Positions 1-64,000 of a stretch of DNA of 64,000 bases are shown in pieces. The translations under genes and the position numbers were made by a program. The notes under the pieces are model-generated. The model was not told the DNA's origin, did not search any database, and saw only the letters and a list, made by a program, of their open reading frames with translations. Position 1 is the first letter of the stretch, and the number at the start of each line of letters is the position of its first letter. This DNA is from Marmoricola sp. (GTDB taxonomy: Bacteria > Actinomycetota > Actinomycetes > Propionibacteriales > Nocardioidaceae), in the NCBI GenBank assembly GCA_025965195.1, contig JAOPXK010000120.1, positions 1-64,000 on the forward strand, in the 5' to 3' direction.

Positions 1-1002
1 GACGAGGGCCGGATCACCGAGGACGAGGCGCGGGTGCACCCGCACCGCAACCTGATCCTGCGTGCGGTCGACGGCGTCCACGAGCCGGAGCCCGACCTGT
101 TCACCGTCGACCTCGAGCCGGGGGACCGGGTGCTGGTCTGCTCCGACGGCGCCTCGGGCGTCCTCGACAACGCTGCGATGGCCCGGATCCTGCGCGACGG
201 CAAGATCGAGGCCGTCGCCGTACAGCTCGTCCGCGAGGCGCTCGAGGCCGGCTCCACCGACAACGTCACCGTCGTGCTGGCCGACGTGGTCGATGCCGAC
301 GCGGCCACTCCCCCGAACGGCCCCGGTATCAGCACCGGTATCAGCAGCGCGATCAGCACCGCACCGATGCTTGTCGGCGCGGCTGCGGAAGGCCCGCGGA
401 GGAGTCACGGCCGCGGCCTGCTCCGGCACCGGCCGGGAGACACCGGCGACCTCGACCCGGTCCCGACCGGCGAGGACGACGTGGACATCGAGGCGCTGCG
501 CTATGCGCCGCGCGCACCTCGTCGGCTGCTCTGGCTGCGCCGGCTGGGTGTGTGCGTCATCGTGGTCGCGATCCTCGGCGCCCTCGGCTGGGCCGGCTAC
601 CAGTGGACGCAGACGCAGTACTACGTCGCCGACAGCGCCGGCCAGGTCGCGGTCTTCCAGGGTGTGCAGGCCGAGCTCCCCGGGCTGACGATGCACAAGG
701 TGAAGCAGCGGACCTCGATCGAGCTGACCGAGCTGCCGTCCTACAACGCGCGCCAGGTCCGCGACGGCATCGGTGCCAACGACCTGGCGGATGCGCAGGC
801 GATCATCAAGCGCCTGCAGAAGCTCACCCCCTGCCCGACACCGACGCCCGCCGCCACCGCGTCCAGGTCCGCGACCACCACGACGACCCCGCACAAGCCG
901 ACGACGAGGAAGCCCACGGCCACCGCGACGCCCCGGCCCACCAAGACGCCGACGGCGACCGCGACGCCGAAGCCACCGACCGACTGCGACAGCACGCCAT
1001 GA
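1..1002 (+). CDS. pstP: PP2C-family Ser/Thr protein phosphatase PstP (5' end outside window)
   Basis: This is the C-terminal part of the membrane-bound phosphatase that reverses PknA/PknB phosphorylation. The frame is open from base 1, so the start lies upstream. The end of the catalytic domain is visible: LVCSDGASG and the metal-binding STDNVTVVL motif are typical of PP2C enzymes. A basic linker follows, then one membrane segment at about visible residues 181-202. The outer part ends in a Pro/Thr-rich tail bounded by two cysteines (CPTPTP near the start, DCDSTP at the end). The stop overlaps the rodA start as ATGA, so the two are translationally coupled, as in other actinobacteria. Confidence 0.95.
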   Translation, partial: DEGRITEDEARVHPHRNLILRAVDGVHEPEPDLFTVDLEPGDRVLVCSDGASGVLDNAAMARILRDGKIEAVAVQLVREALEAGSTDNVTVVLADVVDADAATPPNGPGISTGISSAISTAPMLVGAAAEGPRRSHGRGLLRHRPGDTGDLDPVPTGEDDVDIEALRYAPRAPRRLLWLRRLGVCVIVVAILGALGWAGYQWTQTQYYVADSAGQVAVFQGVQAELPGLTMHKVKQRTSIELTELPSYNARQVRDGIGANDLADAQAIIKRLQKLTPCPTPTPAATASRSATTTTTPHKPTTRKPTATATPRPTKTPTATATPKPPTDCDSTP

Positions 1003-2408
1003 CCACCGCCAGCACCCTGAGCCCCAGCGCCCTGATGGGCTTCGTGCACCGCCGTCGTCGCGGGGCCGAGCTGTTCCTGCTCATCCTCAGCCTGGTCGTC
1101 GGCATCGGTGCGTATGCGGCGGTGGGCCTCGGCGTCGACGGCAAGGTGCCGGCCGACATCATCGGCTACGGCGGCTGGCTGGCCCTCCTCGTCATCGCCT
1201 GCCACGTGACGATCCGGATCAAGGCGGAGTACGCCGACCCGATCCTGCTGCCGATCGTCTCCGCGCTCAACGGTCTCGGCCTGGCGGTGATCCACCGGAT
1301 CGACCTCGCCACGCTCGCCGACAACCCGAACGCCAAGGTGCTCGCGAGCACCCAGCTGGTCTGGATGACGCTGGGCGTGCTGCTCTTCATCGGCGTCCTC
1401 GTCGGGCTGCGTGACCATCGTCGCCTCCAGGCCTTCACCTACACCGCCGGCCTTGCCGCGATCGTGCTGCTGCTGCTCCCGCTGGTGCCCGGCATCGGCA
1501 AGAACATCCACGGCGCCCGGATCTGGATCGGCATCGGCGGTTTCAGCCTGCAGCCCGGTGAGGCCGCGAAGGTCTTGCTGGTGGTTGCGTTCGCCGGGTA
1601 CCTCCAGCTGCACCGCGACGCGCTCGCCCTGGCCGGTCGCCGGGTGCTGTTCATCGACCTTCCCCGCGGTCGCGACCTCGGCCCGATCCTGGCGATGTGG
1701 CTGGTCAGCCTCTGCATCCTGATCTTCCAGAACGACCTCGGGTCCTCGTTGCTGTTCTTCGGCCTGTTCCTGGTGATGTTGTACGTCGCGACCGAACGGC
1801 CCGGCTGGCTCGTCGTCGGAGCCGCGATGTTCGGCGCCGGCGCCTACGTTGCCTATCTGTTCGTCGGTCACGTGCAGGTGCGCGTCAGCGCCTGGATCGA
1901 CCCGTTCCACCCGTTCGTCTACCAGGTCGTCCAGGGCATGTACGGGATGGCCTGGGGTGGCCTCGTCGGTCGCGGACTGGGCCAGGGCGACCCCCAGCTG
2001 ACGCCGTTCGGCTACTCCGACTTCATCGTCGCCTCGATCGGCGAAGAGCTCGGCCTGACCGGTGTGATGGCGGTGATCCTGCTCTACGGCATCCTCGTCG
2101 AGCGCGGTCTCCGGACCGCGCTGATCTGCCGTGACAACTTCGGCAAGCTGATGGCCGCAGGCCTTGCGGTCGTCATTGCGCTGCAGGTCTTCGTGGTGAT
2201 CGGCGGCGTCACCAAGCTGATCCCGCTGACCGGCCTGACCACGCCGTTCATGTCGTACGGCGGTTCCAGCCTGGTCGCGAACTGGGTGATCATCGCGCTG
2301 TTGCTCCGCATCTCCGACCAGGCCAGACGTCCACCGCCCGAGCTGATGGGCACCGGAGACACCGGCGACAACGATGACGACGCCACCCAGGTGGTGATGA
2401 TGCGATGA
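999..2408 (+). CDS. rodA: FtsW/RodA-family peptidoglycan glycosyltransferase (SEDS protein)
   Basis: A polytopic SEDS protein that polymerises lipid II into glycan strands together with the class B PBP encoded next. 469 aa with about ten hydrophobic segments. Family hallmarks are present: the IHGARIWIGIGGFSLQPGE loop, which includes the W-x-x-x-G-x-x-x-x-Q-P-x-E pattern, and the C-terminal LTGLTTPFMSYGGSS motif. The ATG at 999 overlaps the pstP stop and gives a protein beginning MTTASTLSPS; an in-frame ATG farther upstream lies inside pstP and is rejected. The acidic tail (GDNDDDATQ) is probably cytoplasmic. It overlaps pbpA by 4 bases. Confidence 0.95.
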   Translation: MTTASTLSPSALMGFVHRRRRGAELFLLILSLVVGIGAYAAVGLGVDGKVPADIIGYGGWLALLVIACHVTIRIKAEYADPILLPIVSALNGLGLAVIHRIDLATLADNPNAKVLASTQLVWMTLGVLLFIGVLVGLRDHRRLQAFTYTAGLAAIVLLLLPLVPGIGKNIHGARIWIGIGGFSLQPGEAAKVLLVVAFAGYLQLHRDALALAGRRVLFIDLPRGRDLGPILAMWLVSLCILIFQNDLGSSLLFFGLFLVMLYVATERPGWLVVGAAMFGAGAYVAYLFVGHVQVRVSAWIDPFHPFVYQVVQGMYGMAWGGLVGRGLGQGDPQLTPFGYSDFIVASIGEELGLTGVMAVILLYGILVERGLRTALICRDNFGKLMAAGLAVVIALQVFVVIGGVTKLIPLTGLTTPFMSYGGSSLVANWVIIALLLRISDQARRPPPELMGTGDTGDNDDDATQVVMMR

Positions 2409-3904
2409 ACAAGCCGATCCGGAACGTCGCCGTCGGCTGCATGGTGCTGTTCGTCGCGCTGCTGGTGAACGCGACGTACCTGCAGTACTGGGAGGCCGGC
2501 GACCTCAACTCGCTGAGCCAGCACGCCGACAACCGGCGGGTCCGCGACGCCGAGTTCTCCCGCGAGCGGGGAGCGATCCTGGTGCGCGGCAAGGCGATCG
2601 CCGAGAGCAACAAGTCCAAGGACCAGTACAAGTACCAGCGCACCTACCCGCAGGGGCCGATGTATGCCCACATCACCGGGTTCTACTCCCGTGACTGGGG
2701 GCTCGGCGGTATCGAGTCGACCCGCAACTCCTACCTGTCGGGCAGCGACTCCTCGCTCTTCGTCAACCGCGTCATCGACCTGGTCGACAACCAGGCACCC
2801 AAGGGCGGCAGCGTCAGCCTGACGATCAACCCGGCTGCGCAGAAGGCGGCGTACGACGGCCTGAAGGCACTCGGCAAGAACGTGCAGGGCGCGGTCGTTG
2901 CGATCGAGCCGAGCACCGGCAAGGTCCTCGCGATGGTGTCCAGTCCGACGTACGACCCGAACAAGCTGGCCAGCCACGACTTCACCGAGGTCGGCAAGGT
3001 CAAGCAGCGCCTCGAGAACGAGAAGCTCAGCCCGCTCAACAACCGGGCCATCGAGTCGGTGCTGCCACCGGGCTCGACCTTCAAGCTGGTGACCGCCTCG
3101 GCCGCGCTGTCGACCGGGAGCTACAAGCCCGACACGATCGTGCGCGGCGGTGCGAGCCTCAACCTGCCGCAGACCACCCACGACATGACCAACGAGAACG
3201 GCTCGAACTGTGGCGGGGACAAGATCACCCTGACCCAGGCGCTGATGGTCTCCTGCAACGTCTCGTTCGCCTCGATCGGCTTGAAGATCGGCGCCGACAA
3301 GATCCGCGCCCAGGCTGACAAGTTCGGGTTCGGCCAGACCTACTTCACCGACCTCGACGACGACCTGACCCGGCAGGCGATCAGCACCTTCCCCGACAAC
3401 CTGAACTCCAGCAACCTGCCCTTCACGGCCCAGTCCGCGATCGGCCAGTACGAAGTTGCTGCGACGCCGCTCCAGATGGCGATGGTCGCGGCGGGCATCG
3501 CCAACAACGGCACCGTCATGCAGCCGTATCTGGTCGACGAGGTGCGGTCACCCGACCTCGACGTGATCAAGAAGACGACCCCACAGCCGATCCCGGACCA
3601 GCCGGCGATCAGCTCGAAGGTCGCTCGCGACATGACCGAGATGATGGTCGCGGTCGTCGACGCCGGCACGGCCACGACGGCCCAGATCCCCGGGGTCAAG
3701 GTCGCCGGCAAGACGGGCACCGCCCAGAGCGCGCCCAGCCGGCCGCCGTACGCCTGGTTCGTGTCGTTCGCTCCGGCGGACACCCCGAAGGTCGCGGTCG
3801 CCGTACTCGTGCAGGACGCCGGCGTCGCCCGGGACGCGATCTCCGGCAGCGGACTGGCTGCTCCGATCGCGAAGGCGGTCATGGAAGCCGTGATGAACAG
3901 ATGA
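2405..3904 (+). CDS. pbpA: Penicillin-binding protein PbpA (class B transpeptidase)
   Basis: The D,D-transpeptidase partner of RodA. 499 aa: a short cytoplasmic end, one N-terminal membrane anchor (about residues 8-24), a dimerisation region and the transpeptidase domain. All three penicillin-binding motifs are visible: STFK with the acylated serine near residue 223, SCN near 282 and KTGTA near 436. The start overlaps the rodA stop as ATGA, so elongasome polymerase and crosslinker are made from one message. Only about 49 bases separate it from pknB, which supports one operon pstP-rodA-pbpA-pknB. Confidence 0.95.
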   Translation: MNKPIRNVAVGCMVLFVALLVNATYLQYWEAGDLNSLSQHADNRRVRDAEFSRERGAILVRGKAIAESNKSKDQYKYQRTYPQGPMYAHITGFYSRDWGLGGIESTRNSYLSGSDSSLFVNRVIDLVDNQAPKGGSVSLTINPAAQKAAYDGLKALGKNVQGAVVAIEPSTGKVLAMVSSPTYDPNKLASHDFTEVGKVKQRLENEKLSPLNNRAIESVLPPGSTFKLVTASAALSTGSYKPDTIVRGGASLNLPQTTHDMTNENGSNCGGDKITLTQALMVSCNVSFASIGLKIGADKIRAQADKFGFGQTYFTDLDDDLTRQAISTFPDNLNSSNLPFTAQSAIGQYEVAATPLQMAMVAAGIANNGTVMQPYLVDEVRSPDLDVIKKTTPQPIPDQPAISSKVARDMTEMMVAVVDAGTATTAQIPGVKVAGKTGTAQSAPSRPPYAWFVSFAPADTPKVAVAVLVQDAGVARDAISGSGLAAPIAKAVMEAVMNR

Positions 3905-3953
3905 CGCAGCTGAACACACCGACGAACTCAAGACGGAAGGGACATGGTCTGAG

Positions 3954-5717
3954 ATGACTGATCCACATCGGATCGGCGGCCGCTACGAGCTCGGAGAGCT
4001 CCTCGGCCGGGGTGGCATGGCAGAGGTACGCAAGGCCACCGACGTCCGGCTGGGACGTACGGTCGCCGTCAAGCGGCTGCGCACCGACCTCGCCAGCGAT
4101 CACACCTTCCAGGCCAGGTTCCGTCGGGAGGCGCAGTCATCGGCGTCCCTGAACCACCCCTCGATCGTCGCCGTCTACGACACCGGCGAGGAATGGTCCG
4201 AGGCCGACGGTGCCGATGGTGCCGATGGTGGTGGCGTCGCCCAGCCCTACATCGTGATGGAGCTCGTCTCCGGCCGGACGCTGCGCGACATCCTCCGCGA
4301 GGGTCGCAAGATCCTGCCCGAGCGCGCCCTCGAGATCACCTCGGGCGTGCTGAACGCGCTGGACTACAGCCACCGGGCAGGTATCATCCACCGCGACATC
4401 AAGCCGGGCAACGTGATGCTGACCACTGCCGGCGACGTCAAGGTGATGGACTTCGGCATCGCCCGGGCGATCTCCGACGCCTCCAACACGATGACCCAGA
4501 CCGCCGCGGTCGTCGGTACGGCGCAGTACCTCTCCCCCGAGCAGGCCCGTGGCGAGAACGTCGACTCCCGTTCCGACGTCTACTCCACCGGCTGCCTGCT
4601 CTACGAGCTCCTGACCGGCCGGCCTCCGTTCGTCGGGGAGAGCCCGGTCTCGGTGGCCTACCAGCACGTCCGGGAGACCGCTCCGCCACCGTCGTCACTG
4701 GACCACGACCTGCCCCCCGAGGTCGACGCGATCGTGATGAAGGCGCTCGCCAAGCCGCTGCAGGACCGCTACCAGAGTGCGGCCGCGATGCGGGCGGACA
4801 TCGACCGCTACCTGGCCGGCAAGCCGGTCCAGGCGCCGTCGGTCATCGCTGCTCCCGAGCACGCGACGTCGTTCATTCCACCGCAGCCGCCGACGCACGA
4901 GGACACCTCCACCAACCCCTCGATCGGCGACTGGCGCGACCAGGCCGACGAGAAGACGAGCAAGGCCCCGCTGGTGCTCCTCGGGCTGCTGCTGGTCGCC
5001 ATCATCGCTGCCGCGGTGATCTTCGGCCCGAAGCTGATCCACACCGCGCCCGACCAACAGGCCGCGCCCTCGCTGAGCGGACTGACCCAGGCCCAGGCCG
5101 AGCGGGCCCTCTCCGACGTCGGGCTGTCCCTCGGCAGCGTCACCACCGCGTCGAGCGACAACGTGGCCAAGGGCCGCGTCATCTCACAAGACCCACAGTC
5201 GGGCGCGCTCATCGACCAGAACGGCACGATCGACATCGTGGTGTCGACCGGCCGGGCCGCCGTACCCATCCCTGACGTGGTCGGCGACAACAAGATCAAC
5301 GCCAAGGAACAGCTGGTCGCGCTCGGGCTGAAGGTCACGCTCAAGGGCAGGGACTCCGACGAGAACAAGGACGACGTGATCGACATGTCGCCCGCGGCCG
5401 GTCAGACCGTGCCGTTCGGGTCGCAGGTGACGCTGACCTTCTCCAACGGCCCCCACGCAGTGCCCAACGTGGTCGGGAAGACCGAGGCGGAGGCAGACGC
5501 GCTGATCACGGCCGCCGGCTTCAAGCCCAAGTCCCTGCCCGACGACACGTCGACCGAGCCGAAGGGCACGGTCACCCAGCAGAGCCCGGACGCCGACACG
5601 ACGTACAACAAGGGTGGGACGGTCACGATCCTGGTCTCGACGTACGAGCCGCCGACGATCACACCGAGCCCGACCATCACACCGACGATCACACCGACGG
5701 CGACCCCGCTGCCGTAA
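3954..5717 (+). CDS. pknB: Serine/threonine protein kinase PknB with PASTA domains
   Basis: A transmembrane Hanks-type kinase that senses muropeptides or lipid II and controls cell-wall synthesis and division. 587 aa. The kinase domain covers about residues 10-275, with the glycine loop GRGGMAEV, Lys40 in VAVKRL, the catalytic HRDIKPGN and DFG near 166. A membrane helix lies at about 341-364. Three PASTA repeats follow at about 370-432, 435-500 and 502-565, then a Pro/Thr tail. Many PknB proteins have four PASTA repeats, so this one is slightly short. Closely related PknA is not in the window. The phosphatase pstP in the same operon is its natural antagonist. Confidence 0.95.
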   Translation: MTDPHRIGGRYELGELLGRGGMAEVRKATDVRLGRTVAVKRLRTDLASDHTFQARFRREAQSSASLNHPSIVAVYDTGEEWSEADGADGADGGGVAQPYIVMELVSGRTLRDILREGRKILPERALEITSGVLNALDYSHRAGIIHRDIKPGNVMLTTAGDVKVMDFGIARAISDASNTMTQTAAVVGTAQYLSPEQARGENVDSRSDVYSTGCLLYELLTGRPPFVGESPVSVAYQHVRETAPPPSSLDHDLPPEVDAIVMKALAKPLQDRYQSAAAMRADIDRYLAGKPVQAPSVIAAPEHATSFIPPQPPTHEDTSTNPSIGDWRDQADEKTSKAPLVLLGLLLVAIIAAAVIFGPKLIHTAPDQQAAPSLSGLTQAQAERALSDVGLSLGSVTTASSDNVAKGRVISQDPQSGALIDQNGTIDIVVSTGRAAVPIPDVVGDNKINAKEQLVALGLKVTLKGRDSDENKDDVIDMSPAAGQTVPFGSQVTLTFSNGPHAVPNVVGKTEAEADALITAAGFKPKSLPDDTSTEPKGTVTQQSPDADTTYNKGGTVTILVSTYEPPTITPSPTITPTITPTATPLP

Positions 5718-5723
5718 CAGGCG

Positions 5724-6497
5724 TCAGGGGCGGCGCTGCTCCGGGAGCTTTGCGGACACGGCGTACTGCAGGTCGAGCGTGCCTTCATAGGCCTTGAAGG
5801 TCAGCTCGTCGCCGAAGCTCACGTCGTACCCGAGCTTGTGGTCCTTGATGAAGGTCTTGTACGCGTCGATGTAGGAGCTGTTGTCCAGGCTGGTCAACAT
5901 CGTCGACTGGTCACCGATCGCGGAGATCCGGTACGGCGGGGCGTAGGGCACGCCGTGGAGCACGACGGTGTTCCCGACGCACTTGATGCCGGTCGTCGAG
6001 ACGACCCGCTGATCCTGCACGGTCATCGCCTCCGCGCCACCGGCCCAGAGTGCGTTCACCACGGCCTGGATGTCCTGCTGGTGCACGACGAGCTCGCTGA
6101 CCGGGAAGATCCCTGACGCCTGGACCTTCTGGATCTCGCTCTTCGGCGCGTCGTTGAGGGTCACCGTCAGGCCGGTGCCCCTGACCTCGTCGAGCCCGGC
6201 TGGCCCCCGCAGCGTGTCGATCTGCCGCTGGAGCTTCTCGACACCGGTGTCGTCGACCTGCTTGGTCAGACTGCTGACCTGCTTGTTCAGGCTGGCGACC
6301 TGCTGCTGCAGTCCGTCGGTGCGCGCACGCTCCTGACGCACTACGGTGTCGAGGTCGGTGACACTCGCGGCTCGCAGATCGAGCCCGTGCGCGTTGAGTC
6401 CACTGGTGATGAAGAGTCCTCCGGCCACACAGAAGACGACCATCGTGGTCACGCGCCAAGCCCGCTTGTGGGAGGCATGATGCGGCGACACGGGCAC
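5724..6497 (-). CDS. DUF881 membrane-anchored coiled-coil protein
   Basis: 257 aa with an N-terminal membrane anchor at about residues 15-34, then a heptad-rich coiled coil (LQQQVASLNKQVSSLTKQV) and a C-terminal DUF881 domain with the conserved VVNALWAGGAEAMTVQDQRV stretch. This family occurs beside pknB and crgA in actinobacteria and resembles YlxW/YlxX proteins. Its biochemical role is not established, but envelope or division work is likely from position. It is transcribed opposite to pknB and away from crgA. The pabA/trpG gene that often sits between DUF881 and pknB is missing here; only 6 bases separate the two stops. Confidence 0.85.
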   Translation of the reverse strand: MPVSPHHASHKRAWRVTTMVVFCVAGGLFITSGLNAHGLDLRAASVTDLDTVVRQERARTDGLQQQVASLNKQVSSLTKQVDDTGVEKLQRQIDTLRGPAGLDEVRGTGLTVTLNDAPKSEIQKVQASGIFPVSELVVHQQDIQAVVNALWAGGAEAMTVQDQRVVSTTGIKCVGNTVVLHGVPYAPPYRISAIGDQSTMLTSLDNSSYIDAYKTFIKDHKLGYDVSFGDELTFKAYEGTLDLQYAVSAKLPEQRRP

Positions 6498-6562
6498 ACC
6501 TTCGTTGTCGGGCGGGGGCGATGACTACGCTAACCGACGAACATCTATCGAGGAGCCCTGCC

Positions 6563-7036
6563 GTGTCGAAGCCTTCTGCCCGCAAGCCCACCGTGATTGC
6601 GAGCGGTAACCAGACTTCCATCGTGCGGTGCGGCATCGCGCTGCTGCTCGTCGCGGTCGGGATCGCCTGGATCGCCTACTACATCAATGTCGAGATGGAC
6701 GCCGCGAACTTCCTGGCGCTCCCCGGTGCGAAGAAGCCGCACACCCCGCTCCCATGGATGGCAGACCTCAAGCGCTGGAACTTCCTGATCGGGTTCGTGC
6801 TGATCTTCATCGGCCTCGCCTCCGCGGCGAACAAGAAGACCCCCCTCGGCCGCGGCCAGGGCGTCGTCATCGGCATGCTCGGCTGCTTCCTGATCGGCCT
6901 GGTCTGGATCGTGGTCTTCTACTTCGCCGGCCAGGACGCCAAGATCCCGGTGATGCGCAGCCTCGACCAGTACAACCTGGTCGTCGGCATCGGCTTCATG
7001 GCCGTCGGCTTCACCTACGCCACCAAGTGGGAGTAG
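6563..7036 (+). CDS. crgA: Cell division protein CrgA, apparently with two tandem CrgA units
   Basis: CrgA is a small divisome membrane protein that recruits late division proteins. Usual CrgA has two membrane helices and about 85-95 residues; this one has 157 residues and four helices. The C-terminal half (IGLVWIVVFYFAG, then LDQYNLVVGIGFMAVGFTYATKW) is a clear CrgA unit. The N-terminal half repeats the same plan (VGIAWIAYYINV, then WMADLKRWNFLIGFVLIFIG). The GTG start is chosen because AGGAG lies 7 bases upstream; an ATG at 6521 is in frame but has no better ribosome site. Transcribed divergently from the DUF881 gene. Confidence 0.9.
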   Translation: MSKPSARKPTVIASGNQTSIVRCGIALLLVAVGIAWIAYYINVEMDAANFLALPGAKKPHTPLPWMADLKRWNFLIGFVLIFIGLASAANKKTPLGRGQGVVIGMLGCFLIGLVWIVVFYFAGQDAKIPVMRSLDQYNLVVGIGFMAVGFTYATKWE

Positions 7037-7059
7037 CTCCGCTAGTTACACGGCTGTAG

Positions 7060-7092
7060 TTCTCCACAGGGTTGTCCACCGGTTGGGGATAA
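7060..7092. promoter_or_regulatory. Cluster of three DnaA-box-like 9-mers outside oriC
   Basis: Three 9-mers each differ by one base from a DnaA box: TTCTCCACA (7060-7068), TTGTCCACC (7072-7080) and, on the other strand, TTATCCCCA (7084-7092). They lie just after crgA, 43 kb from the origin. Binding is inferred only. Confidence 0.4.
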
Positions 7093-7130
7093 CTTTTCCG
7101 GCTGTGGAGCGCGGGTTTGGTCGGCGGCTG

Positions 7131-7222
7131 GAGTTTTCACAGGCTGTGAACCCAGACCTCCTCATCGCACATGTCGTGACGTGTGTGATGAGCCGGTTTG
7201 GGTTCACAGCCTGTGAAAACTC
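7131..7222. repeat. 92-nt near-perfect palindrome between convergent genes
   Basis: The outer 24 bases of each arm (7131-7154 and 7199-7222) are exact reverse complements. The inner arms continue to the centre with only two clear mismatches and a few G-U pairs. Each arm also contains its own 15-bp dyad, TTCACAGGCTGTGAA or its complement. It lies between the 3' ends of crgA and the rhomboid gene and could act as a two-way terminator. There is no T-run. Confidence 0.8.
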
Positions 7223-7246
7223 TCCGCAAACTCTCCGCCGCGCCTC

Positions 7247-8128
7247 TCAGCCGAGGGCGGATGCGCGGAGGACGATCGCGACCACCGCGGCCAGGGCGAT
7301 CACTGCCAGCCCACTCCACTGGAGCGGAGCGCGGTTCTTCCTCGGGGCGTAGACGATGAGCAGGGCGATCACGGCGCCGCCGATGAAGCCGCCGAGGTGG
7401 CCCTGCCAGGAGATGTTGCCTCCGGTCACGGTGAACACGACGTTGATACCGATCCAGAACAGGATCTGCTGGGTATTGGCGTGGATCTTCACCGCGACCA
7501 CGAGCAGTGCGCCCATCAGCCCGAAGATTGCGCCGGAGGCGCCGACCGTCTGAGCGTTGGCCGCGGCCAGCCACATCACCACTGCCGAGCCGGTCAGGCC
7601 GGACACGAAGTAGAGGGAGAGGAAGCGCGCCCGTCCCAGCATCAGCTCGAGCTGGGGACCGAGGAACCACAGGGCCACCATGTTGAAACCGATGTGGTAG
7701 ATGCTCTCGTGCACGAACATCGAGGTGACCGGCTGCCACCAGGCGCCGCCGGACACGCCCTCGATGGCCCGTTGAATGCTGCCGTCAGGCAGGTACCGGA
7801 TCGCAGAACGAGGCAGCAGCGCCAGCTTGTCGAACAACGCACCGTTGGTGCCGCCGTTGGCGAGCGTGCCGAGATAGACGACCACGTTGATCGCGATCAG
7901 CACGATCGTGGTCAGCTGCGGGTTGGCCACCCGCTCTCCGCCGTACGGCGTGCGCGCGGTCCGCGTCGTCTTGGCGCCTTCCTTCACGCACGACGGGCAC
8001 TGGAAGCCGACCGACGCCGGCCGCATGCAGTCCGGGCAGATCGGGCGCTCACAGCGCTGGCACCTGATGTAGGTCTCCCGCCCCGGGTGCCGGTAGCACG
8101 ACGGAGCGGGAGACGCTGACTCGCTCAG
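7247..8128 (-). CDS. Rhomboid family intramembrane serine protease with N-terminal zinc-finger-like region
   Basis: Cleaves membrane proteins within the bilayer; the substrate is unknown. About 293 aa. The first 40 residues hold paired cysteines and a histidine (CYRHPG, CQRCERPICPDC, CPSC) like the B-box-type finger seen on actinobacterial rhomboids. The membrane domain carries the HIGFNMVALW oxyanion loop, the catalytic serine in GASGAIFGLMG and the catalytic histidine in GHLGGFIGG. The start is uncertain: the frame stays open upstream inside ppiA but lacks a good ATG or GTG near the expected N-terminus. A CTG at 8128, 8 bases after the ppiA stop with AGGGG upstream, gives the usual sequence beginning SESASPAP. 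Probably one operon with ppiA. Confidence 0.88.
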   Translation of the reverse strand: MSESASPAPSCYRHPGRETYIRCQRCERPICPDCMRPASVGFQCPSCVKEGAKTTRTARTPYGGERVANPQLTTIVLIAINVVVYLGTLANGGTNGALFDKLALLPRSAIRYLPDGSIQRAIEGVSGGAWWQPVTSMFVHESIYHIGFNMVALWFLGPQLELMLGRARFLSLYFVSGLTGSAVVMWLAAANAQTVGASGAIFGLMGALLVVAVKIHANTQQILFWIGINVVFTVTGGNISWQGHLGGFIGGAVIALLIVYAPRKNRAPLQWSGLAVIALAAVVAIVLRASALG

Positions 8129-8135
8129 GGGAGGA

Positions 8136-8666
8136 TCACCCCTCGCGGGTGATCTCGACCGAGTTGATGACGACCGGCTCGACCGGACGGTCACCGCGCG
8201 CCGTCGGGGTCTTGTCGATCGCGTCAACTACGTCGCGGCTGGCCTGGTCGGCCACCTCTCCGAAGATGGTGTGCTTGTTGTTCAGCCAGGTGGTCGCCGC
8301 GGTGGTGATGAAGAACTGCGAGCCGTTGGTGCCTGGGCCGGCGTTCGCCATCGCCAGGAGGTAGGGCTTCGTGAACGCGAGCTCGGGGTGGAACTCGTCC
8401 TTGAACGTGTAGCCGGGGCCGCCGGTGCCGGTGCCGAGCGGGCAGCCGCCCTGGAGCATGAAGCCTTCGATCACCCGGTGGAAGCCGAGGCCGTCGTAGT
8501 ACGGACCGCTGCTCTTTCCGCCGTCGGCCTTGTACTCCTTCGTGCCCTCGGCGAGGCCGACGAAGTTCTCGACGGTCGCGGGCGCGTGGTTGGGGAGCAG
8601 GTTGATCACGATGTCGCCGCGGTTCGTCTTGAGCGTGGCCCGGAGACCAGTGCTGAGGTCGGACAT
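8136..8666 (-). CDS. ppiA: Peptidyl-prolyl cis-trans isomerase, cyclophilin type
   Basis: Catalyses proline isomerisation during folding. 176 aa, a single cyclophilin domain with no signal peptide, so cytoplasmic. Signature segments are present: FHRVIEGFMLQGG with the catalytic Arg, MANAGPGTNGSQFFI and the C-terminal HTIFGEV. GGAAGG 6 bases before the ATG supports the start. It lies upstream of the rhomboid gene on the same strand, the same pairing as in many actinobacterial origin regions. Confidence 0.95.
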   Translation of the reverse strand: MSDLSTGLRATLKTNRGDIVINLLPNHAPATVENFVGLAEGTKEYKADGGKSSGPYYDGLGFHRVIEGFMLQGGCPLGTGTGGPGYTFKDEFHPELAFTKPYLLAMANAGPGTNGSQFFITTAATTWLNNKHTIFGEVADQASRDVVDAIDKTPTARGDRPVEPVVINSVEITREG

Positions 8667-8780
8667 GAATCGCCTTCCGGATGGGGGTGAGTTGCGGCTG
8701 CAATCCTCCCACGGCTTTTAAAGGGCTCCGGGCCCGGGCATGATCGACAAGGAGACCGTTACCCGCTACGAGAGGACGAC

Positions 8781-9344
8781 ATGATGCGCAAGACCCGCAC
8801 TCAGAACCTCCGCGACCAGGCTCAGGACCTGGCGGACAACCTTGCGCCACGCCTTGCGGACGCCCGCGAGCAGCTCGCGCCCAGGATCGCCGATGCGCGC
8901 GAACAGCTGGGTCCAGTGGTCGCCGACGCCCGCGACAAGGCCAGGGACAAGATCGTCAACGAGTACCTTCCGCTCGCTCAGGTCGCAGTTGCCGAGATGC
9001 GCGAGAACGCCTCCCCCGTCACCGATGAGGCGAAGCGGCGCGGGGTCGCCGCCGCTGCTGCGCTGAAGGGTGAGGACCCGAAGCCTCGTCACCGCAGTCA
9101 CAAGCTCAGGAACCTCGCCCTGCTCGGTGTGCTCGGTGCGGCCGCGGTCGCGCTCAAGAAGCTGCGCGGCGGCGCAGACGCCACCACGTCGTGGCAGTCG
9201 TCCTACGCCCCACCGGCCGCGCCGACCGGGGACGACCGCGCCGGCTCCGCACCCGACGAGGCCATCGCCGACAGCGCCGAGGCGCCGCACCCGGTGACGA
9301 TGCCCGACGATCCGGCCGAGGTCATCAAGATCGACCGCGACTAG
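8781..9344 (+). CDS. Alanine-rich amphipathic protein, DUF5324-like
   Basis: 187 aa of unknown function. The first 70 residues are three or four imperfect 11-14-residue repeats (LADAREQLAPRIADAREQL, then VVADARDKARDK) that would form long amphipathic helices. A short hydrophobic stretch at about residues 112-126 (NLALLGVLGAAAVALK) may be a membrane segment, followed by a Pro/Ala-rich disordered tail. The layout recalls the DUF5324 proteins found near ppiA/crgA in streptomycetes; that link is from memory of the family and is tentative. Two ATG codons are adjacent (8781, 8784). Its 3' end overlaps the convergent acyltransferase by 20 bases. Confidence 0.65.
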   Translation: MMRKTRTQNLRDQAQDLADNLAPRLADAREQLAPRIADAREQLGPVVADARDKARDKIVNEYLPLAQVAVAEMRENASPVTDEAKRRGVAAAAALKGEDPKPRHRSHKLRNLALLGVLGAAAVALKKLRGGADATTSWQSSYAPPAAPTGDDRAGSAPDEAIADSAEAPHPVTMPDDPAEVIKIDRD

Positions 9345-10410
9345 AGCCCGCCTTCTCGCCACGACTTGTCGCTGTCCTCAGCCTGGGCGGCGGCAAGTCG
9401 ACCGGCCGGTGCTCGTCGACCCACGCGTCGACCTCTTCCCAGCGCGTGAAGAGCCAGTCGATGCGTTCGTCTCTGCCTTCGGGGATCTCGCTGCGCGGCA
9501 CCCGCCACCAGCCCATCAGGATCCGCTTGTCCATCGGCAGCTCGCGCCACAGGTCCCGGACGCTGAAGATGTGGTCCAGGCCGGTGTGCGCGACGAGGAG
9601 TACGTCGGCCTCCGGTGCCGCATCCAGGGCGGCCAGCACTCCTCCCGGCCTGGGCGCCAGTACGTTGGTCATCCGCTCGGCGCGGTCAGCCATCCGGTGC
9701 AGGCCGAGCTTGTTCAGCCGGGCGATGGCCTTCTCCCGACGGGCCGGGGTGAAGTTGCCGCCCTCCGGAAAGATCACGAAGGCGTCGTTGCCGTCGAGGT
9801 TGCGGGCCAGGTCGCCGACCTCGCTCTCCAGGTCGCGGCCGGGAAGCGGTCGGCTGGAGATCATCCGGGCCGGCAGCCGACGCATCAGCACCCCGATCGC
9901 CGGGTCCCAGGCGAGCGAGGCCTTGAGGACGACGCGCGGCTCCCGGTGGTACCAGTGCATCAGCGCGTAGATCAGCACGAAGGAGTCCGCCGGTCCCGCA
10001 TGTCGGCAGCAGACCAGCAGTGGTTCACCCGGCTGAGCGTCGGGAGCAGGTCCGACCGTCTCGATCCTGAACCGCAGCACCCGGCGGCACTCGCGGAACA
10101 GGATGACCAGGTAGCCCTGCACGAGGTCGTAGTGCCGTCTCTCCCAGTAGGGCCGGCGGATGAACCACCCGAAGCCCGAGCAGACCCACCACACCAGCAG
10201 CACCACCAGCGCAACCGACTCGAACGTCAGGTGCAGCACGACGACCCAGAGCAGCCGGAGCGGTCGCAACCAGCCGGGTGCGAAGGGCGAGAGCAGGCCG
10301 GCGGCAAGGAGCCACAGCGGCAGGGTCGTCCAGAGCAGGACCGCGAGCACGATCACCAGTGGGGCCACGATCAGCCGCTGGGTCAGCCACACGGCGACCC
10401 TGCTGATCAT
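9325..10410 (-). CDS. Membrane-bound acyltransferase (PlsC/LPLAT superfamily)
   Basis: 361 aa, likely to transfer an acyl chain to a lysophospholipid or related acceptor. Hydrophobic helices at about residues 10-35 and 48-80 anchor it. The catalytic H-x4-D appears as CRHAGPADSF and the acceptor-binding motif as FPEGGNF. The tail is basic and serine-rich. It is longer than simple PlsC enzymes. Nothing nearby names the substrate. The 10411-10472 gap upstream contains short repeats of a GGCTGGTCATG-like unit. Confidence 0.82.
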   Translation of the reverse strand: MISRVAVWLTQRLIVAPLVIVLAVLLWTTLPLWLLAAGLLSPFAPGWLRPLRLLWVVVLHLTFESVALVVLLVWWVCSGFGWFIRRPYWERRHYDLVQGYLVILFRECRRVLRFRIETVGPAPDAQPGEPLLVCCRHAGPADSFVLIYALMHWYHREPRVVLKASLAWDPAIGVLMRRLPARMISSRPLPGRDLESEVGDLARNLDGNDAFVIFPEGGNFTPARREKAIARLNKLGLHRMADRAERMTNVLAPRPGGVLAALDAAPEADVLLVAHTGLDHIFSVRDLWRELPMDKRILMGWWRVPRSEIPEGRDERIDWLFTRWEEVDAWVDEHRPVDLPPPRLRTATSRGEKAGSSRGRS

Positions 10411-10472
10411 GGGCTGATCATCGGCTGGTCATGGGCTGGTCACTGACTCCCCATGCGCAGGTCATCGCCCGA

Positions 10473-11297
10473 TCACAGGTGCTCGTCGAGATAGGTGACG
10501 CTGCCGGCGTACGCCGCCTGGATGCGGTCCGCGACGAGCGAGGCGTCGCGGTAGGCGAGCATCGAGTCGTCCCTGGTCGACCCGCCCGCTGGGAGGATGT
10601 GCGCGGTGACGTCGTCGGGGAGCTCCTCGAGCTCACGCAGGAAGCGGTGCCGCCGGGCGATCTCGAAGGAGACCCGCGCCACCTCCCACGGGCGTCGCGG
10701 TGGCTTCAGAGGCCGGTCGATCCGACCGACCTGGAGCACGAAGATCCGGTCCGCGCCCAGCTTGACCGCTCGACCGAGCGGGATGGAGTTCACGATGCCA
10801 CCGTCGAGGAAGTGCTCGTCGCCGACCTGGGCGGTCGGGAAGAGGCCGGGTACGGCGGCCGAGGCCATCACCGCCGGCACGACCGGACCGGTTGTGAACC
10901 AGTGTTCGGTCGAGCGCTCGATGCTCGCCGCGACGCACTGGAACTCGACCGCTAGATCGGCGAAGTCCAGGTCGCCGAACTCCTGCTCGAGCCGTTCACG
11001 CAACGGGCGGGCGGAGTGCAGATGCGTCCCGGAGAGTACGGCGCGCCGGACCTGGCGCCAGGCGGGATCGGCGTACACGTCGTTGTTCTCTCCGGCCGAC
11101 CGCCACAGGTCGAGCAGCCGGTCGACCACGGCAAGCGTCGGGTCGCTCGCCACGACCAGGCCGTTGAGCGCACCGACCGAGGTGCCGAGGACGAGGTCGG
11201 GCCGGATGTCGCGCTCGAAGAGTGCCTGGAGCATGCCCACCTCGACGGCTCCGAGCAGTCCACCACCCCCGAGGACGAAGGCGGTGCGACCGGTCAT
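10473..11297 (-). CDS. Patatin-like phospholipase family protein
   Basis: Predicted Ser-Asp lipid acyl hydrolase. 274 aa. The patatin elements occur in order: the oxyanion glycine run FVLGGGGLLGA near the N-terminus, the nucleophile elbow GTSVG (about residues 39-43) and the catalytic Asp in DGGIVNSIPLG. Resembles bacterial RssA-type single-domain patatins. The ATG at 11297 overlaps the stop of the preceding DUF3817 gene as ATGA, so translation is coupled. A much longer in-frame extension upstream runs antisense-like through neighbouring genes and is not used. Confidence 0.9.
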   Translation of the reverse strand: MTGRTAFVLGGGGLLGAVEVGMLQALFERDIRPDLVLGTSVGALNGLVVASDPTLAVVDRLLDLWRSAGENNDVYADPAWRQVRRAVLSGTHLHSARPLRERLEQEFGDLDFADLAVEFQCVAASIERSTEHWFTTGPVVPAVMASAAVPGLFPTAQVGDEHFLDGGIVNSIPLGRAVKLGADRIFVLQVGRIDRPLKPPRRPWEVARVSFEIARRHRFLRELEELPDDVTAHILPAGGSTRDDSMLAYRDASLVADRIQAAYAGSVTYLDEHL

Positions 11298-11680
11298 CGG
11301 ACCGCTGCGCTCGTCTCGTGTCCGCCCGCCAGCTCGGGGAAGTCGGCCTTCACCTTGCGGATCGCCCGGAACTCCGCCCAGAAGGACAGGATCGGCACGG
11401 TGCCACACAGCAGGGTGATGACCGTGAACGGGATGCCCCACTTCGCCAGCCGCGAGAGTCCGAACGCGACGAACAGGAATCCCATGTAGATGAACCCGTG
11501 CGCCGTCCCGAGCACCATGTCGATGTGGGTGCCGAGCTTCTGGCCCGTGGTGCCCTGCGGGAGCACGCTCGGCCAGACGTTGTGCACGTGCTCGAGGGGT
11601 ACGCCGACGAGGAGCAGGGTGATGATCGACAGGCCGACCACGGTGGCGAGCACGCGGTACGCGATGAGCAGGTTCTTCAC
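11294..11680 (-). CDS. DUF3817 integral membrane protein
   Basis: 128 aa with three hydrophobic segments: about residues 8-28, 55-75 and 84-104. It matches the DUF3817 pattern: a short N-terminus, LEHVHNVWPSVL, then THIDMVLGTAHGFIYMGF with conserved histidines between helices. Function is unknown; the family is widespread in actinobacteria and some members have been likened to YdzA. Coupled by ATGA overlap to the patatin gene downstream. Confidence 0.85.
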   Translation of the reverse strand: MKNLLIAYRVLATVVGLSIITLLLVGVPLEHVHNVWPSVLPQGTTGQKLGTHIDMVLGTAHGFIYMGFLFVAFGLSRLAKWGIPFTVITLLCGTVPILSFWAEFRAIRKVKADFPELAGGHETSAAVR

Positions 11681-11713
11681 GGGCTCGAAGGTACCCGACG
11701 CCCGTTTGCGTCT

Positions 11714-12706
11714 TCAGTGGCCGTCGGGGCCCGGCCGGTCGTCGAAGTCCACCTGGACCTGCTGAAATCCCTTGTGCCGCTGCGCCTTGGCGTAGTCGGT
11801 GTAGACGCGGCGGTCGGCCTCGGTGAGGTGCACCGAGTCGGTGAACGGGGTCAGCAACGCCCGCGGGTAGAGGTGCTGGGCCACCACGACGTTGATCTCG
11901 AGCCCGACCACCGCCATCGTCGCGGCGACGTAGATCAGCGCGACGAGTCCCAGCACGAGTCCGAACGTGGAGTTCATCGAGTTCGCCTTGCCGATCACGT
12001 GCTGCACGTAGACGCCGCCGAGCTCCTGCAGCAGCTGCCACATCAGTGCGACAGCGACTGCACCGGGCAGCACGTCGCGGATCGACAGCCGGCGGGAGGT
12101 GGAGAAGATGATCATCACGCCGAGCACGGCGGCGGTCACGACGATCGAGGCGATCCGCAGTCCCCATCTGAGCGTGGTCCCGACGTCGACGCCGAGGGCC
12201 TCGGTGTGGCTGGCCAGGCTGGTGATGACGGCGACGAGGAGCACCGTGAGTCCCGCGGCGACCAGCAGCAGCAGGCTGCGCAGCCGGCTCACGATCGGGT
12301 TGAGCCTGCTGTTGCGGGGGATGGCCAGAGTGACGCTGATGGCATTCTGTGCGGCCTGGCCGAGGCCGACGACGCCGTACAGCGCGGCGAGGGCGCCGAC
12401 GACGATCGCGGACGTGCTGCCCTGCAGGCCACCTGGCTGGCCGAGCTGGGTGCCCACGATGGGGAACTGGCTCAGCGCCGAGTTGAGTACCTCGGTCTTC
12501 AGGTGCTCGTCGTTCTGCAGGAAGAAACCGAGGACCGAGGAGGCGATCAGCAGGAGCGGGAAGATCGCGACGAAGGCGTAGTAGGTCAGGATCACCGCGA
12601 GGTAGTTGCCCTGGTCGTCGAAGAACTTGTAGGTGACTCCGAGCGGGAGACCCAGGACGGGGTGGCGGCGCTGGAAGGCGTCCACCCGGTCCACGACAGC
12701 AGCCAT
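11714..12706 (-). CDS. YihY/virulence factor BrkB family membrane protein
   Basis: 330 aa with six predicted membrane helices. Family signs include the N-terminal TYYAFVAIFPLLLIASSVLGF, the LYGVVGLGQAAQNA segment and GAVAVALMWQLLQELGGVYV. Some relatives were once called RNase BN, but that activity belongs to another protein; the real role of this family is uncertain, with transport of lipids or other molecules proposed. It lies 22 bases after cobF on the same strand, so it may be read through from the cobN-cobF transcript. Confidence 0.88.
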   Translation of the reverse strand: MAAVVDRVDAFQRRHPVLGLPLGVTYKFFDDQGNYLAVILTYYAFVAIFPLLLIASSVLGFFLQNDEHLKTEVLNSALSQFPIVGTQLGQPGGLQGSTSAIVVGALAALYGVVGLGQAAQNAISVTLAIPRNSRLNPIVSRLRSLLLLVAAGLTVLLVAVITSLASHTEALGVDVGTTLRWGLRIASIVVTAAVLGVMIIFSTSRRLSIRDVLPGAVAVALMWQLLQELGGVYVQHVIGKANSMNSTFGLVLGLVALIYVAATMAVVGLEINVVVAQHLYPRALLTPFTDSVHLTEADRRVYTDYAKAQRHKGFQQVQVDFDDRPGPDGH

Positions 12707-12728
12707 GGGGCCACGCTAAGGGTGCCGA

Positions 12729-13532
12729 TCAGTCGTTGTCGCCCGACGCGGCGACGACCTGCGGAACCGGCCGGCGCAACAGGTAGGTGTCCATCACCCA
12801 GCCGCTGGTCCCCTTCGCCGTGTCCCGTTGGACCCTCAGCTCATCCCGGACGTCGGCCAGACGTCCGCTGACCAGCCTTTCGTCCGCCGTTCCGAGGTTC
12901 GCGCCCCACCAGATCTGCCACTCGCCCTCCAGCTCGACGCAGGCGAGGTTGCCGTCGAGCATCACCACGATGTTGTCGTGGCCCTGGTCGACGGCCTCGC
13001 TGAGCCGGCGGCCGGTGGTGATCAGGATCGGCTGGCCGACCTCGTGCAACACGATCCGGTGCCGGGCCGCGAGCACCTGGACGCTCGAGATCCCGGGAAT
13101 CACGTCGTACTCGAAGCTCACCCTGCCGCGTCGCTGGATGCCCTCGACGATCCGGATCGTCGAGTCGTAGAACGCCGGATCGCCCCAGACCAGGAACGCC
13201 GCGTCGCCTTCGTGTGCGACGAGGACCGCTTCGTAGGCCGCCACCCGCGCCTCGTGCCAGTCCCGGACGGCACCTCGGTAGTCGACCACGTCGTCTCGAT
13301 CGCGCTCCGGGTCACTGACCTTGATGACCGGGACGTCGCCGTACCGCCGGGCGATCTCCTCCCGGGCTTCCAGCAGCCTGTCCCTCGGCTGATCCGGGCC
13401 GGCCTTGTCGGCTGCGATCACGAACGCCACACCCCGCAGTGCCGCGGCGGCCTCGTGGGTGACCTGGTCGGGGTGGCCGGACCCGATCCCGATGATGCGG
13501 ACCCGTCTCGAGTGCACTCGACGAACGGTCAT
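12729..13532 (-). CDS. cobF: Precorrin-6A synthase (deacetylating) CobF
   Basis: S-adenosylmethionine-dependent C-1 methyltransferase that also releases the acetyl group in the aerobic B12 pathway. 267 aa, tetrapyrrole methylase fold. The N-terminal glycine loop IIGIGSGHPDQVT, the LVWGDPAFYDSTIRIVE segment and the YDVIPGISSVQVLAARHRI segment are characteristic. CobF is specific to the aerobic route. The ATG at 13532 overlaps the cobN stop as ATGA, so it is translationally coupled to cobN and shares its riboswitch. Confidence 0.93.
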   Translation of the reverse strand: MTVRRVHSRRVRIIGIGSGHPDQVTHEAAAALRGVAFVIAADKAGPDQPRDRLLEAREEIARRYGDVPVIKVSDPERDRDDVVDYRGAVRDWHEARVAAYEAVLVAHEGDAAFLVWGDPAFYDSTIRIVEGIQRRGRVSFEYDVIPGISSVQVLAARHRIVLHEVGQPILITTGRRLSEAVDQGHDNIVVMLDGNLACVELEGEWQIWWGANLGTADERLVSGRLADVRDELRVQRDTAKGTSGWVMDTYLLRRPVPQVVAASGDND

Positions 13533-16500
13533 TGCCTGTCTTCCAGCTCGCCCTCGAGCTCGAGGTAGACCTGCTGCATCGCCGCGAGGACGTCGGGATC
13601 GGGCTCCTCCCACAGGTCCCGCTCGGCCGCCTCGTGCAGACGCTCGATGATCCCCCGCAACGCCCACGGGTTGGCCTCACGCATGAACTCCTGGTTGGTC
13701 TCGTCGAGGACGTACTCCCTGGCGAGTGCGTCGTACATCCAGTCGTGCACGACGCCGGCGGTCGCGTCGAACCCGTAGAGGTAGTCGACGGTGGCGGCCA
13801 GCTCGAATGCGCCCTTGTAGCCATGCCGTTGCATTGCGCTGATCCAGCGCGGGTTGACCACGCGGGCCCGGAAGACCCGAGCGGTCTCCTCCTGGAGTGA
13901 GCGCGTGCGTACGGCGTCAGGGGTGGTCGAGTCCCCGACATAGGCCCGCGGCGCCGAGCCGGTCAGTGCACGGACCGTCGCGATCATGCCGCCGTGGTAC
14001 TGGAAATAGTCGTCGGAGTCGGCGATGTCGTGCTCACGGGTGTCGATGTTCTTCGCGGCAACGGCGATCCGCCGGTAGTTCGCCCGCATGTCGTCGCCGG
14101 CCTCGGTGCCGTCGAGCCCGCGGCCGTACGCATAGCCGCCCCACGCCGTGTAGACCTCGGCCAGGTCCTTGTCGTCATGCCAGTTGCCGGACTCGACGAC
14201 CTGCAGGATGCCTGCGCCGTACGACCCGGGCTTGGAACCGAAGATCCTGGTCGTCGACCGGCGCGCGTCGCCGTGCTCCCTGAGGTCGGCCTGGGCATGC
14301 GCTCGGACGAAGTTCAGGTAGTCCGGCTCGTCCAGCTCGGCGGCCATCCGGACCGCGTCGTCGAGCATCGCCACGACGTGCGGGAAGGCGTCCCGGAAGA
14401 AGCCCGAGATCCGGACCGTCACGTCGATGCGGGGACGACCGAGCTCCTCCAGCGAGATCACCGTGAGCCCGTTCACCCGACGGGAGGCTTCGTCCCATTC
14501 GGGTCGAATCCCCAACAGGGCAAGGACCTCCGCGACATCGTCGCCCGACGTACGCATCGCGCTGGTGCCCCAGGCCGAGAGACCGACGGACCTCGGATAG
14601 TCGCCGGTCTCCTGTTGGTAGCGCGTCAGCAGCGAGTCGGCCATCGCCACGCCGGTCTCCCAGGCGAGCCGGCTCGGGACCGCCTTCGGGTCGACGGTGT
14701 AGAAGTTCCGCCCGGTCGGCAGCACGTTGACCAGGCCCCGGAGCGGAGAGCCGCTCGGACCAGCGGGGATGAAGCCGCCGTCGAGCGCGTGGAGAACTGC
14801 GTCCAGCTCGTTGGTCGTCTGGTTGAGCCGCGGCACGACCTGCGTGGCGGCGAACTCGAGGATCTTCGCCACCGCCGGATCCGGGTCGCGACCTCCGAGA
14901 CCCTGCCCGTCGAGGATGGCGGGGATCGCGTCGACGGACCAGCTCGCCTGTTCCATCGCCGCGACGAGTGCCTTCGCCCTCTCCTCGACGGCGTCGACCT
15001 CCTTGCTGGTGGTCGAGCCTGCCGAGATCGCACCCTCCTTGAGACCGAGCGCAGTCCTCAAGCCAGGAAGGGATCCTGCCTCACCGCCCCAGATCTGGGT
15101 GGCGCGCAGGATCGCGAGGACCAGGTTGACGCGGGCCTCCCCTACGGGCGCCTGCCCGAGGATGTGCAGGCCGTCACGGATCTGCGCGTCCTTGACCTCA
15201 CAGAGCCAGCCGTCCAGATGGAGAACGAGGTCGTCGAACGCTTCCCCTTCGAAGTCGCCCAGCTCTCCCTCCAGGCCGAGGTCGCGATGCAGCTGCGCGG
15301 CCTGCATCAAGGACCAGATCTGCGCCCGGATCATCGGGAGCTTCCCCGGGTCCATCGCGGCGATGTTGGCGTACTCGTCCAGCAGCTGCTCGAGCCTCGC
15401 GATGTCGCCGTACGACTCCGCGCGCGCCATCGGCGGCACCAGGTGGTCGATGATCGTGGCGTGTGCGCGACGCTTGGCCTGGGCGCCCTCGCCCGGATCG
15501 TTGATCAGGAACGGGTAGATCAGCGGCAGGTTGCCGAGCACGGCATCTGTCGCGCAGGACGCAGACAGGGCGGCGTTCTTGCCGGGCAGCCACTCCATCG
15601 ACCCGTGCTTGCCGAGGTGCACGATCGCGTGGGCGCCGAAGCCGCGCTCCACCCAGCGGTAGGCCGCAAGGTAGTGATGGCTCGGTGCGAGGTCGGGGTC
15701 GTGATAGATCGCGACCGGGTTCTCACCGAAGCCGCGGGGTGGCTGGATGAGGAGCACCACGTTGCCCGCGCGCAGCGTGGCCAGCACGATCTCCTTTGCG
15801 TCATTGACGAAAAGAGTTCCCGGGCCCTCGCCCCACGCCTCGGTGATCTGCGCCTTCAGGACCTCGGGGACGTCGGCCGTCCACTTCTCGTAGTCCTGCT
15901 CCGAGATCCGGACATGACTGTCGGTGAGCTGGGCGGTGGTCAGCCACTCCTCGTCCTGTCCACCCGCCGCGATGAGGGCATGGATCAGGGCGTTGCCCGC
16001 CTCGGTGTCGGTCATGGTGGTCTCGACGAGCTCGACCACCGGGTTGTCGACCCCGAGGTCGTAGCCGGCGTCACGAAGCTTGCGAAGCAGCCGGATCGTG
16101 GAGACCGGGGTGTCGAGGCCGACGGCATTGCCGACGCGCGAGTGCTTGGTCGGGTACGCCGACAACATCAGTGCCAGACGCTTGTCCTTGTTGGGGATTC
16201 TCCTCAGCCGGGCGTGCGCGACCGCGATGCCGGCGACCCTGCGGCAGCGCTCTTCGTCAGCCTGATATCTCGGCAACCCGGCTGGATCATCGCGATCGAC
16301 CTCCTTGAACGAGAACGGAGCCGTGATGATCCGACCGTCGAACTCCGGGATCGCGATCTGGTTGGCGGAGTCGAGTGGTGACACGCCTTCAGCACTCGCC
16401 TCCCAGTCCTCGCGGCTGGACGTGAGGCAGAGCCCTTGCAGGACGGGGATGTCGAGTGCCTTCATCCGATCGACATCCCACGCCTCGTCGTCCTCACCGG

Positions 16501-17200
16501 CGCTCGCGGCGGCTGGCTTGGTGCCGCCGCCGGCAAGGACGGTGACAACCAGCGCATCGAGCGAACCGAAGGCGGCATAGAGCTCATCGGGCGCGGCGCG
16601 CAGCGAGCTGCTGAAGATCGGCAGCCCGACCGCCTCGCCGGTCGCATCGATCGCATCAGCGAGGGTGTGGGCAAAGGCGTTGTTGCCGCTCGCCTCGTGG
16701 GCCCGGTAGTAGAGCACCCCGATCTTCGGGAGCTCTCGACGGCGGTCGAGCGCGGTCGAGACCCGCGGACTCCAGCCCCATTCGGGCAGCACGGCGGGAG
16801 GCTCGAACCCCTCGCCGGTGAGCAGGACCGTGTCGCAGAGGAACCCGTGCAGGTTGGCCAGGTTCGCCGGACCGCCCTGGGCGAGGTAGGCGTGCGCCTC
16901 TGCCGCCGTTCCGACCGGCACCGTCGAATGGCTCATCAGCTCGGCGTCTGGCGTGGTCTCGCCTCCGAGGACGACGACCGGGGCGCCGTAGGCCAGGACA
17001 GCGTCCAGACCGGCCTGCCAGGAGCGCGCGGTGCCGAGGATGCGGACGACTACCAGACTGCAACCTTCAAGCAGGCCTGGGATATCGGCGACGTCGAGCC
17101 GGGCAGGATTGGCCAGCTCGTAGTCGGAGCCGGCTGCTCGCGCACTCAGCAGATCCGTGTCCGAGGTGGACAGCAGGGCAATGCGTGGGCCGGTCGTCAA
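13529..17200 (-). CDS. cobN: Cobaltochelatase subunit CobN
   Basis: Large subunit of the ATP-dependent aerobic cobaltochelatase that inserts cobalt into hydrogenobyrinate a,c-diamide. 1223 aa, close to the usual 1200-1400. Conserved segments include YPTKHSRVGNAVGLDTP, the HLGKHGSMEWLPGK metal/porphyrin-site region, and GSKPGSYGAGILQ near the C-terminus. A short stretch at about residues 386-395, reading VVELVETT, comes from a dispersed DNA repeat (16016-16043) and looks inserted. The ATPase partner is the fused ChlI/ChlD protein at 24.6 kb, not CobS/CobT. The leader carries a cobalamin riboswitch; a GGAGG-like site lies just before the ATG. Confidence 0.95.
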   Translation of the reverse strand: MTTGPRIALLSTSDTDLLSARAAGSDYELANPARLDVADIPGLLEGCSLVVVRILGTARSWQAGLDAVLAYGAPVVVLGGETTPDAELMSHSTVPVGTAAEAHAYLAQGGPANLANLHGFLCDTVLLTGEGFEPPAVLPEWGWSPRVSTALDRRRELPKIGVLYYRAHEASGNNAFAHTLADAIDATGEAVGLPIFSSSLRAAPDELYAAFGSLDALVVTVLAGGGTKPAAASAGEDDEAWDVDRMKALDIPVLQGLCLTSSREDWEASAEGVSPLDSANQIAIPEFDGRIITAPFSFKEVDRDDPAGLPRYQADEERCRRVAGIAVAHARLRRIPNKDKRLALMLSAYPTKHSRVGNAVGLDTPVSTIRLLRKLRDAGYDLGVDNPVVELVETTMTDTEAGNALIHALIAAGGQDEEWLTTAQLTDSHVRISEQDYEKWTADVPEVLKAQITEAWGEGPGTLFVNDAKEIVLATLRAGNVVLLIQPPRGFGENPVAIYHDPDLAPSHHYLAAYRWVERGFGAHAIVHLGKHGSMEWLPGKNAALSASCATDAVLGNLPLIYPFLINDPGEGAQAKRRAHATIIDHLVPPMARAESYGDIARLEQLLDEYANIAAMDPGKLPMIRAQIWSLMQAAQLHRDLGLEGELGDFEGEAFDDLVLHLDGWLCEVKDAQIRDGLHILGQAPVGEARVNLVLAILRATQIWGGEAGSLPGLRTALGLKEGAISAGSTTSKEVDAVEERAKALVAAMEQASWSVDAIPAILDGQGLGGRDPDPAVAKILEFAATQVVPRLNQTTNELDAVLHALDGGFIPAGPSGSPLRGLVNVLPTGRNFYTVDPKAVPSRLAWETGVAMADSLLTRYQQETGDYPRSVGLSAWGTSAMRTSGDDVAEVLALLGIRPEWDEASRRVNGLTVISLEELGRPRIDVTVRISGFFRDAFPHVVAMLDDAVRMAAELDEPDYLNFVRAHAQADLREHGDARRSTTRIFGSKPGSYGAGILQVVESGNWHDDKDLAEVYTAWGGYAYGRGLDGTEAGDDMRANYRRIAVAAKNIDTREHDIADSDDYFQYHGGMIATVRALTGSAPRAYVGDSTTPDAVRTRSLQEETARVFRARVVNPRWISAMQRHGYKGAFELAATVDYLYGFDATAGVVHDWMYDALAREYVLDETNQEFMREANPWALRGIIERLHEAAERDLWEEPDPDVLAAMQQVYLELEGELEDRQ
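16016..16043. repeat. Dispersed repeat, GGTCGAGCTTGTCGAGACC family, inside cobN
   Basis: One copy of a short imperfect palindrome found at five places in this window. Read in cobN it gives VVELVETT. A weaker relative lies at 16741-16763 in the same gene. Confidence 0.75.
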
Positions 17201-17242
17201 CGGTGCCTCCTGGGGGTTCTCGCCCCTTGTGAAAGGTGCGCC

Positions 17243-17334
17243 CGATGGCCAGTGTCTGGCTGCACCCCTCGGTCGAAGCGGGTGTCACAGTGGCGGAACC
17301 GCCCCGGACTTGCACCGGGTTCCTGTTCCATCGG
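17243..17334 (-). ncRNA. Cobalamin riboswitch upstream of cobN
   Basis: Reading the minus strand, the adenosylcobalamin core is clear: GGAACCCGGTGCAAGTCC, then the B12 box GCCACTGTGA, then GCAGCCAGACACTGG. A closing P1 helix pairs CGATGG with CCATCG at the two ends given. It ends about 43 bases before the cobN ATG and starts 14 bases after the stop of the CbiX/ferredoxin-like gene. It should lower cobN-cobF expression when B12 is plentiful. Confidence 0.92.
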
Positions 17335-17347
17335 ACGAGCGGCCAGC

Positions 17348-18037
17348 CTATGCCCGCGGCAGCCGGTGCGTCTCCACGGGGCAGCCGCCGACCAGGTGCT
17401 CGCCCACGATCCGGCGAGCCGCATCCGGGTCGACGCCGCCGTACCAGACGTCGTCGGGCTGCACGCTGATCACCGGCGCCCGGTTGCACGGGAACTGGCA
17501 GCCGGTGTGCACGAGGAGTACGTCGTCATCACCGAGATCGTGTTCCATCATCGCGATGATCACCGCCTCGACGGAGGCGTCCGAGCCCTTCGCCGTGCAA
17601 CGCGGGCCACGGCAGAGCATCACCTGATGCCGATGCGCGGTGACGTCCTCCCAGGCCGCCGAGGTGAGACCGGGCTCCTCACCGGTGATCGGTCGCAGGT
17701 CGGTAAGCACCGCGACGAGGGCGTCCGGCTCCAGTGAGTCGAGCAGCCGGGCAACAACATCGAGCACAGGCCGCTGACCTGCGCGTTCACGCCACCAGTA
17801 CGCCGCAATCCGCCGCAGCCACGAGTGCGCCGGAGCCAGTCGACCGAGGCTCACGCCGACGAGGACGATGCGCGAGACGCCCTCGTCGGCCAGTCGGGTC
17901 AGCTCGCGCGACAGCGACGGATCGCCCTGCTGCAGGAACGCGATCGAGCCGCCGGCGGAGGCCGCCAGGACCGCCAGCTCGTCGCGGCTACCGACCTCCT
18001 GGACCGACATCCCGACGAGCAGGAGCACGTCAGCCAT
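17348..18037 (-). CDS. CbiX-like domain fused to thioredoxin-like [2Fe-2S] ferredoxin domain
   Basis: 229 aa. The N-terminal half (LLLVGMSV, IAFLQQGDPSLSRELTRLADEG, RIVLVGVSLG) resembles a CbiX/sirohydrochlorin chelatase half-domain. The C-terminal half has the cysteine spacing of thioredoxin-like [2Fe-2S] ferredoxins: CRGPRC, then CQFPC, followed by a VWYGGV segment. Such genes sit in B12 clusters and may supply electrons for corrin-ring steps or help cobalt handling; neither is proven. Start 18037 is chosen because GGGAG lies 8 bases upstream; an ATG at 18082 is also in frame. It is upstream of the cobN riboswitch, so it may escape that control. Confidence 0.8.
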   Translation of the reverse strand: MADVLLLVGMSVQEVGSRDELAVLAASAGGSIAFLQQGDPSLSRELTRLADEGVSRIVLVGVSLGRLAPAHSWLRRIAAYWWRERAGQRPVLDVVARLLDSLEPDALVAVLTDLRPITGEEPGLTSAAWEDVTAHRHQVMLCRGPRCTAKGSDASVEAVIIAMMEHDLGDDDVLLVHTGCQFPCNRAPVISVQPDDVWYGGVDPDAARRIVGEHLVGGCPVETHRLPRA

Positions 18038-18110
18038 CGAAGGTCTCCCGGTCTCGTCGTCTGGTCCCGCAGATTGCCACACCGTGGCCCGCGGCCTAGC
18101 ATCGGCCCAT

Positions 18111-18207
18111 CACGTTGTGCCGAGGAAGCTGGTGAGATTCCAGCACGGTCACGCCACTGTGACCAGTTCACGCAAGTGTTCTGGCAGTCAGGTCATCGCT
18201 CAACGTG
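18111..18207 (+). ncRNA. Cobalamin riboswitch upstream of cbtB-cbtA
   Basis: Core elements are visible: GAGGAAGCTGGTGAGATTCC, the B12 box ACGCCACTGTGA, and GGCAGTCAGG near the end. The P1 helix pairs CACGTTG (18111-18117) with CAACGTG (18201-18207). It is followed by the AAGGAG ribosome site of cbtB. Expected to switch off cobalt uptake, and possibly the whole cobG-cobH-cobIJ operon behind it, when B12 is high. Confidence 0.93.
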
Positions 18208-18253
18208 TTGCCACCATCCGCGGAACGTTGTATTCCCGAAGGAGCACTTCAGC

Positions 18254-18478
18254 ATGAGCCTGTCTTCTGCATCCCCCCTTGCTGTCCCCCTCAGCACCCC
18301 CCTCGTCACCGTCCAGGTGCGCACGGTGCTGCTGCTGGCCGGCACGGCATTCCTGGCGCTGTTGGCCTACTACTTCATCGGCGTCGACGAGGGCGCGATG
18401 TCCGTCTTCGGCAAGTCGACGATGATTCACGAGTTCTTCCACGACGGTCGGCACTTCGCCGGCTTCCCCTGCCACTGA
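18254..18478 (+). CDS. cbtB: Cobalt transporter subunit CbtB
   Basis: 74 aa with one membrane helix at about residues 26-46 and a histidine-rich C-terminal end (HEFFHDGRHFAGFPCH) that is the CbtB metal-binding signature. Works with CbtA in cobalt import. AAGGAG lies 9 bases before the ATG. It is the first gene after a cobalamin riboswitch, and cbtA follows after 27 bases. Confidence 0.93.
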   Translation: MSLSSASPLAVPLSTPLVTVQVRTVLLLAGTAFLALLAYYFIGVDEGAMSVFGKSTMIHEFFHDGRHFAGFPCH

Positions 18479-18505
18479 TCCATCCGGGCAGCGGGAGAAC
18501 TCAAT

Positions 18506-19357
18506 ATGGAGAAGAAACTCATCGGCCGCGGCGTGCTCGTCGGCGCCGGCTCTGGTCTGCTTGCCTTCGTGTTCGCGCGGATCTTCGCCGAACCGATCAT
18601 CTCGAAGGCCATCGCCTACGAGTCGGGTCGCGACGCAGCTCAGGCCCTGCTCGACAGAGCCTCCGGGATCACCCCTGAGGCCGCCGGATCGGAGATCTTC
18701 AGCCGGACGATCCAGGCCGACATCGGGCTCGGCGTGGGCCTGATCCTGCTGGGCGCCGCGATGGGCGCGCTGTTCGCGGTCGCCTACGTGATCTGCCTCG
18801 GCCGGACCGGCAGGGTCCGTCCCCGCCAGCTCTCGCTGCTCGTGGCGACCGGTGGCTTCCTCGGGATGTTCCTGGTCCCGTTCATCAAGTACCCCGCGAA
18901 CCCGCCGTCGATCGGGCACGAGGACACGATCCAGCAGCGCGGCGCGCTGTACCTGATCCTGGTGTTCTGCTCGGTCCTGTTCCTCGTGCTCGCGGTGATG
19001 CTCGGCCAGCGGCTGGGCAAGCGGTTCGGCAACTGGAACGCGAGCCTGCTGGCAGGTGCGGCGTACGTCGTGGCAGTCGGGATCGTGATGGTCATCGAGC
19101 CGTCCCTCGGGCATCTGCACAACAACATCGCGGAGTACGGCCGACACGCGACCGAGACGCCGCTGCCCCTGCGCGATCCGCACGGCCAGATCGTCTACCC
19201 GGGTTTCTCGGCGGACCTGCTGTTCTCGTTCCGGTTCTACTCCGTAGCCGCCCAGCTGATCCTGTGGGCGGCCATCGGACTGGTGTTCGCGCCCCTTGCC
19301 GAGCGCCTGCTGACCCCGGACGAGGTCCGCTCTCGCCGGGAGGCGGTCGGGGTTTGA
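18506..19357 (+). CDS. cbtA: Cobalt transporter subunit CbtA
   Basis: 283 aa with about five to six membrane helices, the first at about residues 5-24. Family features include the N-terminal RGVLVGAGSGLLAFVFARIFAEP and conserved FLVPFIKYPANPPSIGHEDTI with histidine and acidic residues between helices. Predicted cobalt importer, known only together with CbtB. The stop overlaps the TTG start of cobG, so the B12 synthesis genes behind it are translationally coupled to cobalt uptake. Confidence 0.93.
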   Translation: MEKKLIGRGVLVGAGSGLLAFVFARIFAEPIISKAIAYESGRDAAQALLDRASGITPEAAGSEIFSRTIQADIGLGVGLILLGAAMGALFAVAYVICLGRTGRVRPRQLSLLVATGGFLGMFLVPFIKYPANPPSIGHEDTIQQRGALYLILVFCSVLFLVLAVMLGQRLGKRFGNWNASLLAGAAYVVAVGIVMVIEPSLGHLHNNIAEYGRHATETPLPLRDPHGQIVYPGFSADLLFSFRFYSVAAQLILWAAIGLVFAPLAERLLTPDEVRSRREAVGV

Positions 19358-20223
19358 CCGCGCTACGCACCCGCGGTGACCTGTGTCCGGGAGTTGCCCG
19401 GCCATGGGTCGCGGCGGACGGCGCGCTGGTCCGCCTGCGCCTTGTCGGTGGCCAGATCTCCCTTGCTGCACTGGGGAAGCTAGCCGATGTCTCCTCGCGG
19501 TACGGCGATGGCGACATCCATCTCACCACCAGGGCGAACCTCCAGCTCCGGGGACTTCCCGCTGCCGACGGTCTCCTGCCGGCCGAGGTCGTCGACACGC
19601 TCGCCGCCACCGGTCTGGTGCCATCGCCGAGCCACGAGCTGGTCCGCAACGTGATGGTTTCGCCGCTGACCGGAATCTCCGGTGGGCGGGCGGACCTGCG
19701 CCCGGTCGCTCGTGCCCTCGACGCGGGCCTGTGTGCAGCGCCTCTGCTCGCGTCACTCCCGGCGCGGTTCCTCTTCGTGCTCGACGACGGTCGCGGCGAC
19801 GTGGCCGGGCGCTCGCTCGACCTCGGGCTGGTCGCGCTCTCGGCCACGACCGCGCAGCTGCGCTTCGGCTCCGCGTGGGGGCCAGTGGTCGGCCTCGGCG
19901 AGGCGCCCGCCCGGCTGTTGTCGCTGGCTCATCGCTTCCTCGAATCCCGGGGCGACGGCGCCACCGCGGCCTGGCACGTCGCGGAGCTGGACCGCCCGCT
20001 CGCCCCTGGGCAAGATCCTGATCCGCTCGCGCCCACTGCGACCGCGCCGCCGACCTTTGCGGACGTGACCCATCTCGACGTACCCGCCGGCGTGCTGACG
20101 CCGGCCCTCATCGATGGCCTGCTCGGCTCCGGCGTCGATCGGCTGGTGGTCACCCCCTGGCACGGCGTACTCCTGATCGATCCTTCGGTCGATCGTTCGG
20201 TCGATCGTTCGGGGCAAGCGTGA
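19354..20223 (+). CDS. cobG: Precorrin-3B synthase CobG (short form)
   Basis: Oxidises precorrin-3A to precorrin-3B, the oxygen-requiring step of the aerobic route. 289 aa. The nitrite/sulfite reductase ferredoxin-like half is recognisable: GDIHLTTRANLQLRG and RNVMVSPLTG. It is shorter than typical CobG (about 360-460 aa), and I see only two cysteines (LCPGV, LCAAP), so the usual four-cysteine iron-sulfur site is not evident. The start is a TTG overlapping the cbtA stop (TTGA), with GGGAGG upstream. The last codons come from a 12-bp tandem repeat (about 20182-20214) reading SVDRSVDRS. Overlaps cobH by GTGA. Confidence 0.85.
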   Translation: MTALRTRGDLCPGVARPWVAADGALVRLRLVGGQISLAALGKLADVSSRYGDGDIHLTTRANLQLRGLPAADGLLPAEVVDTLAATGLVPSPSHELVRNVMVSPLTGISGGRADLRPVARALDAGLCAAPLLASLPARFLFVLDDGRGDVAGRSLDLGLVALSATTAQLRFGSAWGPVVGLGEAPARLLSLAHRFLESRGDGATAAWHVAELDRPLAPGQDPDPLAPTATAPPTFADVTHLDVPAGVLTPALIDGLLGSGVDRLVVTPWHGVLLIDPSVDRSVDRSGQA

Positions 20224-20882
20224 CCCCGAGCCGCCCGCCCACGCGCTATGCCTACGTCGATGACGGCGCCGCGATCTACCGCGACTCGTTCGCGACGATC
20301 CGGGCGGAGGCTCGTCTCGACCACCTGCCCGCGGACGCCGAGAAGGTGGCGGTCCGGATGGTCCACGGCACCGGCCAGCCGGACCTGACGAGCGACCTGG
20401 TCATCCACCCACTGCTGGTGAGCGCTGCCCGCTCCGCGCTGGAGGCCGGAGCGCCGATCCTCACCGACGCCCACATGGTCGCCTCCGGCGTGACCCGGAC
20501 CCGGCTGCCGAAGGAGAACGACGTGGTCTGCTTGCTGCGCGACGAGCGCGTCGTCGCTCTGGCCCGAGCGTTCGGCACCACCCGCTCTGCGGCAGCGGTC
20601 TCGCTGTGGGAGGACCGGCTCGATGGAGCCGTCGTGGCGATCGGGAATGCGCCGACTGCGCTGTTCCATCTCCTCGAGATGCTGCTCGACGGTGCCCCCC
20701 GACCGGCGGCGATCATCGGTGTGCCCGTCGGGTTCATCGGGGCTGCCGAGTCGAAGGATGCCCTTGCAAGGTTGGCGATCGAGCACGGGATCGACGTACC
20801 GTTCCTGACCGTGCGCGGCCGACGCGGTGGCTCGGCGATGGCGGCGTCGGCACTGAATGCCCTCGCCCAGGAGATCGAATGA
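20220..20882 (+). CDS. cobH: Precorrin-8X methylmutase CobH
   Basis: Moves the C-11 methyl group to C-12 to give hydrogenobyrinate. 220 aa, close to the usual 210. The catalytic histidine is in VRMVHGTGQPDL, and the GAPILTDAHMVASGV and IIGVPVGFIGAAESK segments are strongly conserved. GTG start overlapping the cobG stop (GTGA); the stop overlaps the next ATG (ATGA), so cobG-cobH-cobIJ form a tight coupled series. Confidence 0.95.
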   Translation: MTPSRPPTRYAYVDDGAAIYRDSFATIRAEARLDHLPADAEKVAVRMVHGTGQPDLTSDLVIHPLLVSAARSALEAGAPILTDAHMVASGVTRTRLPKENDVVCLLRDERVVALARAFGTTRSAAAVSLWEDRLDGAVVAIGNAPTALFHLLEMLLDGAPRPAAIIGVPVGFIGAAESKDALARLAIEHGIDVPFLTVRGRRGGSAMAASALNALAQEIE

Positions 20883-22432
20883 GCGGCCTGCTGTACGGCG
20901 TCGGGCTCGGCCCCGGCGACCCCGAGCTGATCACCCGCAAGGCTGCCCGCCTGATCGCCGAGGCCGATGTGATCGCCTACCACGCAGGTGTCGGCAAGCA
21001 GTCCAACGCCCGCACGATCGCTGCCGAGCTGATCCGGGAGGGGGTGATCGAGGAGGAGCTGCGCTACCCGGTCACGACCGGCGTGACGACCCATCCGGGC
21101 GGATACGCCGGCGCGATGGCCGACTTCTACGAGGACTGCGCCACCCGGCTCGCCGCCCATCTCTCGGCGGACCGGACGGTGGTGGTGCTGGCCGAGGGCG
21201 ACCCGCTGTTCTACGGCTCGTTCATGTACCTCCACGACCGGCTCTCCGGCCGGTTCCCGACCGAAGTCGTGCCCGGCGTGCCTGCGTTCGCGGCCGCGAC
21301 CGCGGTGCTCGCCTCGCCGCTGGTCAGGCAGACCGACGTGCTCACCGTGCTTCCCGGGACGCTTCCCGAACCCGAGCTCGCCCGCCGGCTTGCGGACACC
21401 GACGGCGCGATCATCATGAAGCTCGGCCGGCGCTTCCCGGCAGTCGTCTCCGCGCTCGCCCAGGCCGGCCGCCTCGAGCACGCGATGTACGTCGAACGCG
21501 CCTCGATGCCCGCCGAGCGCTGGATGCGGGTCGTCGATGTCGACCCCGCCACCGTGCCGTACTTCTCGCTGATCGTGGTCCCCGGCGACTCGCTGACCGA
21601 CAACCCGCACGGACGGCGGATCTCGGCCGCGCTGGACCAACCGGCGCCGGTGATCGAACCAGTCGACATCCCTTCGGCCGACCAAGTCTCGGCTGAGCTC
21701 CTGGTCGTCGGGCTCGGGCCGGGCCCGGACGGCTGGCAGACACCGGAGGTGACGGCAGCGCTTGCGGAGGTCGAGCACGTCGTCGGCTATGCGCCCTACG
21801 TCAACCGCGTCCCGCAACGCGCTGGCCTCACCCGCCACGCGAGCGGCAACACGGTCGAGGTCGACCGGGCCAGGTTCGCCCTCGACCTCGCGAAGGCCGG
21901 CGCGCGCGTGGCCGTCGTGTCCGGCGGTGACGCGGGCGTGTTCGGGATGGCGTCGGCGGTCTTCGAGGCCGCCGAGGATCCGGCGTACGACGGGGTCGCG
22001 ATCCGCGTCCTTCCGGGGCTGAGTGCCGTCCAGGCCGTTGCGGCGCGAGCCGGTGCTCCGATCGGAGCGGACTTCGCCGTGCTGTCGTTGAGCGACCGGC
22101 TGAAACCGTGGCCGGTGATCGAGAAGCGGCTGCGTGCGATCGCCGAGGCCGACCTGGTGCTCGCGATCTACAACCCGGCCTCGCGATCGCGGACCAGTCA
22201 GGTCAGTGAGGCGCAGAAGATCCTGATGGAGCACCGGTCCACGGACACCGTCGTCGTGGTCGGTCGCGACATCGGTCGGGCCGAGGAGTCACTCACCGTC
22301 ACCACCCTGGGCGAGCTCGACGCCAACGCGATCGACATGAAGTGCCTGCTGCTGATCGGGGCCAGCAGCACCCGGCGTACGTCGTCGGGCCGGGTCTGGA
22401 CACCGCGCTCGGTCAGCCCCGACCCAGCCTGA
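20879..22432 (+). CDS. cobIJ: Bifunctional precorrin-2 C20-methyltransferase / precorrin-3B C17-methyltransferase CobIJ
   Basis: 517 aa fusion of two tetrapyrrole methylases. Residues 1-about 245 are CobI: YGVGLGPGDPELITRKA, VVVLAEGDPLFYGSFMYLHDRL, VVPGVPAFAAATAVL. Residues about 275-517 are CobJ: LLVVGLGPGPDGWQTPEVT, AVVSGGDAGVFGMASAVFE and LAIYNPASRSRTSQV. The same fusion is known in mycobacteria. ATG start overlaps the cobH stop. It ends only 1 base before the convergent cobM stop, with no room for a separate terminator. Confidence 0.95.
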   Translation: MSGLLYGVGLGPGDPELITRKAARLIAEADVIAYHAGVGKQSNARTIAAELIREGVIEEELRYPVTTGVTTHPGGYAGAMADFYEDCATRLAAHLSADRTVVVLAEGDPLFYGSFMYLHDRLSGRFPTEVVPGVPAFAAATAVLASPLVRQTDVLTVLPGTLPEPELARRLADTDGAIIMKLGRRFPAVVSALAQAGRLEHAMYVERASMPAERWMRVVDVDPATVPYFSLIVVPGDSLTDNPHGRRISAALDQPAPVIEPVDIPSADQVSAELLVVGLGPGPDGWQTPEVTAALAEVEHVVGYAPYVNRVPQRAGLTRHASGNTVEVDRARFALDLAKAGARVAVVSGGDAGVFGMASAVFEAAEDPAYDGVAIRVLPGLSAVQAVAARAGAPIGADFAVLSLSDRLKPWPVIEKRLRAIAEADLVLAIYNPASRSRTSQVSEAQKILMEHRSTDTVVVVGRDIGRAEESLTVTTLGELDANAIDMKCLLLIGASSTRRTSSGRVWTPRSVSPDPA

Positions 22433-22433
22433 C

Positions 22434-23189
22434 TCAGGTCGACTTCAGCCCGCGGTCGCGGGTGGGCGCGTAGAGATAGGACTCGGCAACCCGGCCCGGA
22501 TCGAGTGCCGGACCGACCAGGACCACCGCGGCCTGCTTGAGGCCGGCCGCTTCGACCTGGTCCGCGATGTCGGCCAGGGTTCCCCTGATGATCAGCTGGT
22601 CGGGCTGGGTCGCGTTGGCGACGACGGCGACCGGACAGTCCGCACCGTAGTGATCGCTCAGTTCGACGGCGAGCTCGCGGGTGCGGGTGATCGCCAGGTG
22701 CAGGCAGAGCGTGGCCCTGGTTGCGGCGAAGTTGGCAAGCTCCTCGGTCTCGGGCATCTTCGTCGAGCGCGCCTGTGCGCGGGTGAGGACGACCGACTGG
22801 GTCAGCAACGGGACGGTCAGCTCACGACCGAGAAGGGCAGCGGCCGCAGCGTACGCCGGAACTCCGGGGGTGACGTCCCACGGCACCCCGGCTGCGTCGA
22901 GGCGACTGGTCTGTTCGGCCAGCGCGGAGTACAGCGACGGGTCCCCCGAGCAGAGCCGGACCACGTCGCGCCCGGCCCGGTGAGCGCCGACCATCGCAGC
23001 AGTGATCTGGTCGAGGTCGAGCTGCTGGGTGTCGATCAGCTCCGCGTCAGCCCGGCAGTGCGAGAGCACCTCGGCATCGAGGTAGGTGCCCGGGTAGAGG
23101 CAGACGGCGGCGTTCCCCAGAAGGGAGGCGGCTCGAAGGGTGATCAGGTCGGCCGCTCCCGGGCCGGCTCCGACGAAGTGCACTGTCAT
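22434..23189 (-). CDS. cobM: Precorrin-4 C11-methyltransferase CobM
   Basis: 251 aa tetrapyrrole methylase. Typical CobM segments: VHFVGAGPGAADLITLRA, CLYPGTYLDAEVL, VVRLCSGDPSLYSALAEQ and WDVTPGVPAYAAAAALLG. The ATG at 23189 overlaps the cobL stop as ATGA, so cobL-cobM are coupled. Upstream in-frame codons lie inside cobL and are not used. Confidence 0.95.
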   Translation of the reverse strand: MTVHFVGAGPGAADLITLRAASLLGNAAVCLYPGTYLDAEVLSHCRADAELIDTQQLDLDQITAAMVGAHRAGRDVVRLCSGDPSLYSALAEQTSRLDAAGVPWDVTPGVPAYAAAAALLGRELTVPLLTQSVVLTRAQARSTKMPETEELANFAATRATLCLHLAITRTRELAVELSDHYGADCPVAVVANATQPDQLIIRGTLADIADQVEAAGLKQAAVVLVGPALDPGRVAESYLYAPTRDRGLKST

Positions 23190-24376
23190 CTGACCACCAT
23201 CCATTGCGTGACTGCCCGGGTGGGGGTCCAGCCGGTGAAGGACCCGATCGGTGCGGCGTGGTCGACCTGGATCCGGCTCAGCTCGCCACCATGTTCGGCG
23301 TACGCCGCAGCAAGAAGCGTCTCGGTCTCCAGGGTCACCCCGTGGACGACGAGTCGACCACCAGATCCCAACGCAGCAAGGCAATTCTCGATCAGTCCTG
23401 TGGCGGTCGCGCCGCCCCCGACGAAGATCGCATCCGGGGCCGGCAGGTCTTCCAGCGCGCCCGGTGCGCTCCCGGTCACGACCTGCAGCGAGGGCACCCC
23501 GAGGCGCAGCGCGTTGGCGGTGACCCGCTCCGCGCGCTCGCGGTTCGCCTCGATCGCGATGGCCCGACACGTCGGGTGCGCGCGCATCCACTCGATGCCG
23601 ATCGAGCCCGCACCGGCGCCGATGTCCCAGAGCAGCTGACCGGGCTGGGGGGACAGGCGGGACAGCGCAGAGGCCCGGATGTCCCGCTTCGTGAGCTGGC
23701 CGTCGTGCTCGAACGCCTCATCGGGAAGCCCGCCCGTCAGCGAGCCCACGACAGGACCGGCGAGCGCCAGCGCGATCACGTTGAGCCGGGAGACCTCGGC
23801 AGACCACGACGACGCGAGCCCGTCGATCCGTTGCTCATCCTCCGTGCCCAGATCGGCCAGCACCGTGATCCGGCTGGCTCCGTAGCCGGCGTCGGCCAGC
23901 AACGCGGCGACATTCGCGGGCGTCGACTCATCGGCAGAGAGGACCAGAATCCGACGACCTGGAGCCAGCGCAGCCAGGACCGCGTGCGGATCACGTCCGA
24001 CCGTGCTGACCACGGTCACGGTCTCGGACGGCCAGCGCATCCGGGCCTGGGCCAAGGCGACCGACGAGACCGCCGGGACGACCTCGACCGGCACCTTGAG
24101 CTCGATCAGGGTGCTGCCGATCCCGCTCACCAACGGATCCCCGGAGGCGAGCGCGACGACCTGCTGGCCGTCGTACTTCCAGAGCAGCGCAGGTAGTCCC
24201 TCCCGCAGTGGCGACGGCCAGGCTTCGCGGATCTGACCCTCGAGAGGAGGCAGCGTCGCCAGATGACGCGACCCGCCGAGGACGACGGACGCGCTGAGGA
24301 TCCGCTCGCGGATGGCTTCCGGCACACCGGGCCACCCATCGGCGCCGATGCCGATGACCGTGACGGCAGGGGGCAT
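23186..24376 (-). CDS. cobL: Precorrin-6Y C5,15-methyltransferase (decarboxylating) CobL (CbiE + CbiT)
   Basis: 396 aa. Residues 1-about 200 are the CbiE methylase (VTVIGIGADGWPGVPE, VVALASGDPLVSGIG); about 205-396 are the CbiT part with the SAM-binding LLWDIGAGAGSIGIEWM and PDAIFVGGGA. It adds methyls at C-5 and C-15 and decarboxylates the C-12 acetate. Start 24376 gives the standard N-terminus MPPAVTVIGIG; an in-frame ATG at 24517 lies inside the divergent riboswitch and is rejected. Divergent from the chelatase gene; its own promoter must overlap the riboswitch DNA on the other strand. Confidence 0.95.
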   Translation of the reverse strand: MPPAVTVIGIGADGWPGVPEAIRERILSASVVLGGSRHLATLPPLEGQIREAWPSPLREGLPALLWKYDGQQVVALASGDPLVSGIGSTLIELKVPVEVVPAVSSVALAQARMRWPSETVTVVSTVGRDPHAVLAALAPGRRILVLSADESTPANVAALLADAGYGASRITVLADLGTEDEQRIDGLASSWSAEVSRLNVIALALAGPVVGSLTGGLPDEAFEHDGQLTKRDIRASALSRLSPQPGQLLWDIGAGAGSIGIEWMRAHPTCRAIAIEANRERAERVTANALRLGVPSLQVVTGSAPGALEDLPAPDAIFVGGGATATGLIENCLAALGSGGRLVVHGVTLETETLLAAAYAEHGGELSRIQVDHAAPIGSFTGWTPTRAVTQWMVVR

Positions 24377-24404
24377 GGGCGAGACGATATCGTTGCCCCG
24401 GTAA

Positions 24405-24570
24405 GGCGTGAGGTGCCCCAAGAGTCCGGCTCGGTCAGCGGGCTCGCGGGGAGAATCAGGGAAGCCGGTGAAAGTCCGGCACAGGCCCGCTGCGGTGACC
24501 CAGGTTTGGCGGAGCAAGTCCTTTGGACTTGGTCAGCTGGACCGGGAAGTCCGAAGACCGGCCTCGCGCC
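24405..24570 (+). ncRNA. Cobalamin riboswitch upstream of the ChlI/ChlD cobaltochelatase gene
   Basis: The core GGGAAGCCGGTGAAAGTCC, the B12-box variant CCGCTGCGGTGACC and the 3' segment AGTCCGAAGACCGGC are clear. P1 pairs GGCGTGAGG (24405-24413) with CCTCGCGCC (24562-24570). The region is longer than the other three because of an extended peripheral arm around 24515-24550. Confidence 0.93.
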
Positions 24571-24575
24571 CCGCA

Positions 24576-24597
24576 GCGCCCGTCAACTGACGGGCGC
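24576..24597 (+). terminator. Strong hairpin after the chelatase riboswitch (expression platform)
   Basis: A 10-bp perfect stem, GCGCCCGTCA with TGACGGGCGC and a 2-nt loop, lies 6 bases after P1 of the riboswitch. No T-run follows, so it may be a terminator without U tract or a structure that controls access to the GGGAG site before the ATG at 24625. Confidence 0.6.
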
Positions 24598-24624
24598 ACC
24601 GATGGTTGACGAGCGGGAGCCTCG

Positions 24625-26667
24625 ATGCCAGTTCAGTTTCCTTTCAGCGCCATTGTCGGATCCGACGACATGGCCCTCGCGCTGGTCCTGACCACGATCT
24701 CGCCCGAAGTCGGTGGCGTGCTCGTCCGCGGCGAGAAGGGCACCGCCAAGTCCACGATGGTGCGGGCGCTGGCGTCCGTGCTGCCACCCATCGAGGTGAT
24801 TGCGGGCGACCGGTTCTCCTCCGCACCGGACGACCACGCCTCCTCTCCCGATGGTCCGTTTGGTCCCGAGGCGGACACCGAGACCCGGCCCGTGCGTCTC
24901 GTCGAGCTGCCGGTGGGCGCCACCGAGGACCGGGTGCTCGGCTCGCTGCACCTCTCGCGCGCGCTGTCCGAGGGCGTTACGGAGTACGAGCCCGGCCTGC
25001 TCGCCCGCGCGCACCGCGGCATCCTCTACGTCGACGAGGTGAACCTGCTGCACGACCACCTCGTCGATCTCCTCCTGGACGCGGCGGCGATGGGCCGGTC
25101 GACCGTGGAGCGCGACGGCGTCTCCGTGTCGCATGCGGCGCGGTTCGTCCTCGTCGGCACGATGAACCCCGAGGAGGGCGAGCTCAGGCCTCAGCTCCTC
25201 GACCGGTTCGGCCTGACCGTCGAGGTCCTCGCGCCTCGCGATCCCGCGTCCCGCGTCGAGGTCGTACGTCGCCGGATGGCCCATGACCTCGACCCCACGG
25301 CGTTCGCTGCGTCGTACGCCGAGGACGAGCGTGCGCTCACCGACCGGATCCAGTCCGCGCAGAAGCTGGTCAGCCAGGTCGCCCTCTCCGATGCCGCGCT
25401 GCTGAAGATCGCCGAGATCTGCGCCGCGTTCGAGGTCGACGGGATGCGCGCCGACATCGTGACCGCCCGGGCCGCCGTGGCCCACGCCGCCTGGCACGGC
25501 CGGACCTCGGTCATCCGCGAGGACATCCGCGCTGCTGCCCGGCTGGCGCTGCCGCACCGGCGTCGGCGCAACCCGTTCGATGCCCCCGGGATCGACGAGG
25601 ACCTCCTCGACCAGCTCCTCGGCGAGGACGACCTGCCCCCCGAGCCCGACCCACCCGACTCACCACCGCAGACGTCATCCGAAACGGCTCCTCCCGCGAC
25701 CGAAACCGATGACGCCCCGACCGACCCACCCCGGACGTCATCCGAAACGGCTCCTCCGGCGACCGAGTCGAATGACGTCAGCCCGGGGCCGGAGGGGGCA
25801 GGGCCGGGCTCAGCGAACGATGGGAGCACCGTCGCAGCGGCCCAGCCCTATCGCCCTCGCCTGTTCACGGTCGGCGGCACGGGCACGGGGGAAGCCGGTC
25901 GCCGCAGTCGCGCGGTGACCGAGTCGGGCCGTCGGATCGGCGCCACCGCGGCAACCGGGCAGGGCGGCTCGATCCACCTGACGGAGACGGTTCGGGCTGC
26001 GGCGCCGTACCAGCTGGCAAGGGGGCGTACGTCGGGCCGGCTGATCTTCGACAAGGCCGATCTCCGGATCGCGACCAAGGAAGGGCACGAGTCGAACCTG
26101 ATCCTGTTCTGCGTCGACGCGAGCGGATCGATGGCCGCGAGGAAGCGGATGGAGCAGGTGAAGGCGGCGATCCTGTCGTTGCTGCTCGATGCCTACCAGC
26201 GGCGCGACAAGGTCGGGCTGATCACCTTCCGCGGCTCGGACGCGGACCTGGCACTGCCGCCGACGAACTCGGTCGACATCGCTGCCTCTCGCCTGGAGCT
26301 GCTCCCTGCAGGTGGGCGCACTCCTCTGGCCGAAGGCCTGCTCAAGGCGGCCGACACCATCCGGCTCGAGCGGATCCGTGACCCGCGCCGCCGGCCGCTC
26401 CTGATCGTCGTCACCGACGGGCGAGCCACCCACGGCCCGGATGCGGTCGCCCGCTCGCATCAGGTCGCCGTCCACCTTGCCGGGCAGGGAACCGCCTCGC
26501 TGGTCATCGACTGCGAGACCGGGCGCTTCCGGATGGGGCTGGCCTCGCAGCTGGCCGACCGGTTGATGGCGGAGTACGTCCCGGTTGGCGAGGTCAGCGC
26601 GAGCGCGTTGACGGCAGTGGTCCGCGGAGTCCGCGACGCCCGCGACGCCCGCGAAGGAGCAGCCTGA
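24625..26667 (+). CDS. Fused ChlI/ChlD-type cobaltochelatase ATPase subunit
   Basis: 680 aa. Residues 1-about 335 form the AAA+ ChlI domain with Walker A GEKGTAKST and Walker B ILYVDEVNLL. A Pro/Thr/Glu-rich linker covers about 336-460. The C-terminal VWA (ChlD) domain carries the MIDAS motif DASGSMA. In actinobacteria this protein replaces CobS and CobT as the ATPase partner of CobN, inferred here from the cob context and absence of chlorophyll genes. The linker contains two copies of a 46-bp palindromic repeat read as TSSETAPPATE. Riboswitch-controlled; TGATG overlap with cobO. Confidence 0.92.
   Translation: MPVQFPFSAIVGSDDMALALVLTTISPEVGGVLVRGEKGTAKSTMVRALASVLPPIEVIAGDRFSSAPDDHASSPDGPFGPEADTETRPVRLVELPVGATEDRVLGSLHLSRALSEGVTEYEPGLLARAHRGILYVDEVNLLHDHLVDLLLDAAAMGRSTVERDGVSVSHAARFVLVGTMNPEEGELRPQLLDRFGLTVEVLAPRDPASRVEVVRRRMAHDLDPTAFAASYAEDERALTDRIQSAQKLVSQVALSDAALLKIAEICAAFEVDGMRADIVTARAAVAHAAWHGRTSVIREDIRAAARLALPHRRRRNPFDAPGIDEDLLDQLLGEDDLPPEPDPPDSPPQTSSETAPPATETDDAPTDPPRTSSETAPPATESNDVSPGPEGAGPGSANDGSTVAAAQPYRPRLFTVGGTGTGEAGRRSRAVTESGRRIGATAATGQGGSIHLTETVRAAAPYQLARGRTSGRLIFDKADLRIATKEGHESNLILFCVDASGSMAARKRMEQVKAAILSLLLDAYQRRDKVGLITFRGSDADLALPPTNSVDIAASRLELLPAGGRTPLAEGLLKAADTIRLERIRDPRRRPLLIVVTDGRATHGPDAVARSHQVAVHLAGQGTASLVIDCETGRFRMGLASQLADRLMAEYVPVGEVSASALTAVVRGVRDARDAREGAA
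25671..25716. repeat. 46-bp palindrome-ended repeat, copy 1 (chelatase linker)
   Basis: GACGTCAT, a 30-base spacer, then ATGACGCC (one mismatch from ATGACGTC). Nearly identical to copy 2, which starts 63 bases downstream, and related to the copy at 63490-63535. Confidence 0.75.
25734..25779. repeat. 46-bp palindrome-ended repeat, copy 2 (chelatase linker)
   Basis: GACGTCAT, 30 bases, ATGACGTC: perfect 8-bp ends. Same total length as the intergenic copy at 63490-63535; counted by eye, 33 of 46 positions agree with that copy in reverse orientation. Confidence 0.75.
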
Positions 26668-27308
26668 TGCCGCAGGGACAGCCGAGCGCCGTACCCGAGG
26701 ACGGGCTGAGCACCCGCCAGCGCCGCAACCGGCCGCTCGTGATGGTGCACACCGGCGACGGCAAGGGGAAGTCGACGGCGGCCTTCGGCCTCGCCCTCCG
26801 AGGCTGGAACCAGGGCTGGGACATCGGGGTCTTCCAGTTCGTGAAGTCCGCGAAGTGGCGGCTGGGCGAGCAGACCGCGTTCGAGCGGCTGGGCGAGATC
26901 TCGGCAGGCTCGATCACCGGGGACGGGAGCCCGACCACAGGAAACGGCAGCAAGATCGAGTGGCACAAGATGGGTTCGGGCTGGTCCTGGTCGCGCAAGC
27001 AGGGCGAGGACGAGGACCACGCCCGTGACGCGGCCGAAGGCTGGGCAGAGATCAAGCGCCGGATGGCCGAGGAACGACACGACCTCTACCTGCTCGACGA
27101 GTTCACCTACCCGATCAACTGGGGCTGGGTCGATGTCGAGGACGTCGTTGCCACGCTGGCGAATCGACCCGGACACCAGCATGTCGTGATCACCGGCCGA
27201 CGCGCTGACCCGCGGCTGCTCGAAGTCGCCGACCTGGTCACCGAGATGACCAACGTGAAGCACCCGATGGACGCCGGTCAGAAGGGCCAGCGGGGCATCG
27301 AATGGTGA
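26667..27308 (+). CDS. cobO: Corrinoid adenosyltransferase CobO
   Basis: Transfers the adenosyl group from ATP to cobalt in cob(I)yrinate a,c-diamide. 213 aa, P-loop fold. The N-terminal P-loop VMVHTGDGKGKSTAAFGLAL, the VFQFVKSAKWR strand, LYLLDEFTYPINWGW and HVVITGRRADPRL are CobA/CobO-type signatures. Start overlaps the chelatase stop (TGATG) and the 3' end overlaps the cobB-cobC start by 7 bases, so the series is coupled. Confidence 0.95.
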   Translation: MPQGQPSAVPEDGLSTRQRRNRPLVMVHTGDGKGKSTAAFGLALRGWNQGWDIGVFQFVKSAKWRLGEQTAFERLGEISAGSITGDGSPTTGNGSKIEWHKMGSGWSWSRKQGEDEDHARDAAEGWAEIKRRMAEERHDLYLLDEFTYPINWGWVDVEDVVATLANRPGHQHVVITGRRADPRLLEVADLVTEMTNVKHPMDAGQKGQRGIEW

Positions 27309-29773
27309 CCCTGCCGCGACTCGTCATCGCGGCGCCGGCCTCTGGCCACGGCAAGACCACCGTCGCCACCGGGCTGATGGCCGCCCTCTCCCGAGCCGGT
27401 CACGTGGTCAGTGGCCACAAGGTCGGGCCGGACTACATCGACCCGGGCTATCACGCGCTCGCGACCGGTCGGTCCGGTCGCAACCTCGATCCGCACCTGG
27501 TGGGGGAATCCCTCCTCGTGCCACTGCTCCTGCACGGGGCTGCGGGAGCGGACATCGCAGTGGTGGAAGGTGTGATGGGCCTCTACGACGGCCAGATCGG
27601 CGGCAACGGCTTCGCCTCGACGGCCCATGTCGCCGCTGTCACGCGCACCCCGGTCGTCCTTGTCGTCGATGTCTCCCACGCATCCCGCTCCATCGCTGCG
27701 ACCGTGCACGGGATGACCACCTGGGACCCCTCGGTCGACGTGGTCGGGGTGATCCTCAACAAGGCCGGCTCGCAGCGCCACGCCGACGAGGTGCTCGCCT
27801 CACTCGGTACGTCGATCCCGGTGCTCGGCGTACTCCAGCGCGATGACGGCATCATCGCTCCGTCCCGCCACCTCGGACTGGTGCCCGCCGCCGAACGCTC
27901 CGACGCGGCCCACGCCCTCGACCGCCTCGCCGCCCAGGTGGCCGACAAGATCGATCTGGAAGCCGTGGTCCGGCTGGCCTCGGCCGCACCCGACCTGCCC
28001 GACCCGCCCTGGGATCCTTCTTCGGTGGTCGAGCCTGTCACTTCGGTGGTCGACCACCGGAAGCCTCTCATCGCGATGGCCGGCGGCCGCGCCTTCACCT
28101 TCCGGTACGCCGAGACCGAGGAGCTGTTGCGGGCCGCCGGGTGCGAGGTCGTCACCTTCGACCCGATGACAGCTGCTGCGCTGCCGGCAGCGACGACCGG
28201 GATCTATCTCGGCGGTGGCTTCCCCGAGGTGTACGCCGCCGACCTCTCCGCCAACACCCCGCTCCGCGAGGACCTTCGGGCTGCGATCGCCGCCGGTGTG
28301 CCAACGGTCGCGGAGTGCGCGGGTCTGCTCTACCTCTGCCGGACCGTCCGTCCCGCCGACGGTCCGCCGGCCGCGATGATCGGGGCGCTCGGCGTGGACG
28401 CCGTGATGGGTCCGCGGCTGACCCTGTCGTACCGGACCGCGCACAGCCCGGCCGACAATGTGCTGACCGCCGAGGGCCAGCAGGTCACCGGCCACGAGTT
28501 CCACCGCACGGTGCTGCTGGACCACCAGAACGCCAACCCTGCCTGGGAGTTCGCCACTCCGGAGGGGCCGATCCTTGCGGGGTTCGCGACGCCGACCGTG
28601 AACGCGTCCTACCTCCACACCCACTGGGCCGGACATCCGGCTCTCGCCCAGCGCTTCGCTGACGCCGCCGCCCGCACCCCCCGGTGGTCGAGCCAACCCC
28701 GGCGGTCGAGCTTGTCGAGACCCCTCCCGACCGTGATCTCGACAAGGCCGATCACCGCCACTCCCGGCTACGACCTGCGGCACCACGGTGACCGCGAGGC
28801 ACTCGACGGTCTCCTCGACTTCGCCGTCAACGTCTACGACGACCACCGACCCGGCTGGCTCGACGATGCCCTCACCCGGAGCCTGGCCGACGCACATCGC
28901 TACCCCGACACGACGAATGCCCAACAGGCGTTGGCGAAACGGCACCACGTCCAGTCGGAGCAGGTGCTCCCGACTGCTGGAGCCTCGGAGGCGTTCGGGC
29001 TGATCGCCAGGCTCCGGGACTGGCGGCATCCGGTCGTCGTACATCCACAGTTCACGGAGCCGGACGTCGCGCTGACCGAGGCCGGCCATCCGCCCCGCCA
29101 TCTGGTTCTCGATGCCCGCAAGGGCTACCGGCTCGACCCGGCCGCGGTTCCCGCCGAGGCGGATCTGGTCGTGATCGGCAACCCGACCAACCCGACCGGT
29201 GTCCTGCACCCGAGGGCGGCGATCGAGGAGCTGTTGGAGCCCGGCCGGGTCGTCGTCGTCGACGAGGCGTTCCTCGAGGACGGCCTCGAGTCCCTTGCCG
29301 CCGACCCGCGCGAGGGACTGATCGTCGTGCGCAGCCTCACCAAGCTCTGGTCGATCCCGGGCATCAGGGCCGGCTACCTGCTCGGAGATCCGGACACTGT
29401 CCAGCAGCTCGCCACGGGTCAGGCTCCGTGGTCGGTCTCGACGACGGCCGCGGCCGCCATGGTGGCCTGCAGCGCTCCAGCTGCCGAGGTCGAGACTCTC
29501 CGCCGTGTCGAGGCGATCTGCGAGCGGCGGCGGCTCCTCGTCGATGGGCTGGACCGGCTCGGCATCCCGTTCGTGGCCGGTTCGCGGGCCCCGTTCGTGC
29601 TGGCGAAGCCCGGTCCGGCGATGCGGGAGGCGTTGCTCACAAGGGGGATCGCCGTCCGCCGCGCCGACACCTTCCCCGGGCTCGGACCCGACTGGATCCG
29701 GATCGCCGTACGCCGGCAGCGTCCGACCCAGAGGCTGCTGGACGCCCTCTCGGACATCAGCCGGACCCCCTGA
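27302..29773 (+). CDS. cobB: Fused cobyrinate a,c-diamide synthase (CobB) and CobC-type PLP enzyme
   Basis: 823 aa. Residues 1-about 459 are CobB: ATP site VIAAPASGHGKTTVATGL, VGPDYIDPGYH, the amidotransferase nucleophile in VAECAGLLYL and the closing HTHWAGHP. Residues about 488-823 are a class II aminotransferase-like CobC/CobD domain (Rv2231c family), with VIGNPTNPTG and the PLP lysine in SLTKLWSIPGIRAGYL; it should make the aminopropanol phosphate arm. The junction (about 460-487) is low-complexity, encoded by copies of the dispersed repeat, as is a stretch near 240-253 (VVEPVTSVVD). No stop or frameshift separates the parts. Most genomes keep these as two genes. Confidence 0.93.
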   Translation: MVTLPRLVIAAPASGHGKTTVATGLMAALSRAGHVVSGHKVGPDYIDPGYHALATGRSGRNLDPHLVGESLLVPLLLHGAAGADIAVVEGVMGLYDGQIGGNGFASTAHVAAVTRTPVVLVVDVSHASRSIAATVHGMTTWDPSVDVVGVILNKAGSQRHADEVLASLGTSIPVLGVLQRDDGIIAPSRHLGLVPAAERSDAAHALDRLAAQVADKIDLEAVVRLASAAPDLPDPPWDPSSVVEPVTSVVDHRKPLIAMAGGRAFTFRYAETEELLRAAGCEVVTFDPMTAAALPAATTGIYLGGGFPEVYAADLSANTPLREDLRAAIAAGVPTVAECAGLLYLCRTVRPADGPPAAMIGALGVDAVMGPRLTLSYRTAHSPADNVLTAEGQQVTGHEFHRTVLLDHQNANPAWEFATPEGPILAGFATPTVNASYLHTHWAGHPALAQRFADAAARTPRWSSQPRRSSLSRPLPTVISTRPITATPGYDLRHHGDREALDGLLDFAVNVYDDHRPGWLDDALTRSLADAHRYPDTTNAQQALAKRHHVQSEQVLPTAGASEAFGLIARLRDWRHPVVVHPQFTEPDVALTEAGHPPRHLVLDARKGYRLDPAAVPAEADLVVIGNPTNPTGVLHPRAAIEELLEPGRVVVVDEAFLEDGLESLAADPREGLIVVRSLTKLWSIPGIRAGYLLGDPDTVQQLATGQAPWSVSTTAAAAMVACSAPAAEVETLRRVEAICERRRLLVDGLDRLGIPFVAGSRAPFVLAKPGPAMREALLTRGIAVRRADTFPGLGPDWIRIAVRRQRPTQRLLDALSDISRTP
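28021..28060. repeat. Dispersed GGTGGTCGAG repeat in the CobB part
   Basis: Two adjacent partial copies (GGTGGTCGAGCCTGTC and GGTGGTCGACCACC) lie between the two halves of the CobB domain and are read as SSVVEPVTSVVDH. Confidence 0.65.
28683..28746. repeat. Compound dispersed repeat at the cobB/cobC junction
   Basis: GGTGGTCGAG (28683), GGCGGTCGAGCTTGTCGAGACC (28701-28722) and an inverted CTCGACAAG (28738-28746). Translated in a different frame from the cobN copy, giving WSSQPRRSSLSRP. Confidence 0.75.
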
Positions 29774-29821
29774 TCGTCGCTGTGAGGGTCGCTGGGGACA
29801 GGCCCTAGGATGGCGGTACAA

Positions 29822-29907
29822 CCAGGCACGAGGAAGCCGGTGGAACTCCGGCACAGTCGCGCTACTGTGACATCGCTTCGGCGGTGGAGTCAGACCCGAA
29901 GGCCTGG
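29822..29907 (+). ncRNA. Cobalamin riboswitch upstream of cobT
   Basis: Core GAGGAAGCCGGTGGAACTCC, B12 box GCGCTACTGTGACATCG and 3' GGAGTCAGACCCGAAGG are clear. P1 pairs CCAGGC (29822-29827) with GCCTGG (29902-29907). It lies in the 180-base gap after the cobB-cobC stop, so cobT and cobS are controlled separately from the genes in front. Confidence 0.93.
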
Positions 29908-29953
29908 ATCAGATCCCCAATCATCGGGACGCACCATCCCGAAGGAGGACTCG

Positions 29954-31000
29954 ATGGCCTCGTCCATTCTCGCCCACGGCATCCCTGTTGACCCGCCCTC
30001 ACCGGCGATCCGGGCGGAGGCCGACGAGCGCCTCGCCGGCCTCGCCACCCCACCCGGAGCTCTCGGCCGGCTCGGGGAGCTGGGTGTGTGGGTGGCCGCC
30101 ACCCAGGGGCAGCTGCCACCCGCTCCTGTCGAGAACGTCCGGGCGGTGGTCTTCGCCGGCGACCACGGCGTCGCAGCCCATGGTGTCTCGGCCTTTCCTT
30201 CGGCCGTGACGCCTGCGATGGTCCGCACCTTCCTGTCCGGCCGGGCCGGTGTCTCGGCCCTCGCCAACGCTCATGGCGTCTCGGTCCGGGTGCTCGACAT
30301 CGCCGTCGACGACGACCTCGACGGGGTGGACCCGGAGGTGCAGCGCTTCAAGGTACGGCGCAGCAGCCGGCCTCTCCATCTCGAGGACGCCCTCACCGCC
30401 GAGGAGACCCAGGCCGCACTCGACGCGGGCGCCACTGTCGCCGCCGAGGAGATAGCGCTGGGTGCCCAGCTCCTGATCAGCGGCGACATGGGGATCGGCA
30501 ACACCACGCCGGCCGCGGCACTGATCGCTTCGTCCTACGGCCTACCTGCCAGCGAGGTGACCGGTCGCGGCACCGGCATCGACGACTCGTCCCTGATCGC
30601 CAAGCAGGAGCTCATCCAGCTGGCCCTCGATCGCACCGGCGACCTGGCTGCCTTCGAAACCCTTGCGGCGCTGGGCGGAGCAGATCTCGCCGCGTCCGTC
30701 GGCTTCATGGTCGCGGCCGCGCGCGCCGGCGTACCCGTGCTCCTCGATGGCGTCATCGCTGTCGCCTGTGCGGTGATCGCGGACCGCCTCGCGCCGGGCG
30801 CAGCGGCCTGGTTCGCAGCCGGTCACCGTTCCACCGAGCCCGCCCAGTCGCTCGCGCTCGAGAAGCTCGGGCTCGAACCGATCCTCGACCTGGGCATGCG
30901 CCTGGGTGAGGGCAGCGGTGCGGTTGCCGCCGTACCGGTCGTGCGTTCGGCCGCGGCCCTGCTCCGCGACGTCGCCCTGCTCTCCGAGCTCGCGCTCTGA
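29954..31000 (+). CDS. cobT: Nicotinate-nucleotide--dimethylbenzimidazole phosphoribosyltransferase CobT
   Basis: Makes alpha-ribazole phosphate for the lower ligand of B12. 348 aa. Motifs: PGALGRLGELG, VVFAGDHGVAAHGVSAFP, ISGDMGIGNTTPAAAL, VTGRGTGIDD, AGHRSTEPAQ and the catalytic glutamate in MRLGEGSGA. The ATG at 29954 is preceded by GAAGGAGG at 7 bases. In-frame codons upstream fall inside the riboswitch and are excluded. cobS follows after 5 bases. Confidence 0.95.
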   Translation: MASSILAHGIPVDPPSPAIRAEADERLAGLATPPGALGRLGELGVWVAATQGQLPPAPVENVRAVVFAGDHGVAAHGVSAFPSAVTPAMVRTFLSGRAGVSALANAHGVSVRVLDIAVDDDLDGVDPEVQRFKVRRSSRPLHLEDALTAEETQAALDAGATVAAEEIALGAQLLISGDMGIGNTTPAAALIASSYGLPASEVTGRGTGIDDSSLIAKQELIQLALDRTGDLAAFETLAALGGADLAASVGFMVAAARAGVPVLLDGVIAVACAVIADRLAPGAAAWFAAGHRSTEPAQSLALEKLGLEPILDLGMRLGEGSGAVAAVPVVRSAAALLRDVALLSELAL

Positions 31001-31005
31001 CGCTG

Positions 31006-31758
31006 ATGGACTCGTGGCGGCTGGCCGTCGGGACGTTGACGGCAATCCCGACCCGACCACCGGCCCGGGTCGACCGGTCGGTCACACGAGCCGCGATGTT
31101 GCTGGCTCCGGTCGCAGTGATCCCGCTCGGGCTGCTGGTGGCGCTGGTGCTCTGGGCCGGTCGGTCCCTGAACCTTGCGGCGTTTCCCGTTGCTGTGCTG
31201 GGGATTGGCGCTCTGGCGCTGGGCAGCCGGGCGTTCCACCTCGATGGCCTGTCGGACACGGCCGACGGTCTGACGGCTTCCTATGACCGGGAGCGCTCGC
31301 TCGCGGTGATGAAGTCCGGCAGCGCCGGACCGGCCGGGGTCGTCGCGATCGTGGTCGTGCTCGGGGTGCAGGTCGGCTCCCTCGCCGCGCTGGTGGCGGT
31401 GCCGGGTGGTCCCCTGCTGGCCGCATTCCTGATCTGTGCGTCGCGGGCGTCGCTGGCGCTGGCCTGTCTGGCCGGAGTGCCCGCTGCTCGCACCTCGGGG
31501 CTGGCGGTCTCCTATGCCGGCACCATCCCGCGCTGGCTCGCCTCCCTGATCTGGTTGGTCGCTGTCGGTTTGTCGACATATGCCTTCCGGCTGGCAGGCT
31601 TCGACCTCTGGCGCGGTCCGGTCGCGATGCTCGCCGGCGCGTTTGTCGTTGCCCTGTTGCTGATTCGGTGCGTACGCCGTTTCGGGGGCGTCACCGGTGA
31701 CGTCTTCGGGGCAGGCATCGAGCTCTGCCTGGCCGTGATGTTGCTGGCTTCGACGTGA
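31006..31758 (+). CDS. cobS: Adenosylcobinamide-GDP ribazoletransferase CobS
   Basis: Membrane enzyme that joins alpha-ribazole to adenosylcobinamide-GDP, the last assembly step. 250 aa with five to six hydrophobic helices and the family active-site motif FHLDGLSDTADGL (about residues 77-89). Directly follows cobT, so both share the riboswitch. Its stop is 5 bases from the convergent cobU stop. Confidence 0.95.
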   Translation: MDSWRLAVGTLTAIPTRPPARVDRSVTRAAMLLAPVAVIPLGLLVALVLWAGRSLNLAAFPVAVLGIGALALGSRAFHLDGLSDTADGLTASYDRERSLAVMKSGSAGPAGVVAIVVVLGVQVGSLAALVAVPGGPLLAAFLICASRASLALACLAGVPAARTSGLAVSYAGTIPRWLASLIWLVAVGLSTYAFRLAGFDLWRGPVAMLAGAFVVALLLIRCVRRFGGVTGDVFGAGIELCLAVMLLAST

Positions 31759-31763
31759 CCGGC

Positions 31764-32324
31764 TCAGAGCTTCAGGACCCGGCCGGCGATCACCAGGTGC
31801 ACTTCGTCGCAGGTGGCGGCGAACCGCTGGTTGACCGTCCCCAGGAGATCCCGGAAGAGCCGACCACTCGGATGGGCGGGGACGACTCCCAACCCGACCT
31901 CGTTCGTGACCAGGACGATCGAGTCAGCCTCGGCGACGGCCATGACCGCTGCATCCAGCGTCGCCTCGAAGGCGTCCTCCCACGCGGCCTTCGGCGTCTC
32001 CCAACCGTCAAGACCGTCGATGACGGCGGTCAGCCAGGTGCCCAGGCAGTCGACCAGAACAGTGCTGCCCCCGTGGTCGAGCTCCCGCCGGTGGTCGAGC
32101 TTGTCGAGACCACCCAGCACGCCGGCAAGGTCGGCCGTCTCGATGGTCGTCCAGTGGCCCGGCCGACGCTCCCGGTGAGCGCTGATCCGGGCGGCCCACT
32201 CGGGGTCGTTGCCGTCGGGCACCGGGCCAGGAGCGACGTAGGTGACGGCGGCCGCGCCGCTGACCAGCGACTCCGCGTGCGCGGACTTGCCGGAGCGCAC
32301 GCCACCGGTCACCAGGATCTTCAC
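31764..32324 (-). CDS. cobU: Adenosylcobinamide kinase/adenosylcobinamide-phosphate guanylyltransferase CobU
   Basis: Phosphorylates adenosylcobinamide and adds GMP. 186 aa. P-loop ILVTGGVRSGKSAHAE, VTYVAP, the R-x-x-H-W-T-like RRPGHWTTIET and LVDCLGTWL are typical; VLVTNEVGLGVVP closes the core. Residues about 71-84 (GLDKLDHRRELDHG) come from the dispersed repeat, just before the VLVDCL strand. GTG at 32324 is chosen, with GGTGGAG just upstream; a GTG at 32333 is an alternative. Divergent from cobD with about 23 bases between. Confidence 0.92.
   Translation of the reverse strand: MKILVTGGVRSGKSAHAESLVSGAAAVTYVAPGPVPDGNDPEWAARISAHRERRPGHWTTIETADLAGVLGGLDKLDHRRELDHGGSTVLVDCLGTWLTAVIDGLDGWETPKAAWEDAFEATLDAAVMAVAEADSIVLVTNEVGLGVVPAHPSGRLFRDLLGTVNQRFAATCDEVHLVIAGRVLKL
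32073..32114. repeat. Dispersed repeat inside cobU
   Basis: A partial copy (GTGGTCGAGC) followed by a full copy, GGTGGTCGAGCTTGTCGAGACC at about 32090-32112. Read on the minus strand as DKLDHRRELDH. Confidence 0.8.
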
Positions 32325-32347
32325 GGGCTCCACCCTAGGGCCGCCCG

Positions 32348-33304
32348 ATGAGGTCACGGGCGGCCGGACTGCTGCTCGGCTTCGTGGCGGACCGGCTCCT
32401 CGGTGACCCATCCCGCTGGCACCCGGTCGCCGGCTTCGGCCGGGCAGCGGCCGCTCTCGAGCGGGCTGTCCACGCGGACTCGCGGGCGCAGGGCGCCTGC
32501 TACACGACCGCTCTGGTGGGGTCGAGCACCCTTGTCGGGATGGCGATCGACAGCAGCCTTGGTCGGCGGCCAGTGCTGCACACGGTTGCCGTCGCGGCCG
32601 CCACCTGGGCCGTTCTCGGAGGAACGTCCCTCGGACGCGAAGCCTCCGCGGTCGAGCGGCTGCTCGCCGACGACGACCTCCCAGCAGCCCGGGATCGGCT
32701 GACCCACCTCGTGGGACGTGACACCTCCCGGCTCGATGCATCAGAGATTGCCCGGGCCACCATCGAGTCGGTCGCGGAGAACACCTCCGACGCCGTCGTC
32801 GCGCCACTGGTGCTCGGCGGGCTCGGTGGCATCGGTGGCCTGCTCGGCTACCGCGCCGCAAACACCCTCGACGCCATGGTCGGTCATCGCAGTGCGCGCC
32901 ACGAACGCTTCGGCTGGGCGTCGGCGCGACTGGACGACGTACTCAATGTCCCCGGATCACGCCTCTCCGCGCTGCTCGCCTGCGGGTTCGCCCCCGAGGG
33001 CCGTCGCCTCGAGGCGTTGCGGACCTGGCGCACGGACGCGGCTGGCCACCCCTCGCCCAACGCCGGCCCGGTCGAGTCGGCGTTCGCCGGCGCGTTGGGC
33101 GTCAGGCTCGGCGGGACCAACACCTATGGCAGCCGGGTCGAGCGCCGGCCCGTGATGGGATCGGGGCGTCCCGCGACGCCGACCGACATCGCCCGGGCCA
33201 TCCGGCTGGCGGACCGGGTCGGCTGGGGCGCGATCGTGCTCATTGCGCTCGCGTCGGGTCTCTCGCGACGACGGCCTACGGCGGGTCCTCGGACCCACGA
33301 CTGA
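32348..33304 (+). CDS. cobD: Adenosylcobinamide-phosphate synthase CobD/CbiB
   Basis: Membrane protein that attaches the aminopropanol arm to adenosylcobyric acid. 318 aa with several hydrophobic helices. Family motifs: [17 protein letters not shown] at the N-terminus, [20 protein letters not shown] and [13 protein letters not shown]. Its 3' end overlaps the convergent cobK by 29 bases, so the two transcripts are antisense there. Confidence 0.94.
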
Positions 33305-34028
33305 CCCACGCGAAGGCTGCTTCGGCATCGCCGACCACGTTCACGCTCGCCGGAGCTGGAGTACGGCGGACGATGACGACAGGGATGTCCAGCGCAGCGG
33401 CGGCAGCCATCTTGGGCCAGGTCCAGGTGCCACCGGAGTCCTTGGTGACGAGGACGTCGACGCGATGCTCGCGCATCAGTGCCAGCTCGGTCGCAAGCTC
33501 GTACGGACCTCGGCTGAGCAGGACCGTCCACTGGGCCGGGAGGTCGATCGCCGGTTGGTCAACGACCCGAACCAGCGCCTCGTGTGCCGCGAGCGGCCCG
33601 GCGAACCTGGCGAGGGACTGCCGACCGACGGTGAGAAACGCGCGATTCCCCTGCGTGGCAACGGCTTTCGCCGCCTCGTCGTGGTCGGCCACCCACGTCC
33701 AGGTGTGCGCTTCCGGAGCGTCGCCCCAGCCGGGTCGTTCCAGCCGGAGCAGGGGCACATCGTCGGCGGTGCACGCCGCGAGCGCATTGGCCGACATTCC
33801 CTGGGCGAACGGATGAGTCGCATCGACGACCGCCTCGATCCGCTCCGAGCGGAGGTAGGCACGCAGCCCGTCGACCCCACCGAACCCGCCGATCCGGACC
33901 TTCCCGACGGGAAGCCGTGGCCTGGCCACCCGGCCGGCGAGTGAGGACAGGAAATCCGTATCCGTCTCCTCGAGCAGCTTCGCCAGCGCCCGCGCCTCCG
34001 CCGTACCCCCCAGGACCAGAGTCCTCAA
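33276..34028 (-). CDS. cobK: Precorrin-6A reductase CobK
   Basis: NADPH-dependent reduction of precorrin-6A to dihydro-precorrin-6. 250 aa. [42 protein letters not shown]-like [10 protein letters not shown] and [17 protein letters not shown] are diagnostic. The start is a TTG at 34028 overlapping the cobQ stop (TTGA), matching the expected N-terminus; a longer in-frame form would run 78 residues back into cobQ and is rejected. Confidence 0.94.
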
Positions 34029-35506
34029 CGTGTCGCGCCCGGAGGGAGCACTCGGAGGCTTGTTGGAGCGCCGGTCTCCGCGAGCGCCAACAGGGCGTCC
34101 ACGTCGAGGTGCTCCTCGACCAGATCGCCGAGAAGGTCGAGGCGTGCCTCGCGTCGCTCGGGAAAGCTGACCCCGGAAGGCACCCGCGTCAGGCCCGCGA
34201 TCGAGGCGACCTCTGCCAGCAGCGCCTGGCGAAACCCGTCGCTCTCGAGGCTGCCGTGCCACATCGTGGCGAACACGTTGTCGCTGCGAGCACCGCCGGG
34301 GAAGTCGTCGGCCGAGCCGCGGGTGAGCCGGCCGTGGTGGATTTCGTAGCCCGACACGGGTTGGCCGTACGCCGTGCCGCTCGGTAGCCGGAGCACCTTC
34401 TCCATCTCGAACGTGGTCGTCACGTCAAGCAGTCCCAGTCCTTCCGCAAAAGCCCCGGCGGAGCCTTCGACGCCCGCCGGATCCGAGATCGACCTCCCGA
34501 GCATCTGGGCCCCGCCACAGATCCCGAGGACCGACCGACCGGCGGCAGCATGTGCGGTGACCGCGCGGTCGAGCCCCCGGGACCGCAACCAGTCCAGGTC
34601 GGCGAGCGTCGCCCGGGTGCCCGGCAGGACGACCAGGTCGGCGGTCGCCAGATCCCGTGGCTCGGTGCAGAAGAAGACGTCGAGGTCGGGCTCGAGGCCG
34701 AGCGCGTCGACGTCGGTGAAGTTCGAGATCCGGGGCAACCGGAGCACGGCGACCCGCAACGTCGCATCCGCATCGGTGCGGCGACCCTCGAGGTCGAGCG
34801 CGTCCTCGGAGTCGAGCCACAGGTCCGGGTGCCAGGGCAGCACGCCGTAGACGGAACGCCCGGTCAGCCGCGCCAGCTCGTCCAGCCCGGGAGTCAGCAG
34901 CGTCGGGTCACCGCGGAACTTGTTGATCACGAAGCCCGCCAACAACGCCTGGTCAAGCGGCTCGAGCAGGGCCAGCGTCCCGTACATCGACGCAAACACC
35001 CCGCCCCGGTCGATGTCGCCGACCACCACCGTCGCGATGCCGGCGTGGCGGGCCAGGCCCATGTTGACGTAGTCACCCGCCCGGAGGTTGATCTCGGCCG
35101 GGCTTCCGGCACCTTCGGCGACGACCAGGTCGAAGCGCGAGGTGAGGTCGTCGAACGCGTCGTACGCCGCCCGCGCGAGATGCCGCCGCCCCTCGAGCCA
35201 GTCGCTCGATGCGACCTCACCCGCAGGCTGGCCCATCACGACGACGTGGCTGCGCCGGTCGCCACCCGGCTTGAGCAGCACCGGGTTCATGGCCGGCTCC
35301 GGAGTCGCACCTGCGGCCAGCGCCTGGATCCACTGCGCCCGGCCGATCTCGCCGCCCCCGGCGGTCACCATCGAGTTGTTGGACATGTTCTGCGCCTTGT
35401 ACGGCGCCACCTTGATCCCCCGTCGCGCGAAGGCCCGGCACAAGCCGGTCGTGACGATGCTCTTGCCGGCGTCCGACGTCGTCCCGGCAACCAGGAGGGC
35501 GCTCAT
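34025..35506 (-). CDS. cobQ: Cobyric acid synthase CobQ
   Basis: Glutamine-dependent amidation of four carboxyls of adenosylcobyrinate a,c-diamide. 493 aa. N-terminal synthetase: [50 protein letters not shown]-terminal amidotransferase: nucleophile cysteine in [11 protein letters not shown] and GYEIHHGR. The ATG at 35506 overlaps the SURF1 stop as ATGA, so cobQ translation depends on the SURF1 gene in front; cobK follows by TTGA. Confidence 0.95.
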
Positions 35507-36279
35507 GCGTCGACCTCGTTGGTTGCGTCCTCCCCGGTCGCCGAGTCCGAGGCCCGCGTCGGATCCAGGGTGTCGCGGCACCACCGCACCCAGATGAACA
35601 CCGCGAAACCGGCGAAGACCCACCACTGCACCGCGTAGAGGATGTTGCGCAGGCCGGTGAACTCCGAGGGAGCCGGGATCGACGAAGGCGTCACCTTCTT
35701 CAAACCTTCGGTCCCGGTCGCGGTGGTCGAGCTTGTCGAGACCACATCCCGTGCGACCACGTACCCCGAGTAGAGATCTGTCCTGATTCGCTCGACCAGG
35801 CTCGCCACCCGCATCGACGGGATCACGTCGTCATGGGTGTTGGTGTCGATGGTGTCGTCACCCTGGGAGGCCTGCAACCAGCCGGTCACCTTCACCGTGC
35901 CCGCGGGCACCGCCGCGGTCGGCTTCGCAGACCAGCCCCGGACGACCGGCATCGCGGACTTCCCGATCAGCACCGGCGTCACGACCCAGTAGCCATTGCG
36001 GTTGTCGAGGAAGCTGTCGGCGACGTACACCGTGCCGGCTGGCAACCAGCTGCCGGTGAACGTCACCGGCTGACCGAGCGACTTGCCGGGGAACGGGCTG
36101 TCGCCGCCCATCAGCGAGGAGAGCGGTACGGCGGCGACGTTGGCCAGGCTGCGAGCAGCATCATCACGGTGATGGCTCCAGGCGCCGTACTGCCAGAACC
36201 CGAGTGCCACGGCTGCAGCCGTACAGAAGACCATCAGCAGATGCCCGCCCCAGAAGCGAGGGGCAAGCAGGGTGAGCAC
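35503..36279 (-). CDS. SURF1 family protein
   Basis: 258 aa. SURF1 proteins help assemble heme-copper cytochrome oxidase. The layout fits: an N-terminal helix (about 12-30), an external domain with VTFTGSW and VVTPVLIG-VVRGW segments, and a C-terminal helix (about 208-228: LRNILYAVQWWVFAGFAVFIW). Residues about 179-186 (VVSTSSTT) come from the dispersed repeat and add a linker inside the external domain. Coupled to cobQ by an ATGA overlap; why a respiratory assembly factor leads the cobQ-cobK operon is not obvious. Confidence 0.9.
   Translation of the reverse strand: MLTLLAPRFWGGHLLMVFCTAAAVALGFWQYGAWSHHRDDAARSLANVAAVPLSSLMGGDSPFPGKSLGQPVTFTGSWLPAGTVYVADSFLDNRNGYWVVTPVLIGKSAMPVVRGWSAKPTAAVPAGTVKVTGWLQASQGDDTIDTNTHDDVIPSMRVASLVERIRTDLYSGYVVARDVVSTSSTTATGTEGLKKVTPSSIPAPSEFTGLRNILYAVQWWVFAGFAVFIWVRWCRDTLDPTRASDSATGEDATNEVDA
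35721..35745. repeat. Dispersed repeat inside the SURF1 gene
   Basis: CGGTGGTCGAGCTTGTCGAG plus ACCAC: a full-length copy. Translated from the minus strand as VVSTSSTT, a third reading of the same DNA. Confidence 0.8.
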
Positions 36280-36358
36280 TGGCCAAGCCTACGGGTGCTC
36301 CCCTCGGCGACCGGCGGACGGTCGAGCGCGGCCGAGACCCCTGTGTCAGGATCGGCCC

Positions 36359-37174
36359 GTGAGCAACGTCGTGCACCACATCAACTGCGGCACCATGGCC
36401 CCTGCCGTCGCGCTCGGCGGCCGCGTGACCCCGGCGCGCCTGGTCGCGCACTGCCTGCTCGTGGAGGGCGATCGCGGCTTGACGCTCGTCGACACCGGCT
36501 TCGGTACGGCCGACCTCGCGGCGCCCAACAACCGCCTGGGCCGGGCGTTCGTGATGGCCATGGGTGCCTCCCTGGATCCTGCCGAGACCGCGATCTCGCA
36601 GGTCCGCTCCATCGGCCACGCGCCCGAGGACGTCACCAACGTGGTGCTCACCCACCTCGACCTCGATCACGCCGGCGGCCTCGGCGACTTCCCCAACGCC
36701 ACCGTGCACGTCTTCGGCGACGAGCTCGACGCGGCGACCCGGCGCAGGTCGGTGCTGGAGAAGAACCGCTACAAGTCGGCGCAGTGGGCTCACCAGCCGA
36801 AGTGGCTCGAGCACAAGGTCGAGGGCGAGACCTGGATGGGCTTCGACTCGGTCGCCGTGCTCGACGACGACGTGCTGCTGATCCCGCTGCGCGGCCACAC
36901 CCGCGGGCACTGCGGGATCGCCGTACGCCGTCCCAGCGGGGGCTTCTACCTGCATGCCGGCGACGCGTACTTCAACCACGGCGAGAAGGAGATTCCGCCG
37001 ACCTGCCCGAGCGGCCTTGCGATCTTCCAGACCCTGATGCAGCTGGACAAGAAGGCGCGGCACGCCAACCAGGACCGGATCCGCACGCTCAACGCGGACC
37101 ACGGCGATGAGATCACGATCTTCTCCGCCCACGACGCGACCGAGTTCGACGCCCTCGTCGGCACCACCGACTAA
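36359..37174 (+). CDS. MBL-fold metallohydrolase
   Basis: 271 aa with a metallo-beta-lactamase fold. The zinc motif is VVLTHLDLDHAGGL; an earlier aspartate in LVDTGFG, a histidine in LRGHTRGHCGI and LHAGDAYF supply further ligands, and FSAHDATEF comes near the end. The pattern resembles glyoxalase II/AHL-lactonase-like hydrolases; the substrate cannot be told. GTG start with AGGA 7 bases upstream. Divergent from SURF1 and convergent with the sortase; not obviously part of the B12 block. Confidence 0.87.
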   Translation: MSNVVHHINCGTMAPAVALGGRVTPARLVAHCLLVEGDRGLTLVDTGFGTADLAAPNNRLGRAFVMAMGASLDPAETAISQVRSIGHAPEDVTNVVLTHLDLDHAGGLGDFPNATVHVFGDELDAATRRRSVLEKNRYKSAQWAHQPKWLEHKVEGETWMGFDSVAVLDDDVLLIPLRGHTRGHCGIAVRRPSGGFYLHAGDAYFNHGEKEIPPTCPSGLAIFQTLMQLDKKARHANQDRIRTLNADHGDEITIFSAHDATEFDALVGTTD

Positions 37175-37219
37175 CCGCTTTGACACTCCGGTCGAATGCA
37201 GACGGCAATAGCCGGGCAA

Positions 37220-37912
37220 TTAGGCCGCGGTCCGGGTGATGCCGACGAACTTGGTAAAGACGACGACGTTTGCCTGATAGCCACCTGCCGATCGGTCATA
37301 GTCGCCCCCACACGTCACCAGAGTCAGCGTCGGGTGGCTGCGGTATCCGTACACCTTCTGGGCCGGGAAGTCCTGATTGGCATACGTCACCAGCTTCGCG
37401 ACCTTGAACTCGGCAACCGAGCCATCGACGCGGACAACGTCCACCTTGTCACCGACCGTCAGTGTCTTGAGGTGGTAGAAGACAGCCGGGCCCACGTCCG
37501 AGTCGACATGACCCAGGATCACAGCGGACCCTGCCTGACCAGGCTGGGACGCCCGGCGGTACCAGCCGGCCTTGTCGGGGTCGGCAGGCACCTCGACCGT
37601 CCCGTCGGCATTCAGGCCAAGCGGTACCACCGACGTGGAGACCCCGATGGCCGGGATCTTCAGAGCGGTTGGTCGGGCACCGGGTACCCGCGACGTCGGC
37701 AGGTTCTTGGCCGACGACGGACCGGGCGGGGCCAACGAGACGGGAGTCGACTGCGGGGCCGTGGTGGTCTCGGCAGTGGCCGACCCCGTGTCATCGCGAG
37801 CCCAACCAGCAGCCACGCACGCCACCGCCCCGACGGCCAGGACTACGGCCAGCAGCCGCCACCGCCGACTACGGAGCCGAGCGTGGCCCGTTGTGTCGAG
37901 GTGGCGGCTCAC
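37220..37912 (-). CDS. Class F sortase
   Basis: 230 aa transpeptidase that anchors surface proteins. One N-terminal helix (about residues 18-38), a Pro/Ser/Thr linker, then the sortase domain (about 80-230). The catalytic histidine is in VILGHVDS and the cysteine in LTLVTCGGDYD; the arginine is expected late but is not certain: the family position falls near AGGYQANVVVFTK. GTG start. It begins 3 bases after the stop of the ice-binding-type gene, so enzyme and probable substrate are co-transcribed. Confidence 0.9.
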   Translation of the reverse strand: MSRHLDTTGHARLRSRRWRLLAVVLAVGAVACVAAGWARDDTGSATAETTTAPQSTPVSLAPPGPSSAKNLPTSRVPGARPTALKIPAIGVSTSVVPLGLNADGTVEVPADPDKAGWYRRASQPGQAGSAVILGHVDSDVGPAVFYHLKTLTVGDKVDVVRVDGSVAEFKVAKLVTYANQDFPAQKVYGYRSHPTLTLVTCGGDYDRSAGGYQANVVVFTKFVGITRTAA

Positions 37913-37915
37913 CAG

Positions 37916-39076
37916 CTACCTGCGGTGACGCTTGTCGGTGGGGCGAAATCCGAGGCCGGCTGAGACGAAGGCTCCGAAGGCAGCCAGTCCGCCGAAGAGG
38001 AACAGCGGCGCGCCGGAGGGTCTCTGGGTCCCACCGAGGCCGGTGTGCGGATGTCCGCTCGGGATCACTTCCTCCCCGACAGGTGTTGCAGTGCCGCTGT
38101 CAGAGCCCCCTGACACCACCGTCGACGTCGACGTCGGAGTTGGGCCGGCCGTTGAGCTGCCGCCGCCTGATGTCCCACCCGTTCCGGGCACGCTGACCGT
38201 CGGCGTGCCGGTGGCGGTCGGCGTCACGGTCGGCGTCACGGTCGGCGTCACGGTCGGGGTGACGGTCGGCGTGACGGTCGGGGTGACGGTCGGCGTTGCC
38301 GTCGCTGCGCTGCAGATCGGAGCGGTGATCACGTTCGTGTCGAGGGTGACGGCACCAACGCGGGCGAGAACTCGCCCTTCGACCGATGCTGTGGTTTCGA
38401 GTGTTGCCGACGCGTTGGCCATGATCGTGCCGATGAAACGCGTTGCCGTGTGCAGCGTCGCCGAGGTGCCGACCTGCCAGAAAACGTTGCACGGCGAGCC
38501 GCCGTTGATGAACTGCACCACGCTGTTCGGAGCCGCCGTGAGCGTCGAACCGGCCTTGAAGATGAAGACCGCGGCTGGATTCCCCTGGGCGTTGAGGGTG
38601 AGCGTGCCGGTCAGGGCCATGCCCGTGGAGGCTTCGTAGACGCCCGGCGTCAGCGTGATCCCGCCAAGGTCCACGCCCGTGACGTCAGCGGCCGTGGGAC
38701 GGCCCGCAGCATCGTTGTAGCCAGTGGTCAGGTCGTTCTTTGCTTGCAGCGCCAGTGCGTCGCTGACGTGCTCGGCGCCGTTGATCACGGTGCCGGGTGG
38801 AAATCCGGTGACCGAGCTGCCGGGGCTCAGGCCGAGGTCGCCCGAGATCACCGACGGGCCAGTGTTGGTCACCGTGCTGCCGGCGAGGACCGCGAACTGC
38901 GCTGCAGTGCCGAGCCCCACCGTTGCGTCTGCCGCAGTTGCTGGAGACGCCGTAGTGCCCACGATGCCTGCGATCATCAGTCCGATTGACGCCGCTGCGA
39001 GCGAGCCAGGGAGACCGATCCGAATCGTTCTGATACTGGTGCGCCAGATACTCCGGCGCCGAAGATGGCGTGACAT
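37916..39076 (-). CDS. Secreted ice-binding-like (DUF3494) protein with C-terminal sorting signal
   Basis: 386 aa. A basic N-terminus and a hydrophobic stretch with ASPATA near residues 44-49 form a long signal peptide. Residues about 52-250 match the DUF3494 ice-binding/adhesin fold: FAVLAGSTVTNTGPSVISGDLG, FPPGTVINGAEHVSDALA, GVYEASTGMALTGTLTL and VFWQVGTSATL. Next come about eight TPTV repeats and a Ser/Gly/Thr stalk. The end is a sorting signal: HPHTG at about 342-346, a hydrophobic helix, then DKRHRR. HPHTG is not LPxTG. GGAG sits 7-8 bases before the ATG. Ice binding itself is uncertain; surface adhesion is equally possible. Confidence 0.88.
   Translation of the reverse strand: MSRHLRRRSIWRTSIRTIRIGLPGSLAAASIGLMIAGIVGTTASPATAADATVGLGTAAQFAVLAGSTVTNTGPSVISGDLGLSPGSSVTGFPPGTVINGAEHVSDALALQAKNDLTTGYNDAAGRPTAADVTGVDLGGITLTPGVYEASTGMALTGTLTLNAQGNPAAVFIFKAGSTLTAAPNSVVQFINGGSPCNVFWQVGTSATLHTATRFIGTIMANASATLETTASVEGRVLARVGAVTLDTNVITAPICSAATATPTVTPTVTPTVTPTVTPTVTPTVTPTATGTPTVSVPGTGGTSGGGSSTAGPTPTSTSTVVSGGSDSGTATPVGEEVIPSGHPHTGLGGTQRPSGAPLFLFGGLAAFGAFVSAGLGFRPTDKRHRR
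38210..38292. repeat. Tandem 12-bp repeats coding TPTV
   Basis: About seven tandem copies of a 12-base unit (GTCGGCGTCACG and close variants) in the stalk-coding part of the ice-binding-like gene. Copy number is likely variable. Confidence 0.85.
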
Positions 39077-39387
39077 GGAGATTGCTCCGGTCCATTGATT
39101 GGCCCGCTGCGCTGCCGATCAGATTGACCAGCAATTCCAGCCCAGAGCCAGGCACGAGCGTCACCTCGGCAAACTCGGAAGCAGTCAGTCCAAGAATTTT
39201 CGATCGGGCCATGGTTGGCTCCAGCGTCGATTCTGGAAACCCGTTTCCACCCGATTATCACGCTCACTCCAGAAAGTAGCAGGCTTTTCACCATTAATCT
39301 GGAGAAGCAACAAACCCGCCAAATGACCATCTGGTATGCACCTTCTGGTAATTCGATGCTGCGCAGCGCCGTTATTGAAAGCGCCGA
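39077..39387 (-). other. Leader region of the ice-binding-like gene, no confident gene
   Basis: 311 bases, clearly richer in A and T than the surroundings. A minus-strand open frame beginning at 39212 (MARSKILGLTASEFAEV) runs across the leader into the signal-peptide region in another frame. I do not accept it as a gene, but a short leader peptide is possible. No riboswitch core recognised. It probably holds the promoter for the surface protein/sortase pair. Confidence 0.5.
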
Positions 39388-39999
39388 CTAATACCGCTGC
39401 GCTGCGCCAAGCCAGGCAGGGAGCTCGGCCGGCGGGCAGAGCACCGCAAGGTTGTCATCGGCGGGGACGAGCACACCGTCCTTCGCGTCGCCCATGATGA
39501 TCTCGACCGTGGCATGTCCGGCCACCAGGGTCAGCCGTGGGCAGGAGCGCCCGTCGGGGAGAAGCCGCAGGTCCGCGGAGCTGATCGGTGCTTCGAGCAG
39601 GCCTGCCCAGCCTGCGGTGGACGTGACGTCCCAGACCGCGGCTCCGGCACCGACGGCGAGACCCCACCCGATCAACGACTGCTCGCGCAGGCCGATGCCT
39701 GCCAGGTCTCCCGGCGCATCCCAGGTGATCGAGAAGATCCGGCCGTCCGTGGTCTCGAGCTCGATCCCGAAGTCGATCGCATCGAATCCGGAGTTCTGCC
39801 AGGTGGGGATGCGCCATTCGGCCGGGCTGCTGACCAGCCGCGGGCCGGTCTCGCTCAGCTCGGGGTAGAGCTTCCAGCGCGAGTAGTCGATGTTGAAGTA
39901 CCTGATCGCGGCGAGGCTGTGGCCGACGAGCTGGGCAGCGTCGTGTCGGTCGGGCACGGCCGGCTCATCACTCAAGTGATCATTCGGCTGATCATTCAC
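39388..39999 (-). CDS. Conserved-looking protein of unknown function
   Basis: 203 aa, soluble, no signal peptide. It reads as a real protein (regular mix of charged and aromatic residues, e.g. IRYFNIDYSRWKLYPEL, FDAIDFGIELETTDGRIFSITWD, LTLVAGHATVEIIMGDA) but I recognise no family. The GTG at 39999 is chosen because AGG lies just before it and in-frame codons further upstream enter the tRNA-Ala gene. Its first codons hold a repeated AATGATCA motif. It lies between tRNA-Ala and the surface-protein pair and may be part of the inserted block. Confidence 0.6.
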   Translation of the reverse strand: MNDQPNDHLSDEPAVPDRHDAAQLVGHSLAAIRYFNIDYSRWKLYPELSETGPRLVSSPAEWRIPTWQNSGFDAIDFGIELETTDGRIFSITWDAPGDLAGIGLREQSLIGWGLAVGAGAAVWDVTSTAGWAGLLEAPISSADLRLLPDGRSCPRLTLVAGHATVEIIMGDAKDGVLVPADDNLAVLCPPAELPAWLGAAQRY

Positions 40000-40050
40000 G
40001 GGACCTGCTCTCGACCGTTGAACCCGGGCGGCGGGGCATGAAGAACGTTG

Positions 40051-40126
40051 TGGTGGAGCCAAGGGGACTCGAACCCCTAACCCCCTGCTTGCAAAGCAGG
40101 TGCGCTACCAATTGCGCCATGGCCCC
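40051..40126 (-). tRNA. tRNA-Ala (anticodon TGC)
   Basis: Minus strand folds as a cloverleaf: acceptor GGGGCCA with TGGCTCC, which gives the G3-U70 pair that marks alanine tRNAs; anticodon arm CTGCTTTGCAAGCAG with TGC; T arm AGGGGTTCGAGTCCCCT. The 3' CCA is encoded (40051-40053). The 5' side of the B12/accessory block abuts it. Confidence 0.97.
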
Positions 40127-40173
40127 GAGCTGCCCCCGTGTGCTCAGTGGGGCGCGGTTGGAAAAATCGAGCG

Positions 40174-40299
40174 TCAGGCCTTGTCGACGGGGTCGGTCGC
40201 CTGCTGCCACAGAGCTTGTTCGTTCTTGCCCTGATCCATCTTCTTCTTTGCGAGCACGCCGATGGCGCCGGCGAGCACGACCAGGAGCAACTTCTTCAT
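40174..40299 (-). CDS. DLW-39 family small protein
   Basis: 41 aa, too short for most gene finders. [20 protein letters not shown] is a short hydrophobic helix with basic ends, followed by a polar tail containing ALWQQATD, which corresponds to the D-L-W motif that names the family. GGAGG 7 bases before the ATG supports the start. It lies between tRNA-Ile and tRNA-Ala, its usual place in actinobacteria. Function unknown; probably membrane-associated. Confidence 0.9.
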
Positions 40300-40324
40300 C
40301 TCTGACCTCCGGGGTTGCGATGAG

Positions 40325-40398
40325 TGGGCCTAAGAGGACTTGAACCTCTGACCTCTTCCTTATCAGGGAAGCGCTCTAACCGTCTGAGCTATAGGCCC
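40325..40398 (-). tRNA. tRNA-Ile (anticodon GAT)
   Basis: 74-nt cloverleaf on the minus strand: acceptor GGGCCTA with TAGGCCC, D arm AGCTCAGACGGTTAGAGC, anticodon loop CTGATAA with GAT, T arm AGAGGTTCAAGTCCTCT. No encoded CCA. Follows gyrA and DUF3566 as in other actinobacterial origins. Confidence 0.97.
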
Positions 40399-40497
40399 GG
40401 GTGTGGGTTTTGCGACGTACGCCGGTGAACCGACAGCGAAGGCTACCCCATCGAGGGAGAGCGTTTCAAAACGGGGTTTGGACCGTCTCAGCCCGCG

Positions 40498-41028
40498 TCA
40501 GTTGTCCTCTGCAAGCGTGACTTCGACACCGCCCAGCAGGGTCGCGCTGAGGTTGTAGAGGAACGCTGCGAGGGTCGCGATCGCGGTGATGAGTACCACG
40601 TCGACGACCGACACGATCATGGTGAAACCGAGGATCCGTGAGGTCGAGAGGTACTTCTGGATCTGGAACGGAGTGCCCGTGTCGGAGCCGACCGACTGCT
40701 GCACCGTGGAGTTGATCGAGTCCCACACACCGGCGGAGCTGAGCACGCTCCAGACGATGCCGACGGCGACGATCGTGACGATGCCGATGGCGATCGACAG
40801 CAGGAAGGCGGTCTTCATCACCGACCACGGGTCGACGTGGACCAGGCGCAGCCGCGCCTTCCGCGTACGCCGAGGCTTACCGCCCTGCTTCGAGGAAGTG
40901 GGACCCGCATTGGCCGGAGTACCCCTCAGGTTCTTGGGCAGCTTCGAGGGGGCCCGTTCAGCTCCGGGGGCCAGCTCCGGAGGCGGAGCCGGCAGCACCG
41001 ACTTGTCGCCCGTGCGACTTTCCGCCAT
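40498..41028 (-). CDS. DUF3566 membrane protein
   Basis: 176 aa. A disordered Pro/Lys-rich N-terminal half (about 1-58) is followed by the DUF3566 domain: RLRLVHVDPWSVMKTAFLLS, a first helix at about 70-95, WDSINSTVQQ and a second helix with GFTMIVSVVDVVLITAIATL. The C-terminus FLYNLSATLLGGVEVTLAED is the family's most conserved part. It always follows gyrA in actinobacteria; function unknown. The ATG at 41028 follows GGAGGGG; a GTG one codon upstream is possible. The start overlaps the gyrA stop. Confidence 0.92.
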   Translation of the reverse strand: MAESRTGDKSVLPAPPPELAPGAERAPSKLPKNLRGTPANAGPTSSKQGGKPRRTRKARLRLVHVDPWSVMKTAFLLSIAIGIVTIVAVGIVWSVLSSAGVWDSINSTVQQSVGSDTGTPFQIQKYLSTSRILGFTMIVSVVDVVLITAIATLAAFLYNLSATLLGGVEVTLAEDN

Positions 41029-43733
41029 CACCCCTCCTCAGGGTCCGTGCCCTCGACCGGGCTTTCGTCCGCGCTCTCGTCCGGCTCGATTGTTGCATCC
41101 GTAGTCGTGGGATCGGAATCCTCGACGTCGGCAACATCCTCCGGAGCCGCATCCTCGAGCTCGTCCTCCGCCACCTTCTCGACACTGCGAGCAACGACCG
41201 CCACGGAGTCACCCGGCTTCGGCGTCACGAACTTCACGCCCTGGGTCGAGCGGCCGGTCGGCCGGAACTGGTCGTTGATCGGACTCCGGACGACCTGGCC
41301 GTTGGCGGTGATCGAGAGGATCTCGTCACCCTCCACGACGATGAAGGCGCCGACCAGACCACCGCGGTCCTCGTTGGCCAGCATCATCGCCCGGATGCCG
41401 ATGCCGCCACGGGACTGGGTGCGGTAGTCGGAGATCCGCGACCGCTTCGCAAAGCCACCGTCGGTGATCGTGAAGACGTACTGCTGTTTGACTTCGACCT
41501 CGGCCCCCTCGGCAGCGGCCTCCTCGGCGGCAACCTGCTCGGCACGGATGACCGACATGGACAGCAGCGAGTCACCGTCGCGGAACTTCATGCCCTGGAC
41601 ACCGGACGTCGCCCGACCCATCGGCCGAAGCTGGGTGTCGTCGGCGGTGAACCGGATCGACTGACCCTTGCGGGAGACCAGCAGGATGGAGTCGTCGGCG
41701 TTGACCAGCTCGGCGCCGATCAGGACGTCATCCTCCTCGCGGAAGTTGATCGCGATCACGCCGGCCTGGCGCGGACTGTTGTAGTCGCCCAGACGGGTCT
41801 TCTTGATCAGCCCACTGCGAGTGGCGAGGACGAGGTACGGCGCCTGCTCGTAGTCGCGGATCGCCAGCACCTGGGCGATCTGCTCGTCGGGCTGGAACGA
41901 CAGCAGCCCGGCGACGTGGCCGCCCTTCGCGTCACGCGACGCTTCGGGCAGGTTGTAGGCCTTCGTCCGGTAGACCCGGCCGGCCGTGGTGAAGAACAGC
42001 AGCCAGTGGTGGTTCGACGTGGCCATGAAGTGCTCGACCACGTCGTCGCCGCGCAGGGTCGCGCCGCGCACGCCCTTGCCGCCGCGCTTCTGGCTCCGGT
42101 AGTTGTTCGCCAGCGTGCGCTTGGCGTAGCCGCCGCGGGTGATCGTGACAACCAGGTCCTCATCGGGGATGAGGTCCTCCATCGACAGGTCGCCGTCGGC
42201 CGCGACGATCTGGGAGCGACGGGGTACACCGAACTTGTCGACGATCTCCTGCAGCTCGTCACTGACGATCTGACGCTGACGCGGCTCCGAGGCGAGGATG
42301 TCCTCCAGGTCCGCGATCTCGAGCTCGATCTTCGCCAGGTCGTCGATGATCTTCTGACGTTCGAGGGCGGCCAGCCGACGCAGCTGCATGTCGAGGATCG
42401 CGGTGGCCTGCAGCTCGTCGATGTCGAGCAGGTCCATCAACCCGGTGCGGGCATCGTCGACGTCGGGCGACCGCCTGATCAGCGCGATCACCTCATCGAG
42501 CATGTCGAGGGCCTTCACCAGGCCGCGCAGGATGTGCGCCCGCTCTTCGGCCTTGCGCAGCCGGTAGCGCGTCCGGCGCTGGATGACCTCGATCTGGTGG
42601 GTCACCCAGTAGGACACGAACTGGTCGAGTGTCAGCGTGCGCGGCACGCCGTCCACGAGCGCGAGCATGTTGGCGGAGAAGTTCGACTGCAGCTCGGTGT
42701 GCTTGAACAAGTTGTTGAGTACGACGCGGGCAACGGCCTCGCGCTTGAGGACAACGACCAGCCGCTGGCCGGTCCGCGAGGACGTGTCGTCGCGGACGTC
42801 GGCGATGCCCTGCACCCGGCCGGAGTCGGCGAGCTCGGCGATCTTCAACGCCAGGTTGTCGGGGTTGACCTGGTAGGGCAGCTCGGTGATGACCAGCATC
42901 ACCCGGCCCTTGTTGTCCTCGTCGATGTCGACGACAGCCCGCATCGGCACCGAGCCTCGACCGGTGCGATAGGCCTGCTCGATGCCGGCCCGGCCGACGA
43001 TCAGTGAACCGGTCGGGAAGTCAGGTCCCTTGACGCGCTCGAGAAGCGCGTCGAGCAGCTCCTCGCGGGAGGCTTCCGGGTTCGCGAGCGCCCACTGCAC
43101 GCCGTCGGCGACCTCGGTCAGGTTGTGCGGCGGGATGTTGGTCGCCATCCCGACAGCGATGCCGGCCGAGCCGTTGACCAGCAGGTTCGGGACCCGCGAC
43201 GGCAGGACCAGCGGCTCCTGCGAGCGGCCGTCGTAGTTGGGGCCGAAGTCGACTGTGTCCTCGTCGATGTCGCGGACCATCTCCAGCGCCAGCGGCGCCA
43301 TCCGGCACTCGGTGTACCGCATCGCGGCCGCGGGGTCGTTGCCCGGCGAACCGAAGTTGCCCTGGCCGTTGACCAGCGGTGCGCTCATCGCCCAGGGCTG
43401 CGCGAGGCGGACCAGGGTGTCGTAGATCGCCGAGTCGCCGTGCGGGTGGTACTGACCCATCACGTCGCCGACGACGCGCGAGCACTTCGAGAAACCGCGG
43501 TCCGGACGGTAGCCACCGTCGTACATCGCGTAGAGGATCCGGCGGTGCACCGGCTTCAGGCCATCGCGTACGTCGGGCAGCGCGCGCCCGACGATGACCG
43601 CCATCGCATAGTCGATGTAGGCCTGCTGCATCTCGTCCTGGAGCTCGACCTGACGGATCCGGCCAGTGCCGGACGGGCCGTCGGGACCGTCGCCGTCCTG
43701 CCGGCCGTTGCCGCCGGTGGGTGTCTCAGTCAT
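41028..43733 (-). CDS. gyrA: DNA gyrase subunit A
   Basis: 901 aa. The active-site tyrosine is Tyr140 in [11 protein letters not shown]. The quinolone-resistance region reads [19 protein letters not shown], with Ser101 and Asp105 at the positions that give resistance when mutated, so the sensitive-type residues are present. The gyrase-specific box QKRGGKG and the C-terminal DNA-wrapping blades (repeated RTKAYNLPE-like, [12 protein letters not shown]) follow. The last 50 residues are an acidic, disordered tail. 61 bases separate it from gyrB; the two are likely co-transcribed. Confidence 0.98.
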
Positions 43734-43794
43734 CAGTACTTACTTTCTGCCGGGTACAGGAGGTGCGAGGTGCGTGCGGTGGCAAGGCCTCGCG

Positions 43795-46277
<2,483 letters not shown>

Positions 46278-46799
46278 TCAGCCGTAGGTGTCGCGGGGTC
46301 CGCGACCCTTCACCCGGAACCTGCCGCGGTTCCAGCTCGGGGTGTTCGGACCGACGATGTCGATGACCTGGACGGTGCCTTCGCCGAGCTCCTCGTTGAG
46401 GCGGCGTACGACGGTCGCCGCGAGCAACTTCATCTGGGTGGCCCAGGCCGTCGAGTCGGTCCGGACGGTCAGCCGGCCATCGGCGTAGGACTGCGGGGTG
46501 ACGTGCTGACCGACCTCATGGCCGACGATCCCCTCCCATCGCGCGAAGACACCGTGCACCCGGAGCTCGGTCTCCCAGCCCTGGTCGGTGACGAACCTGC
46601 CCATGCTCTGGTCGAGCGCCTGCGGGTCGCGGTCATCGGGGTGGGCACCGGTCGCGGTGGTGTGGGTCCGCCGGCGCTTGCCGTCCCCGATCCCGGTCCG
46701 CCGCTTCTTCGGCGTCTTGCCGGCAAGGCCGCGCGCGATCGACCGGGCGAGGTCGATGCCGTCGTCCTGGTGCTCCGCCTCCGGCTCGTCGTCAGTCAT
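46278..46799 (-). CDS. dciA: DciA-family (DUF721) helicase-loading/operator protein
   Basis: 173 aa. DUF721 domain in the C-terminal two-thirds: [40 protein letters not shown] and [12 protein letters not shown]. DciA proteins interact with the replicative helicase DnaB at initiation. The N-terminal 60 residues are basic and disordered. The ATG at 46799 overlaps recF by 8 bases. The order recF-dciA-gyrB is standard for actinobacteria. Confidence 0.93.
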
Positions 46800-47931
46800 C
46801 GAGGACCACCTTGCCATCGCCGACGACGAACCGGGTCCCGCGCAGGCCCTCGGGAATGTCCTCCGGGACGGCCGCAGTGATCAGCACCTGTTCGGCGCCG
46901 GAGACGAGCTCGGCCAGCTGGGCGCGCCGGCCGGAGTCGAGCTCGGCGAAGACGTCGTCGAGGATCAGCACCGGGTCGTCACCGGTGGACCGCAGCAGGT
47001 CGTAGGACGCCAGCCGGAGCGCCAGCGCGAACGACCACGATTCACCGTGCGACGCATAGCCCTTGACCGGGAACTCCCCCAGCGAGCAGATCAGGTCGTC
47101 GCGGTGTGGGCCCACCAGGCTGATCCCGCGATCGAGCTCGTCCTTGCGCCGCGCCTCGACGGCCGCGAGGAGAGCCTCGGTCAGGTCGCCGCGATCCGTC
47201 ATCCCGTCCGGGACCTCGAACGACGGCCGGTAGGTCATCGTTGCGTCATCCCGGCTGGCTCCCCGGGCGACCGCTTCGTATGACTTCCCGAGTAGTGGGA
47301 TCAGGTCGTCGACGAGCTGCATCCGGGCCGCCATGATCTCGGCACCCAACCGGGCCAGGTTCGCGTCCCAGACCCCGAGGGTGGACAGCGCCGACTCGGC
47401 CGATGGCCCGCCGCGTCGCGCCTGGCCGGCGGTCTTCAGCAGCGAGTTGCGCTGCTTGAGGACCCGGTCGTAGTCCGAGCGGGTGCCGGCATGCCTCGGC
47501 GTCTGCAGGGTCAGCAGCTCATCGGCGAACCTGCGGCGCTCGGTCGGGTCGCCCTTGACCAGCGCCAGGTCCTCCGGGGAGAACACCACCGTGCGCACCA
47601 GGCCGATCAGGTCGCGCGTCCTGGGCAGTGGCGACTTGTTGATCCGGGCCCGGTTGGACCTGCCCGGGTTGATCTCGATCTCGAGGACGGCACGGCGCTC
47701 GTCGCGGATCACCGCCGCCCGGATCACCGCCTGGGTCGCACCGGCCCGGACCAGTGGACCGTCCCCGGCGACCCGGTGCGAAGACAGGCTGGAGAGGTAG
47801 TCGATCGCCTCCACCAGGTTGGTCTTGCCCTGACCGTTGCGACCGACGAACGAGGTCACCCCCGGACCCAGCTCGACCTCGAGCGATCCGTAGGAGCGGA
47901 AGTCGTGCAGGGTCAGGTGGGCAACATGCAA
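46792..47931 (-). CDS. recF: DNA replication and repair protein RecF
   Basis: 379 aa SMC-like ATPase for gap repair. Walker A is [17 protein letters not shown]; the signature region and Walker B appear in [26 protein letters not shown] and [15 protein letters not shown] are RecF-specific. Starts ATG at 47931, 15 bases after the gnd stop, so gnd-recF-dciA are probably one transcript. Confidence 0.97.
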
Positions 47932-47946
47932 TTGGGCTTGCCTGCT

Positions 47947-48828
47947 CTATTTCTCGGGGTGCACCGCATGGCCGCCGAACTGGTTGCGCATCGCGGCGAT
48001 TGCCTTCATCGCCGGGCTGTCGTCCTGGCGGGAGGCGAAACGGGCGAACAGCGATGCGGCGATCGCGTTCATGGGTACGGCGTGCTCGATGGCCGCCTCG
48101 ACGGTCCACCGGCCCTCACCGGAGTCGTCGGCGTAGCCCTTGATCTTGTCCAGGTGGGCGTCGTCCTTGATCGCCGCGCAGAGCAGGTCGAGCAGCCACG
48201 ACCGGATCACGGTGCCTTCGCGCCACGAGTCGAAGATCGCCGGCACGTTCTCGACGAAGTCGACGGCCTCGAGGAGCTCCCAGCCTTCGGCGTACGACTG
48301 CATGATGGCGTACTCGATGCCGTTGTGAACCATCTTGGAGAAGTGCCCGGCCCCGGGTGCCTTGCCGGCGTGCACGAAGCCGGAGGTCCCCTCGGGCTTC
48401 AACGTGTCGAACGCGGGCTGAACCTTCGCGACGTTCTCGTCACTGCCACCGCACATCAGTGCGTAGCCGTTCTGCAGGCCCCAGACACCACCGGAGACGC
48501 CGCAGTCCACGAAACCGACGCCCAGCTCTCCGAGCATCTCGGCGTTCTTCTGGTCATCGGTCCAGCGGGAGTTGCCACCGTCGACGACCAGGTCGCCCTT
48601 GCCGAGCAGGTCACCGAGCTTCTTGATCGTCTCGCGCGTCGGGTCACCGGCCGGGACCATCACCCAGACCACCTTGGGGCTCGGCAGCTTCTCGACAAGC
48701 TCCGCCAGGCTCTTCACATCGGAGACGTCGGGGTTCATGTCGTAGCCCACGACGGTGTGGCCACCGTCGCGCAGCCGCTGGCGCATGTTGCCGCCCATCT
48801 TCCCGAGGCCGATGAGTCCGATGTCCAT
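47947..48828 (-). CDS. gnd: 6-phosphogluconate dehydrogenase (decarboxylating), short GndA-type
   Basis: 293 aa, the short form with one C-terminal helical domain instead of the 470-aa type. Rossmann start IGLIGLGKMGGNM; VVDGGNSRWTDD and DCGVSGGVWGLQNGYALM for substrate; HFSKMVHNGIEYAIMQ with the catalytic lysine. The glycine loop is followed by Asp (YDMNPD), suggesting NAD rather than NADP preference; this is inferred. Its place between dnaN and recF is a known actinobacterial feature. Confidence 0.95.
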   Translation of the reverse strand: MDIGLIGLGKMGGNMRQRLRDGGHTVVGYDMNPDVSDVKSLAELVEKLPSPKVVWVMVPAGDPTRETIKKLGDLLGKGDLVVDGGNSRWTDDQKNAEMLGELGVGFVDCGVSGGVWGLQNGYALMCGGSDENVAKVQPAFDTLKPEGTSGFVHAGKAPGAGHFSKMVHNGIEYAIMQSYAEGWELLEAVDFVENVPAIFDSWREGTVIRSWLLDLLCAAIKDDAHLDKIKGYADDSGEGRWTVEAAIEHAVPMNAIAASLFARFASRQDDSPAMKAIAAMRNQFGGHAVHPEK

Positions 48829-48882
48829 GCCTGCTCCTCATGTGATGTGACCCCTGGGAGGGGCCTGGCGGTCGGGCCTGGA

Positions 48883-50052
48883 TCAGGAGAGCAACCGACG
48901 CGGCATCAGCAGGTAGCGGAACTCGCTGTCGGCTTCTCCCTCGAGGGAGCCCACACCTGAGAGTACGACGGGCTTCGAAGCCTGGGTGAAGGCCAGCTCG
49001 ACGAAGGGTGTCTCGATCGCGGTCAGGCCGTCGAGCAGGAACTGCGGGTTGAAGCCGGTGGTGATGTCATCGCCGTTGATGCTGGCTTCGATCGACTCGC
49101 TCGCCATCGCCTCTTCGCCACTGCCGGCGTCAAGGGTCAGCACACCGTCGGAGAACTGCAGCTGGACGGCGGTGTTGCGTTCGGCCACCAGTGAGACCCG
49201 CTTGACGGAGTCGATGAGCTCGGACTTGTTGACCCGGGCCAGGGTCAGGTGCTCGCTCGGGAACAGCGACCGGACCTTCGGGAACTCACCGTCGAGCAAC
49301 CGGGTCGTGGTACGACGGATGCCGCCGCCGGCCGAACCCTCGAAGCCGATGATGCCTTCGCCGGCACCCGACCCGCTGGACAGCGCGATCGTGATGTCGG
49401 CGCCACCGGTGAGCGACTTGGCCGTGTCGGCGAGGACCTTCGCCGGCACCAGGGCGGCGGCGGTGATGTCGGCCGCGCTGGGGTTCCAGCTGAGCTCGCG
49501 CTGGGAGAGGCGGAAGCGGTCGGTCGCGAGCATCGCGATCGAGCTGCCGTCGAGCTCGACGCGGACACCGGTGAGCACCGGGAGCATGTCGTCGCGACCT
49601 GCGGCAGTGACTGCCTGGCTGACCGCGTGTGCGAAGAGCTCGCTCTTGACGGTGCCGCGCGCTTCGGGCATGACCGGGAGCGCCGGGTAGTCCTCGACGG
49701 GCATGGTCTGCAGGCTGAACCTGGCCGAGCCGCAGGTCAGCGTGACCTTCGCTCCGTCGATGACCATGTCGACCGGCTTGTTGGGCAGGCTCCGGCAGAT
49801 GTCGGCCAGCAGCCGCCCTGAGACGAGCGCCCGGCCTTCGTCGGAGACGTCGGCGTTGAGCGTTGCCCGCGCAGAGGTCTCGTAGTCGAAGGTGGAGAGC
49901 GTGAGTCCTTCGCCAGCACCGGCTGAGTCACTGAGCTGACCGGCCTCGATCAGCAGGCCGGCGAGGACCGGCGCGCTGGGACGGATCGGGAGGGCACGGG
50001 CCGTCCAGGCGACGGCATCGGCGAGAACGTCGCGTTCGACGCGGAACTTCAC
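48883..50052 (-). CDS. dnaN: DNA polymerase III beta subunit (sliding clamp)
   Basis: 389 aa, three clamp domains. N-terminal MKFRVERDVLADAVAWTARALP, LLIEAG; central LLATDRFRLSQRELSW; C-terminal FNPQFLLDGLTAI and FRYLLMPRRLL, whose end forms the hydrophobic pocket for client proteins. Separated from dnaA by the origin. ATG start with GAGG 8 bases upstream. Confidence 0.97.
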   Translation of the reverse strand: MKFRVERDVLADAVAWTARALPIRPSAPVLAGLLIEAGQLSDSAGAGEGLTLSTFDYETSARATLNADVSDEGRALVSGRLLADICRSLPNKPVDMVIDGAKVTLTCGSARFSLQTMPVEDYPALPVMPEARGTVKSELFAHAVSQAVTAAGRDDMLPVLTGVRVELDGSSIAMLATDRFRLSQRELSWNPSAADITAAALVPAKVLADTAKSLTGGADITIALSSGSGAGEGIIGFEGSAGGGIRRTTTRLLDGEFPKVRSLFPSEHLTLARVNKSELIDSVKRVSLVAERNTAVQLQFSDGVLTLDAGSGEEAMASESIEASINGDDITTGFNPQFLLDGLTAIETPFVELAFTQASKPVVLSGVGSLEGEADSEFRYLLMPRRLLS

Positions 50053-50506
50053 GAGTGGTGCCTCCTCGTAGCGCTGTGTTCGGCCGACCCCAAAATCATC
50101 ACGGAACCATCACTGGATCACGACCGGGCCGACTGCGGAAGTGAATCCTGCCACGCGGATCGGCTGCCGACATGCTCTGGCAGTGACTTCGTGGGCATCG
50201 GTTCCGGAGTTATCCCCAGGTCGGTCGCACCGTGACGGTTGCTCGACGAGGAATCAATTGTGAATTCAGTCGTAGTAGTAGGTCGTGTGGACACTGTGGA
50301 TAACCGGTGTCCGTGCAGGTCAGCCCGGCAATTTTGTGAGTCGGAGGCTGTGGAGCGCGGCGACGTCAGCTGGTCCAGCCTGTGCAGCGAGGCGGTGCGT
50401 GTGCACGGGGTGCGCTGGTCGTCCACAGGTTGTCCACACGTCGTCCACCGAAATTGCCGTGCGGAACCACAGGTTCCCCAGCTCCCGGATGTCCCAGATC
50501 TCGCCG
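50053..50506. other. Chromosomal replication origin oriC (dnaN-dnaA intergenic region)
   Basis: 454 bases with no gene. DnaA boxes: exact TTATCCACA on the minus strand at 50295-50303 and exact TTGTCCACA on the plus strand at 50430-50438. Single-mismatch boxes lie at 50210-50218 (TTATCCCCA), 50286-50294 (GTGTCCACA, minus) and 50419-50427 (TCGTCCACA); a weaker one at 50441-50449. The stretch at about 50252-50280 is AT-rich and could be the unwinding element. Position and box content match actinobacterial origins. Confidence 0.9.
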
Positions 50507-52006
50507 TCACGACTGCTTTGCCTGCTGCTTGACCCGCGTCGTGAGCTCGGTGACCTGGTGGAAGACATTGCGCCGCTCGGCCAGGTCCTTGCGGATCCGG
50601 CGATCGGCGTTCATCACCGTGGTGTGGTCGCGGCCGCCGAACTGCTGACCGATCTTCGGCAGTGAGAGCTCGGTGAGCTCGCGGCACAGGTACATCGCGA
50701 TCTGGCGAGCCGTGACGAGCGCGCGCGTCCGGCTCGGTCCGCAGAGGTCGTCGATGCTGTAGCCGAAGTAGGAGGCGGTCTGGGCGATGATCAGGCCTGC
50801 CGTGACCTCCGGCTCGCCACCTTCGGGAATGAGGTCCTTGAGCACGATCTCGGCCAGAGTCAGGTCGACGTCCTGGCGGTTGATGCTGGCGAACGCCGTG
50901 ACCCGGATCAGGGCGCCTTCGAGCTCGCGGATGTTGGTCTGGATCCGGCTGGCGATGAACTCGAGTACGTCGGGCGGAGCCGAGAGCCGTTCGGCCGCGG
51001 CCTTCTTGCGCAGAATCGCGATCCGGGTCTCGAGGTCGGGCGGCTGGACGTCGGTGAGCAGGCCCCACTCGAAGCGGTTGCGCAACCGGTCCTCGAGCTG
51101 GGTGAGCCGCTTGGGGGGGCGGTCACTCGACATCACGATCTGCTTGTTGGCGTTGTGCAGCGTGTTGAAGGTGTGGAAGAACTCCTCCTGCGTCGACTGC
51201 TTGCCCTCGAGGAACTGGATGTCGTCGATGAGCAGCACGTCGACGTCGCGGTAACGGCGTTGCAGCTCGGCCGTGGTGGCGTCCTTGATCGCGTTGATCA
51301 CGTCGTTGGTGAACGCCTCGGAGGAGACATAGCGGATCTTCGCACCGGTGTAGAGGCTGTGCACGTAGTGCCCGATCGCGTGCAGCAGGTGGGTCTTGCC
51401 GAGTCCGGAGTCGCCGTACACCAGGAGTGGGTTGTAGGCCTTGCCCGGCGCCTCCGCGACCGCCACCGCGGCGGCATGCGCGAATCGGTTCGATGACCCG
51501 ATGACGAACGTCTCGAAGGTGTAGCGCGGGTTCAGTGGGCTGTCCGGGATGCCGGTACTGATGCTTGCCCCGCTGTAAGGCCGGGTATTTGTCGACATGT
51601 TGCTTTGTTGACTCATCGATGAAGCGATGTGTTGTTGGATGGGTTGCTGTAGTGACTGCTGGGGCGCCGGCGCAGTGGTCATCTGGGGCGCCTGCGCCTC
51701 GCTGGCGGCCTGCTGGTCAGCCACGACGGGGGGTGGCACGTCGGTCTCGAGCGTCTCGTCAACGGTGACTGCGATCCGGATCTGCCGGCCGAGGATGTCG
51801 CCGAGGGCGTCCTCGAGCCTGGTGCGCAGCCGGCCTTCGAGCTGCGTCCGGGTGAACTCGTTGGGTACGGCGATCACAGCGGTGTTCTCGGCCAGCATCA
51901 CCGGCTGACTCGAGGCCAGCCAGACTCGCTGGTTGGGGGCCAGGTTCTCGACTACTCCCGGCCACAGATCCGCCAACTCGACCCGATCCGAACTCGATGC
52001 CTCCAC
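50507..52006 (-). CDS. dnaA: Chromosomal replication initiator protein DnaA
   Basis: 499 aa. Domain I at about 1-85, a Gln/Pro-rich domain II at about 95-155 (with runs such as [19 protein letters not shown]), the AAA+ domain III with Walker [16 protein letters not shown] and Walker [14 protein letters not shown], and the DNA-binding domain IV ending [18 protein letters not shown]. The upstream gap carries further DnaA boxes, so autoregulation is likely. Confidence 0.98.
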
Positions 52007-52602
52007 GCGCTTTCGCGCCTCCCTCGATTGGTCGTGCCTGGCAGTTCGATCCTGTGTCCGTCGGTGGGATCCCGAAGAGAATCCACACCTTTGTCCACAG
52101 GTTGTGCAATGCGAGTCGGATCAGGTTCCTGTAGTCCGCCAAGGCCTTGACCCGGACCCCGATCCGCCGCCTGTTCGACCAGTTCAGAGGGACAATTCGC
52201 AACTTCGCCACCAAGCTGGGTGGTGCTGTTGCAGATCAGCGGATCGGCGGCCGATACGTGTTCCCCGGAGACCGGACGCTAACAACGAATCAGGGGTCGA
52301 TCAACCGGTTGTCCACAGGTTCCCGAAGTCATCTAGACGGGGAGCGGCGCGTTGGCCGGAATTGCCGGGCACCTGATGAGATCATGTTCTGTTCGGCTTG
52401 GAGTCGCTCGGCAGCTGTCGAATTGACCCGGCATCGGCGAAACGCGTACCGTTGCTAGGTCGAGACCGGTGTCGACCGGTGCCGCATGTCCACGACCAGT
52501 TGCGTGGGTGAGCGGTGCCAGTTGACTAGTTCAGCTGGCGAGCGTTCGCTCGTGTGACCCCGGTCCAGACATCGTCCTATCCGTCTCCAGGTGGAGTTCA
52601 TC
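52007..52602. promoter_or_regulatory. dnaA/rpmH divergent promoter region with DnaA boxes
   Basis: 596 bases without a gene. Two exact TTGTCCACA boxes lie at 52091-52099 and 52309-52317, and a weaker GAATCCACA at 52079-52087. The dnaA promoter(s) must be here on the minus strand. Toward rpmH there is a plausible promoter, listed separately. Confidence 0.75.
52423..52452 (+). promoter_or_regulatory. Candidate rpmH promoter
   Basis: TTGACC at 52423-52428, 18 bases, then TACCGT at 52447-52452, matching the TANNNT pattern of actinobacterial -10 sites. It is about 150 bases before the rpmH start, so a long leader would result. Not tested. Confidence 0.45.
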
Positions 52603-52740
52603 GTGAGCAAGCGTACTTTTCAGCCGAACAATCGTCGTCGGGCCAAGACCCACGGGTTCCGTCTCCGGATGCGTACCCGCGCCGGTCGCGCCATCCTGTC
52701 CGCCCGGCGTGCCAAGGGCCGCAGCACCCTGTCTGCCTGA
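52603..52740 (+). CDS. rpmH: 50S ribosomal protein L34
   Basis: 45 aa, very basic. [37 protein letters not shown] and the final STLSA are invariant L34 features. GTG start with AGGTGGAG upstream. First gene of the rpmH-rnpA-yidD-yidC-jag-rsmG series transcribed away from dnaA. Confidence 0.98.
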
Positions 52741-52754
52741 GGCCGGCCTGCCGG

Positions 52755-53114
52755 GTGCTGAGTGCTCGCAACCGCCTCACCTCGTCGGATTCGTTCCGAC
52801 AGGCCGTTCGCCATGGGCAACGCGCCGGAGGGGCAGTGCTGGTCGTGCATCTGCTGACCGCTGACGGCGACTCGCCTGCCCAGGTGGGTTTCGTCGTCTC
52901 GAAGGCGGTTGGCCCGGCGGTCACCCGCAATCTTGTGAAGCGCCGACTCCGCCACCACGCCCGGGAGCGAGTTTCCTCGCTACCGGGTTCGAGCACGCTC
53001 GTCGTACGGGCGTTGCCGGCAGCCGCCGGGGCGTCGTACGCCGAACTTGTGGCCGAGTTCGATCGTTGTCTGGATCGTGCGGTTGCCGCTCCGGCACGAG
53101 GAGGTCGCGGGTGA
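52755..53114 (+). CDS. rnpA: Ribonuclease P protein component
   Basis: 119 aa. Assists the RNase P RNA in tRNA 5' processing. [20 protein letters not shown] at the N-terminus, [22 protein letters not shown] with the RNR-type basic helix. The GTG at 52755 gives the normal N-terminus; upstream codons in frame overlap rpmH. 14 bases after rpmH. Its stop overlaps the yidD start (GTGA). Confidence 0.95.
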
Positions 53115-53356
53115 AATACGTCCTGATCGGCGTGCTCAAGGCGTATCGCCTCCTGATCAGCCCGCTCTACGGCCAGGTCTGCCGCTATCACCCCTCCTGC
53201 TCGGCCTACGCGCTCGAGGCGGTGACGGCGCACGGCTCGCTCAAGGGCAGCTGGCTCGCCGTACGCCGCCTGGGCCGTTGTCACCCCTGGGCCGCGGGTG
53301 GCTATGACCCCGTCCCACCCGCGTCTTCTCGCTCAACCGTGACTCAAGGAGTCTGA
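53111..53356 (+). CDS. yidD: Membrane protein insertion efficiency factor YidD
   Basis: 81 aa. Typical YidD: amphipathic N-terminus [20 protein letters not shown], then [15 protein letters not shown], and [20 protein letters not shown] start at 53111 overlapping the rnpA stop. yidC follows directly after its stop. Confidence 0.96.
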
Positions 53357-54379
53357 GTGTCCTTCCTAGGATCAATCGGCCACTTCATCATGACGCCGCT
53401 GTACTACCTGATCTCGGTAGTCCTCGTCGGCGCCCACAACGTCTGGGGCTCGGTCTTCGGGGCTGCGTCGGGGATCTCCTGGGTGCTCTCGATCATCACG
53501 CTCACCCTGGTGATCCGGGCGGCGCTGATCCCGCTCTTCGTCAAGCAGATCAAGTCCTCGCGCAACATGCAGCTGCTGCAGCCGAAGGTCAAGGAGCTGC
53601 AGAAGAAGTACAGCCACGACCGGGAGAAGCTCGCCGCGGAGACGATGGCGCTCTACAAGGAGACCGGGACGAACCCGTTCGCCTCGTGCCTGCCGATCAT
53701 CGTGCAGATGCCGATCTTCCTGGCGCTGTTCCGGTTGCTCAGCCATGCCGCGTCGAAGGGCCAGGGCAGCGGGATCCTCAGCGACACGGCGGCGAAGCAG
53801 TTTGCGCACGCGCCAATCTTCGGCGGGACGCTGTCGGCGACGTTCCTCCATGACGACGGCTCGATCCAGGTCAAGATAATTGCTGGTTTCCTGGTTCTCG
53901 CGATGACCGCGACCACGTTCCTCACCCAGCGTCAGCTGATGAGCAAGAACATGCCGGCCGATGCGCTCAGCGGCCCCTACGCTCAGCAGCAGAAGATGCT
54001 GCTCTACGTGTTGCCGCTGGTGTTTGCCTTCGGTGGCGTCGCGTTCCCGGTCGGGGTGCTGCTCTACTGGACGACCTCGAACCTGTGGACGATGTGTCAG
54101 CAGTTCTATGTAATCCGCAACAACCCGGCGCCCAACACCGAGGCGGAGCGCGCAAAGTTCGCGCGTGATGCCGCAAAGGCGAAGCGGCACGACACACCTG
54201 CGCCCAGCACCGAGGTGGCGAGCTCGGATGGCTCCACGGCCGTGGTCGAGGAGACCGACCGACGCCCCGCCCAACGGCAGCAGCCGAAGCGGCAGTCGCG
54301 CGAGAAGCGCAAGCAGGTCAAGCCCGGCGACAAGCCACTGCCGGGTTCCACCGATGAATCCCCCCAGCCCGGCGCCTGA
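53357..54379 (+). CDS. yidC: Membrane protein insertase YidC
   Basis: 340 aa. Five-helix YidC/Oxa1 core: ISWVLSIITLTLVIRAALIPLFVKQ with the essential arginine in the groove, the coiled loop VKELQKKYSHDREKLAAETMALYKE, LPIIVQMPIFLALFRLL and LLYWTTSNLWTMCQQFYV. The C-terminal 85 residues are Lys/Arg/Gln-rich and probably contact the ribosome. No signal peptide with the large periplasmic domain, as expected outside Gram-negatives. Confidence 0.97.
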   Translation: MSFLGSIGHFIMTPLYYLISVVLVGAHNVWGSVFGAASGISWVLSIITLTLVIRAALIPLFVKQIKSSRNMQLLQPKVKELQKKYSHDREKLAAETMALYKETGTNPFASCLPIIVQMPIFLALFRLLSHAASKGQGSGILSDTAAKQFAHAPIFGGTLSATFLHDDGSIQVKIIAGFLVLAMTATTFLTQRQLMSKNMPADALSGPYAQQQKMLLYVLPLVFAFGGVAFPVGVLLYWTTSNLWTMCQQFYVIRNNPAPNTEAERAKFARDAAKAKRHDTPAPSTEVASSDGSTAVVEETDRRPAQRQQPKRQSREKRKQVKPGDKPLPGSTDESPQPGA

Positions 54380-54408
54380 GCGCCACCGCACCCCCGCAGG
54401 AGTAGACC

Positions 54409-54969
54409 TTGAGTGACGAGACTGTGCAGATGGACAAGATCGACGAAGCCCCGGCTGCCGAGGCTGAGACCGACGCTGCCCCTGATTCGCCGGAGGAGAG
54501 CCGGGCCAGCCGCGCCGACCGCCTGGAGCAGGAGGGCGAGATCGCGGCTGACTACCTCGAGGAGCTGCTCGAGATCGCTGATCTCGACGGTGACATCGAC
54601 ATGGATGTCGAGGGTGACCGAGCCACTGTCTCCATCGTCGGCGCCGATCTCCCCCAGCTGGTCGGACGGGACGGCGAGGTCCTGGAGGCGCTGCAGGAGC
54701 TGACCCGGCTGGCGGTGTACCGGGAGACCGGCGAGCGCTCCAGGCTGATGCTGGACGTCTCGGGCCACCGTGCGGACCGGCGCTCGACCCTCGAGGAGCA
54801 GGCGGATGGGATCGTCGCCCAGGTCAAGGAGAGCGGCGAGCCCGTCTCACTCGACCCGATGAGCCCGTTCGAGCGCAAGGTGGTGCACGACGCCGTGGCC
54901 GCTGCCGGCCTCAGGTCTGAGTCCGAGGGAGTGGAGCCGCGACGGTACGTCGTAGTCTTGCCCTCGTGA
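54409..54969 (+). CDS. jag: Jag/KhpB-family RNA-binding protein (KH + R3H)
   Basis: 186 aa. An acidic N-terminal leader (1-about 45), a KH-like domain (about 60-125, with GADLPQLVGRDGEVLEALQ), and a C-terminal R3H domain (DPMSPFERKVVHDAVAAA, ending EPRRYVVVLPS). The Jag-N domain of Firmicutes is absent, as usual in actinobacteria. Start is TTG at 54409 with AGGAG 6 bases upstream. The stop overlaps the rsmG GTG. Confidence 0.93.
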   Translation: MSDETVQMDKIDEAPAAEAETDAAPDSPEESRASRADRLEQEGEIAADYLEELLEIADLDGDIDMDVEGDRATVSIVGADLPQLVGRDGEVLEALQELTRLAVYRETGERSRLMLDVSGHRADRRSTLEEQADGIVAQVKESGEPVSLDPMSPFERKVVHDAVAAAGLRSESEGVEPRRYVVVLPS

Positions 54970-55667
54970 TTGACGATGTTTCACGTGAAACACCCCCCGC
55001 GCCCGAGGTGGCACGGGGGGTGTTTTCAACTCGGCTGCCGATTGCGGAGGCCTACGCCGACCTGCTCACCGGCGACGGGACGCTGCGTGGACTGATCGGT
55101 CCCCGGGAGGTGCCCCGAATCTGGGAGCGGCACATCTTGAACTGCGCGATGGTTACCGAGCTGATGCCGGAGCACGCCTCTGTGTGCGACATCGGCTCGG
55201 GTGCCGGACTGCCTGGTGTGGTGATCGCGATCAGGCGCCCCGACCTGCACGTCGTGCTGGTCGAGCCGTTGCTCCGGCGGACCACGTTTCTGGACGAGGC
55301 AGTGGCCGTTCTGGGCCTGGCCAATGTCACCGTCCACAGGGGCCGTGCAGAGGACTTGCACGATCGTCAGGAGTTCGATGTGGTGACCGCCCGGGCGGTG
55401 GCGCCGCTGGAGCGGCTAGTGGGATGGTCGCTGCCGCTGGTACGGACTGGCGGGGTGTTCCTTGCCATGAAAGGCTCAGGCGCACACGCCGAGGTGGAAG
55501 CCTCGGATGCTGCACTGCACAGGTTTGGCGGGGTGGACGTGAGTGTCGAAGTGGTCGGTGTCGGCGTGGTTGAGCCGCCGGTGACGGTGGTCAAGGTGGT
55601 CAAGGGTGTGCCGATGGAGACCCGCGGAAGTCAGACGAAGCGCAAGCCGCGCTCGAGGAGGTCATGA
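54966..55667 (+). CDS. rsmG: 16S rRNA (guanine-527-N7)-methyltransferase RsmG
   Basis: 233 aa. SAM-binding VCDIGSGAGLPGVVIAI, the VVLVEPLLRRTTFLDEAV strand and VVTARAVAPLERLVGW are typical. Loss of this enzyme gives low-level streptomycin resistance in other bacteria. GTG start overlapping the jag stop. Its first codons contain a parS site and are read as DDVSRETPP. The C-terminus is basic. Confidence 0.96.
   Translation: MIDDVSRETPPAPEVARGVFSTRLPIAEAYADLLTGDGTLRGLIGPREVPRIWERHILNCAMVTELMPEHASVCDIGSGAGLPGVVIAIRRPDLHVVLVEPLLRRTTFLDEAVAVLGLANVTVHRGRAEDLHDRQEFDVVTARAVAPLERLVGWSLPLVRTGGVFLAMKGSGAHAEVEASDAALHRFGGVDVSVEVVGVGVVEPPVTVVKVVKGVPMETRGSQTKRKPRSRRS
54977..54992. promoter_or_regulatory. 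parS site 1
   Basis: TGTTTCACGTGAAACA, a perfect 16-bp palindrome and the canonical ParB-binding site, located inside the first codons of rsmG, 4.7 kb from oriC. Confidence 0.97.
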
Positions 55668-55670
55668 GCA

Positions 55671-56891
55671 ATGCCCAGGAACCGGGACAAGCTCGGCTGG
55701 CCGAGGCGGTCGCGGGAGCGGTTATCCACCGCTCTCGGCTGGCCTGCTGAGCGCAACGATCCACAGATCCGGCCCGCTTATCCACAGGTCGCCCGTACCG
55801 AGCCGTCGTCCGATGTTTCACGTGAAACCAATCAGGAAGACACCAACGTGCCCCCGACACCTGCGGCAACTCCGGACTCATCACCCGATGAGCCGAGCTC
55901 CGAAGGCGACGCGGCGGTAGCCGTAGCCGAGCCCGTGCCCGCGGATGCCGCGAGCGTAGAACCCGGCTCCATCGACACCGACGAGCCGACCGGATCCGAC
56001 TTCGGTCACGAGAGCACCCCACTGGCGATGTCGGTCGAGCACCAGCTGCTGGTCCGGGAGGGCCGTCGCTATCGCGAGGACCTGCCGCGGCCGGCCAAGG
56101 CGCGCGTGATGGTCGTCGCGAACCAGAAGGGCGGCGTCGGCAAGACCACCACCACGGTGAACATGGCAGCGGCCCTTGCCCAGCACGGGTTGCGGGTGCT
56201 GGTCATTGATCTGGACCCGCAGGGCAACGCATCGACCGCCTTGGCGGTCGAACACCAGCGCGGCACGTTGTCGACGTACGACGTGCTGGTCGAGGGCACT
56301 CCACTGGTCGACGTGGTGCAGGAGTGCAAGGACATTCCGAACCTGTTCGTCGTCCCGGCCACGATCGACCTGGCAGGTGCCGAGATCGAGCTGGTCAGCG
56401 TGGTGGCGCGCGAGAACCGGCTGAGCCGGGCCATCGCGGCGTACCCGCCGGTGACCGCCACGGGCGAGGACCGGCTCGACTACGTGCTGATCGACTGCCC
56501 GCCTTCACTGGGTCTGCTCACCCTGAACGCACTGGTCGCCGGTCGGGAGATGCTGATCCCGATCCAGGCCGAGTACTACGCGCTGGAGGGCCTCGGCCAG
56601 CTGATCGAGACCATCGAGATGGTCAAGACGCACCTCAACCAGGACCTCGACATCAGCACCATCCTGATCACGATGTACGACGCCCGCACCAAGCTCGCGG
56701 CCGGCGTCGCGGACGAGGTACGCAAGCACTTCGACGACCGGGTCCTGCGGACGTCGATCCCCCGCTCCGTTCGGGTCTCCGAGGCGCCCAGCTACGGACA
56801 GACCGTGATGACCTACGATCCGGGATCGCCAGGGGCGCTCAGCTACCTGGAAGCTGCTCGGGAGATGGCCATGAGGGGTGCGGAAGCATGA
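55671..56891 (+). CDS. parA: Chromosome-partitioning ATPase ParA
   Basis: 406 aa in the long form. The deviant Walker A motif is [19 protein letters not shown], Walker A' is [11 protein letters not shown] and Walker B is [11 protein letters not shown]. The first 140 residues are disordered. Two starts are possible: ATG at 55671 with AGGAGG 9 bases upstream (used here), or GTG at 55848 with AGGAAG, giving 347 aa. The longer form translates across a parS site (as DVSRET) and three DnaA-box-like 9-mers, which argues for the shorter form; streptomycete ParA also encodes a parS-derived DVSRET, which argues for the longer. Confidence 0.95.
55722..55786. promoter_or_regulatory. DnaA-box-like cluster at the 5' end of parA
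   Basis: TTATCCACC (55722-55730, one mismatch), CGATCCACA (55757-55765, two mismatches) and exact TTATCCACA (55778-55786), all on the plus strand and followed 28 bases later by parS site 2. Confidence 0.55.
55814..55829. promoter_or_regulatory. parS site 2
   Basis: TGTTTCACGTGAAACC, 15 of 16 bases of the canonical ParB site, 19 bases before the alternative GTG start of parA. Confidence 0.95.
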
Positions 56892-57859
56892 GCGGCAAAC
56901 AACCACCACGGCGGGGTCTGGGGCGCGGGCTCGGATCACTGATCCCGACCCAGCCCCAGTTGGAGCACAACGACGACGCCGCGCGCTCCGGCACGTCCCA
57001 CGCCGACGGCTCACCCGGGGAGTCACAGCCGCCGGCCGCGGTGGCCGGTGCCTACTTCGCCGAGCTCCCGGTCACGCAGATCGTCGCCAACGCGCGCCAG
57101 CCTCGCCAGGTCTTCGACGAGGGCGCGATGGCCGAGCTGGTGCACTCGATCAAGGAGATCGGCCTCCTGCAGCCGGTCGTGGTCCGCAAGACCGGTGAGG
57201 ACGCCTACGAGCTGATCATGGGCGAGCGGCGCTGGCGCGCGACCCAGGAGGCCGGACTCGACGTCATCCCGGCGATCGTCCGGCAGACCGGCGACGACGC
57301 GATGCTTCGCGACGCGCTGCTCGAGAACCTGCACCGGTCCGAGCTGAACCCGCTCGAGGAGGCCGCCGCTTACCAGCAGCTCCTCGATGACTTCGGCTGT
57401 ACGCACGACGAGCTCGCCCAGCGGATCGGGCGCAGCCGGCCGCAGATCAGCAACACGCTTCGACTGCTCAAGCTCAGCCCCGCGGTCCAGCGCCGGGTCG
57501 GCGCCGGAGTGCTCAGTGCCGGCCATGCCAGGGCGCTGCTCGGTGTGACCGACCCGTCTGCCCAGGACCGCCTGGCCAGCCGGGTCGTCTCCGAGGGCAT
57601 CTCCGTCCGCGGGCTCGAGGAGCTCGTTGCCGTCGGCGAGACCGGTACGGACTCCAGGCCACGAACCAGGAGTCGCCGACCGACCGCGCCCGGCCTTGCC
57701 GACATCAACGAGCGACTCGGTGACCGGCTCGACACCCGGGTCAAGGTTGCGCTCGGAAAGACCAAGGGCACCATCGCGATCGAGTTCGCCACGCTCAGCG
57801 ACCTCGAGCGGATCGTCGGGATCATCGACCCGCGGAACCGGGAAGACCGGCCGATCTAG
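56888..57859 (+). CDS. parB: ParB/RepB/Spo0J-family partition protein ParB
   Basis: 323 aa. N-terminal ParA-contact segment [14 protein letters not shown], the CTP-binding region [13 protein letters not shown] ... [13 protein letters not shown], the helix-turn-helix [23 protein letters not shown] and a C-terminal dimer domain (about 255-318). ATGA overlap with parA. The two parS sites listed are its expected targets. Confidence 0.97.
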
Positions 57860-57872
57860 CGATTGAGCGATA

Positions 57873-57912
57873 AGTCGCTTTGTCGATAAATCGGCAGAGA
57901 GATAAAGCGACT
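57873..57912. terminator. Inverted repeat between convergent parB and acyltransferase genes
   Basis: AGTCGCTTT (57873-57881) pairs with AAAGCGACT (57904-57912) across a 22-base loop. The whole 57860-57930 gap repeats the word GATAA four to five times. It probably ends both transcripts. Confidence 0.55.
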
Positions 57913-57930
57913 AACCGATAAGGCGGTTCG

Positions 57931-58695
57931 TCACTTCGCTCGCCGGGCGGCGCGCTCGGCGGCCCGGCGTACCTTCTCCTCGCGCTCCAGCTCGAGCGCA
58001 CGCTCGGGCGTGGGCGCGGAGCCGCCGTACGACGCAGGGAGCCACCAGGAGCCCGCCGGCTGCTCGGCCTCGGGGTAGGCCCGGATCGCCTCATCGAGGA
58101 GCACGGTGAGGCGGTTGTGCAGCTCGGTGGTCTCAGCCGCGGCGTGCTCACCGGTTGGGTGCATCGGCTCGCCGACCCGGATCCCGATCGTCTTGCCCCG
58201 GGAGAAGTCGCGCGGGTGGTCCTTGGTCATCAGTCGCTGGGTGCCCCAGAGCACGATCGGGATCAGGGGTACGCCGGCTTCGGCAGCAATCCGGACCGCA
58301 CCCGTCTTCAGCTCCTTGATCTCGAACGAGCGCGAGATCGTGGCCTCCGGAAAGATCCCGACGATCTCGCCCTGACCCAGGTAGTCGACGGCTGTGCGCG
58401 CGGACTCCAGGCCTTCGCCGCGGTCCACCGAGATGTGGTGCAGCGAGCGCATGAAGGGCCCACCGAACCGGTGGTCGAAGATCTCTCGCTTCGCCATGAA
58501 GCGCACCAGCCGCTTGGAAGGCTGGGCGGCATTGCCACCGAGCACGAAGTCGACATAGGAGACATGGTTGAACGCGAGCAGCGCGCCACCGGTCCGCGGG
58601 ATGTTCTCGGTGCCGGCCATCTGGAACCTCAGGCCGAGCCCGCGGAAGAGCGCCTTCCCGGTCAGGATCACCGGGGGATAGACGATGTCGCGCAT
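57931..58695 (-). CDS. 1-acyl-sn-glycerol-3-phosphate acyltransferase-like protein (PlsC family)
   Basis: 254 aa. Acyltransferase motifs: H-x4-D in FNHVSYVDF, IFPEATISRSFEI and VPLIPIVLWGTQRL. Predicted to acylate lysophosphatidate or a related lipid at the membrane. The last 45 residues are charged and helical (ERALELEREEKVRRAAERAA). Ends near parB on the opposite strand; ddl lies just upstream on the same strand, 3 bases away. Confidence 0.9.
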   Translation of the reverse strand: MRDIVYPPVILTGKALFRGLGLRFQMAGTENIPRTGGALLAFNHVSYVDFVLGGNAAQPSKRLVRFMAKREIFDHRFGGPFMRSLHHISVDRGEGLESARTAVDYLGQGEIVGIFPEATISRSFEIKELKTGAVRIAAEAGVPLIPIVLWGTQRLMTKDHPRDFSRGKTIGIRVGEPMHPTGEHAAAETTELHNRLTVLLDEAIRAYPEAEQPAGSWWLPASYGGSAPTPERALELEREEKVRRAAERAARRAK

Positions 58696-58698
58696 GGT

Positions 58699-59673
58699 TC
58701 AGCCCTTCCGTCGTACTGCCTGGGCGACGAGGGTTGCACACACCTCACCCAGCTCGAGTCCGTCGGCGTTGATCGAGAGCGGCACCGTGGAGGTCTCGGT
58801 GAACCCGGGAGCCACGTTGACCTCGAGGAACCAGACCTGGCCTGCCGCGTCGATCATCAGGTCCGAGCGTGACAGGTCCCGCAGGCCGAGCGCCTCGTGT
58901 GCGGCCACTGCCACCCGGGCGCACTCGGTCAGGACGTCGTCCGCGAGCTTTGCCGGTACGACGAACTCCGTCGAGCCGGCGGTGTAGCGCGCCGAATAGT
59001 CATAGACGCCGCCATCGGCCTTGATCTGCACGATCGGGAGCGCGCGTGGGCCGTCACCGGTGTCGATCACGGGCACGGCGACCTCATCGCCCTCGATCAG
59101 CTGCTCGACGAGGGCGGTGTCGCCATAGGCATAGGCGCTGACCATCGCGCCCGGGAGCGCATCGGTCGTCCGGACCACAGAGCAACCGAGCGCGGAGCCG
59201 GACTTGGCAGGCTTCACGATCAGGGGCAGGCCCAGCTTCGCGGTGATCGCCTGCATCACCGCGGCAGCACCGAGCTCACGGAACGTCTCGGCGGGCAGGG
59301 CCACGGACGCCGGCGTGGAGATGCCGGCACGGGCCACCACGGCCTTGGCGACCGGCTTGTCGAAGGCGGCCCGGCAGGAGGCCGGCAGCGAGCCGACGTA
59401 CGGCAGGCCGAGGAGGTCGAAGACCTCGCGGATCGCGCCGTCCTCACCGGTCTCGCCGTGCAGCATCGACACCACGCAGCAGGGCGGGTTCGCGGAGAGC
59501 TCCGGGATCAGGCCGGCGTCGACGTCGCGGACCTCAACCTCGGCTCCGGTCGAGCGCAGTGCCTCCGCGACTCGGCGGCCGGAGCGCAGCGAGACGTCGC
59601 GCTCGTGGGAGAGCCCACCGGCGAGGACGAGGATCCGTCCGTCGCCTGCAGGGGTTGAGTCTGTCGGTGCCAC
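58699..59673 (-). CDS. ddl: D-alanine--D-alanine ligase family protein
   Basis: 324 aa ATP-grasp enzyme. LVLAGGLSHERDVSLRSGRRV at the N-terminus, VSMLHGETGEDGAIREVFDLLGLPYVG (partly), PLIVKPAKSGSALGCSVV for ATP, and FLEVNVAPGFTETSTVPLS at the active site match Ddl. If it is a true Ddl it makes the D-Ala-D-Ala end of peptidoglycan. Actinobacteria often have the main ddl elsewhere, so a second copy with another substrate cannot be excluded. GTG start with GGAGG 5 bases upstream; follows the aminotransferase by 20 bases. Confidence 0.85.
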   Translation of the reverse strand: MAPTDSTPAGDGRILVLAGGLSHERDVSLRSGRRVAEALRSTGAEVEVRDVDAGLIPELSANPPCCVVSMLHGETGEDGAIREVFDLLGLPYVGSLPASCRAAFDKPVAKAVVARAGISTPASVALPAETFRELGAAAVMQAITAKLGLPLIVKPAKSGSALGCSVVRTTDALPGAMVSAYAYGDTALVEQLIEGDEVAVPVIDTGDGPRALPIVQIKADGGVYDYSARYTAGSTEFVVPAKLADDVLTECARVAVAAHEALGLRDLSRSDLMIDAAGQVWFLEVNVAPGFTETSTVPLSINADGLELGEVCATLVAQAVRRKG

Positions 59674-59693
59674 TCGAGCCTCCAAAGAGAGCG

Positions 59694-61016
59694 TCAGGTC
59701 AGATCGGTGTTGGGAGCGTCGTAGCCGCGTGACTCGATGCCATGGGTCGAGCCGGGCAGCTGCGCACCGAACGTCTCGCGCAGCTCCATCTCCGCTTCGA
59801 GGACGCCAGCGAGCCGGCGTACGCCCTCGCGGATGCGCTCGGGGGTGGGGTAGCAGAACGAGAGCCGCATCGCCGACGAGCCGAAGCCGTCCGCGTAGAA
59901 GGCCGTGCCGGGGACGTACGCGACGCGGGCAGTCACCGCGCGCGGGAGCATCGCCTTGGCGTCGATGCCGGGTGGGAGCGTCAGCCAGACGTAGAAGCCC
60001 CCGGTGGGGACGTTCCACTGGCACGCGGCCGGCATCAGGTCGTCGAGCGCCTCGATCATCGCGTCGCGCCGTTCCCGGTACATCTCCCGGAACTGCTTGA
60101 TCTGGCCCTTCCAGTCGTGCTCGGCGAGGTACGCCGAGACCGCCATCTGCGAGAACGCCGGCGGGCACAGGGTCGCCGACTCCTGAGCCAGCACCAGCTT
60201 CTCGCGTACGGCGTGCGGAGCGAGCGCCCAGCCGACCCGGAAACCGGGGGCGAACGTCTTCGAGAACGAGCCGAGGTAGATGACGCCCTCGGACTCGTCG
60301 GCCCGCAGCGCCCGCATCGGCTCGGAGTCGAAGCCGAGCAGGCCGTAGGGGTTGTCCTCGAGGATCAGGATGTCGTGGCGGCGGCAGATCTCCAGGATCT
60401 GCGGGCGCCGGGCCAGCGACATGCTCACGCCGGCGGGGTTGTGGAAGTTCGGGATCGTGTAGAGGAACTTGATCCGCCGGCCGGCTGTCTTGGTGGCCAC
60501 AATGGCTGCTTCAAGTGCTGATGGAACGAGTCCATCCGAATCCATCTCGGCATGGACGACCTCGCACTCATAGGCCTTGAAGACGCCCAGCGCTCCGACG
60601 TACGACGGGGCCTCGCAGATGACCACGTCGCCCGGGTCGCAGAAGATCCGGGTGACCAGGTCGACGGCCTGTTGCGAGCCGACGGTCACGCAGACGTCGT
60701 CTGGGTGCGCCTCGATGCCTTCCAGGCGCATCACGTCGCAGATCTGCTCGCGCAGCACCGGGTCGCCCTGGCCGGAGCCGTACTGCATCGCCATCGGGCC
60801 GTTGTTGGCGATCAGGTCGCTGATCGCCCGGCCGACCACGTCGAGCGGGAGCCCGGAGATGTTCGGCATGCCTCCGGCGAGCGAGACCACCTCTGGCCGC
60901 GATGCGACCGAGAACAGCGCCCGGATCTCCGAGGCCGTCATCCCGCGGGTGCGTGCGGCGTACCGGTCGACATAGCTGTCGAGGCGGGTCGCGCCTGGCT
61001 GCACGTCGCGGTTCAT
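59694..61016 (-). CDS. PLP-dependent aminotransferase, MocR/2-aminoadipate type, no regulator domain
   Basis: 440 aa fold-type I aminotransferase. VVSLAGGMPNISGLPLD, YGSGQGDPVLREQI, YTIPNFHNPAGVSMS, ILEDNPYGLLGFD and the PLP lysine in YLGSFSKTFAPGFRVGW are diagnostic. Lacks a DNA-binding domain. Actinobacterial relatives near parA/parB are usually listed as LysN-like; the real substrate is unknown. Possibly co-transcribed with ddl. Confidence 0.88.
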   Translation of the reverse strand: MNRDVQPGATRLDSYVDRYAARTRGMTASEIRALFSVASRPEVVSLAGGMPNISGLPLDVVGRAISDLIANNGPMAMQYGSGQGDPVLREQICDVMRLEGIEAHPDDVCVTVGSQQAVDLVTRIFCDPGDVVICEAPSYVGALGVFKAYECEVVHAEMDSDGLVPSALEAAIVATKTAGRRIKFLYTIPNFHNPAGVSMSLARRPQILEICRRHDILILEDNPYGLLGFDSEPMRALRADESEGVIYLGSFSKTFAPGFRVGWALAPHAVREKLVLAQESATLCPPAFSQMAVSAYLAEHDWKGQIKQFREMYRERRDAMIEALDDLMPAACQWNVPTGGFYVWLTLPPGIDAKAMLPRAVTARVAYVPGTAFYADGFGSSAMRLSFCYPTPERIREGVRRLAGVLEAEMELRETFGAQLPGSTHGIESRGYDAPNTDLT

Positions 61017-61125
61017 CGGCTCTCTTTCGTCAACCTTCGTCGACCGTCGTCAACTCCGGGCAAGACTAGGATGAGGCATCAAGGCATTTGTTCACCAGCC
61101 GGGTACTCAGCCCGGTAGTCGTGAG

Positions 61126-61794
61126 GTGATCGATTTGGGACGACGCGTAGCCCGGCTCACGCTCGACAACCTTGCCGAGCTGCCCTCGACCTGTGCGAAC
61201 TGCGTCTTCTGGGAGCACCCCGCCGTACGCCGCGCCCAGGTGTGCGACGACGCCGCCGAGGAGAAGGCCGCCTGGCTCTCCGAAGTGCTCCGCGAGTGGG
61301 GCTCCTGCGGCCGGATCGTCTATGTCGACGAGGAGCCGGTCGGGCACCTGATCTGGGCCCCGCCGGTCTGGGTCCCCGGAGCCGACGGTTTCGCGACCGC
61401 ACCGGTCAGCAACGACGCGGTCCTGCTCACCACGGGGTACGTCGCGCCCTCGCAGCGTGGCTTCGGGGTGGGCCGGCTGCTGATCCAGGCGATGGCCAAG
61501 GACCTGCTCACCAGGGGCGGCATCAGGGCAGTCGAGGCGTTCGGCGACACCCGGGCGTCAGGCGGGGCCAGTGAGCGGGACTGCGTGCTGCCGACGGACT
61601 TCCTGCTCGGCGTCGGCTTCAAGACGCATCGGCCGCATCCGACCTACCCACGGATGCGGATGGACCTGCGCTCAGCGCTGACCTGGCGTGAGGAGTTCGA
61701 GGTCGCGCTCGACCGGTTGCTGGGTGCCGTGCACCCGTCGCGGCAACCGGCTCCGGCGAGACCTACTCAGCGATCGCCTCGCGAAGTTCGCTGA
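61126..61794 (+). CDS. GNAT-family N-acetyltransferase
   Basis: 222 aa. The N-terminal part has a cysteine motif ELPSTCANCVFWEHP, typical of an actinobacterial GNAT group next to parA/cwlM. The acetyl-CoA site is in GYVAPSQRGFGVGRLLIQAMAKDL (partly). Acceptor unknown. GTG at 61126 follows GTGAG; GTG at 61121 is out of frame. The 3' end overlaps cwlM by 32 bases, convergent. Confidence 0.88.
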   Translation: MIDLGRRVARLTLDNLAELPSTCANCVFWEHPAVRRAQVCDDAAEEKAAWLSEVLREWGSCGRIVYVDEEPVGHLIWAPPVWVPGADGFATAPVSNDAVLLTTGYVAPSQRGFGVGRLLIQAMAKDLLTRGGIRAVEAFGDTRASGGASERDCVLPTDFLLGVGFKTHRPHPTYPRMRMDLRSALTWREEFEVALDRLLGAVHPSRQPAPARPTQRSPREVR

Positions 61795-62896
61795 GTCGCA
61801 TGATGCCGGTGTGGGAGTCGGCGTCGGGGCTGAGGTAGAACCGCTGCACCGCGACCACGATCGACTCGGCGAGCACGTCGCGGAAGCCTGCGTCGGCCAG
61901 CCGCCGGGCGTCGCCGGCGTTGGTCAGGTAGCCGGTGTCGACCCGGATCGCCGGCATCCGGGTGCGGCGGAGGAAGTCCCAGGCCTTGGCGTGGCTGTGC
62001 AGGTCGACCAGGTCGGTGCGGGCGACGATCTCGCGTTGCACCAGCCCGGCGAAGCGCTCGCCGGTCGAGGACCAGGTGCCGTGGTTCTCGGAGCCGAAGA
62101 AGTAGGTCGCCACACCACATGCGTCCGGGTTGGCCGATGCGTCCACGCTCAGCGAGACGGTGAGGTTCGCGCCGGTCCGGTTGGCGAACGCAGCCCGCTC
62201 GACCTCGTCGCCCCGGTTGCCGGCCCAGCGAGGCACGGTCAGGAACGCCTGTACGCCGGTGGCGACCAGCCGGCCCTCGATCCGCTGGGCCAGGTCATGG
62301 ATGATCTCGTCGGCCTGGTCGACGTACTCCTCGGGAAGGGCGTGGCCGCGGGTCGGGTCGATCACCACGATCTTGCCGCCGAGCTGCGGGCCGGCATCGC
62401 GGATCCGCTCCTGGGCGCGCATCGCGTTCGGAGCGCCACCCTGCACGATCGGGCTGAGCTGGGCGAGCGCCTTGAGCGTCGCCGGGCCGCAGGTGCCGTC
62501 CGCGGGGATGCCGAAGTTCTGCTGGAAGTCGCGCAGGCCCGACTCGGTGGCCGCACCGAAGTAGCCGTCCACCCTGCCGACCTTGAAGCCCAGGCTGAGC
62601 AGGCGCTGCTGGAGCTTGAAGACGTCATCGCCGGCCATCAGGTTGCCGGGCAGGTGGGTAAGGATCCGGTCGCCGAGCGTCCAGCGGGCCTCGTCGAGGC
62701 GCCGGAAGGTCGAGGGGCCGACGACGCCGTCGACATGCAGGCCGCGCTGCTGCTGGAAGGTGCGTACGGCGAGCTCGAGCCGGTCGTCGAAGTGGGGGGA
62801 GGGCTCGCCCAGGTCGAGCAGGCCGATCCGCTGGAGCAGACCTGAGATCTGCGTGACAGCGACACCCTGGTCGCCGATCCGAAACGTCGCGTTCAC
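61763..62896 (-). CDS. cwlM: CwlM-like protein: two peptidoglycan-binding domains and a probably inactive amidase_3 domain
   Basis: 377 aa. Two PG-binding-1 repeats at about 5-80 and 85-145 (VDGVVGPSTFRRLDEA, VDGYFGAATESGLRDFQ). The amidase_3 domain covers about 170-370, but zinc-ligand positions look replaced: DPTRGH instead of DPGHGG, TVSLSVDAS instead of SIHAN, and VDTGYLTN with Asp in place of Glu. Mycobacterial CwlM has lost hydrolase activity and, when phosphorylated by PknB, activates MurA; the same role is inferred. No signal peptide. GTG start with GGAGG 6 bases upstream. Confidence 0.9.
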   Translation of the reverse strand: MNATFRIGDQGVAVTQISGLLQRIGLLDLGEPSPHFDDRLELAVRTFQQQRGLHVDGVVGPSTFRRLDEARWTLGDRILTHLPGNLMAGDDVFKLQQRLLSLGFKVGRVDGYFGAATESGLRDFQQNFGIPADGTCGPATLKALAQLSPIVQGGAPNAMRAQERIRDAGPQLGGKIVVIDPTRGHALPEEYVDQADEIIHDLAQRIEGRLVATGVQAFLTVPRWAGNRGDEVERAAFANRTGANLTVSLSVDASANPDACGVATYFFGSENHGTWSSTGERFAGLVQREIVARTDLVDLHSHAKAWDFLRRTRMPAIRVDTGYLTNAGDARRLADAGFRDVLAESIVVAVQRFYLSPDADSHTGIMRLSELREAIAE

Positions 62897-62993
62897 GCCG
62901 TACCTCCGTGGGTTGGCCCGGCCGGGCACCTGGGTGAGCAGGCAGTCCGCAGGCAGTCCCGAGCCGCCTGTTGCCGACACCTACTGAAACAGA

Positions 62994-63065
62994 CGACGCG
63001 CCGGGAACCAAGACGGTTCCCAACCAATGGATGCTGGTTGGTCCGTGCTGGCTCCCAGCGCGTCG
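62994..63065. other. Three-stem structured element between trxA and cwlM
   Basis: An outer 8-bp helix (CGACGCGC 62994-63001 with GCGCGTCG 63058-63065) encloses two hairpins: GGGAACC/GGTTCCC (63003-63009, 63015-63021) and ACCAA/TTGGT (63023-63027, 63038-63042). It lies after trxA and before cwlM on the same strand. Likely terminator or leader structure. Confidence 0.55.
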
Positions 63066-63090
63066 GAAGGGTGCTGGGTAAAGCCGCAGG

Positions 63091-63417
63091 TCAGCCGATG
63101 TAGTCGGCGAGCTCGCGCAGCAGCGCGGCCTTCGGCTTGGCGCCGACGATCTGCTTGACGACCTCGCCGTTCTGGTAGACGTTCAGCGTCGGGATGCCGG
63201 TGACGCGGTACGTCGAGGGAGTGATCGGGTTCTCGTCGACATTGAGCTTCACGATCGTGATCTTGTCGCCGTGGGCGGCGTTGATCTCGTCGAGGATGGG
63301 CGCAACCTGACGACACGGACCGCACCACTCGGCCCAGAAGTCGACCAGCACAGGCTTGTCGGACTTGAGGACGTCGGCCTCGAAGCTGTCATCGGTCACG
63401 GCTTGCAGGTCAGCCAT
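63091..63417 (-). CDS. trxA: Thioredoxin
   Basis: 108 aa, classic thioredoxin with the redox motif in LVDFWAEWCGPCRQVAP and the cis-proline in GIPTLNVYQNGE. ATG at 63417 with GAGGAG 5 bases upstream; an in-frame ATG at 63474 would add a 19-residue non-conserved leader and is rejected. trxB lies immediately upstream, as usual in actinobacteria near parA/parB. Confidence 0.97.
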   Translation of the reverse strand: MADLQAVTDDSFEADVLKSDKPVLVDFWAEWCGPCRQVAPILDEINAAHGDKITIVKLNVDENPITPSTYRVTGIPTLNVYQNGEVVKQIVGAKPKAALLRELADYIG

Positions 63418-63489
63418 CTGTTCTCCTCGGGTTGGTGGGAAGTCTGTACTGATTGAACAGGTCGGAGCGGACATTTATGCCCGTCGCGC

Positions 63490-63535
63490 GACGTCATCCC
63501 CTCTGGCCGCCGGAGCAACCGTCCGGTATGACGTC
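63490..63535. repeat. 46-bp palindrome-ended repeat, intergenic copy
   Basis: GACGTCAT (63490-63497), 30 bases, ATGACGTC (63528-63535). It overlaps the first two bases of the trxB stop codon as read on the plus strand. In reverse orientation it agrees with the chelatase-linker copy at 33 of 46 positions counted by eye. Confidence 0.7.
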
Positions 63536-64000
63536 AGGCGTTGGTGAGGGCGGTCGCCTCCCGGTGAGCCAGCAGCGCCAGGAACTTCTCGGCGTCGAGC
63601 GCAGCCGCGCAGCCACTGCCGGCGGCGGTGATCGCCTGCCGGTAGGTGTGGTCGACCAGGTCGCCGCAGGCGAAGACGCCGGACAGGTTCGTCTCGGTGC
63701 TCCGGCCCTTGACCAGCACGTAGCCCTCGTCATCGAGGTCGACCTGGCCGGGCAACAGCTCCGAGCGCGGGTCGTGGCCGATGGCGATGAACAGGCCGGT
63801 CGCGTCGATCTCACGTGTCGCGCCGGTCACCGTGTCACGCAAGGTCACGCCGGTGAGCTTGTCGCCACCGTTGATCGCGGCGACCTCGGAGTTCCAGGCG
63901 AAGTCGATCTTCGGGTCGGCGTACGCCCGCTCCTGCATGATCTTGGAGGCGCGCAGCTCGTCACGGCGGTGGATCAGGGTGACCTTGGAGCCGAAGCGTG
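63534..64000 (-). CDS. trxB: Thioredoxin-disulfide reductase TrxB (5' end outside window)
   Basis: The C-terminal 155 residues of the FAD enzyme that reduces TrxA with NADPH. The frame runs off the right edge. Visible are [20 protein letters not shown] at the end of the NADPH-binding domain, [16 protein letters not shown] and the FAD-binding [23 protein letters not shown]. The redox CxxC lies outside the window. The stop codon falls inside a 46-bp repeat. Confidence 0.97.

Follow-up and report, generated by a model that had tools for sequence, protein, structure and literature searches.

The 64-kb window (the whole stretch of Marmoricola DNA that was analysed, 64,000 nucleotides) carries four full copies of a short dispersed element, in which variable pairing arms surround a fixed asymmetric core, GAGCYTGTCGA. 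We read it as a short, untagged, REP-like palindrome that has spread as selfish DNA, moved by some trans-acting factor, with no Y1 (RAYT) transposase detectable in the carrier genomes tested; to this reading we give a probability of roughly 0.6. As single-stranded DNA the element could fold into a hairpin that has a loop of five bases and a bulge of two. The arms differ from taxon to taxon by compensating changes around an unvarying core, a pattern suggesting that such a factor recognises the core together with the paired arms. We infer that the element is mobile and that its copies spread as selfish DNA; neither a target-site duplication, nor a transposition event, nor an empty and an occupied site in near-identical strains was seen. 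Together, the fixed core and covarying arms, present in several phyla, offer a concrete handle for finding the recognising protein, and the copies inside genes constitute a natural experiment on how proteins tolerate short insertions.

Copies in the window and the genome

The window contains five matches to the 19-mer GGTCGAGCTTGTCGAGACC within three mismatches, against 0.07 expected from shuffled sequence. Four are full copies: three exact, on the + strand, and one on the − strand with a single mismatch (Table 1). They lie in predicted cobN, cobB-cobC fusion, cobU, and SURF1 genes, called with a home-made gene finder and each backed by Pfam matches. The initial annotation described a repeat in five genes. 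The repeat is real, but the full copies number four, in four genes: the site placed at 28683 is the upstream half-unit of the copy at 28704, and the site at 28021 lacks a complete core. The annotation was right that the copies are translated in different frames, and right about weaker relatives at 16741 and 36323: the first keeps the arms around another loop; the second is intergenic, and its core is altered as well. The dimer in the fusion gene lies within the linker that joins the CobB glutamine amidotransferase domain to the CobC-type aminotransferase domain, and is read WSSQPRRSSLSRP.

Table 1. Copies and relatives of the element in the window
Feature	Positions	Strand	Location and reading
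Full element, loop CTCG, 1 mismatch	16019..16037	-	cobN (13529-17200, -), variable loop; VVELVETT
Dimer: truncated half-unit (from 28686) and full element (28704-28722, 0 mismatches)	28686..28722	+	CobB-CobC fusion
Dimer: half-unit (from 32075) and full element (32093-32111, 0 mismatches)	32075..32114	+	antisense in cobU (31764-32333, -); GGLDKLDHRRELDHG
Full element, 0 mismatches	35725..35743	+	antisense in SURF1 gene (35503-36279, -); VVSTSSTT
Half-unit (28027-28041) and short palindrome (28045-28059); complete core absent	28027..28059	+	CobB part
Relative: arms as in full element, loop CGCGG	16744..16763	+	cobN
Weaker relative: core ends in CCGA, not TCGA	36320..36339	+	intergenic
3-mismatch relative, possibly a decayed copy	15011..15029	+	cobN; ISAGSTTS

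Four copies in 64 kb do not make a significant cluster (Poisson p = 0.08). A search of the whole Marmoricola assembly (3.97 Mb, 200 contigs) found the repeat dispersed: 200 places within three mismatches of the 19-mer, 99 within one, and 64 exact, where the reversed-pattern control gave 12 within three mismatches. Confinement of the copies to the cobalamin block, as first annotated, thus holds inside the window but not in the genome, and the genome-wide spread rules out an association with cobalamin genes.

A fixed core between covarying arms

In an 864-kb sample of the same genome the core occurs 60 times, as compared with seven, four, two, and two occurrences of its reversed and shuffled versions. 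At least four contiguous arm bases are paired at 27 of these 60 sites and at none of the control sites. Ten distinct fully paired four-base arm types occur in all: GGTC/GACC, GATC/GATC, GGTT/AACC, CATC/GATG, CCCT/AGGG, TGTC/GACA, GCCT/AGGC, GGCT/AGCC, TGGT/ACCA, and TCCT/AGGA. Stretches sampled from other genomes carry their own assortments: GGTT/AACC in G018; CATC, CGTC, and GATC in G015; GGTC and CGTC in G019.

Covariation is clearest on plasmids, where arm positions 1 to 4 are paired in 21, 20, 19, and 17 of 21 sites (shuffle means 15.9, 11.5, 8.6, and 7.0). The best of 500 shuffles of the 3' arm reached 19, 20, 15, and 13, so that position 2 ties with the best shuffle and positions 1, 3, and 4 exceed them all. 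In the named Nocardioides every shuffle is surpassed at positions 3 and 4, but positions 1 and 2 do no better than shuffles; in the Marmoricola sample, positions 1, 2, and 3 exceed all shuffles and position 4 does no better.

Searches blind to the core return it. The pattern TGGTC-N11-GACCA in the Marmoricola sample enclosed GAGCTTGTCGA at 16 of 28 sites, GAGCTCGTCGA at two, and GAGCCTGTCGA at one (counts over both strands, halved). Five proteobacterial plasmid stretches, each selected for one core site, were searched with TTCG/CTCA plus palindromic 4+4 arms around N11; the core occupied 11 of 16 distinct sites, and a further site held the near-core GAGCGTGTCGA. Two other prefixes on those stretches gave four sites, none with the core.

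When the four window copies are folded as single-stranded DNA, three adopt the same hairpin, with a GCTTG or GCTCG loop and a two-nucleotide bulge (z −2.8, −1.4, and −1.9); a typed idealised copy reaches z −3.6. The copy at 28704 folds without that hairpin (z +0.6), and two weak-arm variants, a 43-nt dimer, and one Sphingobium copy fold no better than their shuffles. Fold stability is thus modest, and it is chiefly the covariation that argues for pairing.

Spread through other taxa

Each of 24 same-genus genomes holds between 3 and 203 places within three mismatches of the 19-mer. Among 296 sampled Actinobacteria, 16 (the Marmoricola genome included) match it within one mismatch, and among complete relatives two genomes have the exact pattern, at eight and 27 places, and three lack it. 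A slightly extended core is patchy across 396 Actinobacteria: most have counts close to the control level or under it, and the few genomes with an excess over the control include G065 (51 against 6), G345 (60 against 13), G327 (26 against 2), and G248 (14 against 0). Matches listed for an exact 25-mer include several Nocardioides, Cryobacterium, Promicromonospora, Arthrobacter, Paraoerskovia, and one metagenome-assembled genome (MAG) from the Spirochaetaceae. The spirochaete loci contain many inverted pairs, and their GC content of 47% argues against contamination by Nocardioides DNA.

The core itself was found in Actinomycetota, the spirochaete MAG, plasmids of alpha- and betaproteobacteria, and at one gammaproteobacterial site. 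An approximate query for another arm version gave 19-base matches (E 0.4 per match) in 18 of the 45 plasmid records found, including 13 from Sphingobium. The 22 core sites on six plasmid stretches (21 of them unique) include 18 whose arms have four or more paired bases, and several form inverted pairs within 100 bp. The gammaproteobacterial site, in Methylotuvimicrobium, is a single one, namely the one searched for, and its only support is a CCGTTCG flank that it shares with Sphingobium and Comamonas sites. Two plasmid records, from Arthrobacter, matched the Marmoricola arm type, and one matched the GGTT type; the Marmoricola type gave no match at E ≤ 0.05 in a phage collection, and one IMG/VR contig matched. 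Two of the six core-bearing plasmid stretches (L263 and L266) have cobalamin genes nearby, probably by coincidence.

Search for a transposase

The element resembles REPs in its size, its paired arms, its patchy spread, and the inverted pairs that some taxa show, which raises the possibility of an ordinary RAYT-mobilised REP family, whose RAYT gene has been lost, lies in a gap of the assembly, has diverged beyond the reach of PF01797, or acts from another replicon. The initial annotation had proposed looking for a RAYT-type transposase, and none was found. PF01797 (Y1_Tnp) has no match at E ≤ 10 in the Marmoricola genome, and no match reaches 0.001 in any of the 24 same-genus genomes, which include four single-contig assemblies. 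Nine other carrier genomes gave none above the cut-off, with one weak match (E 0.88); these tests covered the same-genus genomes and nine other, non-proteobacterial carriers. Y1_Tnp is present in four of 58 relatives, but the core is absent from the four loci concerned, and the two loci examined encode IS200-type proteins. With these observations, we think it rather improbable that the element belongs to a conventional RAYT family, and continue to favour movement by another trans-acting factor.

The four Y1 loci (3.2-3.4 kb) were thereby also rejected as REPtrons. The two IS200-type open reading frames are short (139 and 142 amino acids), and one adjoins an OrfB_IS605 gene; tblastn with one such transposase over plasmids returned 2,775 records.

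Placement around the replication origin

The fixed core could alternatively reflect a site useful to the host and kept by selection: a site for a nucleoid protein, gyrase, repair, or segregation, or an RNA hairpin. Dense intergenic clusters by rsmG-parA-parB in several named Nocardioides fit this idea, as does the intergenic location of 226 of 248 copies in the named Nocardioides sampled. Nevertheless, the core is absent near the parB gene of the Marmoricola genome, and 30 parB loci from 29 genomes contain a single paired copy. Copy number ranging from 3 to 203 within a genus is also awkward for a useful site, as is the absence of the three compared insertions from orthologues. A host function is accordingly an unlikely explanation, a little more so than a RAYT-mobilised family, and selfish spread remains the reading that we prefer.

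Six of the named Nocardioides loci (L105, L126, L121, L149, L120, and L091) are the densest of 74, with 13 to 24 cores each (overall median 2); they carry genes resembling rsmG, parA, parB, or neighbours near the origin (named by eye), and copies occupy most gaps. As a general rule, clustering of the repeat at the origin was ruled out in the Marmoricola genome and in the other relatives searched. A small GIY-YIG protein is flanked by copies at L105:119-409, L121:91-381, L126:2282-2587, and L149:6853-7143 (PF01541 was tested for L105). This recurrent gene is a lead only. Copy-flanked genes in general were rejected as an autonomous element; 26 were listed, many of them recurrent origin-region genes.

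The window has an R3H gene, rsmG, a gene for a ParA-type ATPase, and parB at 54424-57859, and therefore probably includes the neighbourhood of a replication origin. This region contains no copy of the core, and gene prediction placed nothing between R3H and rsmG.

Extra residues in proteins

The window proteins were aligned with orthologues wherever a locus was available: for CobU in 30 of 31 matching genomes, for CobN in 25 of 27, and for SURF1 in 30 from a larger match list. The residues encoded by the element were found in the window proteins only, and in none of the other orthologues aligned (29 CobU, 29 SURF1, and 24 CobN), so the initial annotation's proviso that they might be conserved protein sequence does not apply to these three. 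Across the 15 columns that the element spans in CobU, each of the 17 same-genus rows has 12 to 14 gaps, and the more distant rows have 8 to 12. SURF1 has VVSTSSTT where its orthologues carry fewer, unrelated residues. The expected clean in-frame insertion was thus borne out as extra sequence in CobU and SURF1, but not in CobN, where VVELVETT lies in a loop variable in both sequence and length and the alignment indicates replacement. Neither strand of the element contains a stop triplet; this, with the in-frame extra residues in CobU and SURF1, agrees with the earlier proposal that it can enter a gene without breaking it.

Other proteins hold comparable segments. Alignments with the two best PDB chains show gaps of six and four residues within SRSSTTG for a biotin carboxylase, and gaps of 11 and nine residues at STSSTTGAGST for a CFA synthase; for a rhodanese-like protein the PDB chain matches begin after the element site. 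Ten further host proteins include methylmalonyl-CoA mutase, two chorismate-binding enzymes, and penicillin amidase. In the cobN gene of one relative (L242, from G006), the CobN loop that has the element in the window carries a different and longer hairpin-like sequence, GGTTTCGAGACGCTCGCTGGCGCTCGCTCCTCAACC.

Frames, half-units, and genic placement

Reading frames were compared for 40 unique full copies whose arms are GGTC/GACC, drawn from the 864 kb of Marmoricola sequence and 30 loci; the sampled contigs were selected for holding copies, so their copy density is biased. Predicted genes contain 28 of the 40, significantly fewer than the coding fraction of 91.5% would give (p 8e-5); a broader list, which allows two mismatches, places 34 of its 44 matches inside genes. 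Five of the six frames are represented among the 28: antisense frame 2 (VSTSST) 17 times (p 2e-7), antisense frame 0 (LDKLDH) six, sense frame 2 (VVELVET) three, and two others once each; sense frame 0 has none. Of the 28 genic copies 17, and of the 12 intergenic copies 3, are preceded by a half-unit, GGTCGAGC, at a distance of exactly 18 nt. Where half-units are spaced by 15-23 nt, the spacing is a multiple of three in 20 of 21 genic as against three of seven intergenic cases (p 0.008).

Such non-random frames make the surviving insertions look filtered by peptide. The annotation's statement that selection cannot be on the peptide was therefore overstated, although it stands insofar as the shared sequence is explained by DNA. 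The DNA would spread, and selection among surviving insertions would keep mainly the VSTSST frame. An in-frame seat in protein loops would be open to this element because the Marmoricola type lacks stop triplets and often has its half-unit 18 nt upstream.

Placement varies by lineage. The spirochaete MAG has 19 of 33 copies in genes and the named Nocardioides, which are mostly N. luteus and its relatives, 22 of 248; small samples gave 9 of 9 (G035), 3 of 4 (G018), 4 of 11 (G019), and 0 of 5 (G015). The Marmoricola genome is rich in genic copies, yet not unique.

That conserved or low-complexity protein sequences share this DNA by chance is refuted for the copies tested and can be set aside almost entirely: two of the 44 listed matches within two mismatches do resemble acidic coding repeats (L031, VELDET), but one DNA sequence read in five frames, its absence from aligned orthologues, its intergenic copies, and its covarying arms all speak against this.

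Relation to known repeats

Elements of this kind are already known, in the form of REPs and the Rickettsia palindromic elements. As summarised in the accessible text of one survey, REPs and GTAG- and CGTC-tagged repeats are 20-40 bp hairpins of high copy number, with inverted dimers, compensating stem changes, and some intragenic copies; CGTC REPs are said to lack a dedicated transposase; and untagged REP-like sequences occur in M. tuberculosis and other species, the kinship of untagged palindromes being left open (Di Nocera 2013, PMC3733652). The word Actinobacter- is absent from that text. CGTC REPs, by its description, have a CGTC tag, an 8-9 bp stem, and a 4-5 base loop (PMC3733652); the arms and core seen here are different, and no unpaired CGTC tag was seen. 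Palindrome size, high copy number, and compensating stem changes, as far as that account goes, are general REP features that the present element shares; it differs in its long fixed asymmetric core and in being often intragenic in the Marmoricola genome. It differs from GTAG REPs in particular by the lack of an unpaired GTAG tag (its GTGG pairs with CCAC in three of the four folded window copies), and by the lack of an associated RAYT (Y1) gene in the same-genus and nine other carrier genomes.

REPINs consist of two inverted REPs that move as a unit with RAYT. Like them, the element is a short palindrome dispersed in a genome, and inverted pairs of it were seen in the spirochaete and on plasmids. 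However, no RAYT accompanies it in the genomes tested, and in the Marmoricola genome most copies stand singly or form direct dimers with a half-unit.

RPE-1 of Rickettsia is longer than the present element. Rickettsia palindromic elements are described as in-frame insertions in unrelated protein genes (PMC3733652), and in-frame insertion in protein genes, absent from orthologues, is what we observe; set against that partial description, the absence of stop triplets on either strand, the 18-nt half-units, and a core common to several phyla are distinctive. PARCELs, as portrayed in the accessible part of their report, are palindromic coding repeats, patchy across taxa, with a 25-residue amphipathic motif in tandem and a proposed horizontal spread (PMC2996958). 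The present element resembles that portrayal as a palindromic coding repeat patchy across taxa, but encodes unrelated peptides in different frames.

A fixed core that crosses phyla without RAYT was not found in the literature searched, in which sequences within figures were not searchable and supplements lay outside the search. Occurrences of an 11-base string that were checked are PCR primers or designed oligonucleotides; the remaining papers were judged by title.

More tentatively, the sites in at least Actinomycetota, Spirochaetota, and Pseudomonadota may all belong to one class of mobile repeats with the GAGCYTGTCGA core. In this wider proposal, which we hold as a possibility rather than an expectation, the fixed core would be recognised, the arms would drift in compensating pairs, and the copies would spread without a Y1 transposase; in some lineages they would have entered protein genes and would seed peptide loops.

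Other features of the window

A 92-bp near-perfect inverted repeat at 7131-7222 (TTTTCACAGGCTGTGAACCCA...) is possibly another dispersed palindrome, and a similar one occurs in L054 near 10.9 kb. Three cobalamin riboswitches reach the gathering score (17230-17372, 18109-18209, and 24405-24570), and a stretch at 29832 is similar to cobalamin riboswitches, though not called. Finally, a 12-bp tandem repeat (38189-38296) lies inside a predicted gene at 37916-38920.
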